64,000 bases of DNA, taken from positions 25,766,067 to 25,830,066 of the forward strand of contig JARWKL010000010.1 of assembly GCA_029961685.1 (NCBI GenBank), written 5' to 3'. This document shows positions 1 through 64,000 of the stretch, piece by piece. The DNA is from Aristolochia californica. Taxonomy: Eukaryota; Streptophyta; Magnoliopsida; Piperales; Aristolochiaceae. Every line of letters starts with the position of its first letter. The first letter of the stretch is position 1. The translations under genes and the position numbers were made by a program. Under the pieces are notes generated by a model. The model worked only from the letters and a program-made list of their open reading frames with translations. It was not told the DNA's origin and did no database searches.

Positions 1-79
1 ATTATGTCTCTTTGGATGAGACATTATTATTGAAGAAGAGGTGGCCGCAATATCCTTTCTCATACCATCATTTACTTAA
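1..79. other. Repeat relic at window edge
   Basis: The first 60 bases contain a TGTCTC...GAGACA pairing and a TATTGAAGAAG stretch that recurs in inverted orientation near 14535-14580. It looks like part of one dispersed repeat that also includes the adjoining minisatellite. No coding signal is seen. Confidence 0.4.
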
Positions 80-420
80 TACCCCATAAAAATATCAACG
101 GTGGGATTCCATGACAAAAGAACTTAATACCCCATAAAAAATATCAACGGTTGGGATTCCATGACAAAGGAACTTGATACCCCATCAAAAATATCAAAAA
201 TATTAATGGTTGGGATTCCATGACGGAGGAACTTAAAAATATCAACGGTCGGGATTCCATGACAGAGGAACTTAAAAAATATCAACGGTTGGGATTCCAT
301 GACAAAGGAACTTAAAAATATCAATGGTTGGGACACCGTGATGGAGGAACTTGATACCCTATAAAAAATATCTACTACTGAGAGTCGATACCCGGATTGG
401 GACACCATGATGGATGAATT
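80..420. repeat. AT-rich minisatellite, 6-7 units
   Basis: A unit of about 37-57 bases built on AAATATCAACGGTTGGGATT then CCATGAC recurs near 91, 143, 200, 236, 277 and 314, with a weaker copy near 366. Units differ by point changes (CCATGAC versus CCGTGATGG) and by a variable AACTTGATACCCCATAAA spacer. The spacing is uneven and no unique spacers alternate with exact repeats, so this is a degenerate tandem array. The last units resemble sequence near 14360-14390 on the opposite strand. Confidence 0.75.
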
Positions 421-514
421 TATTATTAGATCTATGTTATACCCCCCTTGAATTGGCTAGCCAGGCCTCATGGAAGAGAGCACCAACGTGAGGGGGAGTG
501 TTGGAAGATATGGA
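421..514 (+). other. Copia element 3' end remnant (PPT plus LTR start)
   Basis: The stretch ends with a purine-rich GTGAGGGGGAG directly followed by TGTTGGAAGATATGGA. This is the polypurine tract/LTR junction of the copia LTR family also seen at 1105. It is cut off after about 16 bases of LTR by the TRIM that follows. Confidence 0.45.
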
Positions 515-1011
515 TGTCAAATGCCTAGCCAATACAACCCAAAAGACTGGTCTGTTAAGTTTGGAAAGCCAAGTACCTAACCCAGGTGGGCGGAACCCAA
601 TCCAGGTGGACCGGAATGACCTAGCTCTGACACCTACTGTTCCCATTCCCTACAACTTCACTCGGGATTCGAACGCGGAACGTGTTGCCCAGTTCTGATA
701 CCATGTCAAACGCCTAGCCAATACAACCTAAAAGCTGGTCTGTTAAGTATGGAAAGCCAAGTACCTAAGCCATGTGGACCAGGGGTGGACGAGAACCATC
801 TAGCTTTGACACCCACCATTCCCGTTCCCTACTGCTTTCATCGGAATTCAAACGCGGAACGTGGTGCCCAACTCTGATACCATGTCAAACTCCTCGCCAA
901 TACAACCCAAAAGACCGGTCTGTTAAGTGAAAAAAGACAAGCACCTAACCCAGGTGGACCAGGGGTGGACAAAACCTAACCCAAGTGCATCGGAATCACC
1001 TAGCTCTGACA
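515..1011 (-). mobile_element. TRIM element, three tandem LTRs
   Basis: Three direct repeats that begin TGTCAAA and end TTTGACA or TCTGACA lie at 515-632, 704-811 and 883-1011. Between them are internal segments of about 71 bases, each ending CTGATACCA just before the next LTR. Read on the minus strand this is TGGTATCAG, the primer binding site for initiator tRNA-Met, so transcription would run right to left. The internal segments carry the T-arm-like GTTCGAATCC motif (minus strand). There is no coding capacity. Three LTRs with two internal segments is the layout expected from unequal recombination between TRIM copies. The LTR shares a CCTAGCCAATAC core with the TRIMs at 1917, 5345 and 41226. 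I found no convincing target-site duplication. Confidence 0.75.
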
Positions 1012-1104
1012 AGGAGGACTGCCATTTTATACAAAAATATCTTATACATCATTTGCAGCAAGCTGGGAGTTCATGATGTTCTTACACCCCAGCTTGAGGG
1101 GGAG
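1012..1104 (+). pseudogene. Copia pol C-terminus fragment and PPT
   Basis: In one frame this reads ICSKLGVHDVLTPQLEGE, the end of a copia RNase H/pol protein (the family ends SKLGxxDxxxP). It runs straight into a CTTGAGGGGGAG polypurine tract and then the LTR at 1105. The rest of the gene is missing on the left, where the TRIM intervenes. Confidence 0.6.
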
Positions 1105-1503
1105 TGTTGGAAGATGGGTTCCGGCCAACATGATCAAGGAAGGAAGATCTATCTAAGAGTGTTGGAAGATGGGCCCAAACCCATAAGTAGGATCCACCAT
1201 GATTACCACGAGCTGGCATTCTTATCACATAAGTTGGAAGATCAAGACGGACACACAAAGGCATCATTATCTTATGGTCATGTACTAAAAGAGTTCTAGT
1301 TTGAGTTATGCTTGTCTTTTATCTATATTGAGTTATTTAATTATGCTAGGACTTATCTTTAAGTGTTAGAGTTTGGGTGTAATTGGGATAAAAGTAGTTT
1401 TATTGTAATTGAACTCTTCTACATTCCTCCATTTTAAATAGAGGTTCATGTACTCTTATTATAATAAGTCAATGATGTATGTATCTTTTTCATAAATTCA
1501 ACA
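1105..1503 (+). mobile_element. Copia LTR
   Basis: It starts TGTTGGAAGATGGG right after a polypurine tract and ends AATTCAACA. The body is clearly homologous, in opposite orientation, to the LTR at 12382-12894 (shared blocks include TTAATTATGCTAGGA and GTGTTAGAGTTTGGGTG). It is therefore the 3' LTR of a plus-strand element whose body is represented only by the pol fragment before it. Confidence 0.7.
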
Positions 1504-1916
1504 CTAAAGATTCAAGAAAAAAAAGGAAGTAAAGGTTGGAGTGAAATGATAGTTGGCACCAAAGCTATAGAAGGAAAATTCCTTATTTAGAAGATTCTCT
1601 TAGTTAATCGAGATATTTTGAGATTTTGGTACAATTTCACTTGCCTTTTTTTTGTTTTTTCCTTACCTAAAATAATTAAGGCAAGAAGGGAAGTCAAAGA
1701 TTGTGATCCCTTTGGTCAAGGGGCACCCATAACCCAAAAGGAAAGTTTCCTTTTTTATTTTTGGAACTGGCTGATTTTGATCAAGATCTTCCATGATTTG
1801 ATTTGTTGATTGAAACCCTTTGTTGATTAAGAAATTTATGAGTTTTATCTATTTGATGTGAACCAGCTGATGGAGTAATTATCTCCTTGATTTAGTGCAT
1901 ATTTGAAGTATGATTA
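1504..1916. other. Stretch without recognised gene
   Basis: AT-rich sequence with short frames only. I see no conserved protein motif, RNA gene or clear repeat. It may be leader of the copia element whose gag starts at 2583, but no primer binding site follows the LTR at 1503. Confidence 0.5.
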
Positions 1917-2350
1917 TGTTAAGCACCTAGCCAATACTACCCAAAAGACTGGCCTGTTAGGAGCGGAAGACATAGGTACTCAACCCAGGACCATAACTGC
2001 CTAGCCCATACTAGGGTCGTGTTATGGGCCAGCCCATACCAATCCATAACACCACACCCCCCATCGCGAGCCGACGACCACGGCGGCACACCGACACTGA
2101 CCCGACCCAAGGATTACACGAGGACCTATCAGTATTCACGCCTTTGTGCGCTTAATCCAGCCTATGCGCCCACCGGGATTCGAACTCGCGACCGAGCGCT
2201 AGCTCTGATACCAAATGTTAAGCACCTAGCCAATACTACCCAAAAGACCGGCCTGTTAGGAGTGGAAGACATAGGTACTCAACCCAGGACCATAACTGCC
2301 TAGCCCATACTAGGGTCGTGTTATGGGCCAGCCCATACCAATCCATAACA
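1917..2350 (-). mobile_element. TRIM element, two 135-bp LTRs
   Basis: Direct repeats at 1917-2051 and 2216-2350 both begin TGTTAAGCACCTAGCC and end CCAATCCATAACA, differing at very few positions. The 164-base internal part ends GCTCTGATACCA, which on the minus strand is TGGTATCAGAGC, a perfect initiator tRNA-Met primer site. A T-arm-like GTTCGAATCCCG lies beside it on the minus strand. The LTRs are longer than those of the other copies (135 versus 82) because they carry an extra segment with GCCCATACTAGGGTCG. The flanks (GATTA and CCAGG) do not match as a duplication, so one side has probably been rearranged. Confidence 0.85.
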
Positions 2351-2351
2351 C

Positions 2352-2440
2352 CAGGTCAGATTCTCCCCTCTGAGGTCTAGGTCGGATTCTCCCTTTGAGG
2401 TCCAAGGTCGAGCCTCCTTCAAAGCTCAATCCCTTCCTCC
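2352..2440 (+). repeat. Gypsy LTR fragment
   Basis: About 90 bases match the inner part of the gypsy B LTR near 31401-31470 and 36253-36330, including AGGTCAGATTCTCCC and GGTCTAGGTCGGA. Only this LTR piece is present. 2441-2582 holds no recognisable feature. Confidence 0.6.
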
Positions 2441-2582
2441 CCACGTTGGAAGAATTCGTCCGGTGGTTGATCCGAAATGGGCTACAACAGATTAAGCCTC
2501 TTTTTTATTTACTTAGCTTCAGTTTGTTGTGATCTTCCTCCTCGGCTGATATATTGCATATAAGTGAATTTTTATTGATCAA

Positions 2583-3060
2583 TTGATGGATGAAGACTAC
2601 ATGATGGGTAAAAATGACCTTCTCAAGATTACCACTATATCCTTAAGAGTGTTGTCTAATTATCTATGCTGGTCTCAATTGCTTAAAAGGTTTCTTATCA
2701 ATCGAGATTTCTTGGGGCATTTAACCAGACCAGCACCACTCACTGATGAGGAAGACAACTCCTATCTTAAGTAGCTCAAGAATGACACTCTGGTTATTAG
2801 TTGGTTAATAAATAACATGGAGGAGCATGTGGCAAGTAATGTTGTCCACATTGAGCCCGTAAAACAGATATGGGACATTTGTGCGAAGTTGTATTCTAGT
2901 ATCGAGAATTTACAGAAACTATATGATGTATTTCAGAATATATTTAATAAAAAAAAAGGGGAGAACCTACATGAGTACTTGTCTCGGTTTAGAGATTGAT
3001 TCAGCAGTGGAAAATTGATCAACACTACTCTACTGACATCTCAATTCAAGAAAAGTCATA
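2583..3060 (+). pseudogene. Copia gag fragment
   Basis: A broken gag coding region. The frame starting at 2586 reads through LLKITTISLRVLSNYLCWS and, after an in-frame stop at 2772-2774, continues with WLINNMEEHVASNVVH and WDICAKLYSSIENLQKLYDV before stopping at 2997. This is the copia gag N-terminal and UBN2-type pattern (conserved W, then a helix ending in LY). The same family starts at 63583 near the right edge, with shared LLGHLT/FLGHLT and NRMEEHV/NNMEEHV blocks. The nucleocapsid zinc knuckle, protease and first half of integrase are missing between here and 3120. Confidence 0.7.
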
Positions 3061-3119
3061 GAAGGCCTTAGTATCAGCTATATGTTTGGCCAATATCAAG
3101 CCATATCTAGAGGTGGCCA

Positions 3120-5339
3120 ATGACATTCCACATGTACCTACACCCATCAACAAAAGGGTGTAGCCGAAAGAAAAAATTGACATCTCCTTGAGGTAACCCA
3201 TGGCCTTCTTTACTCCATGAATGTGCCCTATTTTTATTGGCCTCATGTGATTCTTATAATATGTTTCGTCATTAATAGGCTACCATATTCAATACTTGCT
3301 CATAAGTCCCCATATTCTTTGTTATTTCCATATTTTCATTGGCCTCATGTGATTCTTATAATATGTTTCGTCATTAATAGGCTACCGTATTCGATACTTG
3401 CTCATAAGTCCCCATATTCCTTGTTATTTCCAGATGAGGACCATTTTTTCCTTCCTTTGAAGGTCTTTCGTTGCACATGTTTCCTTCATGTCACATCCCC
3501 ACATAGAAGTAAGTTGGACCCGAAGGCTATTAAGTGCATTTCTTCGGGTTAATCTCGTACCAAAAAAGGATATGTTTGCTAGAGGCCTTCTCTTTGGAAG
3601 TTAATTGTATCCAGGGATGTAAATATTTTTGAAGATACATCCTTTTATTCCTCAAAGGGTGTTCCTCTAGGTCTTTCATCTATTCATGCAGCTCTGAAGC
3701 CTGTTGTACCCCTTGATGCGGATCTCTCTATTCAGCCCCCTGAAGCATCGACCAATACCACACTTGTGGAGTTTACAGATCCTTCTGAGGTGAGTCCATC
3801 TTCCCCTCTTATATTTGTTCCACCATTTGATCCTAGGCCCATAGCTCTTCGAAAGTAACCTAGGACATGCACTAGGCCCTCTACTTCTCATCCTATATCA
3901 AATTTTGGCTTCTTGTTGTTGTCAATTTCTTGCCTCTATCTCTTCTGTATATGTCTCACAGTCATATTAGAAGACTCTAAGACATCCAAGATGGAATGCA
4001 TCAATGGAAGAGAAAAGGAATGCCTTATATGAAAATCAGACTTGGGCCTTAGTTCCACTTCTGCTCAAATTGGATTATAAATGGGTTTTTACTATTAAGG
4101 ACAATCCAAATGGTTTCGTGACTTGCCTCTAGGCCCATCTAGTTTCCATGGGTCATAGTTAGTGCCATGGAGTTGATTATGGGGAAACTTTCTCCCCGGT
4201 GGCCAAATTAAATTCAGTAAGAATCTTGTTATAACTTGCTACAAATTCCACTTGGCCGGTATATCAACAAGAAGTGAAGAGTGTTTTTTTAAATGGTGAT
4301 ATTAAGGAAGAAATCTATATGCATCAACCACCTAACTTTGTGGTTGAGTGGGAGTCGGTATGCAGATTGAGAAAATATTTATATGGCCTAAAACAATTTC
4401 CTCGGGCTTGGTTTGACAAATTTAGCCAAGTAATGTTATGGTTTGGATTCAATAGGTGCTCAGTAGATCATTTCATCTTTGTTTTGAATACCTTAAAGGG
4501 AACTGTATTACTGGCAGTTTATGTGGATGATAATGTCTTGACTGGTAGTGATGGAGACAATATAAAAGAAGTCAAAGAGAAGATATGGAAGAAATTCAAA
4601 ATGAAAGATCTTGGACTTCTGAAATATTTCTTGGGTATTGAGGTTTTCTTGTCAAAGTGTGGGATCATCTTATCTCAGAGGAAGTATGTTCTTGATCTAC
4701 TTGAGGACACGGATCATGGGATGTCGACCAACAGATACTTCTATGGAGGCTAATACAAATTTATGTGCAGGCACTAGTGAAGATGTTGATATAGGTAAAT
4801 ATTAGAGACTTGTTACAAAACTTATTTACCGCATAGTAACCAGACCCGATATATCATATGCAGTAAGTGTGGTTAGTCAGTAAATACATAAACCACAACT
4901 TACCCATTGACAATCTTTGGAGAGGATCCTTAGTTATTTAAAAGGAGCTCCAGGAAAGAGACTTCTATATAAAAATCATGGTCACTTCAATATTGAAGGA
5001 TTTACAGATGCAGTTTGGGCTGAATTACTTGATGATAGGAAGACCGCTTCTGGGTATTATACTTTAGTTGGAGGAAACCTAATTACATGGATAAGTAAAA
5101 ATCCAAATGTTGTTGCAAGATCTAGTGGCGAAGCAAAATACAAAGCTATGACCCATGCAATCAGTGAGCTTTGATGGATCAAATCCCTCCTTACCGAATT
5201 AAGGTCTCACAAAGAAACCCATATGGAACTATATAGTGACAACCAAAAAACCATCCATATTGCTTCAAATCCAGTCTTTCACGAGAGAACAAAACATATT
5301 GACATCAATTGCCACTTCATATGAAAAAAAATTTCATGC
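3120..5339 (+). pseudogene. Copia pol fragment (integrase end, RT, RNase H)
   Basis: Decayed pol of the copia element starting upstream. 3145-3240 reads HQQKGVAERKN, the end of the integrase core. Then comes the family-typical LPYSILAHKSPYSLLFP and KLDPKAIKCI region, a linker (3660-4080), and reverse transcriptase from about 4080 with YGLKQFPRAWFDKF and the catalytic YVDDNVLTGSD near 4520-4553 (family YVDDIVLTG). RNase H follows with LKGAPGKRLLYKNHGH, an SSGEAKYKA region and a histidine-rich end to 5339. Several stops and at least one frameshift (near 4730) disable it. The gene is interrupted at 5345 by a TRIM and resumes at 5957. Confidence 0.85.
3229..3432 (+). repeat. 102-bp in-frame tandem duplication in integrase
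   Basis: A 102-base unit beginning at the YFYWPHVILII coding stretch is present twice head to tail (about 3229-3330 and 3331-3432). It duplicates 34 residues without shifting the frame. The copies differ at a handful of positions, so the duplication is not very recent and unlikely to be an assembly stutter. Confidence 0.85.
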
Positions 5340-5344
5340 TGGTA

Positions 5345-5951
5345 TGTTATGGTCCTGGGTTAAGTACCTATGTCTTCCGCTCCTAACAGGCCGGTCTTTT
5401 GGGTAGTATTGGCTAGGTGCTTAACATTTGGTATCAGAGTGGGCTCCCACATCGGGAGTTCGATTCTTGACAACGACGTAGAGGCTGGATTAAAATACAG
5501 GTAGGGTTGTCAGAAATCGGGTCGGGTCTATGTCGTTGCGTCGTGTGTAAAGGCTAGATTAAAATACAGGTAGGGTTGGCAGAAACCGGGTTGGGCCTGT
5601 GTCGTTGTGCCGCCGTGGTCGTCGGCTCATGAAGGTGGGGTATTTTTTTCTGGGTTAAGTACCTATGTCTTCCGCTCCTAACATGTCGGTCTTTTGGATA
5701 GTCTTGGCTAGGTGCTTAACATTTGGTATCAGAGCGGGCACCACGTCGCGAGTTTGATTCCTAGCCATGGTGTAGAGGCTGGATTAAAATATAGGTAGGG
5801 TCGGCAGAAACTGGGTCAGCCTGTGTCGTTGCGCCGTGGTGGTCATCGGCTCGTGAACGTGGGGTGTGATGTTATGGTCCTGGGTTAAGTACTTATGTCT
5901 TCCGCTCCTAACAGGCCGGTCTTTTGGGTAGTATTGGCTAGGTTTTTAACA
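5345..5951 (+). mobile_element. TRIM element, three LTRs, inside copia pol
   Basis: LTRs of 82 bases at 5345-5426 and 5870-5951 run from TGTTATGGTCCTGGG to TTAACA. A central LTR at about 5640-5721 has a damaged start. The first and second LTRs are each followed by TTTGGTATCAGAG, the initiator tRNA-Met primer site (5429 and about 5724), and by a tRNA T-arm-like GTTCGATTC or GTTTGATTC motif. Purine-rich GGTGGGGTGT precedes the last LTR. The flanks are TGGTA (5340-5344) and CGGTA (5952-5956), a one-mismatch duplication. Removing the element rejoins the copia reading HFI...FHAGI...SLRH. This is a tandem TRIM (two internal regions), non-coding and dependent on another element's enzymes. Confidence 0.88.
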
Positions 5952-5956
5952 CGGTA

Positions 5957-6083
5957 TTATATCTCTCAGACATGTTTCATCCCATGGACATGTGACAAAC
6001 ATACTTAAAAAACCAGTCACATCCAATATCTAGACCACTATATGCGGCAAGTTGGGTATCTACGATATTTTCTCTCCCCCAAC
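5957..6083 (+). pseudogene. Copia pol C-terminal tail and PPT
   Basis: Continuation of the pol gene after the TRIM: SHGHVTNILKKPVTS and CGKLGIYDIFSPPT match the end of copia RNase H regions. It runs into CTCTCCCCCAACTTGA, the polypurine-like boundary before the next LTR. Confidence 0.65.
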
Positions 6084-6290
6084 TTGATGTAAATTGTCTT
6101 TGATTTTTCCTTTTCCTCCCTTCTTAGGTTAAAAGGTATTGGTGTAATTATTGTGATTCTTATTATTATAAATACACATTGAGGGGAAGCATTAGGCATA
6201 TCACCTAACCTAATCCTCCTTCTCTCCTCTTTCACTCATCTGATCTCTTCTATTCTCTCTTTCTCCTTCTCCTTTCACTTGTTCATCTCT

Positions 6291-6321
<31 letters not shown>

Positions 6322-6326
6322 ACACA

Positions 6327-6358
<32 letters not shown>

Positions 6359-6420
6359 ACACTCTCCACCCTAAATCTAGTTTGTTTACTACAAACATCA
6401 TGGGATCCTAAATCTAACAC
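6084..6420 (+). repeat. Probable copia 3' LTR
   Basis: It begins TGTAAATTG after the pol tail and ends ATCTAACA. It contains a TATAAATA-like TTATAAATACAC near 6168 and a downstream CT-rich leader, as plant LTR promoters often do. It does not resemble the LTR at 1105, so the two are not a pair. The 3' boundary is placed where a separate gag relic on the opposite strand begins. Confidence 0.45.
6287..6355. repeat. (CT)n microsatellite
   Basis: About 65 bases of CT dinucleotide repeat, interrupted by TCC and by a short CACACA segment. It lies within the putative LTR leader. Confidence 0.9.
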
Positions 6421-7509
6421 TTGGATCCCACCATTTCAAATTTGGAAGACAAATTTAGGCTTCTCCTGGGAATCCAAATTTGATTCACCTCATTCAATTT
6501 TGATCTTCTGGCTTAGCACTCAAATTCATAATGTCCTAAGATTCCATATTTATAGCAAGAAATTTTGTACATTGGTGATGTTGTGAACTTGGTCACATTT
6601 GTCCTATGGGAGCAACTAGGTTTTCTTTCTTTTCTAGTCGCTTGAACCTTAACTCTAAACTTCAAGTTTCTTACTTGATTTTTTATCTAATCGTAGGAGT
6701 AACTTTTCCCAAGGTTGTATCTTTAATGCAAGAGATAAATTGAGGGCTTTACATTTTGGTTTCTAGTAATTTATTTTCTTTTTGAAGTTGTAAAACCCAA
6801 GAGAAAATATTTTTTTTTCTTTTCTCGACTCAAGAATGTTTGAAGAATAAACTTCCAGTTTCTAACATATTGAGATGAGTCTTATGTTTTCTTCTCTAAG
6901 GTCTTCTAGCTTTGTGGAAAAGCCAACATGGAATAAATTAGTTTTCTTTTCTAATTTGAAAGGTTGCCTCTTTAGATTCTTTTTTTGTTTCTTTCTTCTT
7001 CTAAGGGAGGACATGGAGTCATCAAGTTTTCACATCAATTTTTCTTTGTCCAAATCTTCACTACTATCACTCTTAGATGTCTCATCTCGATTTGAGATGG
7101 TCTTTCCCTATAAACATAAGTGCATAAAATCACTAATTTCTATGTTTTCACTAGAAGTATTGCACACGGAGTGTGAAGAGAAACATTCTTTGTTCCTAGA
7201 AAAATCATATTCCAATTTATCCCATAAATCCTTAATTGATTTACAAAATACGTAAGAATCAACTATTTCATCACTCAAGGATCTAAAAATGAGTCCCATA
7301 GCCTTAGCATACTCTTGCAATGTCAAGGTCATCTCAATAACAAATAGATTTTGGAATAGCTCTTCCCATTTTATTTTGCGATGGGATGAAGGTCCCACTT
7401 GTGATAGTTTCCCATAATTTAAATCCAATGGATTGTAAGAAGTGATCCATTCTCCTTTTTCACCATTGGCAACAAGATGTAAGGAGCACGAGAACAAAGT
7501 AGGGATCAT
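6421..7509 (-). pseudogene. Copia gag relic with zinc knuckle
   Basis: Read on the minus strand from 7509, the frame runs through WEELFQNLFV, MTLTLQEYAKAMGLIFRSLS and SIKDLWDKLEYDFS, the copia gag layout (LWDxLE motif). After a lysine-rich middle part and several stops it reaches ISCYKYGILGHYEFEC near 6580-6535, a nucleocapsid CCHC knuckle with its second cysteine changed to tyrosine. Stops and frame breaks make it a pseudogene. The plus-strand frame at 6875-7255 is its shadow. A likely primer site lies upstream near 7606, so this element's LTR would be further right. Confidence 0.7.
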
Positions 7510-7591
7510 GACCCTCTTGGAGCGAAATTTCTACTTGAGATGTCACTTGAAATCAATTTAATAAAAATCAAATAGGATTTGATTTCAATGT

Positions 7592-7658
7592 GTAGCCTAC
7601 TATGATACCAATTTTTGGCCCAGGTGGCTTCTCAAAAGAGAGGGAGAGGGAGAGGGAG

Positions 7659-7709
<51 letters not shown>

Positions 7710-8317
7710 GGGGGTTGTGTTTGGAATTTCAAGTTTAAAAACTTAAGGTAAGCAAGAATAAAATCAAGTAAATATGTAAATTAAATATTAAAAAATTCAC
7801 ACACCACAAATTTAACATAAAATATTTTGTTATCAATGTTCCCCTATTGGTATTCACCACTCAAGAACCCGTGTTTGGGAAATTTCACTAATAACAGCTT
7901 TATTGGATTGGAATTACAAAAAAGAGATTCCAACTCTCTTTTAAGTCATGAGTATACTCAAGTACATGATTTAAAATATAATCTTTCAAAGAGATTACCT
8001 AGATTCTATCTCTAGCAGGCTCTTTCTATCTAGATTTATCAAGGTTCTAGATGAACCTACCAGAAAATGAAAATTACAAAGAAAGGTAAAAGCTTACACC
8101 CTTGTAAATAGGAGAGATACCTTCTCCTTTGAGAGTTCCAAGCTTCCAGCCTTTGATGCAGAATGGAGAATGTAGGAGCTTGACTAGTATGTATGCAAGG
8201 AGATGGATTGAGAAAGAAATGCAAGAATTTTGCTAGGTGTGGCTCTCTCTTTCTCAAAAATGCACTCAGGATGGAATTTCAAAGGATTGAGAGTAAATGC
8301 AAGTAGGTATGTCAAGA
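7592..8317 (-). mobile_element. Primer site and LTR part of the gag relic's element
   Basis: On the minus strand, CAAAAATTGGTATCATAG near 7604 resembles an initiator tRNA-Met primer site just upstream of the gag relic. The sequence to its right would then be LTR, cut at 8317 by the copia element starting at 8318. This is inferred from order only, since no second LTR copy is in the window. No gene is visible in 7600-8317. Confidence 0.35.
7662..7708. repeat. Homopolymer run of 47 G
   Basis: An uninterrupted run of 47 guanines, preceded by GGGAGAGGGAGGGAGG and followed by TGGGGG. Such length is rare and hard to sequence, so the true length is uncertain. Confidence 0.9.
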
Positions 8318-8887
8318 TGTTGAATTTAGGACCCCATGAATAATACCTCGAGCAAGGGGAGAGAGAGAAAAAAGAGAAAAGCTCACGGGTAGAGAGAGAA
8401 GAGAAGGAAAATAAGAGACATTAGAGAGAGAAACCTTCACAAAAGAGAGGAGAAAAAAAGAAGTAACTATCTTGGATAATTCCGAGTTACAATCACCTTT
8501 ATTTATAGTTGAGGAGGTGATAGAATCCATGTACAACTAAACTTAGGACTCCTAATTACATTCCAACTAGAACTCTCTAAGATAAGCCTATTAGAATAAG
8601 ATTACATTATCTATTTAAGAGACTAATTTAACTCAACTACAAAAACCTTCTTGAAGGACATGAAACAAGCTAGAGAGCCAGCTCTTTGTCTTATCATGTG
8701 GGTCTCACATGATCTTCCAACTCATATAGATAGAGATACCAACTCGTGGTATCTTTGTGGGTCCCACTTGATCTTCAAATCTTCTATGTAATTCCAGCAC
8801 ATGTTCCTTATCTCTTAGCTAGACCCACTTTGTATGAGAGCTCTTGTTGACACCTCTGGAGCTCATGGTGGGTCCCACATTGTAACA
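8318..8887 (-). repeat. 3' LTR of the copia element
   Basis: A 570-base terminal repeat. Its minus-strand start TGTTACAATGTGGG abuts the polypurine tract. Homologous LTRs occur at 38213-38792 and within 62370-63093. Confidence 0.85.
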
Positions 8888-8902
8888 CTCCCCCTCAAAC
8901 TG

Positions 8903-11860
8903 GGGGTGAGAAAACATCGTAGATGCCCAACTTGCTGTACACGTTCGACAAAATTTTGTGAGTGACTGGTTTGGTGAGAATGTCTACAACTTGGTTCTAT
9001 GTAGTTACATGTTGGAGAGATAAGATGCTAGGAGTGAATTTTTCTTGTATGAAGTAGCAGTCTATTTCTATATGCTTAGTTCTCTCATGGAAGACTGGAT
9101 TTGATGTGATGTGAATTGCAGCCTGATTATCGCAATATAGATTCATAGGAGCTTCTTTGTAAAAACCCAGTTTAGTTAGGAGAGATCTAATCCATAGGAG
9201 TTCACTGATTATGTGTGCCATGACTCTGTACTCTGCTTCTGTACTAGACCTTGCAAATACATTCTATTTCTTGCTTCTCCATGTAAACAAGTTTCCTCCA
9301 ACCACTGTACAATATCCCCAAGTAGATTTTTTGTCATCCGGGGATCCGACCCAGTTTGCATATGAGAATCCTTCGATGTTGAAGTGTCCATGATTTTTAA
9401 AGAGGAACCCTCTTCCTGGTGCTCCTTTCAGATATCATAATATCCATTCTAGTGTTTGAAAATGACTGAGCTATGGTTTGTGCATATATTGACTTACCAC
9501 ACTGATTGCATATGAAATATCTGGCATCATTATGCAGAGATAAATAAGTCTTCCCACCAATCTTTGATATTTTTTGACATCTACTTCATCTCCAGTACCC
9601 GCAAATAATTTTGTATTTGAATCCATAGGAGTTTCTATTGGTCTACATCCCAACATTCATGTCTCCTCCAGTGGTTCAAGGACATACTTCCTTTGAGATA
9701 ATACAATTCCATGTATGGATTGTAGTACTTCAATACCCAACAAATATTTGAGCAGTCTGAAATCCTTTGTCTTGAATTCAGTACATATCCTTTATTTTAT
9801 CTTTTGGACGCCCTCGGGACTGCTAGTTATAATAATGTCATCAACATATACACCTAGAATTACCTTGTCCTTCGGTGTGTCTTTAATAAAGAAAGGGTGA
9901 TCTCTAGAGCATCTGTGAAATCCGGCCCGTATGAGTGCTTGGCTAAAATTTTCAAATCATGCATGAGGTGACTATTTGAGACCATAAATAGGTTTTTGTA
10001 GTCGACATACGGACTCCCCCTCAACCACATACCTAGGTGGTTGCTGCATATAAATGTCCTCCTTTATACCCCCATTCAGAATTGCATTTTTGACATCAAG
10101 TTGATAGACCTGCCATGAAGAGTTAGCTACCAGAGATAATAACAAACGTATCGAGTTTAATATAGCCATTGGAGAGAAGGTTTATCCATAATTAATGCCA
10201 TAAAATTGTGTATAGCCTTTAGCAACAAGGGGAGCTTTCAACCAAGCCACAGACCCATCTGGATTGTGTTTCACCTAAATACCCATTTGCAGCCGATGAA
10301 TTTCTTATCTGAAGGAAGTTGGACTAGAGTCCATGTCTGATTTTCATAAAGGGCCTGTATTTCTTCATCCATAGCCGCCTTCCACCCTGGATGTTTGAGA
10401 GCCTCCTGATAGGACTGTGGTATAGGTACAGAGGAAATAGGCGATGGAAATTGACAACAAACAGGGGATAGACGATGGTGAGACATAAAGTTTGTTATGG
10501 GATGAGAAGTAGAAGGCATGGTGCATGATCTGGGCTCTTTCCTAATTGCAATAGGACGAGTATCATATTCTAGGCCAAAAATAATCGGAGAAGATGGAAT
10601 TACCTCAGTAGGATCTAACAACTCAGCAGGTGGTGCCAGCCAATGTTTCTGGGGTTGAGTAGTTTCTGTAGCACGGGGCACAACCGGTCAAGGAGAACCT
10701 GGTACTGAAGATAAACCTAGAGGAGCATTATCAGAATAATATGGAGAGTCTTAAAAAATGTGACATCCCTAGACACAAGTAAATGCTGAAGAGAGGGATT
10801 ATAGCAAACATAACCCTTTTGTGTGCGAGAGTATCCGAAGAAGATACACTTCACAGATTTGGGATCAAGTTTACTGTGTTTCAGGGAGGAAATATGGAGA
10901 AAACATCTATAGCTGAAGACTCTCAAGGGTAGTGAAAAAGGATCACCATTAGGTAATAATAGAGAGTAGGGAGACTTTTTACCAAGAATGGAGGAGGGTA
11001 ACCAGTTTATAAGAAAAAATACGGTAAGAACTACATGCGGCCAATAAAATTATGGAACTTGCATGGCATATAGTAAATCGCAAGCTACCTCAAGAATATG
11101 ACAGTTCTTCCGTTCGGCTACACCATTTTTTTGAGGGGTGTAGGCACATGATGTTCAATGAATAATGCCATTTTCTTAACAAAATGAGTCAAGATCTTTG
11201 GATGTGTATTCTTTGGCATTATCCGACCGTAGGACTTTAATTTTCTGCCCAAACTGAGTGAGTACCATTGCATGAAAAGATTTAAATAACAATGGTATTT
11301 CAGAACGCTCTTTAAAAAAAAAACCCAATTGGTATGAGTGAAGTCATCGATGAAAGTAATAAAATATTTCACTTGGAGAAATGTTGGAGACACTCAAGGG
11401 TCCCCAGACATTAGTATGAATTAACGAACAAGGAGAGACACTTTTAATTTCCTGACGAGGTGAGTATGTAAACCTCTAAAGTTTACTCATTTAACATGCT
11501 TCACAATGAAGGTCCGGCTGCCCATTAGGAAAAGTATGATGAAGAGATTGGGCAGACGGATGTCCCGACCGGTTGTGCCATAACCTGGTTTCAGTGTTGC
11601 AGGTGGATGCAATACTTATTTGTGGTACATCCAGGTAGTAGAGCCCCTCTTGTTCACAGCCTCCACCAATCACCCGCTTCGTTGTAAGATCTTGAAACAC
11701 ACATGAAGTCGGTGAGAAAGTGAGAGAGCAATTAAAATGTTTGGTGAGCTGACTAACCTATAAAAGATTCAAAGGGAAAGTAAGAACGAAAAGGATATCA
11801 GTGAGCAGAAGTGATGGTGTAACAGAAGTGGATCCTTTTCCTTGAACTTTAGTTTATGAA
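8903..11860 (-). pseudogene. Copia pol, N-terminally truncated and broken
   Basis: Minus-strand order from the right: end of protease and GAG-pre-integrase (LWHNRSGHPSAQS and a C-x2-C pair near 11500-11600); integrase core with FITFIDDFTHTNWVFFL near 11350; integrase end SKLDPKSVKCIFFGYS near 10850; linker; RT start with GCKWVFR near 10275, NGGIKEDIYM near 10060 and a YVDD motif near 9840; RT end and RNase H (SYAISVVSQYMHKP near 9480, then LYCDNQAAIHITSN near 9130). Many stops and frameshifts are present. The C-terminus ends next to the PPT. It is closely related to the pol at 38.8-40.4 kb and to the one at 3.1-6.1 kb. Confidence 0.85.
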
Positions 11861-12381
11861 ACTCGGGAGTTGAAGCTTTCTGGTGTTGCTCGAAACCTCT
11901 TTTTCAATCTGACCTTTGCTGCTTCCAATATAGATTTCTCTTTGTAGATAATTTAGATAAAAAATTGATTGAATAGGTAAAAGAATAGACTTACAAATCT
12001 TTCTTTTTATATATATTTCTGCATATAAAGTCTAGTTCTTGGTGGCATAAAATGCCTCAGAATCTATAGCTTTCTACTGTTGCTCGAACCTTTTTGCAAT
12101 CAGACCTTTACTCAATAAAATATCGATATCTCTCTACAGATAACTCCAATTGGAAAAAAATCATTTTTCCTTGGAAAGTAGACTCAAATATATTTCCTTC
12201 GATATATAATTTGAAATATTAAAATCTCAGTATAGAGGTGAAAAATGCAAAGAAAACTAAGGGTGTAGGCACTGAAAAAAAATAACTACGAACCTAGACT
12301 TAGGGTTTAGGGTTTAGAGAAAAGGATCTCATTATCTCTGTGGGTTGACCAAGTCAACTCACAGAACCTGCTCTAATACCA
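11861..12381 (-). other. Copia untranslated leader
   Basis: Non-coding region between primer site and pol. It contains two related blocks (GAAGCTTTCTGGTGTTGCTC near 11874 and a CTTTCTACTGTTGCTCGAAC block near 12071) with ATATAGATTTCTCTTTG-type repeats. The same block occurs in the N1 elements (near 46100 and, inverted, 36770), linking these families. The primer site lies at 12369-12381 (minus). Confidence 0.6.
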
Positions 12382-12894
12382 TGTTGAATTTATGGAAAAA
12401 ATAAATACTTCATTGACTTCATTAACTTCTTATAATCAGAGTACATGATCCTCTATTTATAATAGAGGAAGGTAGTAGAGTCCAATTACAATAAAACTAC
12501 CTCTGTCCCAATTACACCCAAACTCTAACACTTAAAGATAAATCCTAGCATAATTAAATAACTCAATATGGATAAAAGACAAACATTACTCAAACTATAA
12601 ATCTTCTAGGATGTGACCATAAGATAAAGATGTCTTTGTGAGTCCTTCTTGATCTTCCAACTTATGTGATAAGGATGCCAGCTCGTGGTAATCATTGTGG
12701 GTCCTACTTCTTATGGGCTTGGGCCCATCTTATGGGTCTTCCTTGGTCATGTGGCCCAACTTATAATACTGTTAGATATGTGGGCCTTCCTTGGTCATGT
12801 GCCCATCTTCCAACACCACTTTGTATGAGGACTCTTGTTGACACCTCTCGAGCTCATGGTCTTGTGGGGCCATGGTGGATCCCACATTGTAACA
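12382..12894 (-). repeat. 5' LTR of the copia element
   Basis: A 513-base terminal repeat, paired with 8318-8887. Its inner part is homologous to the plus-strand LTR at 1105-1503. Confidence 0.85.
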
Positions 12895-13500
12895 CAATAA
12901 AAGCTCAATAAATCATCAACAAGAGGTTTAGTAGGGTATTTAGAAGATCCCCTAGCTAAACTGGTTATTTTTTTTCGTTTTCAAAAAAATTGAGTTTACA
13001 TTGATCGATCAATCATGTGTAATGACTATTTCTTTGTCACAATGTGGCTTGTTGATCTATGGCATGATTGATTAATATCTTCCCGTTAGGTCTAACAATT
13101 TAACTTGATCTATCAATCTGTATTCTTATTGGTAGCGCATAACAAGTATGATCGATCAATGACTTTGCTATGATCGATCATGCTCTATATCCCGTGGTTG
13201 GCAAAGTTTTATATGATATATCAGTCATTGAGGTTGATCAATCAATCAGTCATTAAGGTTGATAGATCAATCAACATAATTTTTCTTCGCCTGTACTATA
13301 TTGATCGGTCAGTCAAAATGGGTTGATCGATATAGTTTGGCCATGTTTTGGATGATTGATTACGACCTTGGTTGATCATTCATATTTTATATTTTTGGCT
13401 TGTGCATAGAAAATTGATCGACCATTCCAATGTCAGTTCACTATGTAGATTTTTTAAAGCATGGGAATTTTTTATCCTAAGAAATTCTACATGTATGACA
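12895..13500. repeat. Tract rich in TTGATCGATCAA palindromes
   Basis: From about 12990 to 13440 the sequence holds many copies of GATCGATCAATC, TTGATCGATC and close variants, spaced 15-60 bases apart in otherwise AT-rich DNA. Similar clusters occur at 22340-22430 and 49160-49270, next to copia remnants. No gene is seen. It may be the non-coding tail of a copia family. Confidence 0.6.
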
Positions 13501-13529
13501 TATATGTCTGTGTTTAATTTAGGATACCA

Positions 13530-13900
13530 TGATTAGAACCTCGAGCAAAGTAAGATAGGGAGAGGAGAAGAAAAGAAGAAGAGGATAAGAGAGAAAGGAA
13601 GAGAGGGAGCCTTTAGGTTAAGAGAGAGCATGGATGAATTAAGAGAAGGGGAGAGAACTAGAATTCTCTACCCCAAGCCAAGGGCCTCTATTTATAGTTT
13701 TTGAGAGGATGTTAAATGTCTATAATGCCCTTAATGGTACAAGCTTTACATAAGAAAAGACATAAGTAGACATGTTCCTCCTGGACAATTTACATCCTTG
13801 TGTCATCTTTATGAGAAGTCTTCTTATTTACCATGATGCCAGCTTTCTTTGGATGTGTGGGACTTTCTTGGTCATGTGGGTTTCGACCCATATTCCAACA
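13530..13900 (-). mobile_element. N1-type LTR
   Basis: In plus orientation it runs from TGATTAGAACC, next to GGATACCA (a minus-strand primer-site core), to ATTCCAACA, followed by a CCCCCCCTCAAGGTGG polypurine complement. Homologous segments lie at 21155-21440 (minus) and 30853-31156 (plus), sharing CTATTTATAGTTTTTGAGAGG and TTACATAAGAAAAGACATAA in this orientation. The TATTTATAG may hold the promoter TATA box. Confidence 0.65.
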
Positions 13901-14329
13901 CCCCCCCTCAAGGTGGGGTTGAGAGAACATCATAAATGCTCAGCTTGTGGCAAATGGTGGATAGGATCTTCCCATATAAAATGGCTACTCCACCTCAATC
14001 ATATCTTCCAACACTCCCCCTCAAGCTGGTGATCTCTTTGTTCTTTTCAAGAGACCCAACTATCACAAAATAATGGTGAGAGAAAAATCATTCCTAGCCA
14101 TATGATAAAGCTCAATACTCTAGACAAATGGTCATAGTCAAAATTACCCTTTGCTCAATTTCAAAGGCAGGAAAGTAGTCCAACTTTGGGGCACAAAGTC
14201 TACCACTTTCTCAGGGTAGCTAAAAGAAAAAAACACCTCTTGGGAGAATAATTGACTTTACTCATGTTGTATGTTGGGCACACTCCTATCCTTTATAGGC
14301 AGTGAGTCTATAGGCATTGCTTAGATGTG
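13901..14329 (-). mobile_element. LTR-element internal fragments
   Basis: 13901-13985 resembles the end of copia pol on the minus strand. A second LTR end plus polypurine complement (TTCCAACACTCCCCCTCAAG) follows at 13996-14020, and then a piece homologous to N1 internal sequence (as at 45050-45350) starting GATCTCTTTGTTC. No intact gene is present. This is a junction of at least two broken elements. Confidence 0.55.
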
Positions 14330-15082
14330 ATTTTAAAAAATAATAAGAGGGTAGTAATAAGTTCCTCCATCACGGTGTCCCAACACTGGGCAGCCATCTC
14401 GAAGGGTAGAAAAGGTAGGAGAAAAATTCCAAATAAGGGGGGTAATGGGTATCAAATAAGATAAGATGTGGGAGCTACTGTGTTCTTTATTTTCTTCATC
14501 AGAATAACCAATGTTGACAACAGTCAGCAACCGAAGAGTCCTTCTTCAATAATCATGTCTCAGTCAAAGAGACACAACAACAACAACGGATGGCCAATGC
14601 CTAAATAATACGTACCAAATAATGAAAGTCTTTAATAAGGGCACATGAAATAATCTGTAGCGAGTTCATCCTTGAATAAGGAGAATGTGCATCAATTAAT
14701 GAGCTGGAACCGAATAATAAGTTACTTTTAAAGGATGAAGTGAGAAAGTAATTTCCAAGCCTCGGTAAACTCCAAGCCAAGAGCTACTGATCCTCTTAGG
14801 ATTGGCAAGGTCTAATAATCAACTCAAGAAAGAATAGATTAAGTACAAGCTCACCAAAAATATTTATGAATCACCTTATCACTAAACTTAGCTTGAGATG
14901 TCCTTCCTTGGTAAATTGAGCTCGCTCAAGTTGATGATGGGCTTAGGTCTATTTTTCGTCTCAATTTTTCATTCACTAATTTAGGGGGCTAGCAGTAATA
15001 ATTTCACAATAGATCAAATATCAATTGGCATAATTTTTTTAAGAAATACTAAAGCAAACCAAAGAGCCCAAGTAGGTGACAA
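14330..15082. other. Repeat relic without gene
   Basis: AT-rich sequence. 14350-14390 (CATCACGGTGTCCCAACA) and 14535-14580 (ATAATCATGTCTCAGTCAAA) are related in opposite orientation to 300-420 and 1-40 of the window, so both ends are parts of one dispersed repeat. No coding signal is seen. Confidence 0.45.
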
Positions 15083-15386
15083 TGTTATGGACCCCATAGC
15101 AAGGTTTAATTAATGCATTTTCCAGTTTATGTATTAGAAGGGTTTTTATTATAATTTCCTTAAGACTTGTGGCCTTCAGTTTAGGCCTTTGTGTGTATGT
15201 GTTCTCTAATCCTTTTATAGGGAGGTTGGGCTGTGTAAGAGAGCAAACATTAATTCAATTAGTTGTTAAAAGGGTTGGATTCTCCCTTTTGAGGTCTAGG
15301 GTTGAGCTCCCTTCGAAGGCTCAAAACCTCACAACGAATCTTCACCTTCATCTTCTTCTTTACCGTGTTAGATCCTGGGCATAACA
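15083..15386 (+). repeat. 5' LTR of E1
   Basis: A 304-base segment from TGTTATGGACCCC to GGGCATAACA. Its last bases, GTGTTAGATCCTGGGCATAA, closely match the end of the E3 LTR. It contains a TTTTATAGGGAGGTTGG promoter-like stretch near 15213. Confidence 0.7.
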
Positions 15387-15388
15387 AC

Positions 15389-15403
15389 TGGTATTAGAGC
15401 GGG
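15389..15403 (+). other. Primer binding site of E1
   Basis: TGGTATTAGAGCGGG, two bases after the LTR end. It matches the 3' end of initiator tRNA-Met with one mismatch (TATTAG for TATCAG). The same variant is used by E3. Confidence 0.75.
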
Positions 15404-16398
15404 AACACAAAGAGCCATGAAGAATGGATGGAGTTGCGTAGAGAAGTATCCCCAGAAGAATGGAGGTCGATGTCCTTAGAAATGGCAAAAGCGATAGTGA
15501 GGGCACCTCTCTTCAATGGAGGGGAAAGAATGCAGGAATGGCGTACCGCTTACATAAAAACATTTTGGGCAAGTAAGCAACTCGCTCTGTCTCTCCAGTG
15601 GATTTGTTCTGGCTCTGTCTTGGATGGCGGGCGATGCAAAAAATCAGCAAGCGCTCTGTATCTCCAGCGACGGCGACATACGAAGTTGGAAATTCAGAAA
15701 TTCCAAAAAAGGAACGATATTCAGCACACCCTTCTTCAAAAAATCCTATTTTGCATTCAAGTTCGAAAAACCCTTTCTCACGGGAGGTAATACAAATCTG
15801 AACAGGAGAAATTCCGAAATCATCGGCATTGGACAATTTGGGTGCGACCTCAAATCCGGATGGACAACGATGCCTTGCTTCAGAAAAATCCAAGATTTCC
15901 ACGCAAGGAATTCCAAGGCCGAACCGTGGTGACAAAGATTTGGACCATGCTTCACAAAAAATCATGATTTCCACACAAGAAAATCCAAAGCCGAACGGCG
16001 ATGATGATTTGGGGAAATCGGAGGGGTATGCTAAGCAGGGAACTCCAGCGACGGGCTAGACCAAATTGATTTCCAGTTCATGGATATCAGACGAGCAATA
16101 CTTTGCACATCAGAAATCGCAGTCGTTCTCAAATCCGAAATTGGCCTCCACTCTTCTGAAATCAGACAGCGGGAACTCCAAATTTGGGACATCGAAAGGG
16201 TATTCTGAGCCTTCTGTCTTGGAAAATCCCCAAGTGGCAAAGCCCCAAAGGGCTTCCCTTCGCCACTGGACACGGAGGAGGTTTTGTTGGTGCCGTCGGA
16301 ACCAAGTCCGGTGGGATGTGACTCCCGGCCAACACGTCCCACTCGCAATCCACTTCTCGGTAGACCAGAGAGAACCCAAGTTCCAAATTGGGTGGGGG
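15404..16398 (+). pseudogene. Gag-like remnant of E1
   Basis: An open but repeatedly interrupted region in which about 15830-16240 reads LDNLGATSNPDGQ, then a duplicated ISTQGIPRPN / ISTQENPKPN motif and other N/K/S/P-rich sequence. E3 has LELDDLGGTSNPKS at the equivalent place, and both share a GGGAAAT..GGA...AACTCCAGC stretch. I do not recognise a named domain. Position after the primer site suggests a degenerate gag N-terminus, which is inference. It ends at a GGGGGGTAAGTATC site. Confidence 0.45.
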
Positions 16399-16404
16399 GT
16401 AAGT
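16396..16404 (+). promoter_or_regulatory. Splice-donor-like site in E1
   Basis: GGGGTAAGT matches the plant 5' splice-site consensus (G|GTAAGT). The identical nine bases occur at the same relative place in E3 (57596-57604). If used, transcripts would join the gag-like leader to the captured cargo. Confidence 0.45.
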
Positions 16405-17090
16405 ATCTGCAACCTCAATTTTGCGTTGAAAATTTCAGAAAGTTAGGAAATTTCGTGAAGTTATTTGATAAAGCGTCTCAATTTTTTTTTTTTTTTGAGT
16501 GGCTTTGTTTTTCTGTGGAGGAGCACCGTAATTGTGCGAATGTGAGTTGTCCAATTGACATTGTGGGGTTTAATTTTCTGGATCCCATGCATGTTGTTCA
16601 GCCACAAAAGTTTTTTTGGAGGTTGTTTTCTTTCTATACGGTTGAGACCAGCAACCTTGCACCTCTTTAAATTTCTGTTGCACCCGGGGATGCAAGACCT
16701 ATTTCATATTCTTTGCTGAAGGGAGATAGAATTCTTTTGGGTAGTCAATTTGACAACGGGGTGCTGACATTTTTTTTTGTGGAGGAATTATATCCATTTT
16801 GCTGGGACGAATTATTTAGTTGTGGATGGACACTGCATCAATGTGGTTGTTTCTGGTCATTGTTCCAGTAGTAACAATCCCTTGAAAACAAATGTGTTCA
16901 TTTTTTTGAATGAATTGTATGATGCTTATCCACTGTTAGTCAAAATTATTCAACCAGTGCCTGTTGGTGATAAACTTTTGTTGGGTATCCAGAGCAGGGT
17001 TGAGGTAATTATGTGGATGAATTTTTTTTCTATTGATGGGACCAGCAGTAGTGAGTTTGTTCTGGATCTACTTGACAATGTTGTGCTTAA
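16405..17090 (+). other. Intron-like tract shared with E3, plus short unknown piece
   Basis: T-rich sequence. About 16800-16957 aligns with 57840-57958 of E3, sharing TGAAAAC...TGTTCATTTTTTTG, GTATGATG and a common end TTCAACCAG (16949-16957). The homology stops there. 16958-17090 is an unrecognised short coding-like piece (reading PVGDKLLLGIQSRVEV) in frame with the beta-galactosidase that follows. Confidence 0.5.
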
Positions 17091-17284
17091 TTCATGGCTG
17101 CATCAAATGCCTGGTATGGTGCTTAGAACAGACAGTGAAATGGTCAAGAACGAAATGCAAAACTTCACCACTTTGATAGTGGACATGATGAAGCAAGAAT
17201 AGCTATTTGCTTCACAAGTTGGTCCCATCATTCTCGCTCCTATTGAGAACGACTACGGAAATGTTCAGAAATACTACGAAGAAG

Positions 17285-17678
17285 TGTTAGGATCCTCACG
17301 AGCCATGGATCTTGTCACCCTCCTCTCTTCTCTTCCTTCTATTGCCTTGCTTGACGTAGAAATAGATTGATGGAGTGATGTAAGAAGAAATTCGGAAAGG
17401 GGAATTGGGGAAAAGGGGGGAGAGCTTGAAGGATCTCTCGACCTGTTATCTAAATTACTCTAGGCTAATTTACTAATTCAATCACCGCCTTTCATTAACC
17501 TAGCCGTCCCCTTAAATAGGGTTGAGGATGCCAATTGCACTTCAGACCCTTGGGTCACTAGTTCAAGCCAAATAAATTTTAAATCAAACCAAACCAAAAT
17601 CAATTACATGAAAACTGAAAACCACATTAATTAATTCCTACACTGCTGGTAACACGTGTTGCTATTGAGTCCATAACA
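17285..17678 (-). repeat. 3' LTR of gypsy D
   Basis: A 394-base terminal repeat. The pol stop codon lies inside it (about 17627), as in gypsy A. Confidence 0.85.
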
Positions 17679-18788
17679 TCACCCCTCTCCTGGAGAAAGA
17701 GCTTGTCCTCAAGCTCGAAGGAAGGGTAGAGAAGTCGAAATGCTGGTAATGGCTCCCATGTAGTGTCACTGGGGTCTGGATCTACCCATTGTACGAAAAT
17801 TTCCCAATCGCCTTGAATGTGGCGTGCCTGCAATACCTGAGCTAGAGTAGAAAGGACACGACCCTCATGGAGTGGTGGCAGAAGGGTGTTCAGCAAGGGA
17901 GAGTCACCGTAAAATGACTTCAGTTGGGATACGTGAAATACATTATGTATCTTTGCCTCGGGTGGTAGCTGCAAGCGGTAGGCCACGGTGCCAATGCGGT
18001 CCAACACCTGAAATGGACCATAATATTGTGGAGAAAGCTTGTGGCGCTTGGAGGCTGTTAGTGAAAGCTGCCGGTAGTGTTGGAGTTTTAACCACACATA
18101 ATTTCCCGGGGAATAATATACCTCTCGGTGCTTCTTTTCATAATAGAACTTCATAGAGTGTTGGGCCTCCTGGAGATGAGTACGCACCTCAGTGAGTATA
18201 GCGTCTCTTTCAGCTAATGCTTGGTCCAAAGTAGCAACTTTGGATGTCCCTGGTTCATAGGATAACAAACGAGGTGGATCTCTGCCATAAACTACTCTAA
18301 AAGGAGTAGTTCCCAGTGCATTGTGGTAAGAGGTGTTATAGCAAAATTATGCCCAGGAAGGCCACTTAACCCACCGTTTAGGTGAGTCCCCCACAAAACA
18401 GCAAAGATACATTTTGATCGTGCGATTGATGACCTCGGTTTGTCCGTTAGTCTGTGGATGATAGGCAGAAGAGAATGCCAATTGGGTGTCATGTAACTTG
18501 AATAAATCTTTCCAAAAGGTACTGGTAAAAATGGCATCCCTGTCACTGATAATAGATGCTGGAATCCCGTGTAATCGAACAATGTGGTCAATAAATAACT
18601 GAGCTACATGAGCAGCAATATATGGATGCGCCAAAGAAATGAAGTGACCATATTTTGAAAAACGGTCAATCACAACTAATATCATGGATTTACCTGATGA
18701 AGTTGGAAGGCCATCAATCAAATCCATGGAAATGTCGGACCAGATTTGAGACAGAAGCTGTAGAGGTTGTAGTAGGCAGGCAGGATCA
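17627..18788 (-). pseudogene. Gypsy D pol fragment (integrase and chromodomain end)
   Basis: The minus-strand frame begins in the integrase core at SQIWSDISMDLIDGLP and continues with VVIDRFSKYGHF, SDRDAIFTSTFWKDLF and YHPQTNGQTEVINRTI (DDE catalytic residues visible). After a frameshift near 18340 it ends with KLSPQYYGPFQVLDRIG, a chromodomain-like WEIFVQWVDPDPSDTTWE and FELEDKLFLQERGDVMDS. Reverse transcriptase, protease and RNase H are missing. Confidence 0.88.
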
Positions 18789-18895
18789 GTTTTCATGTCA
18801 TTGATTTTGGTTTGATTTTTGGTTTGGTTTGGTTTAAAATTTATTTGGTTTGAACCAGTGACCCAAGGGTCTGAAGTGTAATTGGCGTGAAGTGT
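18789..18895 (+). repeat. Inverted LTR fragment inside gypsy D
   Basis: This segment is the reverse complement of LTR sequence at about 19370-19460 (for example GACCCAAGGGTCTGAAGTG here versus CACTTCAGACCCTTGGGTC there). It sits exactly between the pol fragment and the gag fragment, replacing the missing middle of the element. Confidence 0.8.
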
Positions 18896-19190
18896 GGGTG
18901 GTTTGCTGCTGGTGGCTGAGAGTTTGTAGCTGGTGGTGGTGTGGTTGATTGAAGTTGTGCAAGCTGACGGATGATGGTTTGGAGAGAAGATTCTACCGTG
19001 TGCAATGTATTATGGATGTTTGTAATTTCAGCACCTTGATGCGTGGACCTTTGTTGAAGATCTGAAAGCACTTGACGTATGTCCTCGGGAGAAGAGGAGT
19101 CACCGAGGGTGGACTTGTCTAATACCACATTGTTAGGATCCTCTCGAGCCATGGATCTTGTCACCCTCCTCTCTTCTCTTCCTTCCATTG
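18896..19190 (-). pseudogene. Gypsy D gag N-terminus, starting in the LTR
   Basis: The minus-strand frame starts MEGREERRVTRSMARED within the 5' LTR (ATG near 19188), crosses the LTR edge and primer site (NNVVLDKS) and continues with TLGDSSSPEDIRQVLSDLQQ. The same start layout exists in gypsy B and, with a shorter N-terminus, in gypsy A. It is truncated after about 120 residues. Confidence 0.8.
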
Positions 19191-19537
19191 CCTTGCTTGA
19201 CGTAGAAATAGATTGATGGAGTGATGTAAGAAGAAATTCGGAAAGGGGAATTGGGGAAAAGGGGGGAGAGCTTGAAGGAGCTCTCAACCTGTTATCTAAA
19301 TTACTCTAAGCTAATTTACTAATTCAATCGCTGCCTTTCATTAACCTAGTCGTCTCCTTAATTAGGGTTGAGGACGCCAATTACACTTCAGACCCTTGGG
19401 TCACTGGTTCAAGCCAAATAAATTGTAAACCAAACCAAACCAAAAATCAAACCAAAATCAATTACATGAAAACTGAAAACCACATTAATTAATTCCTACG
19501 CTTGCGGGTAACACATGATGCTATTGAGTCCATAAAA
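19131..19537 (-). repeat. 5' LTR of gypsy D
   Basis: A 407-base terminal repeat paired with 17285-17678. Its outer end is CATAAAA instead of CATAACA. The adjoining primer site reads TGGTATTAGAC on the minus strand. Confidence 0.85.
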
Positions 19538-20543
19538 AGAAGTTGGGACGAAGTATCTTCAGTGGTGTGCATCCATGGCTGATTCATTCAATATAGGCAT
19601 CCCATGGATTATGTGCCAACAAGTAGATGCTCCTGTTCCAATGATCAACACTTGCAATGGATGGTATTGTGACAATTTCACTCCGATGATGTGGACTGAG
19701 AATTGGACTGGCTGGTTCAAGGCTTGAGGAGAGAATGACCCACACATGAGGGCGACAGATGTAGCCTTCGTTGTGGCAAGGTTTTTCCAGACTGGTGGAG
19801 TCTTCCAAAACTATTACATGTACCATAGTGGCACAAACTTTGGGCGAACAACAGGAGGTCCATATATCTCCACATCCTTGGACTATGATGCACCCCTTGA
19901 TGAATACGGTCACTTGAATCAGCCTAAATGGGGTCACTTGAAGCAACTTCATGTAGTCCTCACGTCTAGGGAGAGAGTTCTCACTCACAGTGATAATGTA
20001 ACCGCTGACAGGGGCAATGGAGTTGCTGCTACTGTGTCCACTGAAGAAGGTTCTTGTGCTGCTTTCTTGTGCAATGTGAACACCACAACTGATCCCACCA
20101 TCACTTTCCATGGAAACCAATACTTGGTACCTGCATGGTCTGTTTGCATTTTGCCCGATTGCTCCGCAGAAGTATACAACACAACAAAGGTAAGCACTCT
20201 GACTTCAGTGAAGGTCCAGTAGCCTAACATGGCTACGGATCAGCCTAAGCAATTGAGGTGCGTGTGGAGACCTGAACGTCTAGTTGAGGTTCTTAAAGAC
20301 TGGGCAGATCATGATTCTTTCACTGCATCTCATCTAATTGACCAAATCACAGTCACCGGAGATGCCAGTGACTACTTGTGGTACATGACTCCTGTACGGA
20401 TTGAAAAGAGCAATCCAATCTTCAACAACGAAGTGACACTGAGGGTGACCTCCAGTGGACATGTCTTGCATGCATTCTTGAATGGAAAATTTGTTGGCTC
20501 CCAGTATGGACCTGCGTATGGAAAATACAAATTTGTTTTCTAG

Positions 20544-21150
20544 GCCCAAATGTTATTGCTGGAAATGGCATGTCGGGGGATGAGCTTGGAAGAATTCCTG
20601 CACGGGCAAGGAAGGAGAAAAGTCTGAAGGGTTCTTTTGCAAATGTTGTTGCAACTCCCATGGAAGTTTCTCCAGCAATATCTGTAAAGAAGAGTAAGAG
20701 GGAAGTAGAGGCAGCACTTGAGAAACAAGTTACTGCCAAAATGTAGAAACGAGAAGTAGAGGCTAAAAAGAAGTTGTGCCTAAAAAGAAGCAAGATACAA
20801 GCAACTTAGAGGATAGTTTGTATGAATCCGAAGAAGAGGAGGTTGTTGCTCAAGCTGCTCTTCTTTCAAAGAAACCATCCTCTGTTGTCTCCAAAAATGG
20901 ATCTGCTGGAAACTTGAAGAAAGCAAAACCATCTAGCAGCTCCGAATCTGAGATTGATTCTGATGATGATGAAGTTCCTGCAACTAAGGTTAGTAAGCCA
21001 GCAGCTAAGGCTAATGGGCATGTTACTGTTTCCTGGTGTAGCAACTGGAGGGGGTCAATGCTGCTGAGTCTACTCCTTCCCAGGGGGCTGGTCATGATGT
21101 TGTTGCTGCCATGCTGGCAATGGGTAGGCAATGCAACTTTGCCAATGGGA
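20544..21150 (+). pseudogene. Captured nucleolin-like cDNA fragment
   Basis: After the beta-galactosidase part, one frame reads SVKKSKREVEAALEKQVTAK. After a stop and frameshift near 20745-20780 it continues VPKKKQDTSNLEDS, LYESEEEEVVAQAALLSKKP and SSSSESEIDSDDDEVPATK, ending KPAAKANGHVTV near 21030. Alternating lysine-rich and acidic Ser/Glu/Asp stretches with a KREVE...KKxK motif are typical of the N-terminal acidic domain of plant nucleolins. The RNA-binding domains are not present. The family call rests on composition and is tentative. It is broken and lacks both ends. Confidence 0.5.
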
Positions 21151-21440
21151 GGGGGTGTAGAGGTTCAGAGAAGGGAGAGAGGTTGAATGCTCTATCCCAA
21201 GCCAAGGGCCTCTATTTATAGTTTTTGAGAGGATGTTACAATGTCCAGAATGCCCTTAGGGCTACAAACTTTACATAAGAAAAGACATAAGTAGACATGT
21301 TCATCCTTATGCCATCTTTATGAGAAATCTTCTTATTTACCATGATGCCACCTCTCTTGAACGTGTGGGACAAGACTTGAGCTCATCTTTCACCCACTTG
21401 GACATGTGGGTCTTCCTTGGTCGTGTCGTCTTGGGCCCAT
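21151..21440 (-). repeat. N1-type LTR fragment
   Basis: Homologous to 13600-13860: both contain AAGCCAAGGGCCTCTATTTA, TTTTTGAGAGGATGTTA and ACATAAGTAGACATGTTC. It marks the point where element E1 is broken off. Confidence 0.65.
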
Positions 21441-22580
21441 CTTCCATCAAAGATAGTAGTAAAGGTACCATCAAAGGAATTGGCAAGATAGGTACTTCCA
21501 ACTATTTCATATCTTAAGTTTATTATGTTGAAGGGTTGATGCATAATTTAGTTGAAGATGCCTGCTTTCTTGGAAAATAACAAAATAATTCTTTCAAAGT
21601 TGAAAATGTAGTCTCCACCTCTCAACATCTTCAACTAATGCACATGGGTTTAGTTGGACCTACTCTCATCTTAAGCTAAAATAGAAAGTGTCTCACCCTA
21701 ATGGTTGTAGATGACTATTCTAGGTTCACATTTGTAGATTTCCTAGCTCACAAGGATGATGCATTTCCCACCTTACTAAAATCATGTGAGAAAGTTAAAA
21801 AAGAACAAGGTTGTGAAATAATCAAAATTAGGAGTAACCATAGAGAAGAATTTGAAAGCTCACACTTTGAGGTATATACACATGACATGGCATAGACTCT
21901 ACATTTTTAGCACCTCAAACTCCTCAACAAAATGTTGTTGTTGAGAGGAAAAAAAAAAACTCTTATTGAAATAGCAAGGGCACTGCTACTTGAATAGAAT
22001 TTGCCACATAGATTTTAGGTTGAACCATAGACATGGCTTGCTACATTATAAGCCGAGTTAGTATAATGTCCTTTCTCAACAAAACTCTTTATGAATTGTA
22101 TGCGGACACCCTTCCAAACATAATCTATTTCTGAACCTTTGGAAGCAAAGTATATGTACTAAAAGAACCGAATGAGAAATTAGGGAAGTTTTATTCTAGA
22201 GCTGGTATAGAATTTTTCTAGGGAAGTTTGATTCTAGGGCTGGTATAGATCTCAACCTCAAGACCAAAAACTTGATGAGAACCTAAATGACTCAAATAAC
22301 CAAGAGGAGGCTTCTAAGAGCCAAAGAACTTTAGGTTCATGGTTGATCACCCGATAGAACATATGGCATGATTGATCAACTTAAAATGATTCATCGATCA
22401 ATCAAATTAGACTAATCAATCAACCACGGAGGGAACCATAGATATGATGGCTTTAAACATCATTTTAGGCCATTTCAACCCTTTTGAAACCCTAATCCAA
22501 GGTCCCCTTGAGCTCAAACCCCTCTCTTTCATCATTCTCTACACTATTTCCTTCTATTTCACCAAATCCCATCCATCCAA
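21441..22580 (+). pseudogene. Copia fragment (GAG-pre-integrase and integrase), Sirevirus-like
   Basis: The frame reads SKGTIKGIGKIGTSNYFIS, then HMGLVGPTL, MVVDDYSRFTFVDFLAHKD and EQGCEIIKIRSNHREEFES, the start of a copia integrase core with its first Asp. Further degenerate pieces run to SKSQRTLGSWLIT near 22355. The whole RT/RNase H part present in the related minus-strand element at 49-51 kb is missing here. The sequence passes straight into the GATC-rich tail (22350-22440), which matches 49040-49260 in inverted orientation. Many stops. The Sirevirus affiliation is tentative. Confidence 0.72.
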
Positions 22581-22601
22581 TGTTAGGAATTAGATGCCCT
22601 A

Positions 22602-22975
22602 TGTTAGGCTCTCTAGCCATGGATCGAGTCACCCGGCGATCTCCTCTAGCTTCCAGATTGAATGATGAGGAAGGGAAGGATTTGGGGTTCTTGGAACGCC
22701 CAATGGTGAAGGACGTGAGCCTTGAAAGGAGCTCTCACGTTAGGCCTCTTTTGAGAGAGAACCTGATCTCATTTAGACTAATACTCAATGCTTATCTTCA
22801 TTACTTCACTTGACGCCCTAAATAGGTCAAGGAAAACATCAAAGGTTCTATAATTACAATTAGACCCTTATGGAACTTATAATTACAATTAAACCCCTAA
22901 GATATTGAAATACAAGTTTACTCCATCTATTCTCTTCTCCGGTTAGCCACTCTTGATGCTATGGAGTCCATAACA
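22602..22975 (-). repeat. 3' LTR of gypsy A
   Basis: 374 bases, TGTTAGGCTCTC...GTCCATAACA in plus orientation, indistinguishable from the 5' LTR. The last codons of gag-pol and its stop lie inside it. Confidence 0.93.
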
Positions 22976-25900
22976 TCACCCCCCTCCTGAAGAAAGAGCT
23001 TGTCCTCAAGCTCGAAAGTGGGAAATAGAGTCTGGAAGGACTCGAGGGTCTCCCAAGAGGCTTCTATCAATTCCTTGTCAGTCCACCGAACCAACACTTC
23101 CCAAGCGTTGTTAACTCGCCTGGCTTGAAGGATCTGAGCAGGCGTGGGCATGGACCTGCCATCTTTGAGAGGAGGCAAAGGGGTATGCAGCAGTGGTGAG
23201 TCTCCCTTGAACGGCTTGAGAAGGGAGACGTGGAAGACGTCATGGAGCTTGGCGTCTGGTGGTAGTTTCAAACGATACGCCACAGTGCCAATACGTTGCG
23301 TGATCTGGAATGGCCCATAAAATTTTGGAGAGAGCTTATGGCGTTTGATGGCTGCTAGAGAAAGTTGGCGATATGGCTGAAGTTTGAGCCAAACAAATTC
23401 TCCAGGTGCAAAGGTAAGGGGACGGTGTCCTTTGTCATAAGTATGCTTCATAGTTGCTTGTGCACGTTGTAACTGAAGGCGGACTTGAGCAAGCATTGCA
23501 TCTCTGTCGGCCAAGGCCTGGTCCAATGCTTCTACCCGAGAAGACCCCGTTTCATAAGAAAGTAGTCGCGGAGGTTCGCGTCCATAAACAACTTGAAAAG
23601 GGGTAGTACCCAAGGCGGTGTGGTATGAGGTATTATAACAATACTCCGCCCATGCTAACCAACGAACCCACAGTCGGGGCGTGTCCCCCACAAAGCACCG
23701 CAAATACATACCCAAGGTGCGGTTAACCACCTCTGTCTGGCCGTCTGTTTGAGGGTGGTATGCTGAAGAAAAAGCTAACTTAGAACCATGGAGCTTAAAG
23801 AGTTCCCCCCAGAATTTACTGGTGAAGATAGCATCACGGTCGCTGGTGATGGTCTCCGGAAGGCCATGGAGACGGACAATATTATCCATGAAGAGCTGAG
23901 CGACCTGTGTGGCTGTATACGGATGGCTGAGGGCCATAAAGTGGGCATATTTGGAGAACCGGTCTACCACAACAAAAATAACAGATTTCCCTGCAGAAGG
24001 AGGAAGACCATCGATAAAATCCATTGATAGATCTGCCCATACCTGTGAAGGAAGTGGAAGTGGCTGGAGCAAGCCGGCTGGTTGTAAGGATTCTGACTTA
24101 TTCCTCTGACAGATCTGGCACGCTGCAACATACTCCACAATGACCCGCTTCATACCGCTCCAATAAAATTCCCGACTGAGGCGGAAGTATGTTTTCTGCT
24201 GGCCCTCATGTGTACTATCATGAAAGGAGGCAATAATGGCAGGAATGAGTACCGACGAAGGATGAAGATATATGCGTCCTTTATACAGAATGAGACCGTC
24301 CTGTAGTGTCCAGTTCTTGTCCTTGGAATGGTTTGCGATTTGAGCTTGTAACTCAAGGAGATCTGGATGATGGCTAGTATCCTGACGGATTGTGTCCAGC
24401 AAGGGCGACTTGGGGTGGCTCAATGCGTGCAAGTGTGACTCCTCTAGTGCCCGGCGTGACAAAGCGTCTGCTGCCCTGTTGAGATAACCCGGTTTGTATT
24501 CCACCTGAAAATCGAATCCCATTAATTTGCTGAGCCAATGTTGTTGTGGGGAGGTAGTAAGGCGCTGCTCCAATAAATATTTGAGGCTACAGTGGTCTGT
24601 CCGGATCACAAAAGGTCTGCCCCACAGATACGGCCTCCAATGCTGCACCGCTTTGGCCAAACCGATAAGTTCCCTTTCATACGTGGCTAACTTGTGATGG
24701 TGAGGAGCGAGATGGCGGCTGAAATAGGCAATAGGGTGACCCTGTTGCTGCAAGACGGCACCAATCCCTCCCCCGGATGCATCGCATTCTATAATGAAAT
24801 GTTCGGCAAAGTTGGGCAATTGGAGAACTGGTGCTGACGCTAATGCCTGTTTTAAGTTGTTAAATGAGGAGTCTGCCAACTGAGACCACTGAAAGGCATG
24901 TTTCTTCAGTAAATTATGCAATGGTGCTGCTAGGTGACCGTAGTCTTTGATAAATTTTCTATAATACCCTGCGAGACCAAGGAACCCTTTCAAAGCAGTA
25001 ACGGTGTGAGGTGTGGGCCAATCCATCACCGATTGTATCTTGCTGAAGTCTGGTTTCACCCCGGATGCTGATATCACATGCCCCAAATAAGCTACTTCGG
25101 ATGTGGCAAAGTCACATTTGGCACGATTGAGAAATAAATGGTGTGCTCGGAGAATGGTGAAAACCTGTCTCAATTGATGCAAGTGTGCTGCCCAAGTTTT
25201 GCTATAGACCAGTATATCGTCAAAAAAAACTAAGACATGCTTCCGTAAGAAAGGGCGAAATACCTGGTTCATAAGCGCTTGAAAGGTGGACGGGGCATTG
25301 GATAGCCCAAATGGCATCACCAAGAACTCGTAGTGACCATGGTGGGTGCGGAAGGCAGTTTTTTCGATATCCTCTGAATAAACCCGAATCTGATGGTAGC
25401 CTGATTTTAAGTCCAACTTTGTAAATAATTGAGAGCCGTGTAACTCATCCAATAATTCATCGACCACTGGAATTGGAAATTTATCTTTGATGGTGCGAGC
25501 ATTGAGGTCACGGTAATCCACACAAAAGCGCCAAGATTTATCTGATTTCTTTACCAGCAATACCGGGGATGAAAAAGGAGAACGACTAGGCTGAATAATA
25601 CCTTGTTGTAGCATTTGTTGACATTGACGTTCTATCTCATCTTTTTGCACATGGGGATAGCGGTAGGGACGCACTACCACTGGTTCTGTGCCCATCTTCA
25701 AACGAATTCTGTGATCACACACTCTGATAGGAGGAAGGTCGGTAGGTGCCTGAAATAAATCAGCATATTCGGCCAACAATGAAGCTAAGTTATCCCCTTT
25801 TGAAGTATCCACCGAAAGTGTGTGGAGGCTGCATGGCCTCTGGGCGCTATTGCCATGGAGGGTGATCGGATGGGTGTCCTGGTTAAAACTCATGGTCAGG

Positions 25901-27357
25901 GATTGGAAATCCCATAAGATCGGACCCAATCGCTGTAGCCATTTAATGCCCACGACAAGGTCAAACCCAGCCAACGGTATGACCAAAAAATCTGCTACAA
26001 AGGAGTGACCTTCAATAGTAAAGGGCACTGCTGAACCGAACCCCACGGTGGTGACCTTGTCACCATTAGCCACTGAGACTGATATGCCTGATTTCTGCTG
26101 TAGTGATAAACCCAACTGTTGTGCTGCCTGGCTGCTTATAAAATTATGTGTGCTGCCTGAGTCCACGAGTGCTAGCAGAATATGATGTTTCAAGGTGGCA
26201 TGGACCTGCATGGTATTTGTGCTATGCAGGCCGGTCATGGCATGGAGGGAGATTTCTGGTGTTTCCTCCTCGGTTTGGTCCATATCCTCCTGAAAGTCAT
26301 CCTCTGAGGGGTCTTCTATTTCTACCCAAAATAGTCTTTTGCATAGATGGCCCTTGACGAATTTCTCATCACAATTGAAACATAGGCCTTGAGCCCTCCT
26401 CTGATCAATTTCGGCTTTTGTCAGACGTTTGATAAAACCAGGTGGGGGTGTAAAGGCTGGTGGTGGTGGTGATGGTTGGGTGGGAGGAGGCCTGGGGTGA
26501 GTGGGATAAGGGCCATGGGGCTGTGGGCGAGGTTGCCAAGGAGGACGTTTGTTTAAGGACTCACGGAAGAGGCGCTGTTTGGTGTCCAATGCTCTTGCCA
26601 AATTCATTGCGTGGGCTAGGGAGGTGGGGGCTTCCAATTCCACTTCTAGGCGAAGGGGTTCGACCAGGCCAGCCGTGAACAAATTGACATAAAGTTCAGG
26701 TCGGACCAAATGACTTGCCCGAGCAAGTTTTTCTTGGAACAATTTCTGATATTGTTCTATAGTTCCACTCTGTTTTAGATTGACCAAATCCCCAACTGGG
26801 TTGCTGCGAAGCGGAGGACCAAACCGTAGCATACAATTTTCTTTGAAAAATTCCCAATCATAGACCATGAATTCGTTTTTGAATTGATGAAACCACATAA
26901 GCGCTTCATCGAGCATGTGGAAGGCGGCCAATTGAACCTTGCCTTCGGGCAGAGTTCCTTGATTGGAAAAGAAATGATCACACCTGTGCAACCACATTAA
27001 AGGGTCGGAGGACCCATCATACGTTGGAAAATCAAGCTTTGTGTACCTTGGCACGGTAGGAGGGGCTGGATTGAGGCCCCCACGAGGTTGAGGTGTTTGG
27101 CGCAGGGGAGGAGGTGGAGGTGTTGGAAGAGGGTTGAGGGGATCTGCTGGACGTGAGGAGGATGCCATCTGGACTGAGAGCTGGGTGAAGCCTTCCTCCA
27201 TGCGTGACAGCAACATCTGGAATTTTCCCTCCAAGCCATTGATTTGAGATTGTAGACCAGCATGGTTTTCTTCCACAAAATTTCGAATTTCTGCAGGTGA
27301 AGAGGAATCACCAAGGGTGGTCCTGTCTGATACCACGTTGTTAGGCTCTCTAGCCAT
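22927..27357 (-). CDS. Gypsy A gag-pol polyprotein (intact)
   Basis: Encodes gag, protease, reverse transcriptase, RNase H and integrase as one chain of 1476 residues from the first in-frame ATG (27357), which lies inside the 5' LTR. The open frame extends four codons further to a GTG. Landmarks, counted from that ATG: gag core RYTKLDFPTYDG near 105; CCHC knuckle CFNCDEKFVKGHLC near 325; protease LVDSGSTHNF near 400; RT with catalytic FFDDILVYS near 710; RNase H ECDASGGGIGAVL near 855 and TDHCSLKYLL near 925; integrase zinc finger H-x-H/C-x2-C near 1045-1085; DDE core with DRFSKYAHF, TSDRDAIFTS and TDGQTEVVNRTL near 1125-1210; chromodomain-like WEVLVRWTDKELIEASWE near 1415. The frame reads through the primer site (NNVVSDR) and ends about 16 codons inside the 3' LTR. 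All catalytic residues seen are intact, and gag and pol need no frameshift. Confidence 0.95.
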   Translation of the reverse strand: MAREPNNVVSDRTTLGDSSSPAEIRNFVEENHAGLQSQINGLEGKFQMLLSRMEEGFTQLSVQMASSSRPADPLNPLPTPPPPPLRQTPQPRGGLNPAPPTVPRYTKLDFPTYDGSSDPLMWLHRCDHFFSNQGTLPEGKVQLAAFHMLDEALMWFHQFKNEFMVYDWEFFKENCMLRFGPPLRSNPVGDLVNLKQSGTIEQYQKLFQEKLARASHLVRPELYVNLFTAGLVEPLRLEVELEAPTSLAHAMNLARALDTKQRLFRESLNKRPPWQPRPQPHGPYPTHPRPPPTQPSPPPPAFTPPPGFIKRLTKAEIDQRRAQGLCFNCDEKFVKGHLCKRLFWVEIEDPSEDDFQEDMDQTEEETPEISLHAMTGLHSTNTMQVHATLKHHILLALVDSGSTHNFISSQAAQQLGLSLQQKSGISVSVANGDKVTTVGFGSAVPFTIEGHSFVADFLVIPLAGFDLVVGIKWLQRLGPILWDFQSLTMSFNQDTHPITLHGNSAQRPCSLHTLSVDTSKGDNLASLLAEYADLFQAPTDLPPIRVCDHRIRLKMGTEPVVVRPYRYPHVQKDEIERQCQQMLQQGIIQPSRSPFSSPVLLVKKSDKSWRFCVDYRDLNARTIKDKFPIPVVDELLDELHGSQLFTKLDLKSGYHQIRVYSEDIEKTAFRTHHGHYEFLVMPFGLSNAPSTFQALMNQVFRPFLRKHVLVFFDDILVYSKTWAAHLHQLRQVFTILRAHHLFLNRAKCDFATSEVAYLGHVISASGVKPDFSKIQSVMDWPTPHTVTALKGFLGLAGYYRKFIKDYGHLAAPLHNLLKKHAFQWSQLADSSFNNLKQALASAPVLQLPNFAEHFIIECDASGGGIGAVLQQQGHPIAYFSRHLAPHHHKLATYERELIGLAKAVQHWRPYLWGRPFVIRTDHCSLKYLLEQRLTTSPQQHWLSKLMGFDFQVEYKPGYLNRAADALSRRALEESHLHALSHPKSPLLDTIRQDTSHHPDLLELQAQIANHSKDKNWTLQDGLILYKGRIYLHPSSVLIPAIIASFHDSTHEGQQKTYFRLSREFYWSGMKRVIVEYVAACQICQRNKSESLQPAGLLQPLPLPSQVWADLSMDFIDGLPPSAGKSVIFVVVDRFSKYAHFMALSHPYTATQVAQLFMDNIVRLHGLPETITSDRDAIFTSKFWGELFKLHGSKLAFSSAYHPQTDGQTEVVNRTLGMYLRCFVGDTPRLWVRWLAWAEYCYNTSYHTALGTTPFQVVYGREPPRLLSYETGSSRVEALDQALADRDAMLAQVRLQLQRAQATMKHTYDKGHRPLTFAPGEFVWLKLQPYRQLSLAAIKRHKLSPKFYGPFQITQRIGTVAYRLKLPPDAKLHDVFHVSLLKPFKGDSPLLHTPLPPLKDGRSMPTPAQILQARRVNNAWEVLVRWTDKELIEASWETLESFQTLFPTFELEDKLFLQEGGDVMDSIASRVANRRRE
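27322..27335 (-). other. Primer binding site of gypsy A
   Basis: TGGTATCAGACAGG on the minus strand, three bases from the LTR edge. The first ten bases fit initiator tRNA-Met. It is also coding sequence (VVSDR) in the gag-pol frame. Confidence 0.85.
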
Positions 27358-27712
27358 GGATCGAGTCACCCGGCGATCTCCTCTAGCTTCCAGATTGAAT
27401 GATGAGGAAGGGAAGGATTTGGGGTTCTTGGAACGCCCAATGGTGAAGGACGTGAGCCTTGAAAGGAGCTCTCACGTTAGGCCTCTTTTGAGAGAGAACC
27501 TGATCTCATTTAGACTAATACTCAATGCTTATCTTCATTACTTCACTTGACGCCCTAAATAGGTCAAGGAAAACATCAAAGGTTCTATAATTACAATTAG
27601 ACCCTTATGGAACTTATAATTACAATTAAACCCCTAAGATATTGAAATACAAGTTTACTCCATCTATTCTCTTCTCCGGTTAGCCACTCTTGATGCTATG
27701 GAGTCCATAACA
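27339..27712 (-). repeat. 5' LTR of gypsy A
   Basis: 374 bases, paired with 22602-22975. It contains the gag-pol start codon 19-21 bases from its inner end. Confidence 0.93.
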
Positions 27713-27717
27713 CCCTA

Positions 27718-28217
27718 ATTCCAAACTAACGAGAGAAATAATAATAAACGCGGAATAAGGGAAAAGTAAGCATGGAAAAGCACAACAAGATTTATACAAG
27801 TTCACCTTAAGGTGAAACTACGTCCTGTCTTCTGCCACTGTAGTAATTCACTATGAAGATGAAATAGTTTACAAGAGAAATCCCACACTTACAAGTGTTT
27901 CTGTCTAACATCCCGGACTGCAACTCAAAATGATCCTAAGATTAAGATCATGAAACCCTAATAACTGCTCTCTAACCTCTCGGGCTGCAACACAAAATGT
28001 TTCTAAGATTATGACCATGAAACCCTAATAATTGCTCCCCCAAATTTAAAGAGAAATCTAGGGCAACCACATTACAAGAGTGAAATTCATAAACTTTCCT
28101 TAATGAAACAACAGTCAATATATCGTGGATCGGATGGGGGCTCCACATCTGTACCCCAAGGAGGGGAGCGACAACCTCCACATTGACCAACTTAGTGTAA
28201 GGTGGGAAATGCATCAT
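27718..28217 (-). repeat. Tnt1-like copia LTR, main part
   Basis: The continuation of the LTR begun at 22581-22601. It shares GTTCACCTTAAGGTGAAACT and CACTGTAGTAATTCACTATG-like blocks with the LTRs at 51535 and 55732 (inverted there). It carries about 100 bases of internal repetition (two similar blocks from 27901 and 27975) not present in those LTRs. Confidence 0.7.
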
Positions 28218-29700
28218 CTCCCACTTGGAGACTAATCCATCATCAATATCTCCTCTGCGGTGGCAACAACTTCTCAATCCTCAAAGAGAAGTCCAATTGA
28301 AGTTGAACACAACTTCAATTTCTCGATCATAACAGTCTTTGTCAACATATCCGCCAGATTCTAACTTCCTTGAATCTTCTCAAGTTCTAAGACTCCATCC
28401 TCCAGAGCCAATCTGATGAAGAAATAATGCACCTATATGTGCAATGTTCTTGATTGATAAACATGATTCTTTGTTAAATGAATAGCACTTTGACTATCAC
28501 AATAAAACACATTATTCCCATGTTTGAGAACTAATTCTTCTCAGAAAGACTGCAGCCATACCATCTCTTTGTTGGTTTCGGTCACAGCGACGTACTCTAC
28601 CTCAGTGGTGGAAAGAACAACTATTCTCGGACTCTTAGAGACCCAACTAACTACTCTACCACCCAATGTGTATACATATCCAGTGGTACTCTTCCTGCCA
28701 TCTATGTCTCCAGCCATGTCAACATCGAAATAACATTGTAATCCCCAAGTCTGACTTTTTGAAACATAAGGCTGAGTCTACAATGTCTCTCAAATACATG
28801 AGAATCCACTTTACTGCTTCCCAATATTGTTTACCCTGATTCCTCATATATCTTCTCATGACTTCCACTGCATGAGCTATGTCAGGTCTAGTACACACCA
28901 TACATGAGACTGCTAAGAGCACAAGCATAAGGCACATAGGCCATGTTGGATCGCTCTTGCTATGTAGAAAGTGACTGCTCCTTAGATAGCCTTAAGCGAC
29001 TAGCTAAAGGAGTACTCAGTGGTTTTGGATCATTCCTGTTGAACCTACTCAACACCTTCTTCACATATTCTTCTTGTGACAGTTTCAAGACATCAAGGTC
29101 CCTAGTAATCCTCATCCCAATGATTTATTTTGCAGCACCCAAATCCTTCATTGCAAACTTCTTGGACAACTCCCTTTTCAACTTATCTATTTCCTATTTG
29201 CAAGCACGTGCTATCAACATGTCATCAACATATGGTAGTAGAATAATGTAGGAGTCATCAAGCTTCTTCACATAAAAACAATGATTCGCCTGACACCTCA
29301 AGAAATCATTAATACACATAAAGGTGTCATACTTCTTATACCATTGTCTTGGAGCTTGTTTAAGAGCATACAAGCTCTTTTGAAGTTTGCACATCATTTT
29401 CTCCTTTCCTTGTGCTTTGAAACCCTGTGGTTACATCATGTAAATTTCTTCCTCCAAATCACCATGAAGAAAGGCTGTCTTTACATCCAACTACTGTAAG
29501 TGCAAGTCTTCATTTGCCACTAGTCCAAGCACTTTTCTAATAGTAGTCAATTTCACTAGTGGAGAGAAAATCTCACTGTAGTCAATGCCTTCTGTTTATT
29601 GAAAGCCCTTTACCACTAGTCTTGCCTTGTACTACTTGCTGCAATCGTCTATCACTCTACCACCTAAACTAAAGAGTACACTCTGAGGCTATTGTAGACA
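28218..29700 (-). pseudogene. Tnt1-like copia RT/RNase H remnant
   Basis: Minus-strand motifs: CKLQKSLYALKQAPRQWYKK and YVDDMLIA near 29390-29200 (reverse transcriptase with its catalytic YVDD), then CTRPDIAHAVEVMRRYM and HWEAVKWIL-like sequence near 28900-28800, and RNase H up to the PPT complement at 28218. Multiple frameshifts. It is most similar to the plus-strand element at 54400-55660. Confidence 0.8.
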
Positions 29701-29734
29701 TTAGAATTACAAGAATGTCTACTACCATCTTAGA

Positions 29735-30850
29735 TAATACTCAAATTTTCAAATTATTCACTTTCCACCATTCTAAAACATCAAAATCATATTGTGAAGT
29801 TTCCTTAAAAATATACAAATCTTCTTCAAGATTATTTTCCTTTTCCAACATTGGTGAATTCACTACTTCCACTTGTTTCACATAAGTCATTAACTTTGAC
29901 CAACCTGAAATTGATGGGGAATGTGATCTAAAACTTGTTGAAGCACCCGTAGAGCTAATACTTGAAATAATCTCTTCATTACTAATCTCCACATTACACA
30001 TGGATACATATTCATCATAAATCTTAGATAAGGTCTATCGAATTAAGTTTATATTCATTCTAGATGCCATCTCATAATATATCTCTAAAAAATACATTTT
30101 GATCAATCTTAATTTGACCATTGGATCCAAAACTGAAGCTACAACCATCAACAAATTGCATTCACCCCAATACTTCTCAAGTTTCTCTTTCATTCTAATA
30201 ATCATCATCCTAATGAAAATATTTTCATTTGTAGAATGAAAATTCAAAACTTCTTTTATCCTATATACATCACTTAGGTACAAATTAGAAATAGGGTAGT
30301 CACTCCCAAAAATGATATTAGTGACTGCATTAAAAACTTCTAGAATCTCACACACCATTTCAACCTTTTCCCCTTCATCAAGACTTGGATTCCCTATTTT
30401 GAAATCTAGGAAATCCATCTTTGAATTTTAATGCAGAAGATAACATGTCATATGTGGAGTTGAACGAGTTGGACAATCAATAACCTACCTTCTTGAACCT
30501 AGCTATCATTGCTAAACAAATTTAGAAAAAGCACGAAGTCTAGTTTCAAACTGATTAATGAATTTGACACTCATGCACATTCTCAATGATATCATTAATT
30601 TCAACAAGTCTATCTTGGATTGATAAATTTAAAATATGAGTACAACAATGAACATGAAATAACTTTCCACCACAAAAAAATTTTCTTTTTCTTGAAAAAT
30701 CAACTTTCAAAACTCTTATACGAACATCATTATACGTAAAACTATCAACTGAGATACTAAATATGTTAATTTCCCAATCTTTCAAACACTTGTAAATAAC
30801 ATCTGCTATGTCAACACCACGACGATGAGGAGGAGCATGTACAAAACTCT
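29735..30850 (-). pseudogene. hAT transposase fragment (RICESLEEPER type)
   Basis: Minus-strand pieces: near 30785-30555, WEINIFSISVDSFTYND, then FHVHCCTHILNLSIQD, matching the hAT core where WKI...VDNAS.ND and FHVRC.AHILNLIVQ are conserved (N in DNAS here changed). Near 30418-30035, a part with YPISNLYLSDVYRIKEVL, MKEKLEKYWGECNLLM and VASVLDPMVKLRLI. Near 30000-29741, DVLEWWKVNNLK, the start of the C-terminal dimerisation region. Order and spacing follow plant hAT transposases, but the BED zinc finger, first catalytic Asp region and terminal inverted repeats are missing, and stops separate the pieces. Confidence 0.8.
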
Positions 30851-30852
30851 AG

Positions 30853-31156
30853 ACTTGTGTTAAAAGGCACCCATGTGTGTAGGAGTAGCATGGCTAGTAA
30901 ATAAGGAGAACTTTCATAGAGATGACATAGAATTTTAATTATGAGTGCTAGTGTATGTCATCTTATGTCTTTTTTCTTTTGAAGCATACAACCCTAAGGG
31001 CATTGTAGTCATTGTAAACACCTTCACACAACTATAAATACAGCCTCAAGGCATGGTGTAGAGCATTCAAGCCTCTTCCGCTTGGCTTAAATTCGTCCAT
31101 ACACCTCTCTCTCTCTTTTCCTCTTCCTTCACTCCTCTCTCCCCAGAGCTAGAATT
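30853..31156 (+). mobile_element. N1 element 5' LTR, left part
   Basis: Homologous to the minus-strand LTR fragments at 13530 and 21151 (shared TTATGTCTTTT, AAGGGCATTGTAG-type and ACTATAAATA promoter-like blocks). Interrupted at 31157 by gypsy B. The LTR resumes at 36464 and ends at 36524 (GAAATCAACA). Confidence 0.7.
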
Positions 31157-31605
31157 TTTTATGGACTCCATAGCATCACGAGTTATCCATAGGCATAGGA
31201 ATTAAATTATGTCAATTTACCTTTCATGTAATTTCAATTCGGTTTGGTTTACTTTATTTGGTTTGGTTTACTTTGGGTTGGTTCAGTGTAATGTGGCGTG
31301 AACCACTTGACCTATGGGTCATCTTTGTATTTTCGTCCTCAACCCTATTTAGGGGGACATGAAGGAAAAGAGAGGCAAGTATTGAGAAAATTATAATTTA
31401 CAGGTCAGATTCTCCCTCAGAGGTCTAGGTCGGATTTCTCCTTTTGAGGTCCAAGGTTGAGCTTCCTCCAAAGCTCCTTCGTTCTAATTGAGTTCCACCA
31501 TTACTCGTTCAAGAAACAAGAATTCTCTTCCAACGTCAAGATCATCCATGGAGGGAAGAGAGGAAAGAAGGGTGACTCGATCCATGGCAAGGGAAGAACC
31601 TAACA
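31157..31605 (+). repeat. 5' LTR of gypsy B
   Basis: 449 bases, ending GAACCTAACA. It contains the gag start codon (ATG at 31548), 58 bases before its end. Confidence 0.88.
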
Positions 31606-34600
31606 TCTTGGTATCAGACAGGTCCACCCTTGGGGATTCCTCTTCCCCTGACGATTTGAGACAATTAGTGGAAGATACTAGGCAGAGGACAAATAACCAG
31701 GGTCATGCCCTGGAAGAGGTGCATCAAACAACCTCTGATTTGCGTGAGGCAATAAAATCAATGGATGCTGCCATCCAAGCTCTCCTCCGACAACAAGAGG
31801 ACCATGATACACGAGCCCAACCACCAGCTGCCTACTCTCCATTGGCCGACCACCATCCATTCCACCCACTACCTTCCCCACAACCACCAATGTGTCAACA
31901 CCATCCCCATCTGGGGCCTGCCGTTCAAGGACCAAACACTGTGCCCAGGTATTTAAAAGTTGACTTTCCTACGTATGATGGGTCTAAGGACCCTTTGATT
32001 TGGTTAGCCAAGTGTGATCAGTTCTTTTATCATAAAAAAACACCTGCGGATGAGAAAGTGTATTTGGCCGCCTACCACATGCTCGATGAAGCACTTCTAT
32101 GGTACCACCAATTCCGAAATGACCAAGTGGTTCAGGATTGGGAAACTTTTAGATAGTCTTGCATGATGAGATTTGGTCCTCCAGCTAGTAGCAATCCATT
32201 GGGAGAATTAATCAATTACAAACAAACTGGAACACTGGAGGTGTACCAAAAGACCTTCCAGGAAAGGTTAGCCCGAGCAAACCAGTTTGTTAGCCACACA
32301 CAATATGTTCATATATTTACTGCTGGTTTGACAAAAGCTCTGCATTTAGAAGTTGAATTACATGCTCCTACAGATTTAGACCACACTATGAATTTAGCCA
32401 GGGCAATTGAGCACAAGTAGCGTGTTCTAAAGGAGTCACTGGTCAGAAATACAGCTTGGCCAGGGAGGCACAATGCCTTAGCGTCAAACCCTTCCCCTGG
32501 ACCTCCAAGATTTAGAGACAGTGCAGCCCCACACCCAAACATCTCTAATTCAGCTCCACCTGCTCCTTACTTCAAAAAACTTACTAGACAGGAAGTGGAC
32601 CAGAGAAAGGCCAATGGCCTCTGTTTTAACTGTGATGAACAGTATGTCATTGGACACCACTGCAAACGATTATTCAGTATATGTCTATGGGAGGATGGAG
32701 AAGAAATACCACAAGAGGAGGAAATTGTGGAAACTGACCAAGAAGGTCCAGAGATTTCCTTTCATGCTATGACTGGTCTACGCAGTGCAAGCACAATGTA
32801 GGTTAAAGCCCAATTACATCATTTACAGTTACTGGCTTTAGTTGACTCGGGTAGTACACATAATTTCATCAATCAGTAGACGCCAGAACAACTTGGGTTA
32901 GTAGTACAGCAACAGACTGGTCTTTCTGTATCAGTAGCCAATGGGGCTAAAATTACTAGTGTAGGCATATCACCAACCACACACTTTGATATTGAGGGAT
33001 ATGCATTTGTTGCAGATTTTTTGGTGATTCCACTATCAGGATTCGATTTGGAGCTAGGAATTAAATGGCTGCAATTGTTGGGACCAATACTATGGGATTT
33101 CAAAGCTCTAACATGTCTTTTATAAAGGAACAACATCAGATTATATTGCATGGCACACAAGCACCACTCACCTGTGCACTACAGGTTGCACAAGTCCAGT
33201 CCACAAACACATGTAAGTTATCTCGCTTACTTACAAAATTTGAAGATATCTTTCAGGACCCTACTACCTTACCGCCACTTAGGCACTGTGATCACTGTAT
33301 CCGTTTGAAAACGGGTACCGAGCCGGTAGTGGTGTGTCCGTATCGTTACCCTCACTTATAGAAGGATGAGATTGAAAGGCAGTGCCAGGAGATGTTAGCA
33401 CAGGGTATTATTCAGCCCAGCAGGTCTCCTTTTTCTTCACCGGTATTACTAGTCCGCAAGCATGATAAGTCATGGAGGTTCTGTGTGGACTACTGACAAC
33501 TCAATGCCCATACGATTAAAGATAAATTTCCTATTCTAGTGGTAGACGAGCTGTTAGAGGAGCTACATGGAGCTACTATTTTTACTAAACTCGATTTGAA
33601 ATCTGGCTATCATCAAATCCGAGTTCATCCATCAGATGTGGAGAAAACAGCGTTCCGCACGCATCACGGCCATTTTGAATTCCTCGTAATGCCATTTGGT
33701 CTGTCAAATGCACCTTCCACCTTCCAGGCCCTCATGAATGAGGTATTTTCCTCTCTTGAGAAAATATGTAGTGGTATTTTTTGACGATACTTTGGTCTAT
33801 AGCAACAGTTGGGAAGAACATCTTCAGCACCTTCACCAGGTATTTTCTCTTATACGTTCACATCATTTGGTTTTAAATCGGTCAAGATGTTCTATGGGCA
33901 CATCAGAAGTGGCATATTTGGGCCACGTTATTTCCGCATCGGGGGTGAAGGTGGACCAGAGTAAGATACAGGCGGTCACAGATTGGCCTATTCCTACATC
34001 TATTACAACCTTAAGAGGATTTTTGGGCCTAGCTGGATATTATAGAAAATTTATTCGTAGCTATGGCCAGCTTGCAACTCCGTTCAACAATCTCCTCAAG
34101 AAAAATGCTTTTACCTGGTCAAAGACAACAGCTCATTCCTTTCAGCAATTGAAAGATGCCTTATCATCAGCCCCAGTTTTGTAGCTCCCCTACTTTGAGG
34201 AGTCCTTTGTAGTGGAATGTGATGCTTTGAGGGGCGGTATTGGCGCAGTGTTGCACCAACAGGGCCACCTGATTGCTTATTTTAGCCGTCAACTGGGCCA
34301 ACACCACCACAAGTTGGCAACTTATGAGAGGGAATTGAAAGGATTGGCTAAAGCTATACAACATTGGCGCCCTTATCTATGGGGACGTTCTTTTTTGATT
34401 CGCACTGATCATTGCAGCCTCAAGTATCTTCTTGAGCAGCATCTCACTACATCACCACAACAGCATTGGTTAAGTAAGCTTATGGGGTTTGACTTTTCTG
34501 TCGAGTATAAATCAGGAAGTTTGAATGTAGGGGCTGATGCCTTATCTCGCCGGGACATTCCCGTGCCGCAATTAAACGCCATCAGTCAGCCCAGAGCTCT

Positions 34601-36015
34601 CTTGTTGGATTCTATACGGGAAGAGGCACAACAATACCCGAATACAATCTCCTTATGCGGACATCCAGCAGGGGACAACAGCACCACATTGGAGGGTTCA
34701 GGACAATCTCGTCCTCTACAAAAACAAAATTTTTCTACACCACACATCCCCTCTGATTAACAACATTTTAGCCTCCTTCCATGACAGTACACATGAGGGC
34801 CGACAGAAAATAGATTTCTGAATCGGTAGGGAATTTTATTGGAGGGGCATGAAGCGCAATATAGCTGATTATGCGGCGGCTTGTCAAACTTGTCAATGGA
34901 ATAAAGCTGAAACATTAAGTCCAGTGGGGTTGCTCCAACCACATCAGCTTCCGTCACAGGTCTGGTCTGATATTTCTATGGACTTCATAGATGGACTTCC
35001 CTCTTCGTCGGGTAAATCTGTTATATTTGTAGTGGTGGATCGTTTCTCTAAATATGGGCATTTCATTCCTCTGGCGCATCCTTACACTGCAACTCAGGTC
35101 GCTCAAATTTTTATGGATAACATTGTCTGGTTACATGGGATGCCTAATTCAATTGCCAGTGATAGGGATGCAATCTTTACAAGTACCTTCTGGAAAGAAC
35201 TCTTCAAGTTATAGGGCACAACGTTAGCCTTTTCTTCAGCCTACCATCCGCAGACTGATGGTCAGACAAAGGTCGTCAACAGAACCATTGAAATGTATCT
35301 TCGTTGTTTCGTGGGGTTCTCACCTAAGAGGTGGGTTAAGTGGCTCGCCTGGGCTGAGTTCTGTTACAACACCTCCTACCACAGCGCACTCGGCACAACC
35401 CCACTCAAGGTGGTATATGGTAGAGAACCTCCCCGTCTTTTAGCCTATGAACCGGGGGCCTCTAAAGTAGCCACTTTGGACCAAGCATTAGCTAAAAGAC
35501 ACGCATTCATCACTGAGGTGTGCACTCATCTACAGGAGGCACAACATTCTATGAAAAAATATTATGACAAGAAGCACCGGGAAGTCTTCTTTTCTCCTGG
35601 AGATTATGTTTGGTTGTGTCTCCAACACTATAGGCAGCTGTCATTGATAGCCTCCAAACGTCACAAGCTCTCTCCAAAATATTATGGTCCCTTTCAGGTG
35701 ATGGACCGCATTGGGACAGTGGCCTACAGATTGCAGCTTTCGCCAGAGGCCAGAATTCACAACGTCTTTCATGTCTCACAATTAAAGGCCTTCCAAGGTG
35801 ATTCGCCTTTGTTGCACATCCTACTGCCCCCACTCCATGAGGGACATGTACTTTCTACCCCGGCACAGGTATTACAAACTCACCGTATTCAGGGTGATTG
35901 GGAGATCTTAGTGCAATGGGCAGATGTTGACCCCAGTGACACGACATGGGAGCCATTAGCGGCGTTTCGCACCCTCTACCCATACTTTGAGCTTGAGGAC
36001 AAGCTTTTTCTCTAG
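31548..36015 (+). pseudogene. Gypsy B gag-pol, broken
   Basis: It starts MEGREERRVTRSMAREEP inside the LTR, reads through the primer site (ILVSDRSTLGDSS) and continues with gag core RYLKVDFPTYDGSKD, CCHC knuckle CFNCDEQYVIGHHC (near 32630), protease LVDSGSTHNFI (near 32840), RT with FFDDTLVYS (near 33780; I to T after the catalytic DD), RNase H ECDALRGGIGAVL and TDHCSLKYLLEQ, integrase zinc finger and core (VVVDRFSKYGHF, SDRDAIFTSTFW, YHPQTDGQT) and a chromodomain-like WEILVQWADVDPSDTTWE. It ends FELEDKLFL, then a stop in the G-rich tract. At least eight stops plus frameshifts (near 33770, 34690 and 35215) disable it. Domain order equals gypsy A. Confidence 0.92.
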
Positions 36016-36028
36016 GGGGGGGGGGTGA

Positions 36029-36458
36029 TGTTATGGACTCCATAGCATCACGAGTTATCCATAGGCATAGGAATTAAATTATGTCAATTTACTTTTCATG
36101 TAATTTCAATTTGGTTTGGTTTACTTTGGGTTGGTTCAGTGTAATGTGGCGTGAACCACTTGACCTAAGGGTCATCTTTGTATTTTCGTCCTCAACCCTA
36201 TTTAGGGGAACGTGAAGGAAAAGAGAGGCAAGTATTGAGAAAATTATAATTTACAGGTCAGATTCTCCCTCAGAGGTCTAGGTCGGATTTCTCCCTTTGA
36301 GGTCCAAGGTTGAGCTTCCTCCAAAGCTCCTTTGTTCTAATTGAGTTCCCCCATTACTCGTTCAAGAAACAAGAATTCTCTTCCAACGTCAAGATCATCC
36401 ATGGAGGGAAGAGAGGAAAGAAGGGTGACTCGATCCATGGCAAGGGAAGAACCGAACA
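36029..36458 (+). repeat. 3' LTR of gypsy B
   Basis: 430 bases, TGTTATGGACTCC...ACCGAACA, preceded by a G10 polypurine tract at 36016-36025. Confidence 0.88.
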
Positions 36459-36463
36459 GAATT

Positions 36464-36524
36464 CCTCTCTTCACTCCTTCCCTGGAGATCTCTTATGTTT
36501 ATGTCTTGTCCCTAGAAATCAACA
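36464..36524 (+). mobile_element. N1 element 5' LTR, right part
   Basis: The last 61 bases of the LTR split by gypsy B, ending CTAGAAATCAACA, followed at once by TGGTATTAGAATGGG. Confidence 0.7.
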
Positions 36525-38005
36525 TGGTATTAGAATGGGCAAAGATCTGAGATGGAAAAGGAGAAGAAGGTGGAAAATAAAGGGAGGAAGAAGAAAAAGA
36601 AGAATAAAAATAAAAATAAAAAGTGGTTTTTCTCATTTTTCCTCAAGTCTTTCTTTCCAAATTCCTATTTTTCATTAGATGTTTTACTCTCTTACTATAT
36701 GGTTCCTATAGAAAATTATATACCATTGTGAATATATTTTAGTCTAGTTTCCAACTCAAAAAGAATCTTTGAAATGAGATTTTTCTAGAAAGAGAAATCA
36801 TAATCTGAAGCAGCAAAGGTTATGCAGTAGAAAGTTCCATTTAGTAGTAGAAAGCCACAACTTCCTAAAAAGTTTGCACAAACATTTATGATGGTTTATT
36901 TTGATAATTACATCTCAAAATAAAGCTATGTAAGTATACTTTCTATCCCTATAAACCGGTTCTCAATCTGATATTTCTAGAGAGATATCCACATTGGAAG
37001 AATCAAAGGTTATGCTAGTATCCTGTTGCATGCGAAGATCTGAATTTTAGCTAATTTTTTGGTTTACTTTTTGAGTTGCTAATGTTGGTTGAGTTTCCTA
37101 TTTTTTTTCACAATCTAGTCAACATTTTACCAACTTGAGTATCTTTCCTTTCGTAAATGTTTCTTTTGTTTGATCTCATAGTACATTAGTTTCCTTAAGA
37201 AAAGTCTTTCCTATTATGATTATAGTTTCCTTTTTGATAAAGTCTCAAAATTTTTATTTAGAAAATTTTCTTTCCTAATTCTAGATTCAGAATAAGTGTC
37301 CTAAATGTCCCTTATTCTAGAATTATCTCTTGAATATTTTCTTTGTAAATTAGTCAAGTTATGTTAAAAAATAATTGCCTTATTTGACAAGTCTATTTTT
37401 AGAAACTTTTCATTATTATGCTCTACCTCAAAACTTTCTAATTGGGTTTTTTTAAGTTTTATTGATCATCATGCTAATAGAAGAATTATTTTTTATCTCT
37501 CCCTTGAGTCAAACTTGGTTACGTTTTATCCATCTATTGGTCTAAAAGCGCCTCCTTTCTAATTAGAAGTATGAACAGCTGCATTGTGAGCCTCCTTCCG
37601 TTTGAAGTAAGAGAGCTACTATCTTTATATTCACACCTTAACTGCTCAAAGTAATATTTTTTATTCAAATTGTGTTTGATAAAATCACTTCAAAGCAATG
37701 CCTATAGATCCTCTATCTAAAAGTGTAGGAGTGTGCCCAACATCCAGCTTGACTCAAGTTTTTATTCTACATCCAAGAGGAGATATGTGTTTGAGCTACC
37801 CCTTAAAAATTGAGTAGTCTATTTTTTGTGCCCTTAAGTTGGGTTGTTTTTCTGCCATTGAAATTGAGTGGAGTGTGTTTCAGACTATGACTGTTTTGAC
37901 TGGTATATGGAGCTTTGTTGTACAACTATGAGTGATTTTTCCACCATTATGATTTGCAAGCTGGGTCTCTTGGTAAAGAACAAAGAGATCCTCAACTTGA
38001 GGGAG
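36525..38005 (+). mobile_element. N1 non-coding internal region
   Basis: It starts with primer site TGGTATTAGAATGGG and the purine-rich GAGATGGAAAAGGAGAAG, then about 1.4 kb of AT-rich sequence with no frame resembling gag or pol. It ends GATCCTCAACTTGAGGGAG (PPT-like). The same region occurs inverted at 45046-46446 and in part at 14021-14329, so this is a repeated unit, presumably a large non-autonomous LTR element. Blocks near 36770-36850 and 37000-37020 match the leader of the copia element at 11861-12381, suggesting derivation from that family. No 3' LTR follows directly. Confidence 0.65.
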
Positions 38006-38212
38006 AGAAGTAGAAGAAGAAGTACAAGAAAGAGGTAACCAATAATGAAGAATTCTTTGTGTTGTGGTAATCAATTTTTAAGTGACTAGAATATCCAAGT
38101 AAGGGGGGGAGACAAGATGAGAACAAGAAGAAGACTACAAACAAGATGTGAACAATAAGAAGATGAATCAAAGCAAAGCAAAAATTTCTTTTCATACCAA
38201 GCCTGTGGAATT
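38006..38212. other. Purine-rich spacer
   Basis: AG-rich sequence (AGAAGAAGAAG stretches) between the N1 internal region and the next copia LTR. No gene or repeat family recognised. Confidence 0.5.
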
Positions 38213-38792
38213 TGTTGAATTTAGGATCTCTTTTCCATAATTCCAAGCAAGAGAAAGAAGAAAGAAAAAATAAGAAAAGGGAAGAAGAGCTCTCAGGTAG
38301 AGAGAAGAAAAAATAAAAGAGCAAAGAGAGGTTGCGCCAAGCATAGAAAGAGAGAGAGAAAGTAATTCGAGAATGACATGTGTAACTTGATAAATTCTGA
38401 ATTACAACTCCTCTATTTATAGTAGAGGAAGAGGTAGGTCCTTATACAATTAGCCTTTCAATCCTAATTACATTCCAACTCTAACTCTCTAAGATAAGTC
38501 TATCCAAACCAATCTACTAGAAGACTAATATGAGTTGAACTAGGACTCTTTCTTCATTCACGTGAATATAAGGGAGAAGGCCAGCTCGTGGCCTTATCCT
38601 TGTGGGTCCCTCATGATCTTCTAGCTCATCTTGATAAGGTTGACAGCTCGTGAGATATTTGTGGGTCCCACTTGATCTTCAAGTCTTCTAACTCAATTCA
38701 GCTTGTGCTTCTTAATTCCTTAACTCGTGTTTGCTTGGGTGAGGACTCTTCATGGTTTCCCATGTTCTCATGGTGGGTCCCACATTGTAACA
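38213..38792 (-). repeat. 3' LTR of the minus-strand copia
   Basis: 580 bases, homologous over most of its length to 8318-8887, including TCCTCTATTTATAGTAG-like promoter sequence and CACCTTGTGGGTCCC-type blocks. Confidence 0.85.
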
Positions 38793-38810
38793 CTCCCCCT
38801 CAAGCTGGGG

Positions 38811-40400
38811 GTGAGAAGACATCATAAATCCCCAACTTGCTACATATGGTAGACATAATCTTGTGAGTGACTAGCTTGGTGAGAATATTTGCAACTTGAC
38901 TTTGTGATGATATATGCTTCAGAGATAAGAAACCAGCTTGGAACTTGTCTCATGTAAAATAGCAATCCACTTCAATATGCTTTGTCCTTTCATGGAAGAC
39001 TGGATTCGATGTAATGTGTATTGTTGCTTGATTGTCACAGTATAGATCTATTGGAGCTTCTTTGTAGAATCCCAATTCAGCGAGAAAATATCTTATCCAT
39101 ATGAGTTCACTAACAGTGTGTGACATGGCTCTATATTCTAATTTTGTACTCAACCATGCTACTACATTTTGCTTTTTTTGCTTTTCCATGTAACCAAATT
39201 CTCTCTAATCATCGTACAAAATCCCGAAGTAGATTTTTTGTCATCAGGGGATCCGGCCCAGTTTGCATCTGAGAATCTTTCTGTGTTGAAGTGACCATGG
39301 TTTTTATAGAGAAGCCTCCTTCCTGGAGCTCCTTTTAGATATCGTAGTATTCTTTCAAGTGCTTGCCAATGACTAAGTTGTGGCTTGTGCATGTATTGAC
39401 TTACCACACTTACTGCGTATGAAATATCCGGCCTTGTTACACATAGGTAAGTAAGTCGTCCCACTAGTCTTTGATATTTCCCAATATCTACATCTTCTCC
39501 AGTGCCTCCACATAATTTTGTATTTGCATCCATAGCAGTGTCGACTGGTTTGTATCCCATCATTCATGTCTCTTCTAGTAGATCAAGGGCATACTTCCTT
39601 TGTGATAGCACAATCCCATGTCTGGATTGTAATATTTCAATACCCAAAAAATATTTGAGTAGTCCAAGATCCTTCATCTTGAATTCAACACATATTTTCT
39701 CCTTTGTTTTCTGAATGCCCTCAGAATCACTCCCAGTTAAAATAATATCATCAATATATACAGCCAGAATCACCTTACCTCTTGGTGTATTTTCAATAAA
39801 TACTGAGTGATCTGCAGAGCATCTATGAAAGCCGGCCATATGATGGCTTGACTAAATTTCTCAAACCATGCCCGAGGGGACTACTTTAGACCATATAGAT
39901 ATTTTTTAAGGCGGCATACGGACTCCCCCTCAACCACATACCCATGTGGTAGTTGCATGTAAATTTCTTCTTTAATATCACCATTAAGAAATGCATTTTT
40001 TCACATCAACTTGATATATCGGCCATGATGAATTGGCCGCCAGAGATAATAATATACGTACTGAGTTCATTCTTGGCACTGGAAAGAAGGTTTCTTCATA
40101 ATCAATTCCATAGCACTGAGTTAAACCTTTGGTAACCAGTTGAGCCTTCAATCGTGCAATTGACCCATCCGGATTATGTTTGATAGTATAAACCCACTTG
40201 CAACCAACGGGTTTTTTACTTGTGGGAAGAGGAACCAGTGACCATGTATGATTGTCTTTAAGAGCCTTCATTTCTTCATCCATTGATGCCTTCCACCTTG
40301 GATATTGTAGAGCCTCTTGTTATTAATGTGGAACAGATATGGAGGAAATAGAAGAAAGAACCTGACAACATAAAGGTGAGAGGCAATGATGAGACACAAA
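38811..40400 (-). pseudogene. Copia pol fragment (RT, RNase H)
   Basis: Minus-strand frames: 40283-39984, DEEMKALKDNHTWSLVPLP, then GCKWVYTIKHNPDGS and the start of RT; 39839-39564, CSADHSVFIENTPRG, the catalytic YIDDIILTGSD and LGLLKYFLGIEI; 39563-39162, DISYAVSVVSQYMHKP, then RRLLYKNHGHFN and DANWAGSPDDKKSTSG; 39189-38950, LYCDNQATIHITSNPVFHE (RNase H). Frames shift at about 39565 and 39165-39190, and near 39840-40000. This is the best preserved pol of its family in the window. Confidence 0.88.
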
Positions 40401-40576
40401 ATTTGAAATGGGATGAGAAGTAGAACGTCTAGTGCATGATCGAGGTTCTTTCCTTATACCAATAGGATGAGTATCATATTGAGGACAAAAAATAACTGGT
40501 GATGAAGGACTTACCTATAGTGGATATGTTATATTGGCAGGTGTGGTTTCGGCCACTTGTTCTGGGGGTTGAATAA

Positions 40577-41836
40577 TGTTGTGGACTCAATAGCACACCG
40601 AGTCACACAACGAAGAAGACAACAACAACTCACTCAATAGGATTTAATTCTTATATTTCTTTGAGTAGGATTTATTTCTTATATTTCTTTGAGTTGGATT
40701 TATTTCTTATATTGTTTTAAGTAGGAGTTATTTCTAATTACTTTATATGTAAGGGCATTATGGGGAAGTATTGTAACCCTAACCCTAAAACTCCCTATTT
40801 AAGGGATAGGTATGAATGAAATAGGCAAGCTTTGAGATTTTAGAATAACCTAGTCTAAATAGGTTGAGATCACCTCTTGATCTCGAGTTTAGGGTTTACT
40901 CCAAAAATCCAACCTATCCTTTACCCTCCATTGCCATCCATCTTCACCCAAATTCATCCACCATCATCCCTACTAAGAAAAGGAGCTTCCTGCCCCTTTT
41001 CCAAGCCAAAAGAGGAGGTCTATCCTCCCTCTTGGCAGCAGCAGCAAGAGAGGCCGAATTCCTCCCTTACCAAGCAGCAAAGTGAGAATTTTTATCCTCA
41101 AATCTTGAGAAAATCCTGGTGCAACGTGGGAGCTGATCATAACATCAAAGAAGAGGTATTAATCTATCCCAAACTCGTGTTTCAAGTTATTTAAGAAAGA
41201 AGGATTGCATTCTTAGCTAGAGCAGTGTTAAGCACCTAGCCAATACTACCCAAAAGATCGGCATGTTAGGAGCGGAAGACATAGGTACTTAACCCAGGAC
41301 CATAACATCACACCCCTCCTTCGTGGGCCGACGTCCACGACGGCCCACTTGCGACGGCCCACTCCACCAAGGTCGCCCCCTCCGCTCGTGCGGTGGCCTA
41401 CTTCGTCAAGGTCGCCCCCTTCGCAGTCGCCCCCTCCGGGATTCGAACGCGCGACGAGGGAGCTAGCTCTGATACCAAATGTTAAGCACCTAGCCAATAC
41501 TACCCAATACTACCCAAAAGACCGGCCTGTTAGGAGAGGAAGACATAGGTACTTAACCCAAGACCATAACAAGCAGCAACAAAGAGGGCCAAACCCTCTT
41601 TGCCGTGACCAAAAAAAGATAGCACCTTGCTCTAGCAAGGACAACATTGCTGTGGGGTCTTCTACCTAGCACAACAACTCGGTAGGACCCTCAAAAGAGG
41701 ATCTTTCCTCCTGGCCAAGCACTGGTTAAGGAGAAATACTCATACACAGACCCTTGACGTGAAGTGAGTAAATTCTGAGTGCTGGATTCACAAATCCCAC
41801 GTCGTGTTACTCGATCCAGGACCCGGGACCGTAACA
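40577..41836 (+). repeat. 5' LTR of gypsy C (contains a TRIM)
   Basis: It starts TGTTGTGGACTCAATAGC, has a TATTTAAGGGATAGGT promoter-like block near 40795, and ends CCCGGGACCGTAACA directly before ACTTGGTATCAGAGC. No second copy is present to confirm the start. Confidence 0.65.
41226..41571 (-). mobile_element. TRIM element with exact 5-bp duplication
   Basis: LTRs at 41226-41307 (82 bases) and 41480-41571 (92 bases, with a 10-base CAATACTACC duplication) run from TGTTAAGCACC to CATAACA. The internal part ends GCTCTGATACCA, the minus-strand primer site TGGTATCAGAGC, with T-arm-like GTTCGAATCC beside it. Target-site duplication AGCAG (41221-41225 and 41572-41576) is exact. This is the cleanest TRIM in the window and fixes the element boundaries. 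It lies within the gypsy C LTR, opposite in orientation. Confidence 0.95.
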
Positions 41837-42138
41837 ACTTGGTATCAGAGCGGGCTGCCACATCGCGAGTTCGAGTCCCGGGGCGCACAAAGGCTGGATT
41901 AAAATTACTGGTAGGTTTAAAAAGGGCGACCTAGTAGAGGGGGCGACCAGGAGAACTGCGAAGGGGCACTAGGAGTAGGCCACCGCTAGAGTAGGCCACC
42001 GGTGGGCCAGTGTCATTGCGCCGCCGTGGTTGTCGGCTCGCGAAGGTGGGGTGTAATTATGGTCTTGGGTTAAGTACCTATATCTTCCGCTCCTAACAGG
42101 CTGGTCTTTTGGGTAGTATTGGTTAGGTGCTTAACATT
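41837..42138 (+). mobile_element. TRIM-derived leader with two primer sites
   Basis: The first primer site TGGTATCAGAGCGGG (41840-41854) is followed by typical TRIM internal sequence: a T-arm-like GTTCGAGTCCCGG, GGCTGGATTAAAAT, and GCGCCGCCGTGG...GGTGGGGTGT. Then comes a complete TRIM LTR at 42052-42135 (TGTAATTATGGTCTTGGG...TTAACA). The sequence then enters gypsy gag through a second primer site. A TRIM has replaced or been added to the leader, probably by recombination at the shared primer site. Confidence 0.75.
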
Positions 42139-42150
42139 TGGTATCAGAGC
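42139..42150 (+). other. Second primer binding site of gypsy C
   Basis: TGGTATCAGAGC, three bases after the TRIM LTR end, 24 bases before the gag ATG. A perfect initiator tRNA-Met match, as at 41840. Confidence 0.75.
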
Positions 42151-42159
42151 ATGGTAACA

Positions 42160-45045
42160 TGGGGGATCATATCAGCAATGAAGAAATCCAAATCAGGATA
42201 CAATAGATAGAAGATAGCCTTGAAACAGCACAACCAGTGTTGGGAAAGGTTTGTGGTTTGGAAGAAGAGATGAGCCGAATCATTAGCATGCTACAGGAGT
42301 TGAGGACAGAGAGAGATTAGAGTCCAGAGGTGCGAGAGGTTGCTCAACCATATCACAGAAGAGAGGCGCAGTGGCCTGGGCGCACTACTGTCCAAGCACC
42401 TCAGCATGGAGGCACAATCCCAAGGTACACCAAGTTAGAGTTTCCCTCTTTCAATGGTTCTGTGGATCCCGTAATTTGGTTGCATAGATGTGAAATTTTT
42501 TTTTTGAACCAAGGGACTACTGAATGGGATAAGGTGCAACTAGCCTCTTTCCATATGACAGATGAAGCCATGTTATGGGTGACTCAAGTAGAGAAAGAGA
42601 GACCGGGAATGAGTTGGGGAGAATTTAAAAATCTATGCACAGTTAGATTTGAGACTCCCGCCAACAGCAACCCCTTGGGCGAGTTAGTCCTATTGAGACA
42701 AACGGGTTCGGTGGAACACTATCAAAAAATCTTCCAGGAAAAGTTGGCTCATGCTGGAGAGAGGGTATTGGTTGAACAGTAGGTCTCCTTATTCACAGCA
42801 GGTCTCAATGAGTATTTACGGCTAGAGGTGGAACTCCTTATGCCCACGGATCTAGCTCATGCCATGAATATGGCTCGAGCAATGGAACAACGACAACAGT
42901 TGTAGCAACGTAAGCCGGGTTGGTCGAGTGAGAGGAACATTTCCTCCACGTGGCAAGGTCGCCGCTATAATTCATCTCAGGGAGCATCTACAACAGCACC
43001 ATCCAGACACACTCCGACTACGACTCGGGTAGCCAATCCTCGCCCTAGTAATTCCCTACCGATCTTTATAAAAAAATTGACGAGTGCAGAGATGGCAGAA
43101 AGGCGGTCCAAAAATCTCTGTTATAACTGCGATGAGCAGTATCGGGTCAGACACCAATGTAAACGATTATTTTGGCTCGAGATGGAGGATTCAGAGGATC
43201 TAGAGGAACCAGAGGATATTATCAAGGAGGAACCACCAGAGATATCCTTGCATGCTATTATTGGGCAGAAATCGCCTACTACAATGCAAGTCCGAGCTCA
43301 TGTCATCGACCGAGAACTGGTGGGACTAGTTGACTCAGGGAGTACACACAATTTTCTGAGTTTGACAGCCGCACAACATCTCTAGCTCCAGATACACACT
43401 CATCCGATAGCCACCGTCTCAGTGGCCAATGGCGAGAAGGTCCCTAGCTATGGGATTAGTAAGGCGGTAACTTTTTCCATTGGATTTACTTCATTTTAAT
43501 GCGGAATTTTTTGTTATTCCCCTAGCGGGATTTGATATGGTTTTAGGCATTAAATGGTTACAAACATTGGGGCCCATTCTGTGGGACTTTTCGGCTTTAA
43601 CCATGAGCTTTGATTTGGCCGGAAGTCGGGTGCTCTTACAGGGCTATTAGGTGGACAAGACCCACCGCATACACACTTTGCAGACACAGGATCAGCCAGC
43701 CAGTACTAGTGATGGTCTGGTTGAGGAGTTCTATGACCTCTTCCAGGAGCCTTCGGGGTTGCCTCCCATGAGGCACTGTGACCACAGGATCTATCTGAAA
43801 CCAGGTTCTGAGGTAGTGGTCGTGAGACCTTACCGTTACCCACACCTTCAGAAGGACGAAATAGAGCGTCAGTGCCATGAGATGTTGAAACAGGGTCTTA
43901 TTCGTCCCAGTCGCTCCCCGTTCTCTTCACCCGTCTTACTTGTGAAGAAACATGATGGGACATGGAGGTTCTGCGTGAATTATCGGGAGTTGAACGTGCA
44001 GACAGTAAAAGATAAGTTCCCAATTCCGGTAGTTGATGAGCTTCTGGATGAGTTACATTGGTCGTGGTTATTCACTAAACTCGACCTCCGTTCGGGATAC
44101 CATCAGGTCCGGATGCACCCCTCTGATATCTAGAAGACGGCGTTCCGCACGCACCATGGCCACTTTGAGTTCGTCGTCATGCCGTTCAGGTTATCCAATG
44201 CACCCTCCACTTTTCAAGCTTTGATGAACGAGGTATTTAGCCCCTATCTTCGAAAATTTGTTCTTGTATTTTTCGATGATATTTTGATATATAGCAAGTC
44301 GGTTGAGGAGCACTTGGCACACTTGAGGATTGTTTTCGACTTGTTAAGAGCACATCAGCTCTATTTGAAACACTCCAAGTGTTCCTTTGCGGCTTCACAT
44401 GTGGGATATCTGGGACACATTATCTCACATGAGGGGGTTACGGTGGATCCCGAGAAGATCCGAGCTATTCACGAGTGGCCGCAACCACAATCGTGTTCTG
44501 CATTACGGGGTTTTCTGGGTCTTGCGGGCTACTACCGCAAATTTATTCAGAACTATGGGCCAGTGGCAGCACCATTGACGAGTTTACTCAAGAAAAATTC
44601 CTTTATTTGGAATGAGGGGGCCACCACGTCATTTGTGGCACTCAAAGCTGCCCTCGCATCCGTGCCAGTATTACAACTTCCCAACTTCGACGAATTGTTC
44701 GTGGTAGAGTGCGACGCTTCGGGCGTGGGCATGGGGGCCATTTTACAGCAACTGGGCCATCCTATTGCTTATTTTAGCAGACAGTTGGCAGTCCTCCATC
44801 ACAAACTGGCAGCCTATGAGCGCGAATTGATTGGGTTGGCCAAAGCAGTCCAACATTGGAGGCCTTATCTCTGGGGCCAGGATTTTCTCATACGCACGGA
44901 TCACTACAGCCTTAAATTCTTACTAGAACAGCGTTTGACGACGTCGCCACAGCAGCACTGGATCAATAAGTTGTTGGGATTTGACTTCTCGGTGGAGTAT
45001 CGCGCGGGGAGATTAAATAATGTGGCAGATGTCTTGTCATGGTGT
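42160..45045 (+). pseudogene. Gypsy C gag-pol, broken and 3'-truncated
   Basis: Gag begins MGDHISNEEIQIRIQ near 42160. The core has RYTKLEFPSFNGSVDP, MTDEAMLWV and PLGELVLLRQTGSVEHYQ. CCHC knuckle CYNCDEQYRVRHQC lies near 43120 (Gly before His replaced by Arg), protease LVDSGSTHNFL near 43330, then RT with [30 protein letters not shown] and the catalytic FFDDILIYSK near 44270, RNase H ECDASGVGMGAIL and TDHYSLKFLLEQ, breaking off at NNVADVLSW near 45040. Stops lie near 42780, 42905, 43385, 43650 and 44131. Integrase is absent. Unlike A, B and D, gag here starts after the primer site, not in the LTR. Confidence 0.9.
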
Positions 45046-46446
45046 TTTGAGGATCTCTTTGTTATTTACCAAGTGACCCAACTTGTATATCATAATGGTG
45101 AGAAAAGAAAAAACACTCCTAACCATACGAAAAAAACTCCATACACCAGTCAAAATATTCAGTCTGAAATACACTCTGCTCAATTTTAATGACAGAAAAA
45201 CAGTCCAACTTTAGGGCACAACAAAGAGACTACTCACTTTTTAAGGGTATCTCAAACCCAAATCACCTCTTGGGTGAAGAATACAAGACTTGACTCAAGT
45301 TGTATGTTGGACACACTCCAATACTTTCAGGTAGAGGGTTTATAGGCATTGTTCTGAAGTAATTTTATCAACCACAATTTGAAAAAAAAAAGTACCTTGA
45401 GGAGTTAAGGTGTGAATATAAAGATAGTAGCTCTCATACTTCAAACGGAAGGAGGCTCCCAATGCAACTCTTCATACTTCCAATTAAGAAGGAGGGACTT
45501 TAAGACCAATAGATGGACAAAAAGTGACAGGTTTGACTCAAGAGGGAGATTAAAAAATAATTCCTCTATTAACATGATGATCAAGGAAACTTAAAAAAAC
45601 AATAAGAAAGTTGTGACATGGAACATAATAATGGAAACTTTCTAAAAATCAACTTCTCAAATAAAGTAATTATTTTTTAACACAACTTGAGCAATTTAAA
45701 AGAAAATATTCAAGAGATAATTGTGGAATAAGGGAGATTTAAGACACTTATTTGGAATCTATAATTAGGAAAGAAAACTTTATAAATAAAAAATTTTAGA
45801 CTTTGTCAAAAAGGAACATCATAATTGGAAAGACTTCTCTTAAGGAAACTAATGCAGTGTGAGATCAAATAAAAAAAAATTTCAAGGAAGGAAAGAAACT
45901 CAAGTTGGTAAAATCTTGCCAAGATTTTGAAAACAAATAGGAAACTTAACCAACATTAGCAACTCAAAAAGTGTAGCAAAAAATTCGGCTTGAATTCAGA
46001 TCTTCACGTGCAATAGGATAGAAATTATACTCACATAGATTTATTTTGAGATATAATTCTCAATATAAATCAACATAAATATTGGTTCAAATTGTTTAGG
46101 AAGTTGAAGCTTTCTGTTGCTACTTGAAATTTTTCTGCTACATGACCTTTGCTACTTTAGATATTGATTTCTCTTTATAGAAAAATATTATTGCAATGAT
46201 TCTTTTTTATTTGGAAACTTGAATCAAATATCTTTCTAACAGTATTTAAATTTTTATAAAAACATATGGTAAGAGACTAAAACATCAAATAAAAAATAGG
46301 ATTTGGGAAAAAAAAGACTTACGGAAAAATGAGAAACTCCTCTTTTTTCTTTTACTTTTTCTTTTTCTTCTTCTTCTTCTTCCTCAATTTATTCTCCATC
46401 TTCTTTCTCCTTTTCCATCTTAGATCTTTGCCCACTCGGATACCAT
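45046..46446 (-). mobile_element. N1 internal region, second copy
   Basis: Reverse-oriented copy of 36525-38005. It opens with GAGGATCTCTTTGTTATTTACC (abutting gypsy C) and closes with CCACTCGGATACCA, the complement of the primer site. It carries the leader block shared with the copia at 11861 (GAAGTTGAAGCTTTCTGTTG near 46100). No gag or pol motif is found in any frame over 1.4 kb. 46330-46420 includes a CTTCTTCTTC tract. Confidence 0.65.
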
Positions 46447-46578
46447 GTTGATTTCTAGGTACAAGACAAACACAAGAGATCCCAAGGGAAGGAGATAAGA
46501 GAGGAATTCTAGCTCTTGGGAGAGAGGAGAGGAGAGAAGAAACCAAGAGAGAGAAGGAAGAGAACAGAGAGAGAGAGG
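46447..46578 (-). mobile_element. N1 LTR, truncated
   Basis: It starts TGTTGATTTCTAGGTACAAG next to the primer site, matching the LTR end at 36464-36524 in inverse. Cut after about 130 bases by the following copia LTR. Confidence 0.6.
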
Positions 46579-47330
46579 TGTAGGAGTTAGGCACCCTAAT
46601 TTCAAACTAACGGCAACAATAATAATAAATTTAAAAGACGGAAAAGCAAGCATGAGAACAAACAACAAGATTTATACAGGTTCACTTCAAGGTGAGACTA
46701 TGTCCTGTCTTTCACCGCTACAGTAATCTATTGTGAAGATGAAATAGTTTACAAGAGAGATCGTACACATTTACAGGTGTTGTTTATCTCTAACATCTCT
46801 TCGTTGTAACTAATGCTCCTTGGATGATTAATAATAAAACCCTAATAGTCGTACCCCCCAATCAGCGTAGAGCGTCGATTAGACTTCATCATCAATATTT
46901 CCTCTGTAGTGGCAACAACTTCTCAATCCTCAGAGAGATGTCCAACTAAAGTTTCACGCAACTTCAATTTCTAAATTGTAATAGTCTTTATCAAAATATC
47001 TGCCAGATTCTGACTTCCTTGAATCTTCTCAAGGGCTAAGACTCTATCCCCCTGAGCCGATCTGATGAAGTGATAACACATCTGTATGTGATTTGTTCTC
47101 GAATGATAAAAATGATTCTTTGCTAAAGGAATAACACTCTGACTGTCACAATATAATACATTCTTCCTATGCTTGAGACCTAATTCTTCCCAGAAAGACG
47201 GCAACCATATCATCTCTTTACTGGTTTTAGTGACGACGATATCCTGCCTCAGTAGTGCAAAGAGCAACTATCTTCTGTAGCTTAGAGACCCAACTAACTG
47301 TTGTACCACCCAATGTGTACACTATTTTTA
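46579..47330 (-). mobile_element. Tnt1-like copia 3' end fragment
   Basis: The LTR part (46579 to about 46860) matches the inverse of 55732-56137 (CAGGTTCACTTCAAGGTGAG, AGATTTATACAGG). The RNase H remnant on the minus strand (47267-46971) reads WLPSFWEELGLKHRKNVLYC, then CDSQSVIPLAKNHFYHSRTN and AQGDRVLALEKIQGSQNLAD. The rest of the element is missing. Confidence 0.75.
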
Positions 47331-47620
47331 ACCAAGACCCCTATTTATACTATTTTCATTACATATTTAGATATTAGATATGATCCATAATATCCATAAT
47401 TACATCAACCATGATTATCCAAATCCACATAAATCAAGGGAAGATAAATCAATTACATTAATCAAGAAAATTTGTCAAATCTTCCAAATCATGTGATAAG
47501 GATTTCAGTTCATGAGATGACTCATCATGCCACCTCACGTGATCATGGTGGGTCCCACCAGCTCGTAGGATCATCGTGGGTTCCACCTTGTAATAGTGGT
47601 AAAGTAACAGACCCATATCC
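47331..47620 (-). repeat. LTR-like fragment
   Basis: It contains GTGGGTCCCACCAGCTCGTA and CATGTGATAAGGAT-type blocks shared with the copia LTRs at 8318 and 12382, in degenerate form. Only partial homology, no boundaries. Confidence 0.4.
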
Positions 47621-48959
47621 TTCTTCCTTAGCACCAAATATAATTCAAGCTTATTTATGGCGGTCATTGGATTCAAGCTCTTCACAGTGTCAAGAAAAAT
47701 CAGAAGGTGGGCTACTTTTGAATAATTATTTATTATGATATTTTTTAGTTTTATTTATTAATTTTTTGTTTGATGATTGAAGCCTGAGAAGAATCCTGTG
47801 GAGATAATACTACCAGTTACTTGATTTTTTATTTCTTTACATATTGGTAATTTTAATATTTTCCATTACATTATGTAATTAATAGACGAAGAGTATATTT
47901 ATATCAAAAAATAATAAGTTTTATTCTTTTGTTTTTGTAATAGGTGAGAATTTTGCTCATGCGACAGAGAACATATCGTTTTGTTTTCTAGCACGAAGAG
48001 GAAAAACTAGAATTTATAACTTTATACTAGATTAAAGTTTTTTGGGTGATCATAAATTTGATATTGTTATTTCATTAAAAAATTTGTGTTTGATTAATGA
48101 ACAAAGTTTATGTAAAATTTTATGTAGTGTTTATGAACAATAATATGCAAGTGTATGAACATTGTTTTACGGAATTTGTGTATAGGATGTGTATAATTTT
48201 ACATAGAGGTGAGACACAATTTTATGTAGAATTTAAGCATAATTTTTGGTACAGTTTATTTGACATGTATTTTATGCGAAATTTTAAGTGTAGGTTGGAG
48301 CTCAAACTTGGCTCGAGCTCGAGCTCAAACTTGTCTCGAGCTCGGTTAAAATTCTTCGACTAGAGTTTGATTCCAATTTTAGGCTTGAGGTCGAGTTTGA
48401 AGTATTCAGCTCAAGCCAAGCTCGAACATATGTAGGTTTGAGCTTGACTCGACTCGATGTCACTCCTAGCATCTTGAATGTTTTGTGTGTATTTGTCAGG
48501 TACGTCTTGTGGTCCGCTCTATTTGGGAGGTGCCAAGGTTTGTGTTGAGATTACTAGAGTATAAGGAGATGGTGGTCTTCTTCACATAGGATGTGATCTT
48601 CATGTTCCCAAGTGAGGTCTGTTCGATTTCCAAATTACCATAAAACACCTCAACCGTGTTGGGTAAATGAGATTTTGGCCTTAGAATAGGCTCGTGTAAG
48701 GTGTGAATGCTTCTTCAAAACCCAAAACTTATTAGGAACAAAATCCTAAGTTGAGCCGAGTAGGCTCTTCCATGCTCTTAGATAATAAGACTTCAAATAC
48801 CTACTTCTTTGGCTCTTAGATGGTCCCTTCAGTTTGGCATTTTGTCACAATGTTCTTGTTGTCTTGAAGTAGGATCCATCCTTGCTATCTTTTTTGTCAG
48901 AACCATAGTTTTTTTGTGGCAATTTAGAGGCAACAGTCAAAATGGGCAAAACTCGAGAG
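47621..48959. other. AT-rich region without gene
   Basis: No protein or RNA gene recognised on either strand. 47700-48280 is very AT-rich. At 48290-48450 there is a run of CTCGAGCTCGAGCTCAAACT and related GAGCTC/CTCGAG motifs. 48480-48900 is unremarkable. Confidence 0.5.
48290..48450. repeat. GAGCTC/CTCGAG palindrome cluster
   Basis: Overlapping SacI- and XhoI-like hexamers (CTCGAGCTCGAGCTC, then CTCGAGCTCGG) alternate with AAACTTG, followed by degenerate copies such as CTTGAGGTCGAGTTTG. Clusters of this kind can sit in or near the ends of plant DNA transposons. No terminal repeats were recognised here. Confidence 0.45.
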
Positions 48960-49309
48960 GTGAAAATCATGAGATCCAAGGAGGTATTCCAATTTTAGGG
49001 GTTTTGGACAGATGGGATTTGGTGAAATTGAAGGAAATAGGGCAAAGAAGGATGAAAGAAGGGGGTTTTGAGCTCAAGGTGACCTCGGATTAGGGTTTCA
49101 AATGGCTTGAAGTGGCCTAATATGGTGTTTAAAGCCTTCATATCTGTGATTCCCACCATGGTTGATCTATTAGTCTAATTCGATTGATCGGTCAATCGTT
49201 TTAAGTTGATTGATCTTGCCAATTAAGTTGATTGATCATGTCTTTGCATTGATTAATCATGTCCTATGTAGAGTGATCAAAACTGATATTTGGGATTCCA
49301 TTTCATTCT

Positions 49310-50990
49310 CATAGCATGAAATATATGGGATGTCATGTTTAGTTCAACATTTATCTAGCTATTTAGATGTAGGAGGGTTTCACATGCCTAGTTCTCCTCA
49401 TAGGTCCTAATGGCTTTGTGAAAATGTCTTTGGTTTTCAATGTGGAGCTAATTCAACTTTTGACATCTTCGTTTGAACTAGCTCTCATATAAAGTGATGT
49501 CTAATTTCCATCTATTTGGAATGAGAGTGGTGAAGTGGGTTCGTACTTAGGCATATGAGACTCATATTGTCACAATGGACTGGAATGTCATTTAACTCTA
49601 AACCATAATCCTCTTGTTGTTGTCTCGTACATAAAAGTTGTGCACAATAACTTCCGGTAACTATATACTCAGCCTCAATGGTAGATAATGCAACTAAATG
49701 TTGTTTCTTGAAAAATCAAGAAACAAACATCTTTCCAAGTAGTTGACAACTACCACTCGTAGTCTTTCTATCAATTTTTCATTTGACAAAATTTGCATTG
49801 GAGTAACCTACTAGATCTATGGCAGAGAAGTTGGAGAATTAAAGTCCTAAGGTTGATGTTCTAAGTAAATATCAGAAAATTCTTTTCACAGACACTAAGT
49901 GAAATTCTCTGGGATCGGACTTGAATCTAGCAGCAAGGCAAACTAAAAAACATGATATCCAGTCCACTAGCTGATAAATAAAGTAGGGAAACTACCATGC
50001 TTCTATATAGTTTGTTTTAATCTATGGCCCTACCTGAGTTGTCCAAATCAAGTATTATGGACGAACTCATGAATGTGGTAATTGAATTAAAGATTTCAAT
50101 GTTAAATCTCTTTATCAATTCTGTGGTGTACTTGGATTGATTTATGAAATTTCTATTATCGGTTTGCATAATTTGATGTCCGTGGAAGAATGTGAGTTCA
50201 CCCATTAGCTCACTTCAAATTCATTCTTCATCACATTAGCAAATTCTTGACATAATGATGAATTTGTAGAACCAAAAATGATATTGTCCACATAGATTTG
50301 GACAATAATCAGAACTTGATCATGGTTCTTAGTAAATAGAGTCTTACCCACACTACCTCTCTTTTATCCCTTTTTTTTTTGTAAGTATTTATTAAGTCTT
50401 TCATACTACGCCCTTGGATTTTGTTTTAAACCATATAAAGCTTTGTGCAATTTGGATACATGGTCAAGCTTGCTCATCTTTTCAAAACCTTTGGGTTGCT
50501 CTATATAAACTTCTCCATGTATGTATCCATTTAAGAATGCACTCTTTACATCCATTTGGTACAACTTGAATCTCTTATGACAAGCATATTGACTAATAGG
50601 ACTCTAATTGCTTCTAATCTTGCCACTAGTGCATATCTCTTTAAATTCAATGCCTTCTTCTTGGTTATATCCTTTGGCAACTAACCTACCTTTGCTTCTT
50701 ACAATTTTATTATCTTCATTTGCTTTATTGCGAAAGACCCATTTGGTTCCTATGACTTGTTGATTTTGTGCTTAGATACTAGAGTCCAAACATGGTTTCT
50801 TTCAAATTGGTTAAGCCCTGCTATAGTCCAAAAGTCATCTTTTTCTGCCTTGACAAAGCCATTGAGTTGTAATTGAGAAACAAAGGTGTTATTCGTCATA
50901 TTTTCGTGAATGATTCTTCTAGTTGCCATTATACCTTGAGGAACCAACCATGAACCTAAAGTTCTTTGGCTCTTAGGAGCTTCCTCTTGG
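49310..50990 (-). pseudogene. Copia RT and RNase H, decayed
   Basis: Minus-strand pieces: LGSWLVPQGIMATRRIIHEN near 50960-50900 and WTIAGLNQFERNHVWTLV near 50850 (RT entry); the mid-RT Tyr-rich region near 50400; GELTFFHGHQIMQT and YTTELIKRFNIE near 50200-50100; then RNase H with AEYIVTGSYCAQLL near 49670 and CLSTNPLHHSHSK-like sequence near 49540. Many stops. Confidence 0.75.
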
Positions 50991-50999
50991 TTATTTGTG

Positions 51000-51530
51000 T
51001 CATTTAGGTTCTCATCAAGATTTTGGTGTTGGGGTTGAGATCTGTACCAGCCCTAAAATCAAACTTCCCTATAAATATTCTATACCAGCCCTAAAATCAA
51101 AATTTCGTAATTTCTCATTTGGTTCTTTTAGTGCATATATTTTGCATCCAAAAGTTCGGAAATAGGTTATGTTGGGAAGGGTGCTCGTGTGCAATTCATA
51201 AGGAGTTTTGTTGAGAAGGGACTATACTAACTCAGTTTATGATGTAGCAAACCGTGTCTATGGTTCAACCCAAAATCTATGTGGCAAATTCTATTCAAGT
51301 AGCAAAGCCCTTGCTATTTCAATTAGGATTTTTTTTCCTATCAACAACACCATGTTGTGTGCAATATACCTCAAAGTGTGAGCTTTCAACTTCTCCTCTA
51401 TGGTCACTTCTATTTTTTATTATGTTATAACCTTATTATTTTTTAACTTTCTCACATTATTTTGCAACGGCTGGACATGCATCATCCCTGTGAGCTGGCA
51501 AATCTACCAGTGTGAACATAGAATAGTCAT
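51000..51530 (-). pseudogene. Copia integrase remnant
   Basis: Minus-strand homologue of 21690-22260: the VDDYSMFTLVDLPAHRDD-like integrase core start near 51520-51450, and degenerate integrase and linker sequence to 51000. Cut at 51534 by the Tnt1-like element, with duplication TCTAT/TCTAC. Confidence 0.65.
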
Positions 51531-51534
51531 CTAT

Positions 51535-51947
51535 TGTTAAGTTTTGGAGCCTAATAAATGCCCTACTTTGAGTCAGTACGCGATATATTAACTGTTGTTT
51601 CATTAAAGGCAATTTGGAAATTTCAATCTTGTATCACAGTTGCCCTACTTTTCTCTTTATATTTAGGGCACCGCTATAAGGGTTTTATCACAATCCGAGG
51701 AGCATCAGTTGCTGTCGAGAGAGGTTAGAGAAAAAAAAACACTTGTAAGTGTGTTCGATCTCTCTTCTAAATTATTTCATCTTCATAGTGGATTACTACA
51801 GTGGTGGAAGTTAGGACGTAGTCTCACCTTGAGGCGAACCTGTATAAATCTTGTTGCATATTTTTTTTTTGTGCTTGTTTTTTCCTTCTTTTGCCATTAT
51901 TATTATTGCTCTCGTTAGTTTGGAATTACGACATTTAATTCCGAACA
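51535..51947 (+). repeat. 5' LTR of the Tnt1-like copia
   Basis: 413 bases. It contains CTCTTTATATTTAGGG (probable promoter) and the inverted pair TCACCTTGAGGCGAACC near the end. Confidence 0.88.
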
Positions 51948-51982
51948 AGTGGTATAAGAGCTTTGGTTTGTGATTGAAAGCA

Positions 51983-54900
51983 ATGGCTGGTAGAGAAGGA
52001 TCGACACTTGGAATCAACAAGTTATATGGTATAGATTTTGCGTCCTAGAGGATATAGATCGAAGATTATCTATACAATAAAAAACTGCATGCACCAATTC
52101 TGGATATGAAACCAGAAGGTATGAAAGATGATGAGTGGAATCTCCTCGATTGACAGGTGTTGGGAGTAGTCCGGTTAACACTACCAAAGAACGTTGTTCA
52201 CAACGTAGCATCGGAGAAAACCACAACAGGGATGATGAAGATTCTATCTGAAATGTATGAGAATCCTTCAGCAAATAATAAGGTACATCTCATGAAGAAA
52301 CTCATCAATTTAAAGATGACAAAAAATACATTAGTGACATTGCATTTGAATGAGTTTAGCGCAATTGTCAATCAATTGACGTCAGTTCAGATTAAATTTG
52401 ATGATGAGGTTCATGCTTTAATTCTTTTGGTATCTCTACCAATTGTTGGGAGCCTGTGAGGGTTACGGTCATCAACTCTATAGGCAATGGGAAGTTGATC
52501 TTTAATGATGTTCAGGATACCATTCTTGTGGAGGAAGTTCATAGAAAAACCTTTGAAGAATCATCGACATCTAATTCTACCCTAAGTGTCGATACTAGGG
52601 GCAGGAACTTCGAGAGGAATTCCAATAAGGGCAACGATAGAGGGAAGTCAAGGAATGGAAGAAGCAAGTCCAAATTTGGAAGGAAGTGGAGTACTGGAAT
52701 TGTGGCAAGTCTGGTCACATAAAGAAAACCTGCAGAGCACCAAAGAAGGATGAAAAGAAAGATGATGTTGCAAATGCGGTGATTGAAGAGGTACAAGATG
52801 TGTTACTCTTGCTTGTGGATAGCCTTATTGACTCATGGGATTATATTTAGGGACTTTTTTTCACACTACTATGCACCGTGAAATCATGAAGAATTATGTT
52901 GCTAGAGATCACATGAAGGTGTATCTTGTTGATAGAAAACCTTTGGATATTGCTGGTATTGGTAATGTCAGTTTAAGGATGTCAAACGGGCCAATGTGAA
53001 AAATTCACAAGGTGACACATGTACCAAAATTGATGTGTAATATGATCTTAGTAGGACAGATTGATGATGAAGCTCGTAATGTGACTTTAAATGGTGTTGC
53101 CTAGAAAATCACTAGGGGATCCATGGTTGTTGCACAAGGAGTTAAAATAGGGACTCTTTACATCACTTCCAGTAGCAGAGACACGATTATAGTTGTTGAT
53201 GTTGTTATTGATTCTGATTTGTCCATTATAGGCTCAGTCACATAAATGAGAAGGGAATGAAAGTGCTTCAGTCCAAAGGGAAGCTACCAGGGTTGAAAAC
53301 TGTAAATAACAATTTGTGTGAAGGCTATATTTTCAGAAAGCAGAAAAATGTTAGTTTTTCTAAGGCCGGAAAAAAGCAAAAGACAACAAAATTGGAGTTG
53401 GTTCACACTAATGTGTGGGGGCCTTCAACTTTTACTTCCCTTGGTGGTTCTAACTTCAATGTCACATTTATTGATGATGCAAGCAGAAAGGTATGAAATT
53501 ATTTCCTGAAAATGAAATCTAATGTCTTTGATACCTTTAAGAGATGGAGAGCAATGGTTGAGAATGAGACATTTTGAGGTGAAATGTTTGCAATCAGATA
53601 ATGGGGGAGAATACTTAGATGATGATTTCAAGCAATACTGTGCTAATAATGGAATCAAGATGAAGAAGACTATTCCTAAAAAAACTTCAACAGAATGGTA
53701 TTGTTGAGAAGATGAACATGACCTTGAAAGAGCATATTGATTCTGCTATTAGAAATAAACTTCATACTAAATCTAAGATATGTTTCTTTAATGGCTATGG
53801 TGGTACAAAGTTTGGTTATCGCTTCTGGGATGACCAAAGTCGTACGATTATCAGGAGCAAGGACATGATCTTCAATGAAGGTGTCATGTATAAAAACAGG
53901 TTAAGAACTGAGTCTGAGAGCACAAGTGATGAAACCAAGAAGTCTGAAGTGATTCAGTGTAGAGATCTTCCAATTATTGAGATGGAGAATATTGCTCAGG
54001 AAGACCAGGAAAATATACCCCCAGAAGTAAATCATAACATTCCTGTGACTGAACGTAGGAGATCTGCTAGAACTAGATGACCACCACAGAGGTACTCTCC
54101 TACATTGAATTAAAATTTGTTGACTGATCAAGGTGAACCAGAGCGTTATGAGAAAGTCGTGCAAGTTGATGAATCAACCAAGTGGGAGTTGTCCATGAAG
54201 GATGAGAAGGATTCACTATTATCCCATCAGACTTGGCAGTTGACCGAGTTACCAAAAGGGAAGAAGGCCTTGTAGAACAAATGCGTGTCCCGAATAAAAG
54301 ATGAACATGATGACAACAATTGGTACAAGGCAAGACTGGTGGTAAAGGGCTTTTAAAAAAAAGACTTAGACTACACTGAGATTTTCTCTCTAGTAGTGAA
54401 ATCAACTACTATTAGAACAATGCTTGGACTAGTGGCAAATGAAGACTTGCACTTAGAACTATTGGATGTAAAGACAACCTTTCTTCATGGTGATTTGGAG
54501 GAAAAAATTTACATGATGCAGCCACAGAGTTTCAAACACAAGGGAAGGAGAAAATGGTTTGCAAAGTTCAAAAGAGCTTGTATGGTCTTAAATAAACAAG
54601 CTCAAAGACAATGATATATGAAGTTTCACACCTTTATGTGTAGTACTGGTTTCTTGAGGTGCCAAGCGGATCATTGTTATTATGTGAAGAATTTTAATGA
54701 CTCCTTCATTATTCTACTGCTATATGTTGATGACATGTTGATAGTAGGTGATTGAAAAAAGGAAATAGATAAGTTGAAAAGGGAGTTGACCTAAAAGTTT
54801 GCAATGAGGAATTTGGGTGTTGTAAAACGAGTTCTTGGGATGAGGGGTACTAGAGATACTGATGTCTGGAAACTATCACAAGAAGAATATGTGAAGAAGG

Positions 54901-55660
54901 TGCTGAGCAGATTCAACATGAATGATGCAAAACTAGTGAGTACTCCTTTGGCTAGTCACTTTAGGCTATCTAAGGAGCAATCACCTTCTATAGAGCAGTA
55001 GCGAGCCTACATGGCCAATGTGCCTTATGCTTCTACTATTGGCAGTCTCATGTATGCCATGTTGTGCACTAGACTAGACATAACTCATGCAGTGGGAGTT
55101 ATGAGTAGATATATGAGTAATTCTAGTAAACAACATTGGGAAGCAGTGAGGTGGATTCTTAGGTTTTTGAGAGGCATTGCAGACACAACCTTATGTTTCA
55201 GAAAGTCAGACTTGGAATTATAGGGTTGTGTGGATGCTGACATGGCTGGAGAAATTGATGGCAAGAACAGTACCACTAGATATGTGTACACATTGGGTTT
55301 TAGCTGGGGTCTCTAGTTGCAGAAGATAATTGTTCTTTCACTACTGAGGCTAAATATGTCACCATGACTAAAGCCAGCAAAGAGATGGTATGGTTGCAGT
55401 CTTTCTAGGAAGAATTAGGTCTCAAGCATGGGAAGAATGTGTTGTATTGCTATAGTCAGAGTGTTATTCATTTAGAAAAGAATCATGTTTATAATGGCAG
55501 AATAAAGCACATATAGGTGCGCGTTATCACTTCATCAGATCGGCTCAGGAGGATTGAACCTTAGCACTTGAGAAGAATCAAGTCAAAATCCAGCCGATAT
55601 GTTGATAAAGACTGTTATGATTGAGAAACTAAAGTTGTGGGTAACTTCAATTAGACTTCT
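51983..55660 (+). pseudogene. Tnt1-like copia gag-pol, broken
   Basis: Gag starts MAGREGSTLGINKLYGIDF at 51983 and continues with LYNKKLHAPILDMKPEGM and TTGMMKILSEMYENPSANN. The knuckle is YWNCGKSGHIKKTC near 52700 (first Cys changed to Tyr). Protease is degenerate. GAG-pre-integrase and integrase start with LELVHTNVWGPS and FIDDASRKV near 53400-53490. A deletion removes much of integrase. Then come INKLHTKSK..FFNGYG-type sequence, a linker, and RT with LLDVKTTFLHGDLEEKIYMM near 54470 and the catalytic YVDDMLIVGD near 54725, RNase H with YASTIGSLMYAMLCTRLD near 55020, and an end near 55660 before the PPT. At least a dozen stops or frameshifts. Confidence 0.9.
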
Positions 55661-55731
55661 CTCTGAGGATTAAGAAGTTGTTGCCACTGTAGTGGAGATA
55701 TTGATGATGGTTTAGTCTCCAATTGGGAGAT

Positions 55732-56137
55732 TGTTAAGTTTTGGACCCTAATCAATGCCCTACACTGAGTCGGTGCGTGATATATTAACTGTTGTTTCAT
55801 TTAGGACAGTTTGGGAATTTCACTCTTGTATCGCAGTTTCCTTACTTTTCTCTTTATATTTAGGGTGCCACTATTAGGGTTTTATCACAATCTGAGGAGC
55901 ATTAGTTGCGGCCGAGAGAGGTTAGAGAAAAACAACACCTATAAGTGTGTGCAATCTCTCTTCTAAACTATGTCATCTTCATAGTGGATTACTGCAACGA
56001 CGGAATACAGGACGTAGTCTCACCTTGAGGTGAACCTGTATAAATCTTATTGTGTTTTTTCCGTGTTTCTTTTCCTTCTTCCGCGATTATTATTGTTGTT
56101 CTCGTTAGTTTGGAATTAGGGCGTCTAATTCCTAACA
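55732..56137 (+). repeat. 3' LTR of the Tnt1-like copia
   Basis: 406 bases, paired with 51535-51947. The same LTR family is found inverted at 22581/27718 and 46579. Confidence 0.88.
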
Positions 56138-56141
56138 TCTA

Positions 56142-56581
56142 CCACCACTAGGGTGCAACACTTTGTATTTAAGCTTAGGGTGTGAGTAGGTCCAAATAAA
56201 CCCATGTGAATTAGTTGAAGTTGTCGAGAGGTGGAGACTAAATTTTTGGCTTTGAATGAATTTTTGTTTTGTTTTCCAAGCTAGTAGGCATCACAAGCTT
56301 TCTCCCTTAAAAATTTATGATTTGGTAGTCCTCTCACTAGGCTTTTCTTTACTAATTTGTTTATGGAATTTATTCCTATATGTCCTACCCTTTGGTGCCA
56401 TAACCAAGACTCATCAATGTTTGCTCCTAAATAAATAGCACTTGTTATAGGTAAGTCAATTATGTTCATAACAAAGAGATTTTTATTTCTATGTTAATCT
56501 AGAACTAGTTCATCATTCTCATTTTTTACTAAGCATTTATCTTTTTAAGTAATACTTTATTTTCTTTATCACAAAATTGAC
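56142..56581 (-). pseudogene. Copia GAG-pre-integrase piece
   Basis: Minus-strand frame 56469-56281 reads NIIDLPITSAIYLGANIDES, then LWHQRVGHIGINSINKLVKK and a C-terminal CDAY, the conserved GAG-pre-integrase LWHxRxGH pattern. Upstream on the same strand VSISQFCDKENKVLLKKINA runs to the E3 insertion. Confidence 0.85.
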
Positions 56582-56586
56582 TAATG

Positions 56587-56927
56587 TGTTATGCATGCAA
56601 TAACATTATTAAGCTATTTAGAGTCTAATTAATTGTTTTTTAGTTTAATTTATTTAATTTCAGTTAAAGAATTAATAGGACACATGGGTATTTTTGTAAT
56701 ATTTTAATTTTAACCTTGTATGGGTGAACCCTATCTAAGGGATAAGAATAATGAGAAAAAACAAGTATTGATTTAGTGTAAACAAGGGTTTTGAGTTATC
56801 CTCAACGAGCTCAGGGGTGTGCGTTCTCCTCAAATAACCTAGGGTTTTCAAACTTTTCTTTGGCTTGATTTTTGTCTTTCTCTTCTTCCTCCCTACGAAT
56901 CGTCGTGTTAGATCTAGGACCATAACA
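56587..56927 (+). repeat. 5' LTR of E3
   Basis: 341 bases, TGTTATGCATGCAATAACA...GACCATAACA. The final GTTAGATCTAGGACCATAA resembles the E1 LTR end. Confidence 0.9.
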
Positions 56928-56929
56928 AC

Positions 56930-56943
56930 TGGTATTAGAGCGA
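56930..56943 (+). other. Primer binding site of E3
   Basis: TGGTATTAGAGCGA, two bases after the LTR. Same one-mismatch initiator tRNA-Met site and AC spacer as E1. Confidence 0.8.
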
Positions 56944-56951
56944 GAACACAA

Positions 56952-57598
56952 TGATGGATTCTTCAACCCTAGAAGAAATACTCGCCATACTCTAGGATTT
57001 ACACACAACAGCAGGTAAGATGTATCAAGATGTGCGCACCCTAATATGTGAGATGCGTCAATCTTCCATTAAAATGTTAGAGGAATGGTCTGCAATTGAG
57101 AGGCATCTCGTTGCCGCAAAAAAGAAGTTCATACGACCTAAAATCTTCAAGCAAGAAAAATTCACAAAACGCAAAGTAGTAGACGTTGTCTCGGACGGGA
57201 AAAAAGGCCTCGGGCCAAAAAAATTCACAATTTTCGTGTAGGGAAATTCGGAGTAGAACTCCAGCAGCAGGGACCCTGCAAATCCAAAATCGGAGTCTAA
57301 AACCTCAAATCCAAAATCTTCCAAAACCTCGTTGGAACTAGACGATTTGGGTGGGACCTCAAATCCAAAGTCGGCGTCTGTTGTAGAGGAACCAAGAGGC
57401 TTGTTCATAATTCAACCCTAAGGTTCTTCGGACTAGACCTATTCTAAATTTTGGCCATGATGTCCTGTTGTTCGCCATCGGAAAAGGGTGAGGCTCCATA
57501 AAAAAAAAACCGTTGGACTTTAGCTTCATAACGACACTTCTCCCTCTCACTCTCGGTCTCGGCAACCCAGCGGGAAACCAACCTCAACACATTTTGGG
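56952..57598 (+). pseudogene. Gag-like remnant of E3
   Basis: It starts MMDSSTLEEILAIL, then after a stop YQDVRTLICEMRQSSIKMLE and ERHLVAAKKKFIRPK (57020-57240), then LELDDLGGTSNPKS near 57330, which matches E1. The coiled-coil-like start and basic middle fit a gag N-terminus in position, but no knuckle or named domain is present. Interrupted by stops. It ends at GGGGTAAGT (57596-57604). Confidence 0.5.
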
Positions 57599-57604
57599 GT
57601 AAGT
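57596..57604 (+). promoter_or_regulatory. Splice-donor-like site in E3
   Basis: GGGGTAAGT, identical to E1 16396-16404. The matching acceptor would be TTCTTGTCAATTCTTCAACCAG ending at 57958: a pyrimidine-rich stretch and CAG directly before the captured PPR frame. Confidence 0.5.
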
Positions 57605-57958
57605 TTTTGAAACGCTACCGATTTTTATGTCAAAACGCATCTTCCATGGGGTTGATGGGGCTCAAATGGTCTGAGCAATAGCAACACTGCTCGAATTTTG
57701 GGGCTGGGAGTTTTCTATTCCGTGAAGTAGAGAAACAAAACCAATTTGAAGGAATTCCGGTTTTTGCATCTGAATGGAGATATGGGATTTTTTTGGAGAT
57801 TCCGGGAATGCTCAAAAAATTTCTTGGGGTAATTTGTTTTTTTGTTGATGCGAACAGTACCTGTGTGTCTGTTCTTTGTCAAATTGAAAACGTTGTGCTT
57901 CATTTTTTGGGTGATATGTATGTTGGTCGGCCATAGTTCTTGTCAATTCTTCAACCAG
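57605..57958 (+). other. Intron-like tract of E3, shared with E1
   Basis: T-rich, non-coding. From about 57840 it aligns with E1 16800-16957 and ends at the same TTCAACCAG. Sequence similarity between the two elements stops abruptly at this point. Confidence 0.5.
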
Positions 57959-59490
57959 GGGCATTTGAGGATGCTTTTAAACTCTTTAAGCGACTGCCTT
58001 AGTTGTGCCTAGTTGCTAGTTCTGTTACTTATTGTACAATAATTGATGGGTGTCTTAAACTAGGAGGGATTAGTGAGGCACTTGAGATATTTGATGAGTA
58101 CAAAAAGACTTCGCTGGGATCTTCTGGTGCTACTGGCTATAACTTCATCATTGGAGTGCTCTGCAGAGAAGGCAAGGTGGAAATGGCAGTTGCCCTATTT
58201 TTTGAACTCAGAAAAAATGGGTTGCCATTGCATGATTTTATTTATATGAAATTGATGGATGTCAAGTTTAATGAAGGTGGTGAAGAGGGTATCTTCGAGT
58301 TGCTTTCTGGATTGAACAATTAGATTCTAAGAAACTTGGTTTGTTGTATAATGATGCTATTAGTTTTTTATGCAAGAAAGGTTGTCATTATGTAGCTTCT
58401 AATGTTTACTTTGTAATGAGGATAAGAGGCATACTTGTGACAACTAGTTCCTACTATTTAATCCTCAAACGTTTTATCCACCTTGGAAATCTTGAGCAAG
58501 TTCAACTGATGTTAACTTCATATTTAAAAGAATATGGTATTCTTGATCCTATAATAAACAAGCTTCTAGTTCATTACATGTGCAAACAAAACATAAATGG
58601 AGCTCTCCAGCTTCTAAATTATAGGGGTGAGGTGAGGGAAGTTTAAGCGCCCTAACAACAATCTTGTATGCACTTACCAGGCAAGGGAGAGCTCAACTTG
58701 CTCATGAGTTTGTCTTGGACGCTGAAGAAATGGGAATGGTTTTGGATGTTGTTGTCTACTCTGTTGTGGTTGATGGGCTTTATAAAGAAGGATGTCTGAA
58801 AGAGGCTTTAGATCTCTGTGAGAGGATGAGAGCCAAGGGTGTCCATCCCAATATAGTTACTTATAATTCAGTGATTAGTGGTTTGTGCCATGAGGGATGT
58901 CCGGTGTAAGCATTTAGGCTATTTGATTCATTAGAGAAAATTAATGTTCTTCCCTCTGTTGCTACATATTCAACTTTGATAGACCTACAAGATGCAAATG
59001 AATTATATAAAAGAATGGTTCTCAAGGGTTTGATTCCAAATACATGTGTCTACAACTCATTAATCAATGGTAACTACAATTACGGATTAATTGAGCAAGC
59101 ACTTGATCTTGTTATTCACATGGAAGAAAGTGGCCAAATACCTGATGCCTCCACAATTAGTTTTGTGCTTGGTGGTTATTCTGTCAAAGGTGACATGGAA
59201 ACTACACTTTTATTTTTTGGTGAATGCTGAAGCCGGGCAATTTTACCTGACTTTTTGGGTTTTCTTACTTTGGTGAGGGGACTGTTTACTAAGGGTAGAA
59301 TGGAAGAAGCCAGAACCATTATGAAAGATATGCTCCAAAGTCCATCAATAGCAGAGTTTATAGATAAATCAGGGAATGAGATTGAAATAAAGTCACTAAC
59401 CCATTTTCTCGATGGTTTAGCAGATCGTGGAATTATTCTCAAGGCAATCAATGTTCTTGATGAAGTGGGCTCTATGGTTTTCCCTAGGAG
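57959..59490 (+). pseudogene. Captured PPR-protein gene fragment (P class)
   Basis: It begins in frame after CAACCAG with GAFEDAFKLFKRLP and then successive 35-residue P-type pentatricopeptide repeats: SVTYCTIIDGCLKLGGISEA, ATGYNFIIGVLCREGKVEMA, DVVVYSVVVDGLYKEGCLKE, NIVTYNSVISGLCHEG, NTCVYNSLINGNYNYGLIEQ. The end reads FLGFLTLVRGLFTKGRMEEA and INVLDEVGSMVFP. From memory of that protein, the C-terminal part resembles Arabidopsis At5g57250-type PPR proteins (organelle RNA binding), a tentative assignment. N-terminus and C-terminus are missing. Stops near 58321, 58645, 58907 and 59227, and frameshifts, show it is dead. Confidence 0.88.
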
Positions 59491-59864
59491 GAGGCCTCAA
59501 GCTAGTTGTGGCCCTGCAAAGATGAAAAAAACACAGCATATGGGGAATCAGGAGAGTAAAGAAGCACAATACACTGGAAGAAATGTGGAGAATAGGATTT
59601 CTATGCTTAGCAGTTTGGTTTTTCTGGAAATGGTGGAGAATATATTGCAGGGAATGATTTTTATGACTGTTGAAGGGAAAAAAATTAAACCCTGGGTGGA
59701 GTCTAGATAGAGTATAAGTGCTGCAGTTTTGCATGGGCATATTAATTTTTCGTTTGATCCATGACCATCAAATTCCAGTGGTGCAAAAGACTTAGAAAAC
59801 AAAAATATGCTGAGAATAGCTCCTAGAGAGCGACTTGCTGCAATTGCAGTTTTAATTCATACAT
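59491..59864 (+). other. Unrecognised cargo segment of E3
   Basis: An open frame continues to 59710 (KKTQHMGNQESKEAQYT...) without a pattern I can name. It may be the decayed 3' end of the PPR transcript. 59711-59864 shows nothing. Confidence 0.4.
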
Positions 59865-59898
59865 GGGTCCATAGCTCAGTGGTAGAGCACAGACTGAC
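59865..59898 (+). pseudogene. 5' half of a tRNA gene (tRNA-Cys-like)
   Basis: GGGTCCATAGCTCAGTGGTA followed by GAGCA matches the acceptor 5' strand, D-arm and A box of plant tRNA-Cys(GCA). The anticodon arm and 3' half do not follow, so no functional tRNA is encoded. It sits between the PPR and thiolase cargo. Confidence 0.6.
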
Positions 59899-60155
59899 CG
59901 AACGTGTTCACAACCATCTGAAGGACGGTGCTGAGGACAGCTTGTGCATACGCTCATGGGTTCTTCAACAAATTTTTTTGTGCTGCTGCTGTGGCACTGC
60001 AACAACTAGTGTTGACAACAGTGGCACTGCTGAAAACAGTGCTGCCAAACAGCATAGAAAACAGAGCTGTTGTGACAGTGCAAAAACCAGTGCTGAAAAC
60101 AGTGGTAGTGTAGCATGAAACAGATGACGTTGCTGGTTTTCCAGCCCATGTTGGC
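59899..60155 (+). other. Cargo linker with ACAGTG-rich microrepeat
   Basis: Between 59995 and 60110 the words ACAGTGGC, ACAGTGCTG and ACTGCTGAAAACAG recur many times in no fixed period. No protein or RNA gene recognised. Confidence 0.4.
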
Positions 60156-60810
60156 ATGCGGATTTTCAGGATGCAATCATTCTATGCTGGTTTTATAGAA
60201 ACGGTGCTATTCAGAACTGTGAAACAGCAAGGTTCTTCTAGCCTTCAGATTGTTACCGCTGTTGCTGTAGCTATACAAGCTGGTTTCAATGACATAGGAC
60301 TTGGAGCTGGATTATATTTGATGCCTGAACATCCTATGGCATGGGAAGGCTTCATACACCCTAAGATAAAGAATTTCCAACAAGCTCCAGATTTTCTTCC
60401 TCTGTGTATTACTTCTGAATATGTTCCTCATCGAATTGGTGTCACCAGGCAGAAGCAAGACCCCACTCCTGTTCTGTCCCATAAGCAAGCTGCTACAACA
60501 ACTGCATCAGTGGCTACAAAGATCATTGACACTAAAAATCAGGAGGAGAAAAATGTTGTGCTTTCTGTGGAAGATGGTTGCTGACATAATGCAATTGGGT
60601 CTGACCGGGCTTAGCTGCAGACTGTTTTCAAGAAGGATGGCACGGCCACTGCTAGTAACTCGAACCAAGAATTTTACTGCTGTTGGTGTGGACCCTTCTA
60701 TAATGGGCATAGGTCCACCTATTGCAATTTCTATTGCAGTGAAGGCGTTGTATGAGGAAGTAGTTCCTGCATTCGATGTCATGGTACTTAACCGTATTGG
60801 GGTGTGCTAC
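60156..60810 (+). pseudogene. Captured 3-ketoacyl-CoA thiolase cDNA fragment
   Basis: The frame reads QQGSSSLQIVTAVAVAIQAG, FNDIGLGAGLYLM, NPMAWEG-like HPMAWEGFIHPKI, ITSEYVPHRIGVTRQKQD and HKQAATTTASVATKIID, then after a stop near 60582 VFKKDGTATAS-like sequence and, in another frame, AVGVDPSIMGIGPPIAISIA. This is the order in plant peroxisomal thiolases (KAT2/PED1 type, fatty-acid beta-oxidation). The nucleophile cysteine of the NRQCSSGLQ motif is replaced by glycine (KQQGSSSLQ). These genes are intron-rich in plants, but no intron interrupts these blocks. N- and C-terminal parts are missing. Confidence 0.88.
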
Positions 60811-60869
60811 AATAAGTGATGCTAGTAGTTTCTTTTTTTTTAAAAATAAAATTTACTACTCCCATGGAA

Positions 60870-60990
60870 TGCTTCAGTTTTGTCATCTAGAGGGCTGGCA
60901 CAGATCCCACGGATGCTACTTGGGAAGAGTGGAGACGTCGGCAAGGGCATGTAGACCCTACCTTCGAGCTTGAGGATAAACTCTTTCTCC
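60870..60990 (+). pseudogene. Gypsy pol C-terminus retained in E3
   Basis: One frame gives GTDPTDATWEEWRRRQGHV, then DPTFELEDKLFLPGG, directly before the polypurine tract. Compare SDTTWE...FELEDKLFL at the same place in gypsy B and D. It shows that E3's ancestor was a chromodomain-bearing gypsy element. Confidence 0.8.
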
Positions 60991-61004
60991 CAGGGGGGGT
61001 GTAA

Positions 61005-61348
61005 TGTTATGCACACAATAACATTATTAAGTTATTTAGAGTCTAATTAATTATTTTTCTTTAATTCACTTTATTTTATTTTAGTTAAAAAATTAATTGG
61101 CCACATAGGCATTTTTGTAATATTTTATTTTGAACCTTGTAAGGGTGAACCCTATTTAAGGGGTAAGAGTAATGAGAAAATGCAAGTATTGACTTACCGT
61201 AAACAAGGGTTTTGAGTTCTCCTCAACAAGCTCAGGGGTGTGCGTTCTCCTCAAAGAACCTAGGGTTTTCAAGCTTCCCTTCAGCTTGATTTTCGTCCTT
61301 CTCTTCTTCCTCCCTACGAATCGCCGTGTCAGATCCGGGACCATAACA
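61005..61348 (+). repeat. 3' LTR of E3
   Basis: 344 bases, paired with 56587-56927 with scattered substitutions. Confidence 0.9.
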
Positions 61349-61353
61349 TAATG

Positions 61354-62369
61354 CTAACTAAATTATGCATCAACCCTTCAACATAGTAGACTTCAAATAT
61401 GAAAGAGTTGGAGGTATCTATCTTTCCAATTCCTTTGATGGTACCTTTACTATTGTCTCAAAATGTAACATGACCACTGTCTTTCTGTGTGACTTCTACA
61501 AACTTCTTCTTATCACCTCTCATGTGTCTCAAACATCTGCTATCTAAAATCCATACATTCTTTGGTGCCTCAGCTTGGAAATGTACCTACAACAAGAAAA
61601 AGATCATCCCTTAGAGATCATATTTAGATTGGGTCCCTTTGGGAGAAGGTTTGATCCACTAAATGATTTGGGCATCCAAACTTGTTCACCCAAGGATTTG
61701 TGTTACCACAATCCTATCAGTTGTTTTGGGTACCCATTTTTGTTTGATGCCATTTACATTCTTGATTTCACAAATGTGAGCATAATGACCCAACTCATAG
61801 CAGTAGTAGAATCGAATGTGAGGTATGGGAGTGAACTTTTGGTTTTGTCTCTTTTCGTTCTTCCCAACTTTCCTCCAAGGCGTGTTCTTCTATGATAAGG
61901 TTTTGAATTGTTGTTCTAATTCAATACAAATCTTCTTGAAAACCAGTCAATCACAAGAGAGTTTATCTATCACACCACTTTGCCTTGAAGCATTTGTCAC
62001 ATGACTCTCATTTACTTCCTTCAAGGCAACAATCTCTCTCTTGAGCTTGGCAAACTCATGTCTTTGAGGATTGCATTTTTTAGTACTTTTTTAGATTAAG
62101 AGTAAATTGTTCTAGAAAAACTTATAATTTATTTTCATAATCATAGTTACTTACCTCTTTCGAAGTAGTGGAGTCATATTCTTCAATTGCCATGAGACTC
62201 ATGTCACTCTCTTCTTCTTCGGAGTGGCTAGACTAATCTTCCATTGTATCCCAAACCAAAATCAACATTGTCTTCTTCTTGTTCTTTGGATCTTTGCTTA
62301 TGGATGGGGTTCTACCTTTTAGATTTGAGAATTTGTTTATTTTTTTCCATGATTTGTCGCACTCATAAC
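61354..62369 (-). pseudogene. Copia gag C-terminus, protease region
   Basis: Minus-strand reading: from 62360 the lysine-rich SFSNLKGRTPSISKDPKNKK part, then an acidic SSHSEEEESDMSLMAIEEYD (near 62230-62170), typical of the gag end of Sirevirus-like copia. Then, near 61570-61370, a protease-like start NVWILDSRCLRHMRGDKKKF (canonical DSGCSRHMTG, active region altered) and SKGTIKGIGKIDTSNSFIFE, stopping at the E3 insertion. Many stops. Confidence 0.75.
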
Positions 62370-63093
62370 TGTTGGAAGGTAGGCTCAAGCCCACACGACC
62401 AAAGAAGACCCACATATCTAAGTGTGTTGGAAGATGGGCCCAAGCCCATATGACCTGTTACAATGTGGGACCCACCATGGTGCTCGAGCTGGTGGGACCC
62501 ACCATAAGGACGTAGGTCATCAAGAAGAGTCCAAGAGGACGTGGGACACTAAGAAAAGTCCTCTCCCAAAGCAAGCACGAGTTAAGGAAGCAAGAAATAC
62601 AAGCTGAATTGATTTAGAAGACTTGAAGATCAAGTGGGACCCACAAAGATCTCACGAGCTGGCACTCTTATCAAGTTGTGCTGGGAGATCATGAGGGCCC
62701 ACAAGGATAAGGCTATGAGTTGGCTTATCCATTCCCCTCACGTGAATAATAAGGGACTCCCAGTTCTACTCAAGTTGGTGTTCTAGTTGTTTAGTTTAAA
62801 TAGACTTACTTATATTGAAGAGTTAGAGTTGGAATGTAATTAGGATTGAATGATAAGTTGTATAAGGACTCTACCTCGTCCTCTACTATAAAAAGAGGTC
62901 TTATAAGTCAAAATTAATCAAGTCACACATTCAATCCCGAGTTGGTTCTCTCTCTTCCTCTCCTTACTTGGTCAATCCACTCTTCTCATTTTATTTTTTT
63001 CTCTTCTCTACCGAGAGCTTTCCTCCCCTTTTCTTGGTTTTCTTTCTTCTTTCTCTTGTTCGTGATCATGGAAAATGGATTCTAAATTCAACA
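62370..63093 (+). repeat. Copia 5' LTR
   Basis: It starts TGTTGGAAGGTAGGC and ends AATTCAACA. A second possible start TGTTACAATGTGGGACCC at 62456 corresponds to the start used by the LTRs at 8318 and 38213, so the left boundary is uncertain. It includes CTACTATAAAAAGAGG (promoter-like) near 62882. The following TAGTATCAGAACA (63094) is a weakened primer site. Confidence 0.75.
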
Positions 63094-63582
63094 TAGTATC
63101 AGAACAACATATTTAGGATCCTTCGACAAAGGAATGCTCTAGAGAAATGATGATCAACACCACTCAAAGAAAGCTCTTGTATGAAGGAAGAACACTAGCC
63201 GATAGAAAAGTGTTCAAAAATATTTTTTTTATGCTACTGGTTCTCATTTTTATATGATGATTCAAGGATGAATATGTGAATGCTTTCATCTTATTATCTT
63301 ATGAATATGCATGCCCCTCTATTTAGAAGGAGCTATCAAAACAATTTTATCGGTTTGGAAATTTTGTTTACCGAGACCAGTCCATACTCAGATTATTGAA
63401 ATTTTTTTTTCGTGGGATAAGATTTCCTGATAATCAAAAATTGCTATTGAGCCTCTTATGAGTGGTTTTCTGTAAAAAAAAATTATTTAGCATGGATGCT
63501 ATATTTACATATACCAAGTTGATTGAAGAAGTGTTACTTGGTGATGTTATTTGAAGTTTTTTGTAGAAGAAAAGCCTATCAT
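63094..63582 (+). other. Copia leader
   Basis: AT-rich untranslated region between LTR and gag. No frame with a recognisable domain. Confidence 0.5.
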
Positions 63583-64000
63583 GGCTGATGAGAATATGAA
63601 TATCAAAGGTGATATATTGAAAATCACCACCATACCCTTACGTGGGGTATCAAATTTTATGAGTTGGTCCACCTTGGTTAGGAGGATTCTCATAACCAAA
63701 GACCTACTTGGTCATCTCACTACGCGAGGACCACCTATTGATGAAGATGATATTTTTTTATATGAAATGGTTGAAGAATGATACTTTGGTAAGTGGTTGG
63801 CTGATAAATAGAATGGAAGAACATGTCTCTAGTAAGGTTATTCATCTTGACACTGCTAAACATATTTGGGAGACATGTACTAAACTATATTCATGCCCTG
63901 ATACACTGCATAGACCCTATAGTGCTGGCAGATCAGATGATATTAAATGCACTCATTGTAAATTTCTGGGCCACACTATAGACTAGTGCCGTTATAGGAC
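63583..64000 (+). pseudogene. Copia gag, deleted, running off the window
   Basis: It starts MADENMNIKGDILKITTIPL, then SNFMSWSTLVRRILITKDLL. After a one-base frameshift near 63770 it continues LKNDTLVSGWLINRMEEHVS and HIWETCTKLYSCPDTLH, then jumps to CTHCKFLGHTID and a final C (CCHC knuckle, with a stop before the last Cys). The middle of gag (about 100 residues) is missing. Same family as 2583-3060. Pol would lie beyond the window. Confidence 0.8.

What the first reader, a model, noticed from the sequence alone, without database searches (positions are those of the whole stretch)
15083..61348. Two insertions share one 5' module but carry different host genes
E1 (15083-21150) and E3 (56587-61348) share LTR ends, the TGGTATTAGAGC primer site with an AC spacer, a gag-like remnant (LDNLGATSNP / LDDLGGTSNP), GGGGTAAGT, and a homologous tract ending TTCAACCAG (16957 and 57958). 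Downstream they are unrelated: beta-galactosidase plus nucleolin-like versus PPR plus tRNA plus thiolase. The pattern suggests an LTR family that repeatedly acquires host transcripts at a fixed point. Known single cases of gene capture by plant LTR elements exist (for example maize Bs1). A conserved acceptance point would be new.
Basis: partly seen in the sequence, partly recalled or inferred. Interest (0 to 1): 0.9.

Follow-up and report, generated by a model that had tools for sequence, protein, structure and literature searches.

The report
Jumping gene family collecting host genes
A family of defective retrotransposons in a wild plant has picked up spliced copies of many different host genes behind one shared front end, usually in the same reading frame, but not at one fixed point.

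Summary
The shared 5' module is real. E1 and E3 belong to a large non-autonomous LTR-retrotransposon family in (by inference) Aristolochia californica. Within the E1 subfamily cargo is fixed: 20 of 20 fetched copies carry the same beta-galactosidase piece. Across subfamilies one scaffold carries different host cDNAs behind its repeat: beta-galactosidase, xylulokinase, GH3 glucosidase, PRMT4, several PPRs and probably a spinster-type transporter; thiolase, PRMT4, nucleolin-like and ketoacyl-synthase pieces sit further on. Loci holding PRMT4 and beta-galactosidase as separated exon-like pieces exist in the same genome, so spliced RNA was captured. The 'fixed acceptance point' fails: cargo starts range from inside the repeat to about 350 bp past CAACCAG. 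What is conserved is reading frame: 19 of 24 scored loci, and all eight assessable cargo classes in at least one copy. No E1 3' LTR and no tRNA were found; a nested gypsy element splits E1. Best reading: Bs1-like transduction done serially by one family, a new variant of a known kind. Against functional selection, cargo dN/dS is only mildly below 1.

The parts
15083..15387 (+). E1 5' LTR (TGTTATGG...GCATAACA)
   Evidence: LTR pairs in sister copies
15389..15400 (+). E1 primer binding site TGGTATTAGAGC
15401..16396 (+). E1 leader with gag-like remnant (LDNLGATSNP)
   Evidence: first leader ORF no Pfam match
16397..17092 (+). E1 coding repeat tract, shared with E3
17093..17284 (+). beta-galactosidase (GH35) cDNA, first part; in frame with tract in sister copies
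17285..19535 (-). nested, internally deleted gypsy element with LTR pair 92%, absent from the 19 sister copies that retain the site
19536..20540 (+). beta-galactosidase cDNA, second part (end approximate)
20590..21155 (+). nucleolin-like segment (limits approximate, identity by resemblance); sister copies stop matching after ~21155, E1 3' LTR not found
   Evidence: no Pfam match
56582..56586 (.). E3 target-site duplication TAATG (second copy 61349-61353)
56587..56927 (+). E3 5' LTR
56930..56941 (+). E3 primer binding site TGGTATTAGAGC
56942..57596 (+). E3 leader with gag-like remnant (LDDLGGTSNP)
57597..57958 (+). E3 coding repeat tract, many copies genome-wide
57959..59573 (+). PPR cargo (first slot)
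59574..60113 (+). middle scaffold, shared with copies that lack the PPR
60114..60780 (+). thiolase-like cargo (second slot; limits approximate)
   Evidence: Thiolase_N E 1.8e-9
60781..61004 (+). 3' scaffold: A-rich run, gypsy-pol-end-like tail, polypurine tract
61005..61348 (+). E3 3' LTR

Best explanation
E1 and E3 are members of one non-autonomous, gypsy-related LTR retrotransposon family that acts as a serial gene vector. A common scaffold (LTR, PBS, leader, a lineage-specific tandem-repeat ORF, a middle spacer, a 3' tail with a pol-end remnant, PPT, LTR) has no reverse transcriptase that I recognised and is presumably moved in trans by an autonomous gypsy relative (inferred). At least eight different host-gene cDNAs are seen directly behind the repeat in different copies (shown). 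For two of them intron-bearing loci exist in the same genome, so spliced RNA was captured (shown); the route is most simply template switching during reverse transcription, in separate events (inferred). Chimeras then amplified as subfamilies with fixed cargo (shown for beta-galactosidase and xylulokinase), and recombination between copies reshuffled ends and cargo (supported by mosaics). The captures seen are mostly in frame with the repeat ORF, so the fusion was probably translated when the copies amplified (inferred).
For: Same scaffold, different cargo. Cargo identity: GH35, PPR, thiolase, xylulose kinase, GH3 exoglucanase, CARM1/PRMT4, ketoacyl-synthase C, further PPRs. LTR-bounded with 5-bp TSD: E3, 8 of 20 E1-family copies by script, L069 AACAA and L070 TCTAG. 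RNA origin: PRMT4 is one 300-aa stretch without stops in L070 but 7 and 8 separated pieces in two other loci; beta-galactosidase is one 397-aa stretch in the best element copies but 6 pieces at C329:4520917-4522502. Fixed cargo in a subfamily: 20 of 20 E1-module copies share the beta-galactosidase; six xylulokinase copies share one mid-exon junction. Frame: 19 of 24 scored loci; PRMT4 joined in frame at two different points (read by eye). Mosaics: L069 and L072 share second-half cargo but differ in the first; L019-L028 share E1 internal sequence with E3-like LTRs. Recent activity: LTR identity up to 99%.
Against: dN/dS among E1-family copies is 0.62-0.79 in the beta-galactosidase part, 0.70-1.07 in the tract and 1.11-1.32 in the nucleolin-like part, so lasting selection for the fused protein is weak or absent. 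19 of 20 copies mapped carry stops or frameshifts against the reference copy L023. 5 of 24 scored loci are out of frame. Template switching was not observed; the junction sequence was compared with a donor only for xylulokinase and is not decisive. Xylulokinase has a second junction type: 29 of 57 matches start at query residues 57-59, behind an unidentified piece where read. Copies were found through the tract or module, so captures elsewhere would be missed. 15 of 40 sampled loci show scaffold and no identified first cargo, 7 of 40 were not identified (my classification). The transporter rests on a weak match (best E 0.011; no Pfam hit) and recall. L072 has no clean TSD. The A-rich run before the 3' tail is clear in L069, L070, L023 and L026 but poor in E3 and L072.
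Confidence: 0.85

Rival explanations
1. Fixed acceptance point: the element has a specific nucleotide site (CAACCAG) at which host transcripts are joined, for example a splice acceptor or a recombination signal.
For: E3 and L041 join PPR directly after CAACCAG, and many copies stop matching E3 at 57957-57959.
Against: Those copies stop matching because E3 carries the PPR there; in most of them the scaffold continues past the motif. Junctions of other cargos lie from inside the repeat to about 350 bp downstream. The xylulokinase junction of six copies lies inside an exon, so splicing did not make it.
Confidence: 0.04
2. One ancestral element captured a long series of cDNAs once; today's subfamilies are different deletion derivatives.
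For: Second-half cargo is shared between L069 and L072. PPR, transporter, xylulokinase and PRMT4 pieces start at several points, as deletions would give. Some copies carry two first-slot pieces, e.g. L074 PPR then transporter, L057 and L076 an unidentified piece then xylulokinase.
Against: The ancestor would need at least eight cDNAs in a row. PRMT4 lies in the second slot in L070 but directly after the repeat in L084-L086. In the six elements read in full or nearly so (E3, L023, L069-L072) I recognised at most three cargos each.
Confidence: 0.12
3. Cargos are ordinary retropseudogenes or nested insertions (LINE-mediated) that landed in LTR elements after the fact.
For: Spliced, intronless cargo and an A-rich run before the 3' tail also fit LINE retrocopies.
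Against: Cargo is amplified with the element and mostly joined in frame. Every cargo I recognised is in sense; minus-strand ORFs of 120 aa or more in seven elements numbered 13, and the 7 of these that were scanned had no Pfam match. The short loci were translated on the sense strand only.
Confidence: 0.05
4. Frame agreement is chance or identification bias, and the cargo is neutral stuffer between cis-acting ends.
For: dN/dS near 1; most copies have stops and frameshifts; only about eight classes are independent, and one in-frame copy per class was enough.
Against: Cargo was looked for in all three forward frames. All eight assessable first-slot classes have an in-frame copy, about 1.5e-4 if each were one third (the any-copy rule inflates this). 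Five copies keep frames of 618-895 aa without a stop across all 397 beta-galactosidase residues.
Confidence: 0.25

Closest known systems
Bs1 of maize (gene-transducing LTR element)
   Same: LTR element carrying pieces of several cellular genes fused into a chimeric ORF (passages of PMC13317346: plasma membrane ATPase, xylan endohydrolase, beta-1,3-glucanase).
   Different: Here one family shows at least eight different first cargos plus a second slot, in an unrelated plant, and the cargo is fused to a tandem-repeat ORF without recognised relatives.
LTR-carried retroduplicated genes of pepper (NLRs)
   Same: Spliced genes inside mostly non-autonomous LTR elements; two or three genes in one element were seen (passages of PMC5664825).
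   Different: The passages stress capture of one gene class; here one element family carries many unrelated gene classes.
Gene fragments in maize B73 LTR retrotransposons
   Same: 425 intact elements with gene fragments, from at least 189 independent captures (passages of PMC2774510).
   Different: That survey reported no single element with fragments of more than one standard nuclear gene; E3, L069 and L070 here carry two or more.
LTR-captured genes of rice and sorghum
   Same: Hundreds of captured genes inside full-length LTR elements (passages of PMC3726574).
   Different: The passages seen do not report serial capture by one scaffold or frame conservation.

Membership tests
Bs1-type transducing LTR retrotransposon (works like) | LTR pair with PBS, PPT and 5-bp target-site duplication | tested here: met
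   E3, L069, L070 and 8 of 20 E1-family copies for the TSD; window E1 fails for the 3' LTR; L072 lacks a clean TSD; L071 has only a partial 3' LTR
Bs1-type transducing LTR retrotransposon (works like) | spliced segments of more than one cellular gene | tested here: met
   L070: GH3 and PRMT4; intron loss shown for PRMT4 and for beta-galactosidase of the E1 family, not sought for the others; E3: PPR and thiolase
Bs1-type transducing LTR retrotransposon (works like) | element ORF fused to cellular segment in one chimeric ORF | tested here: met
   5 of 24 scored loci out of frame
Bs1 family proper (sequence relationship) | sequence homology to maize Bs1 | not tested
   no Bs1 sequence was compared; membership is not claimed
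Ty3/gypsy LTR retrotransposon | RT-RNaseH-integrase order in pol | tested here: inconclusive
   no RT or integrase domain in the element ORFs scanned; not every ORF of every element was scanned
Ty3/gypsy LTR retrotransposon | gypsy-type end of pol next to PPT and 3' LTR | tested here: met
   69-bp 84% match of E3 60955-61023 to the end of the nested gypsy element, whose pol carries SH3_Tf2-1 and Integrase_p58_C; short, so relationship only
TRIM / LARD / TR-GAG non-autonomous LTR elements | no coding capacity (TRIM, LARD) or gag only (TR-GAG); definitions recalled | tested here: not met
   long chimeric ORFs, up to 895 aa

The most novel reading that the evidence does not exclude
The tandem-repeat ORF is a dedicated fusion partner: this family is an open-reading-frame trap that keeps only captured host cDNAs continuing its own frame. 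The fused tail would serve the element (for example RNA stability by avoiding nonsense-mediated decay, or cis-recruitment to particles), so the family would keep renewing its coding capacity from the host transcriptome.
Probability: 0.3. Interest if true: 0.88.

Novelty: new variant of a known kind. Interest (0 to 1): 0.72.

Why it matters
Gene capture by plant LTR elements is usually inferred from isolated cases or bulk counts. A single family with a common scaffold, many different cargos, intron-bearing donor-type loci in the same genome and copies of different ages gives a natural series for asking how capture happens, where junctions form, and whether the fused ORF matters. It also has a practical side: database records call E1-family ORFs 'beta-galactosidase 15-like' of Aristolochia californica, so such chimeras are being listed as host genes.

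Tried and rejected
Fixed acceptance point at CAACCAG: rejected by junction positions. An intron between GGGGTAAGT and TTCAACCAG: considered because of the splice-like ends; E3 and E1 keep homologous coding sequence inside the region, and in E1 and other copies an open frame runs across CAACCAG, so it was dropped without RNA data. The second E1 repeat match is significant as DNA but not as protein (score 41 against a shuffle maximum of 47). tRNA in E3: none. Relatives of the tract: none at E<=1 (545 candidates); the 120 hits covered only 21-50% of the query, consistent with its xylulokinase part; both searches need shared 5-residue words. Pfam and NCBIfam gave nothing for leader, tract and several cargo pieces. 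PDB gave nothing for a first transporter piece. Selection test: weak. A blastp script printed no alignment and was replaced. A mosaic reading of the L032 repeat was considered and dropped, since its matches to E1 and E3 are equally good. Literature: one search returned 0 papers; some searches were seen as listings with abstract starts, one search gave the assembly paper. Donor genes for PPR, GH3 and thiolase were not sought.
Full report
The window lies at G000:C2:25766067-25830066 of a genome of 659,574,684 bases in 521 contigs. Database proteins matching the E1 family are named beta-galactosidase 15-like of Aristolochia californica, one on a contig of 48,413,878 bases, the length of C221. The published assembly of that species has 531 scaffolds, 661.6 Mb and scaffold N50 42,251,748 (passages of PMC11334207); 42,251,748 is the length of C489. 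Contig number and total differ slightly, so the species is inferred, strongly. It is a wild magnoliid vine.

Observation. The local similarity of the tracts clearly exceeds 400 dinucleotide shuffles, but its structure is more complex than stated. E1 16491-16604 matches E3 57820-57933, E1 16976-17092 matches E3 57788-57904, and E1 16882-16971 matches E3 57884-57972. The first match is coding in the same frame on both sides (protein scores 70 for E1 and 93 for sister copy L023, shuffle maxima 45 and 48; the second match is not significant as protein). I read the tract as a coding repeat present in different numbers of units. Beta-galactosidase in E1 starts at 17092-17095, where the second match ends, not at 16957.

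E1. No 3' LTR was found. The beta-galactosidase is interrupted by a minus-strand gypsy element, absent from the 19 sister copies that retain the site. The E1 module, searched without cargo, gave 62 matches (40 of 1184 candidates scored). Twenty copies were fetched; all 20 carry beta-galactosidase sequence, and 19 of 20 (not L010) reach the nucleolin-like segment within the fetched DNA. Eight of the 20 show an LTR pair with a 5-bp TSD by script (L009, L010, L013, L014, L022, L023, L027, L028), and LTR identity reaches 99%, about 0.4 My at 1.3e-8 per site per year (rate from a passage of PMC5664825). Ten copies (L019-L028) share the internal part from about 16207 on but not the E1 LTR and leader, except a weak 61% leader match in L025; all ten have matches of 59-74% to the E3 LTR or leader. 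So cargo and ends have been recombined.

E3. The insertion is complete (TSD TAATG, LTR 87.8%; about 5 My). Its module gave 63 matches (40 of 768 candidates scored) and the end of the tract alone 43 (40 of 464). I fetched short stretches downstream of the tract for 40 copies from these two lists. My classification from BLAST and translations: E3-type PPR 6; xylulokinase 3, plus 1 after an unidentified piece; GH3 2; spinster-like transporter 5; another PPR 1; scaffold reaching the E3 59557-59959 region without an identified first cargo 15; unidentified 7. Five more tract loci gave one scaffold continuation, one third PPR followed by the transporter piece, one PPR with a weak E+ motif match, one unidentified piece then xylulokinase, and one E3-type PPR. 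A tract search from another copy (40 of 446 candidates scored) placed xylulokinase within 700 bp downstream in 14 and PRMT4 in 3 of 40 loci, by comparing coordinates. These samples overlap in part and are selected by similarity to the query.

Identity and completeness. L070 is an LTR element with TSD TCTAG. Its repeat ORF runs into a GH3 exoglucanase (PDB ExoI, E 3e-40), and a second cargo is CARM1/PRMT4 (E 2e-77). L069 (TSD AACAA, LTR 92%) carries xylulokinase (PDB 4bc2 E 1.4e-16; FGGY_N; named plant xylulose kinases among the hits, e.g. 70% to Turnera subulata), a ketoacyl-synthase piece (E 4.2e-5) and a sub-threshold PPR match. L072 carries the transporter piece (best PDB matches are spinster proteins, E 0.011 to 0.22) and shares second-half cargo with L069 (read from the translations). 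L071 carries the second PPR and has only a partial 3' LTR. The PBS is in E1, E3, L069, L070 and, with one change, L072; E3, L069, L070, L072 and the two E1-family copies compared share a 3' tail.

RNA origin. PRMT4 in L070 is a 300-aa stretch without stops. Two other loci, C221:13143227-13167070 and C111:42675727-42693087, hold it in 7 and 8 separated pieces, as an intron-containing gene would. Beta-galactosidase is uninterrupted over 397 aa in the best E1-family copies and lies in six pieces at C329:4520917-4522502 with 73-87% identity. A locus matching xylulokinase without the tract (L078) shows an intron-like AG boundary upstream; the element junction lies inside that exon and is the same in six copies. 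A second xylulokinase junction type exists: 29 of 57 matches start at query residues 57-59. Capture of spliced RNA is therefore shown for two cargos; template switching is the inferred route.

Frame. Of 24 loci scored by script, 19 have the cargo in frame with the nearest repeat anchor and 5 do not (L031, L051, L057, L059, L064). Five further rows had no recognised anchor and were not scored (E1, E3, L023, L026, L054); four rows (L069-L072) repeat loci already counted. Without the seven scaffold-type 'LFDEMP' rows it is 15 in, 2 out. Read by eye: L023 and L026 in frame by their continuous ORFs, L054, the E+ PPR of L075 with one stop between, PRMT4 in L084 and L085 and, at a different junction and before a later frameshift, in L086. 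L074 could not be assessed. The window's E3 copy has a stop inside its tract, while L041 with the same PPR junction is open there. Eight first-slot classes (beta-galactosidase, E3-type PPR, xylulokinase, GH3, transporter, second PPR, E+ PPR, PRMT4) thus each have an in-frame copy: five by script, three by eye. By chance this would be about 1.5e-4, with the caveat that one in-frame copy per class was enough. Against functional selection, dN/dS among copies is 0.62-0.79 for beta-galactosidase and 1.11-1.32 for the nucleolin-like part.

Comparison. Bs1 of maize is the nearest case in working principle (passages of PMC13317346). Surveys in maize, pepper, rice and sorghum (passages of PMC2774510, PMC5664825, PMC3726574) show capture is common. 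The maize survey reported no element with more than one standard nuclear gene; the pepper study saw two or three genes in single elements. In the listings (one search found none) and the passages of these four papers I saw no description of one scaffold serially acquiring many unrelated cDNAs with frame conservation. Most papers of subscription journals are not in that library.

Verdict. The fixed point is wrong. The frame regularity is the more interesting clue and needs an unbiased, larger test.

Noticed in passing
window 22602-27712: Very young gypsy element, minus strand: 374-bp LTRs 100% identical, TSD CCCTA, one 1514-aa open frame. A possible relative of the autonomous partner; not tested.
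   Followed up: no
P0122-P0124: Public protein records named 'beta-galactosidase 15-like' of Aristolochia californica match ORFs of E1-family retroelements; P0122 is 100% identical over the fused nucleolin-like part.
   Followed up: partly
G000:C511:26611709-26616669: Two E1-family cargo copies 3.8 kb apart with identical scores, perhaps a tandem duplication of the element.
   Followed up: no
L028 1-1044 and 5154-9901: A sequence repeated many times, mostly 80-87% alike, on both sides of an E1-family element: insertion into a satellite-like array.
   Followed up: no
window 13639-13863 and 21164-21371: An 83% direct repeat of LTR-like sequence on both sides of E1; not a clean pair around an outer element, but the right-hand piece begins where the E1 match ends.
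   Followed up: partly
L036, L057, L076, L087, L088: An unidentified coding piece (like QHLEYVENENESQGASIAHENQGHAAV) follows the repeat; in L057, L076, L087 and L088 xylulokinase comes next.
   Followed up: no
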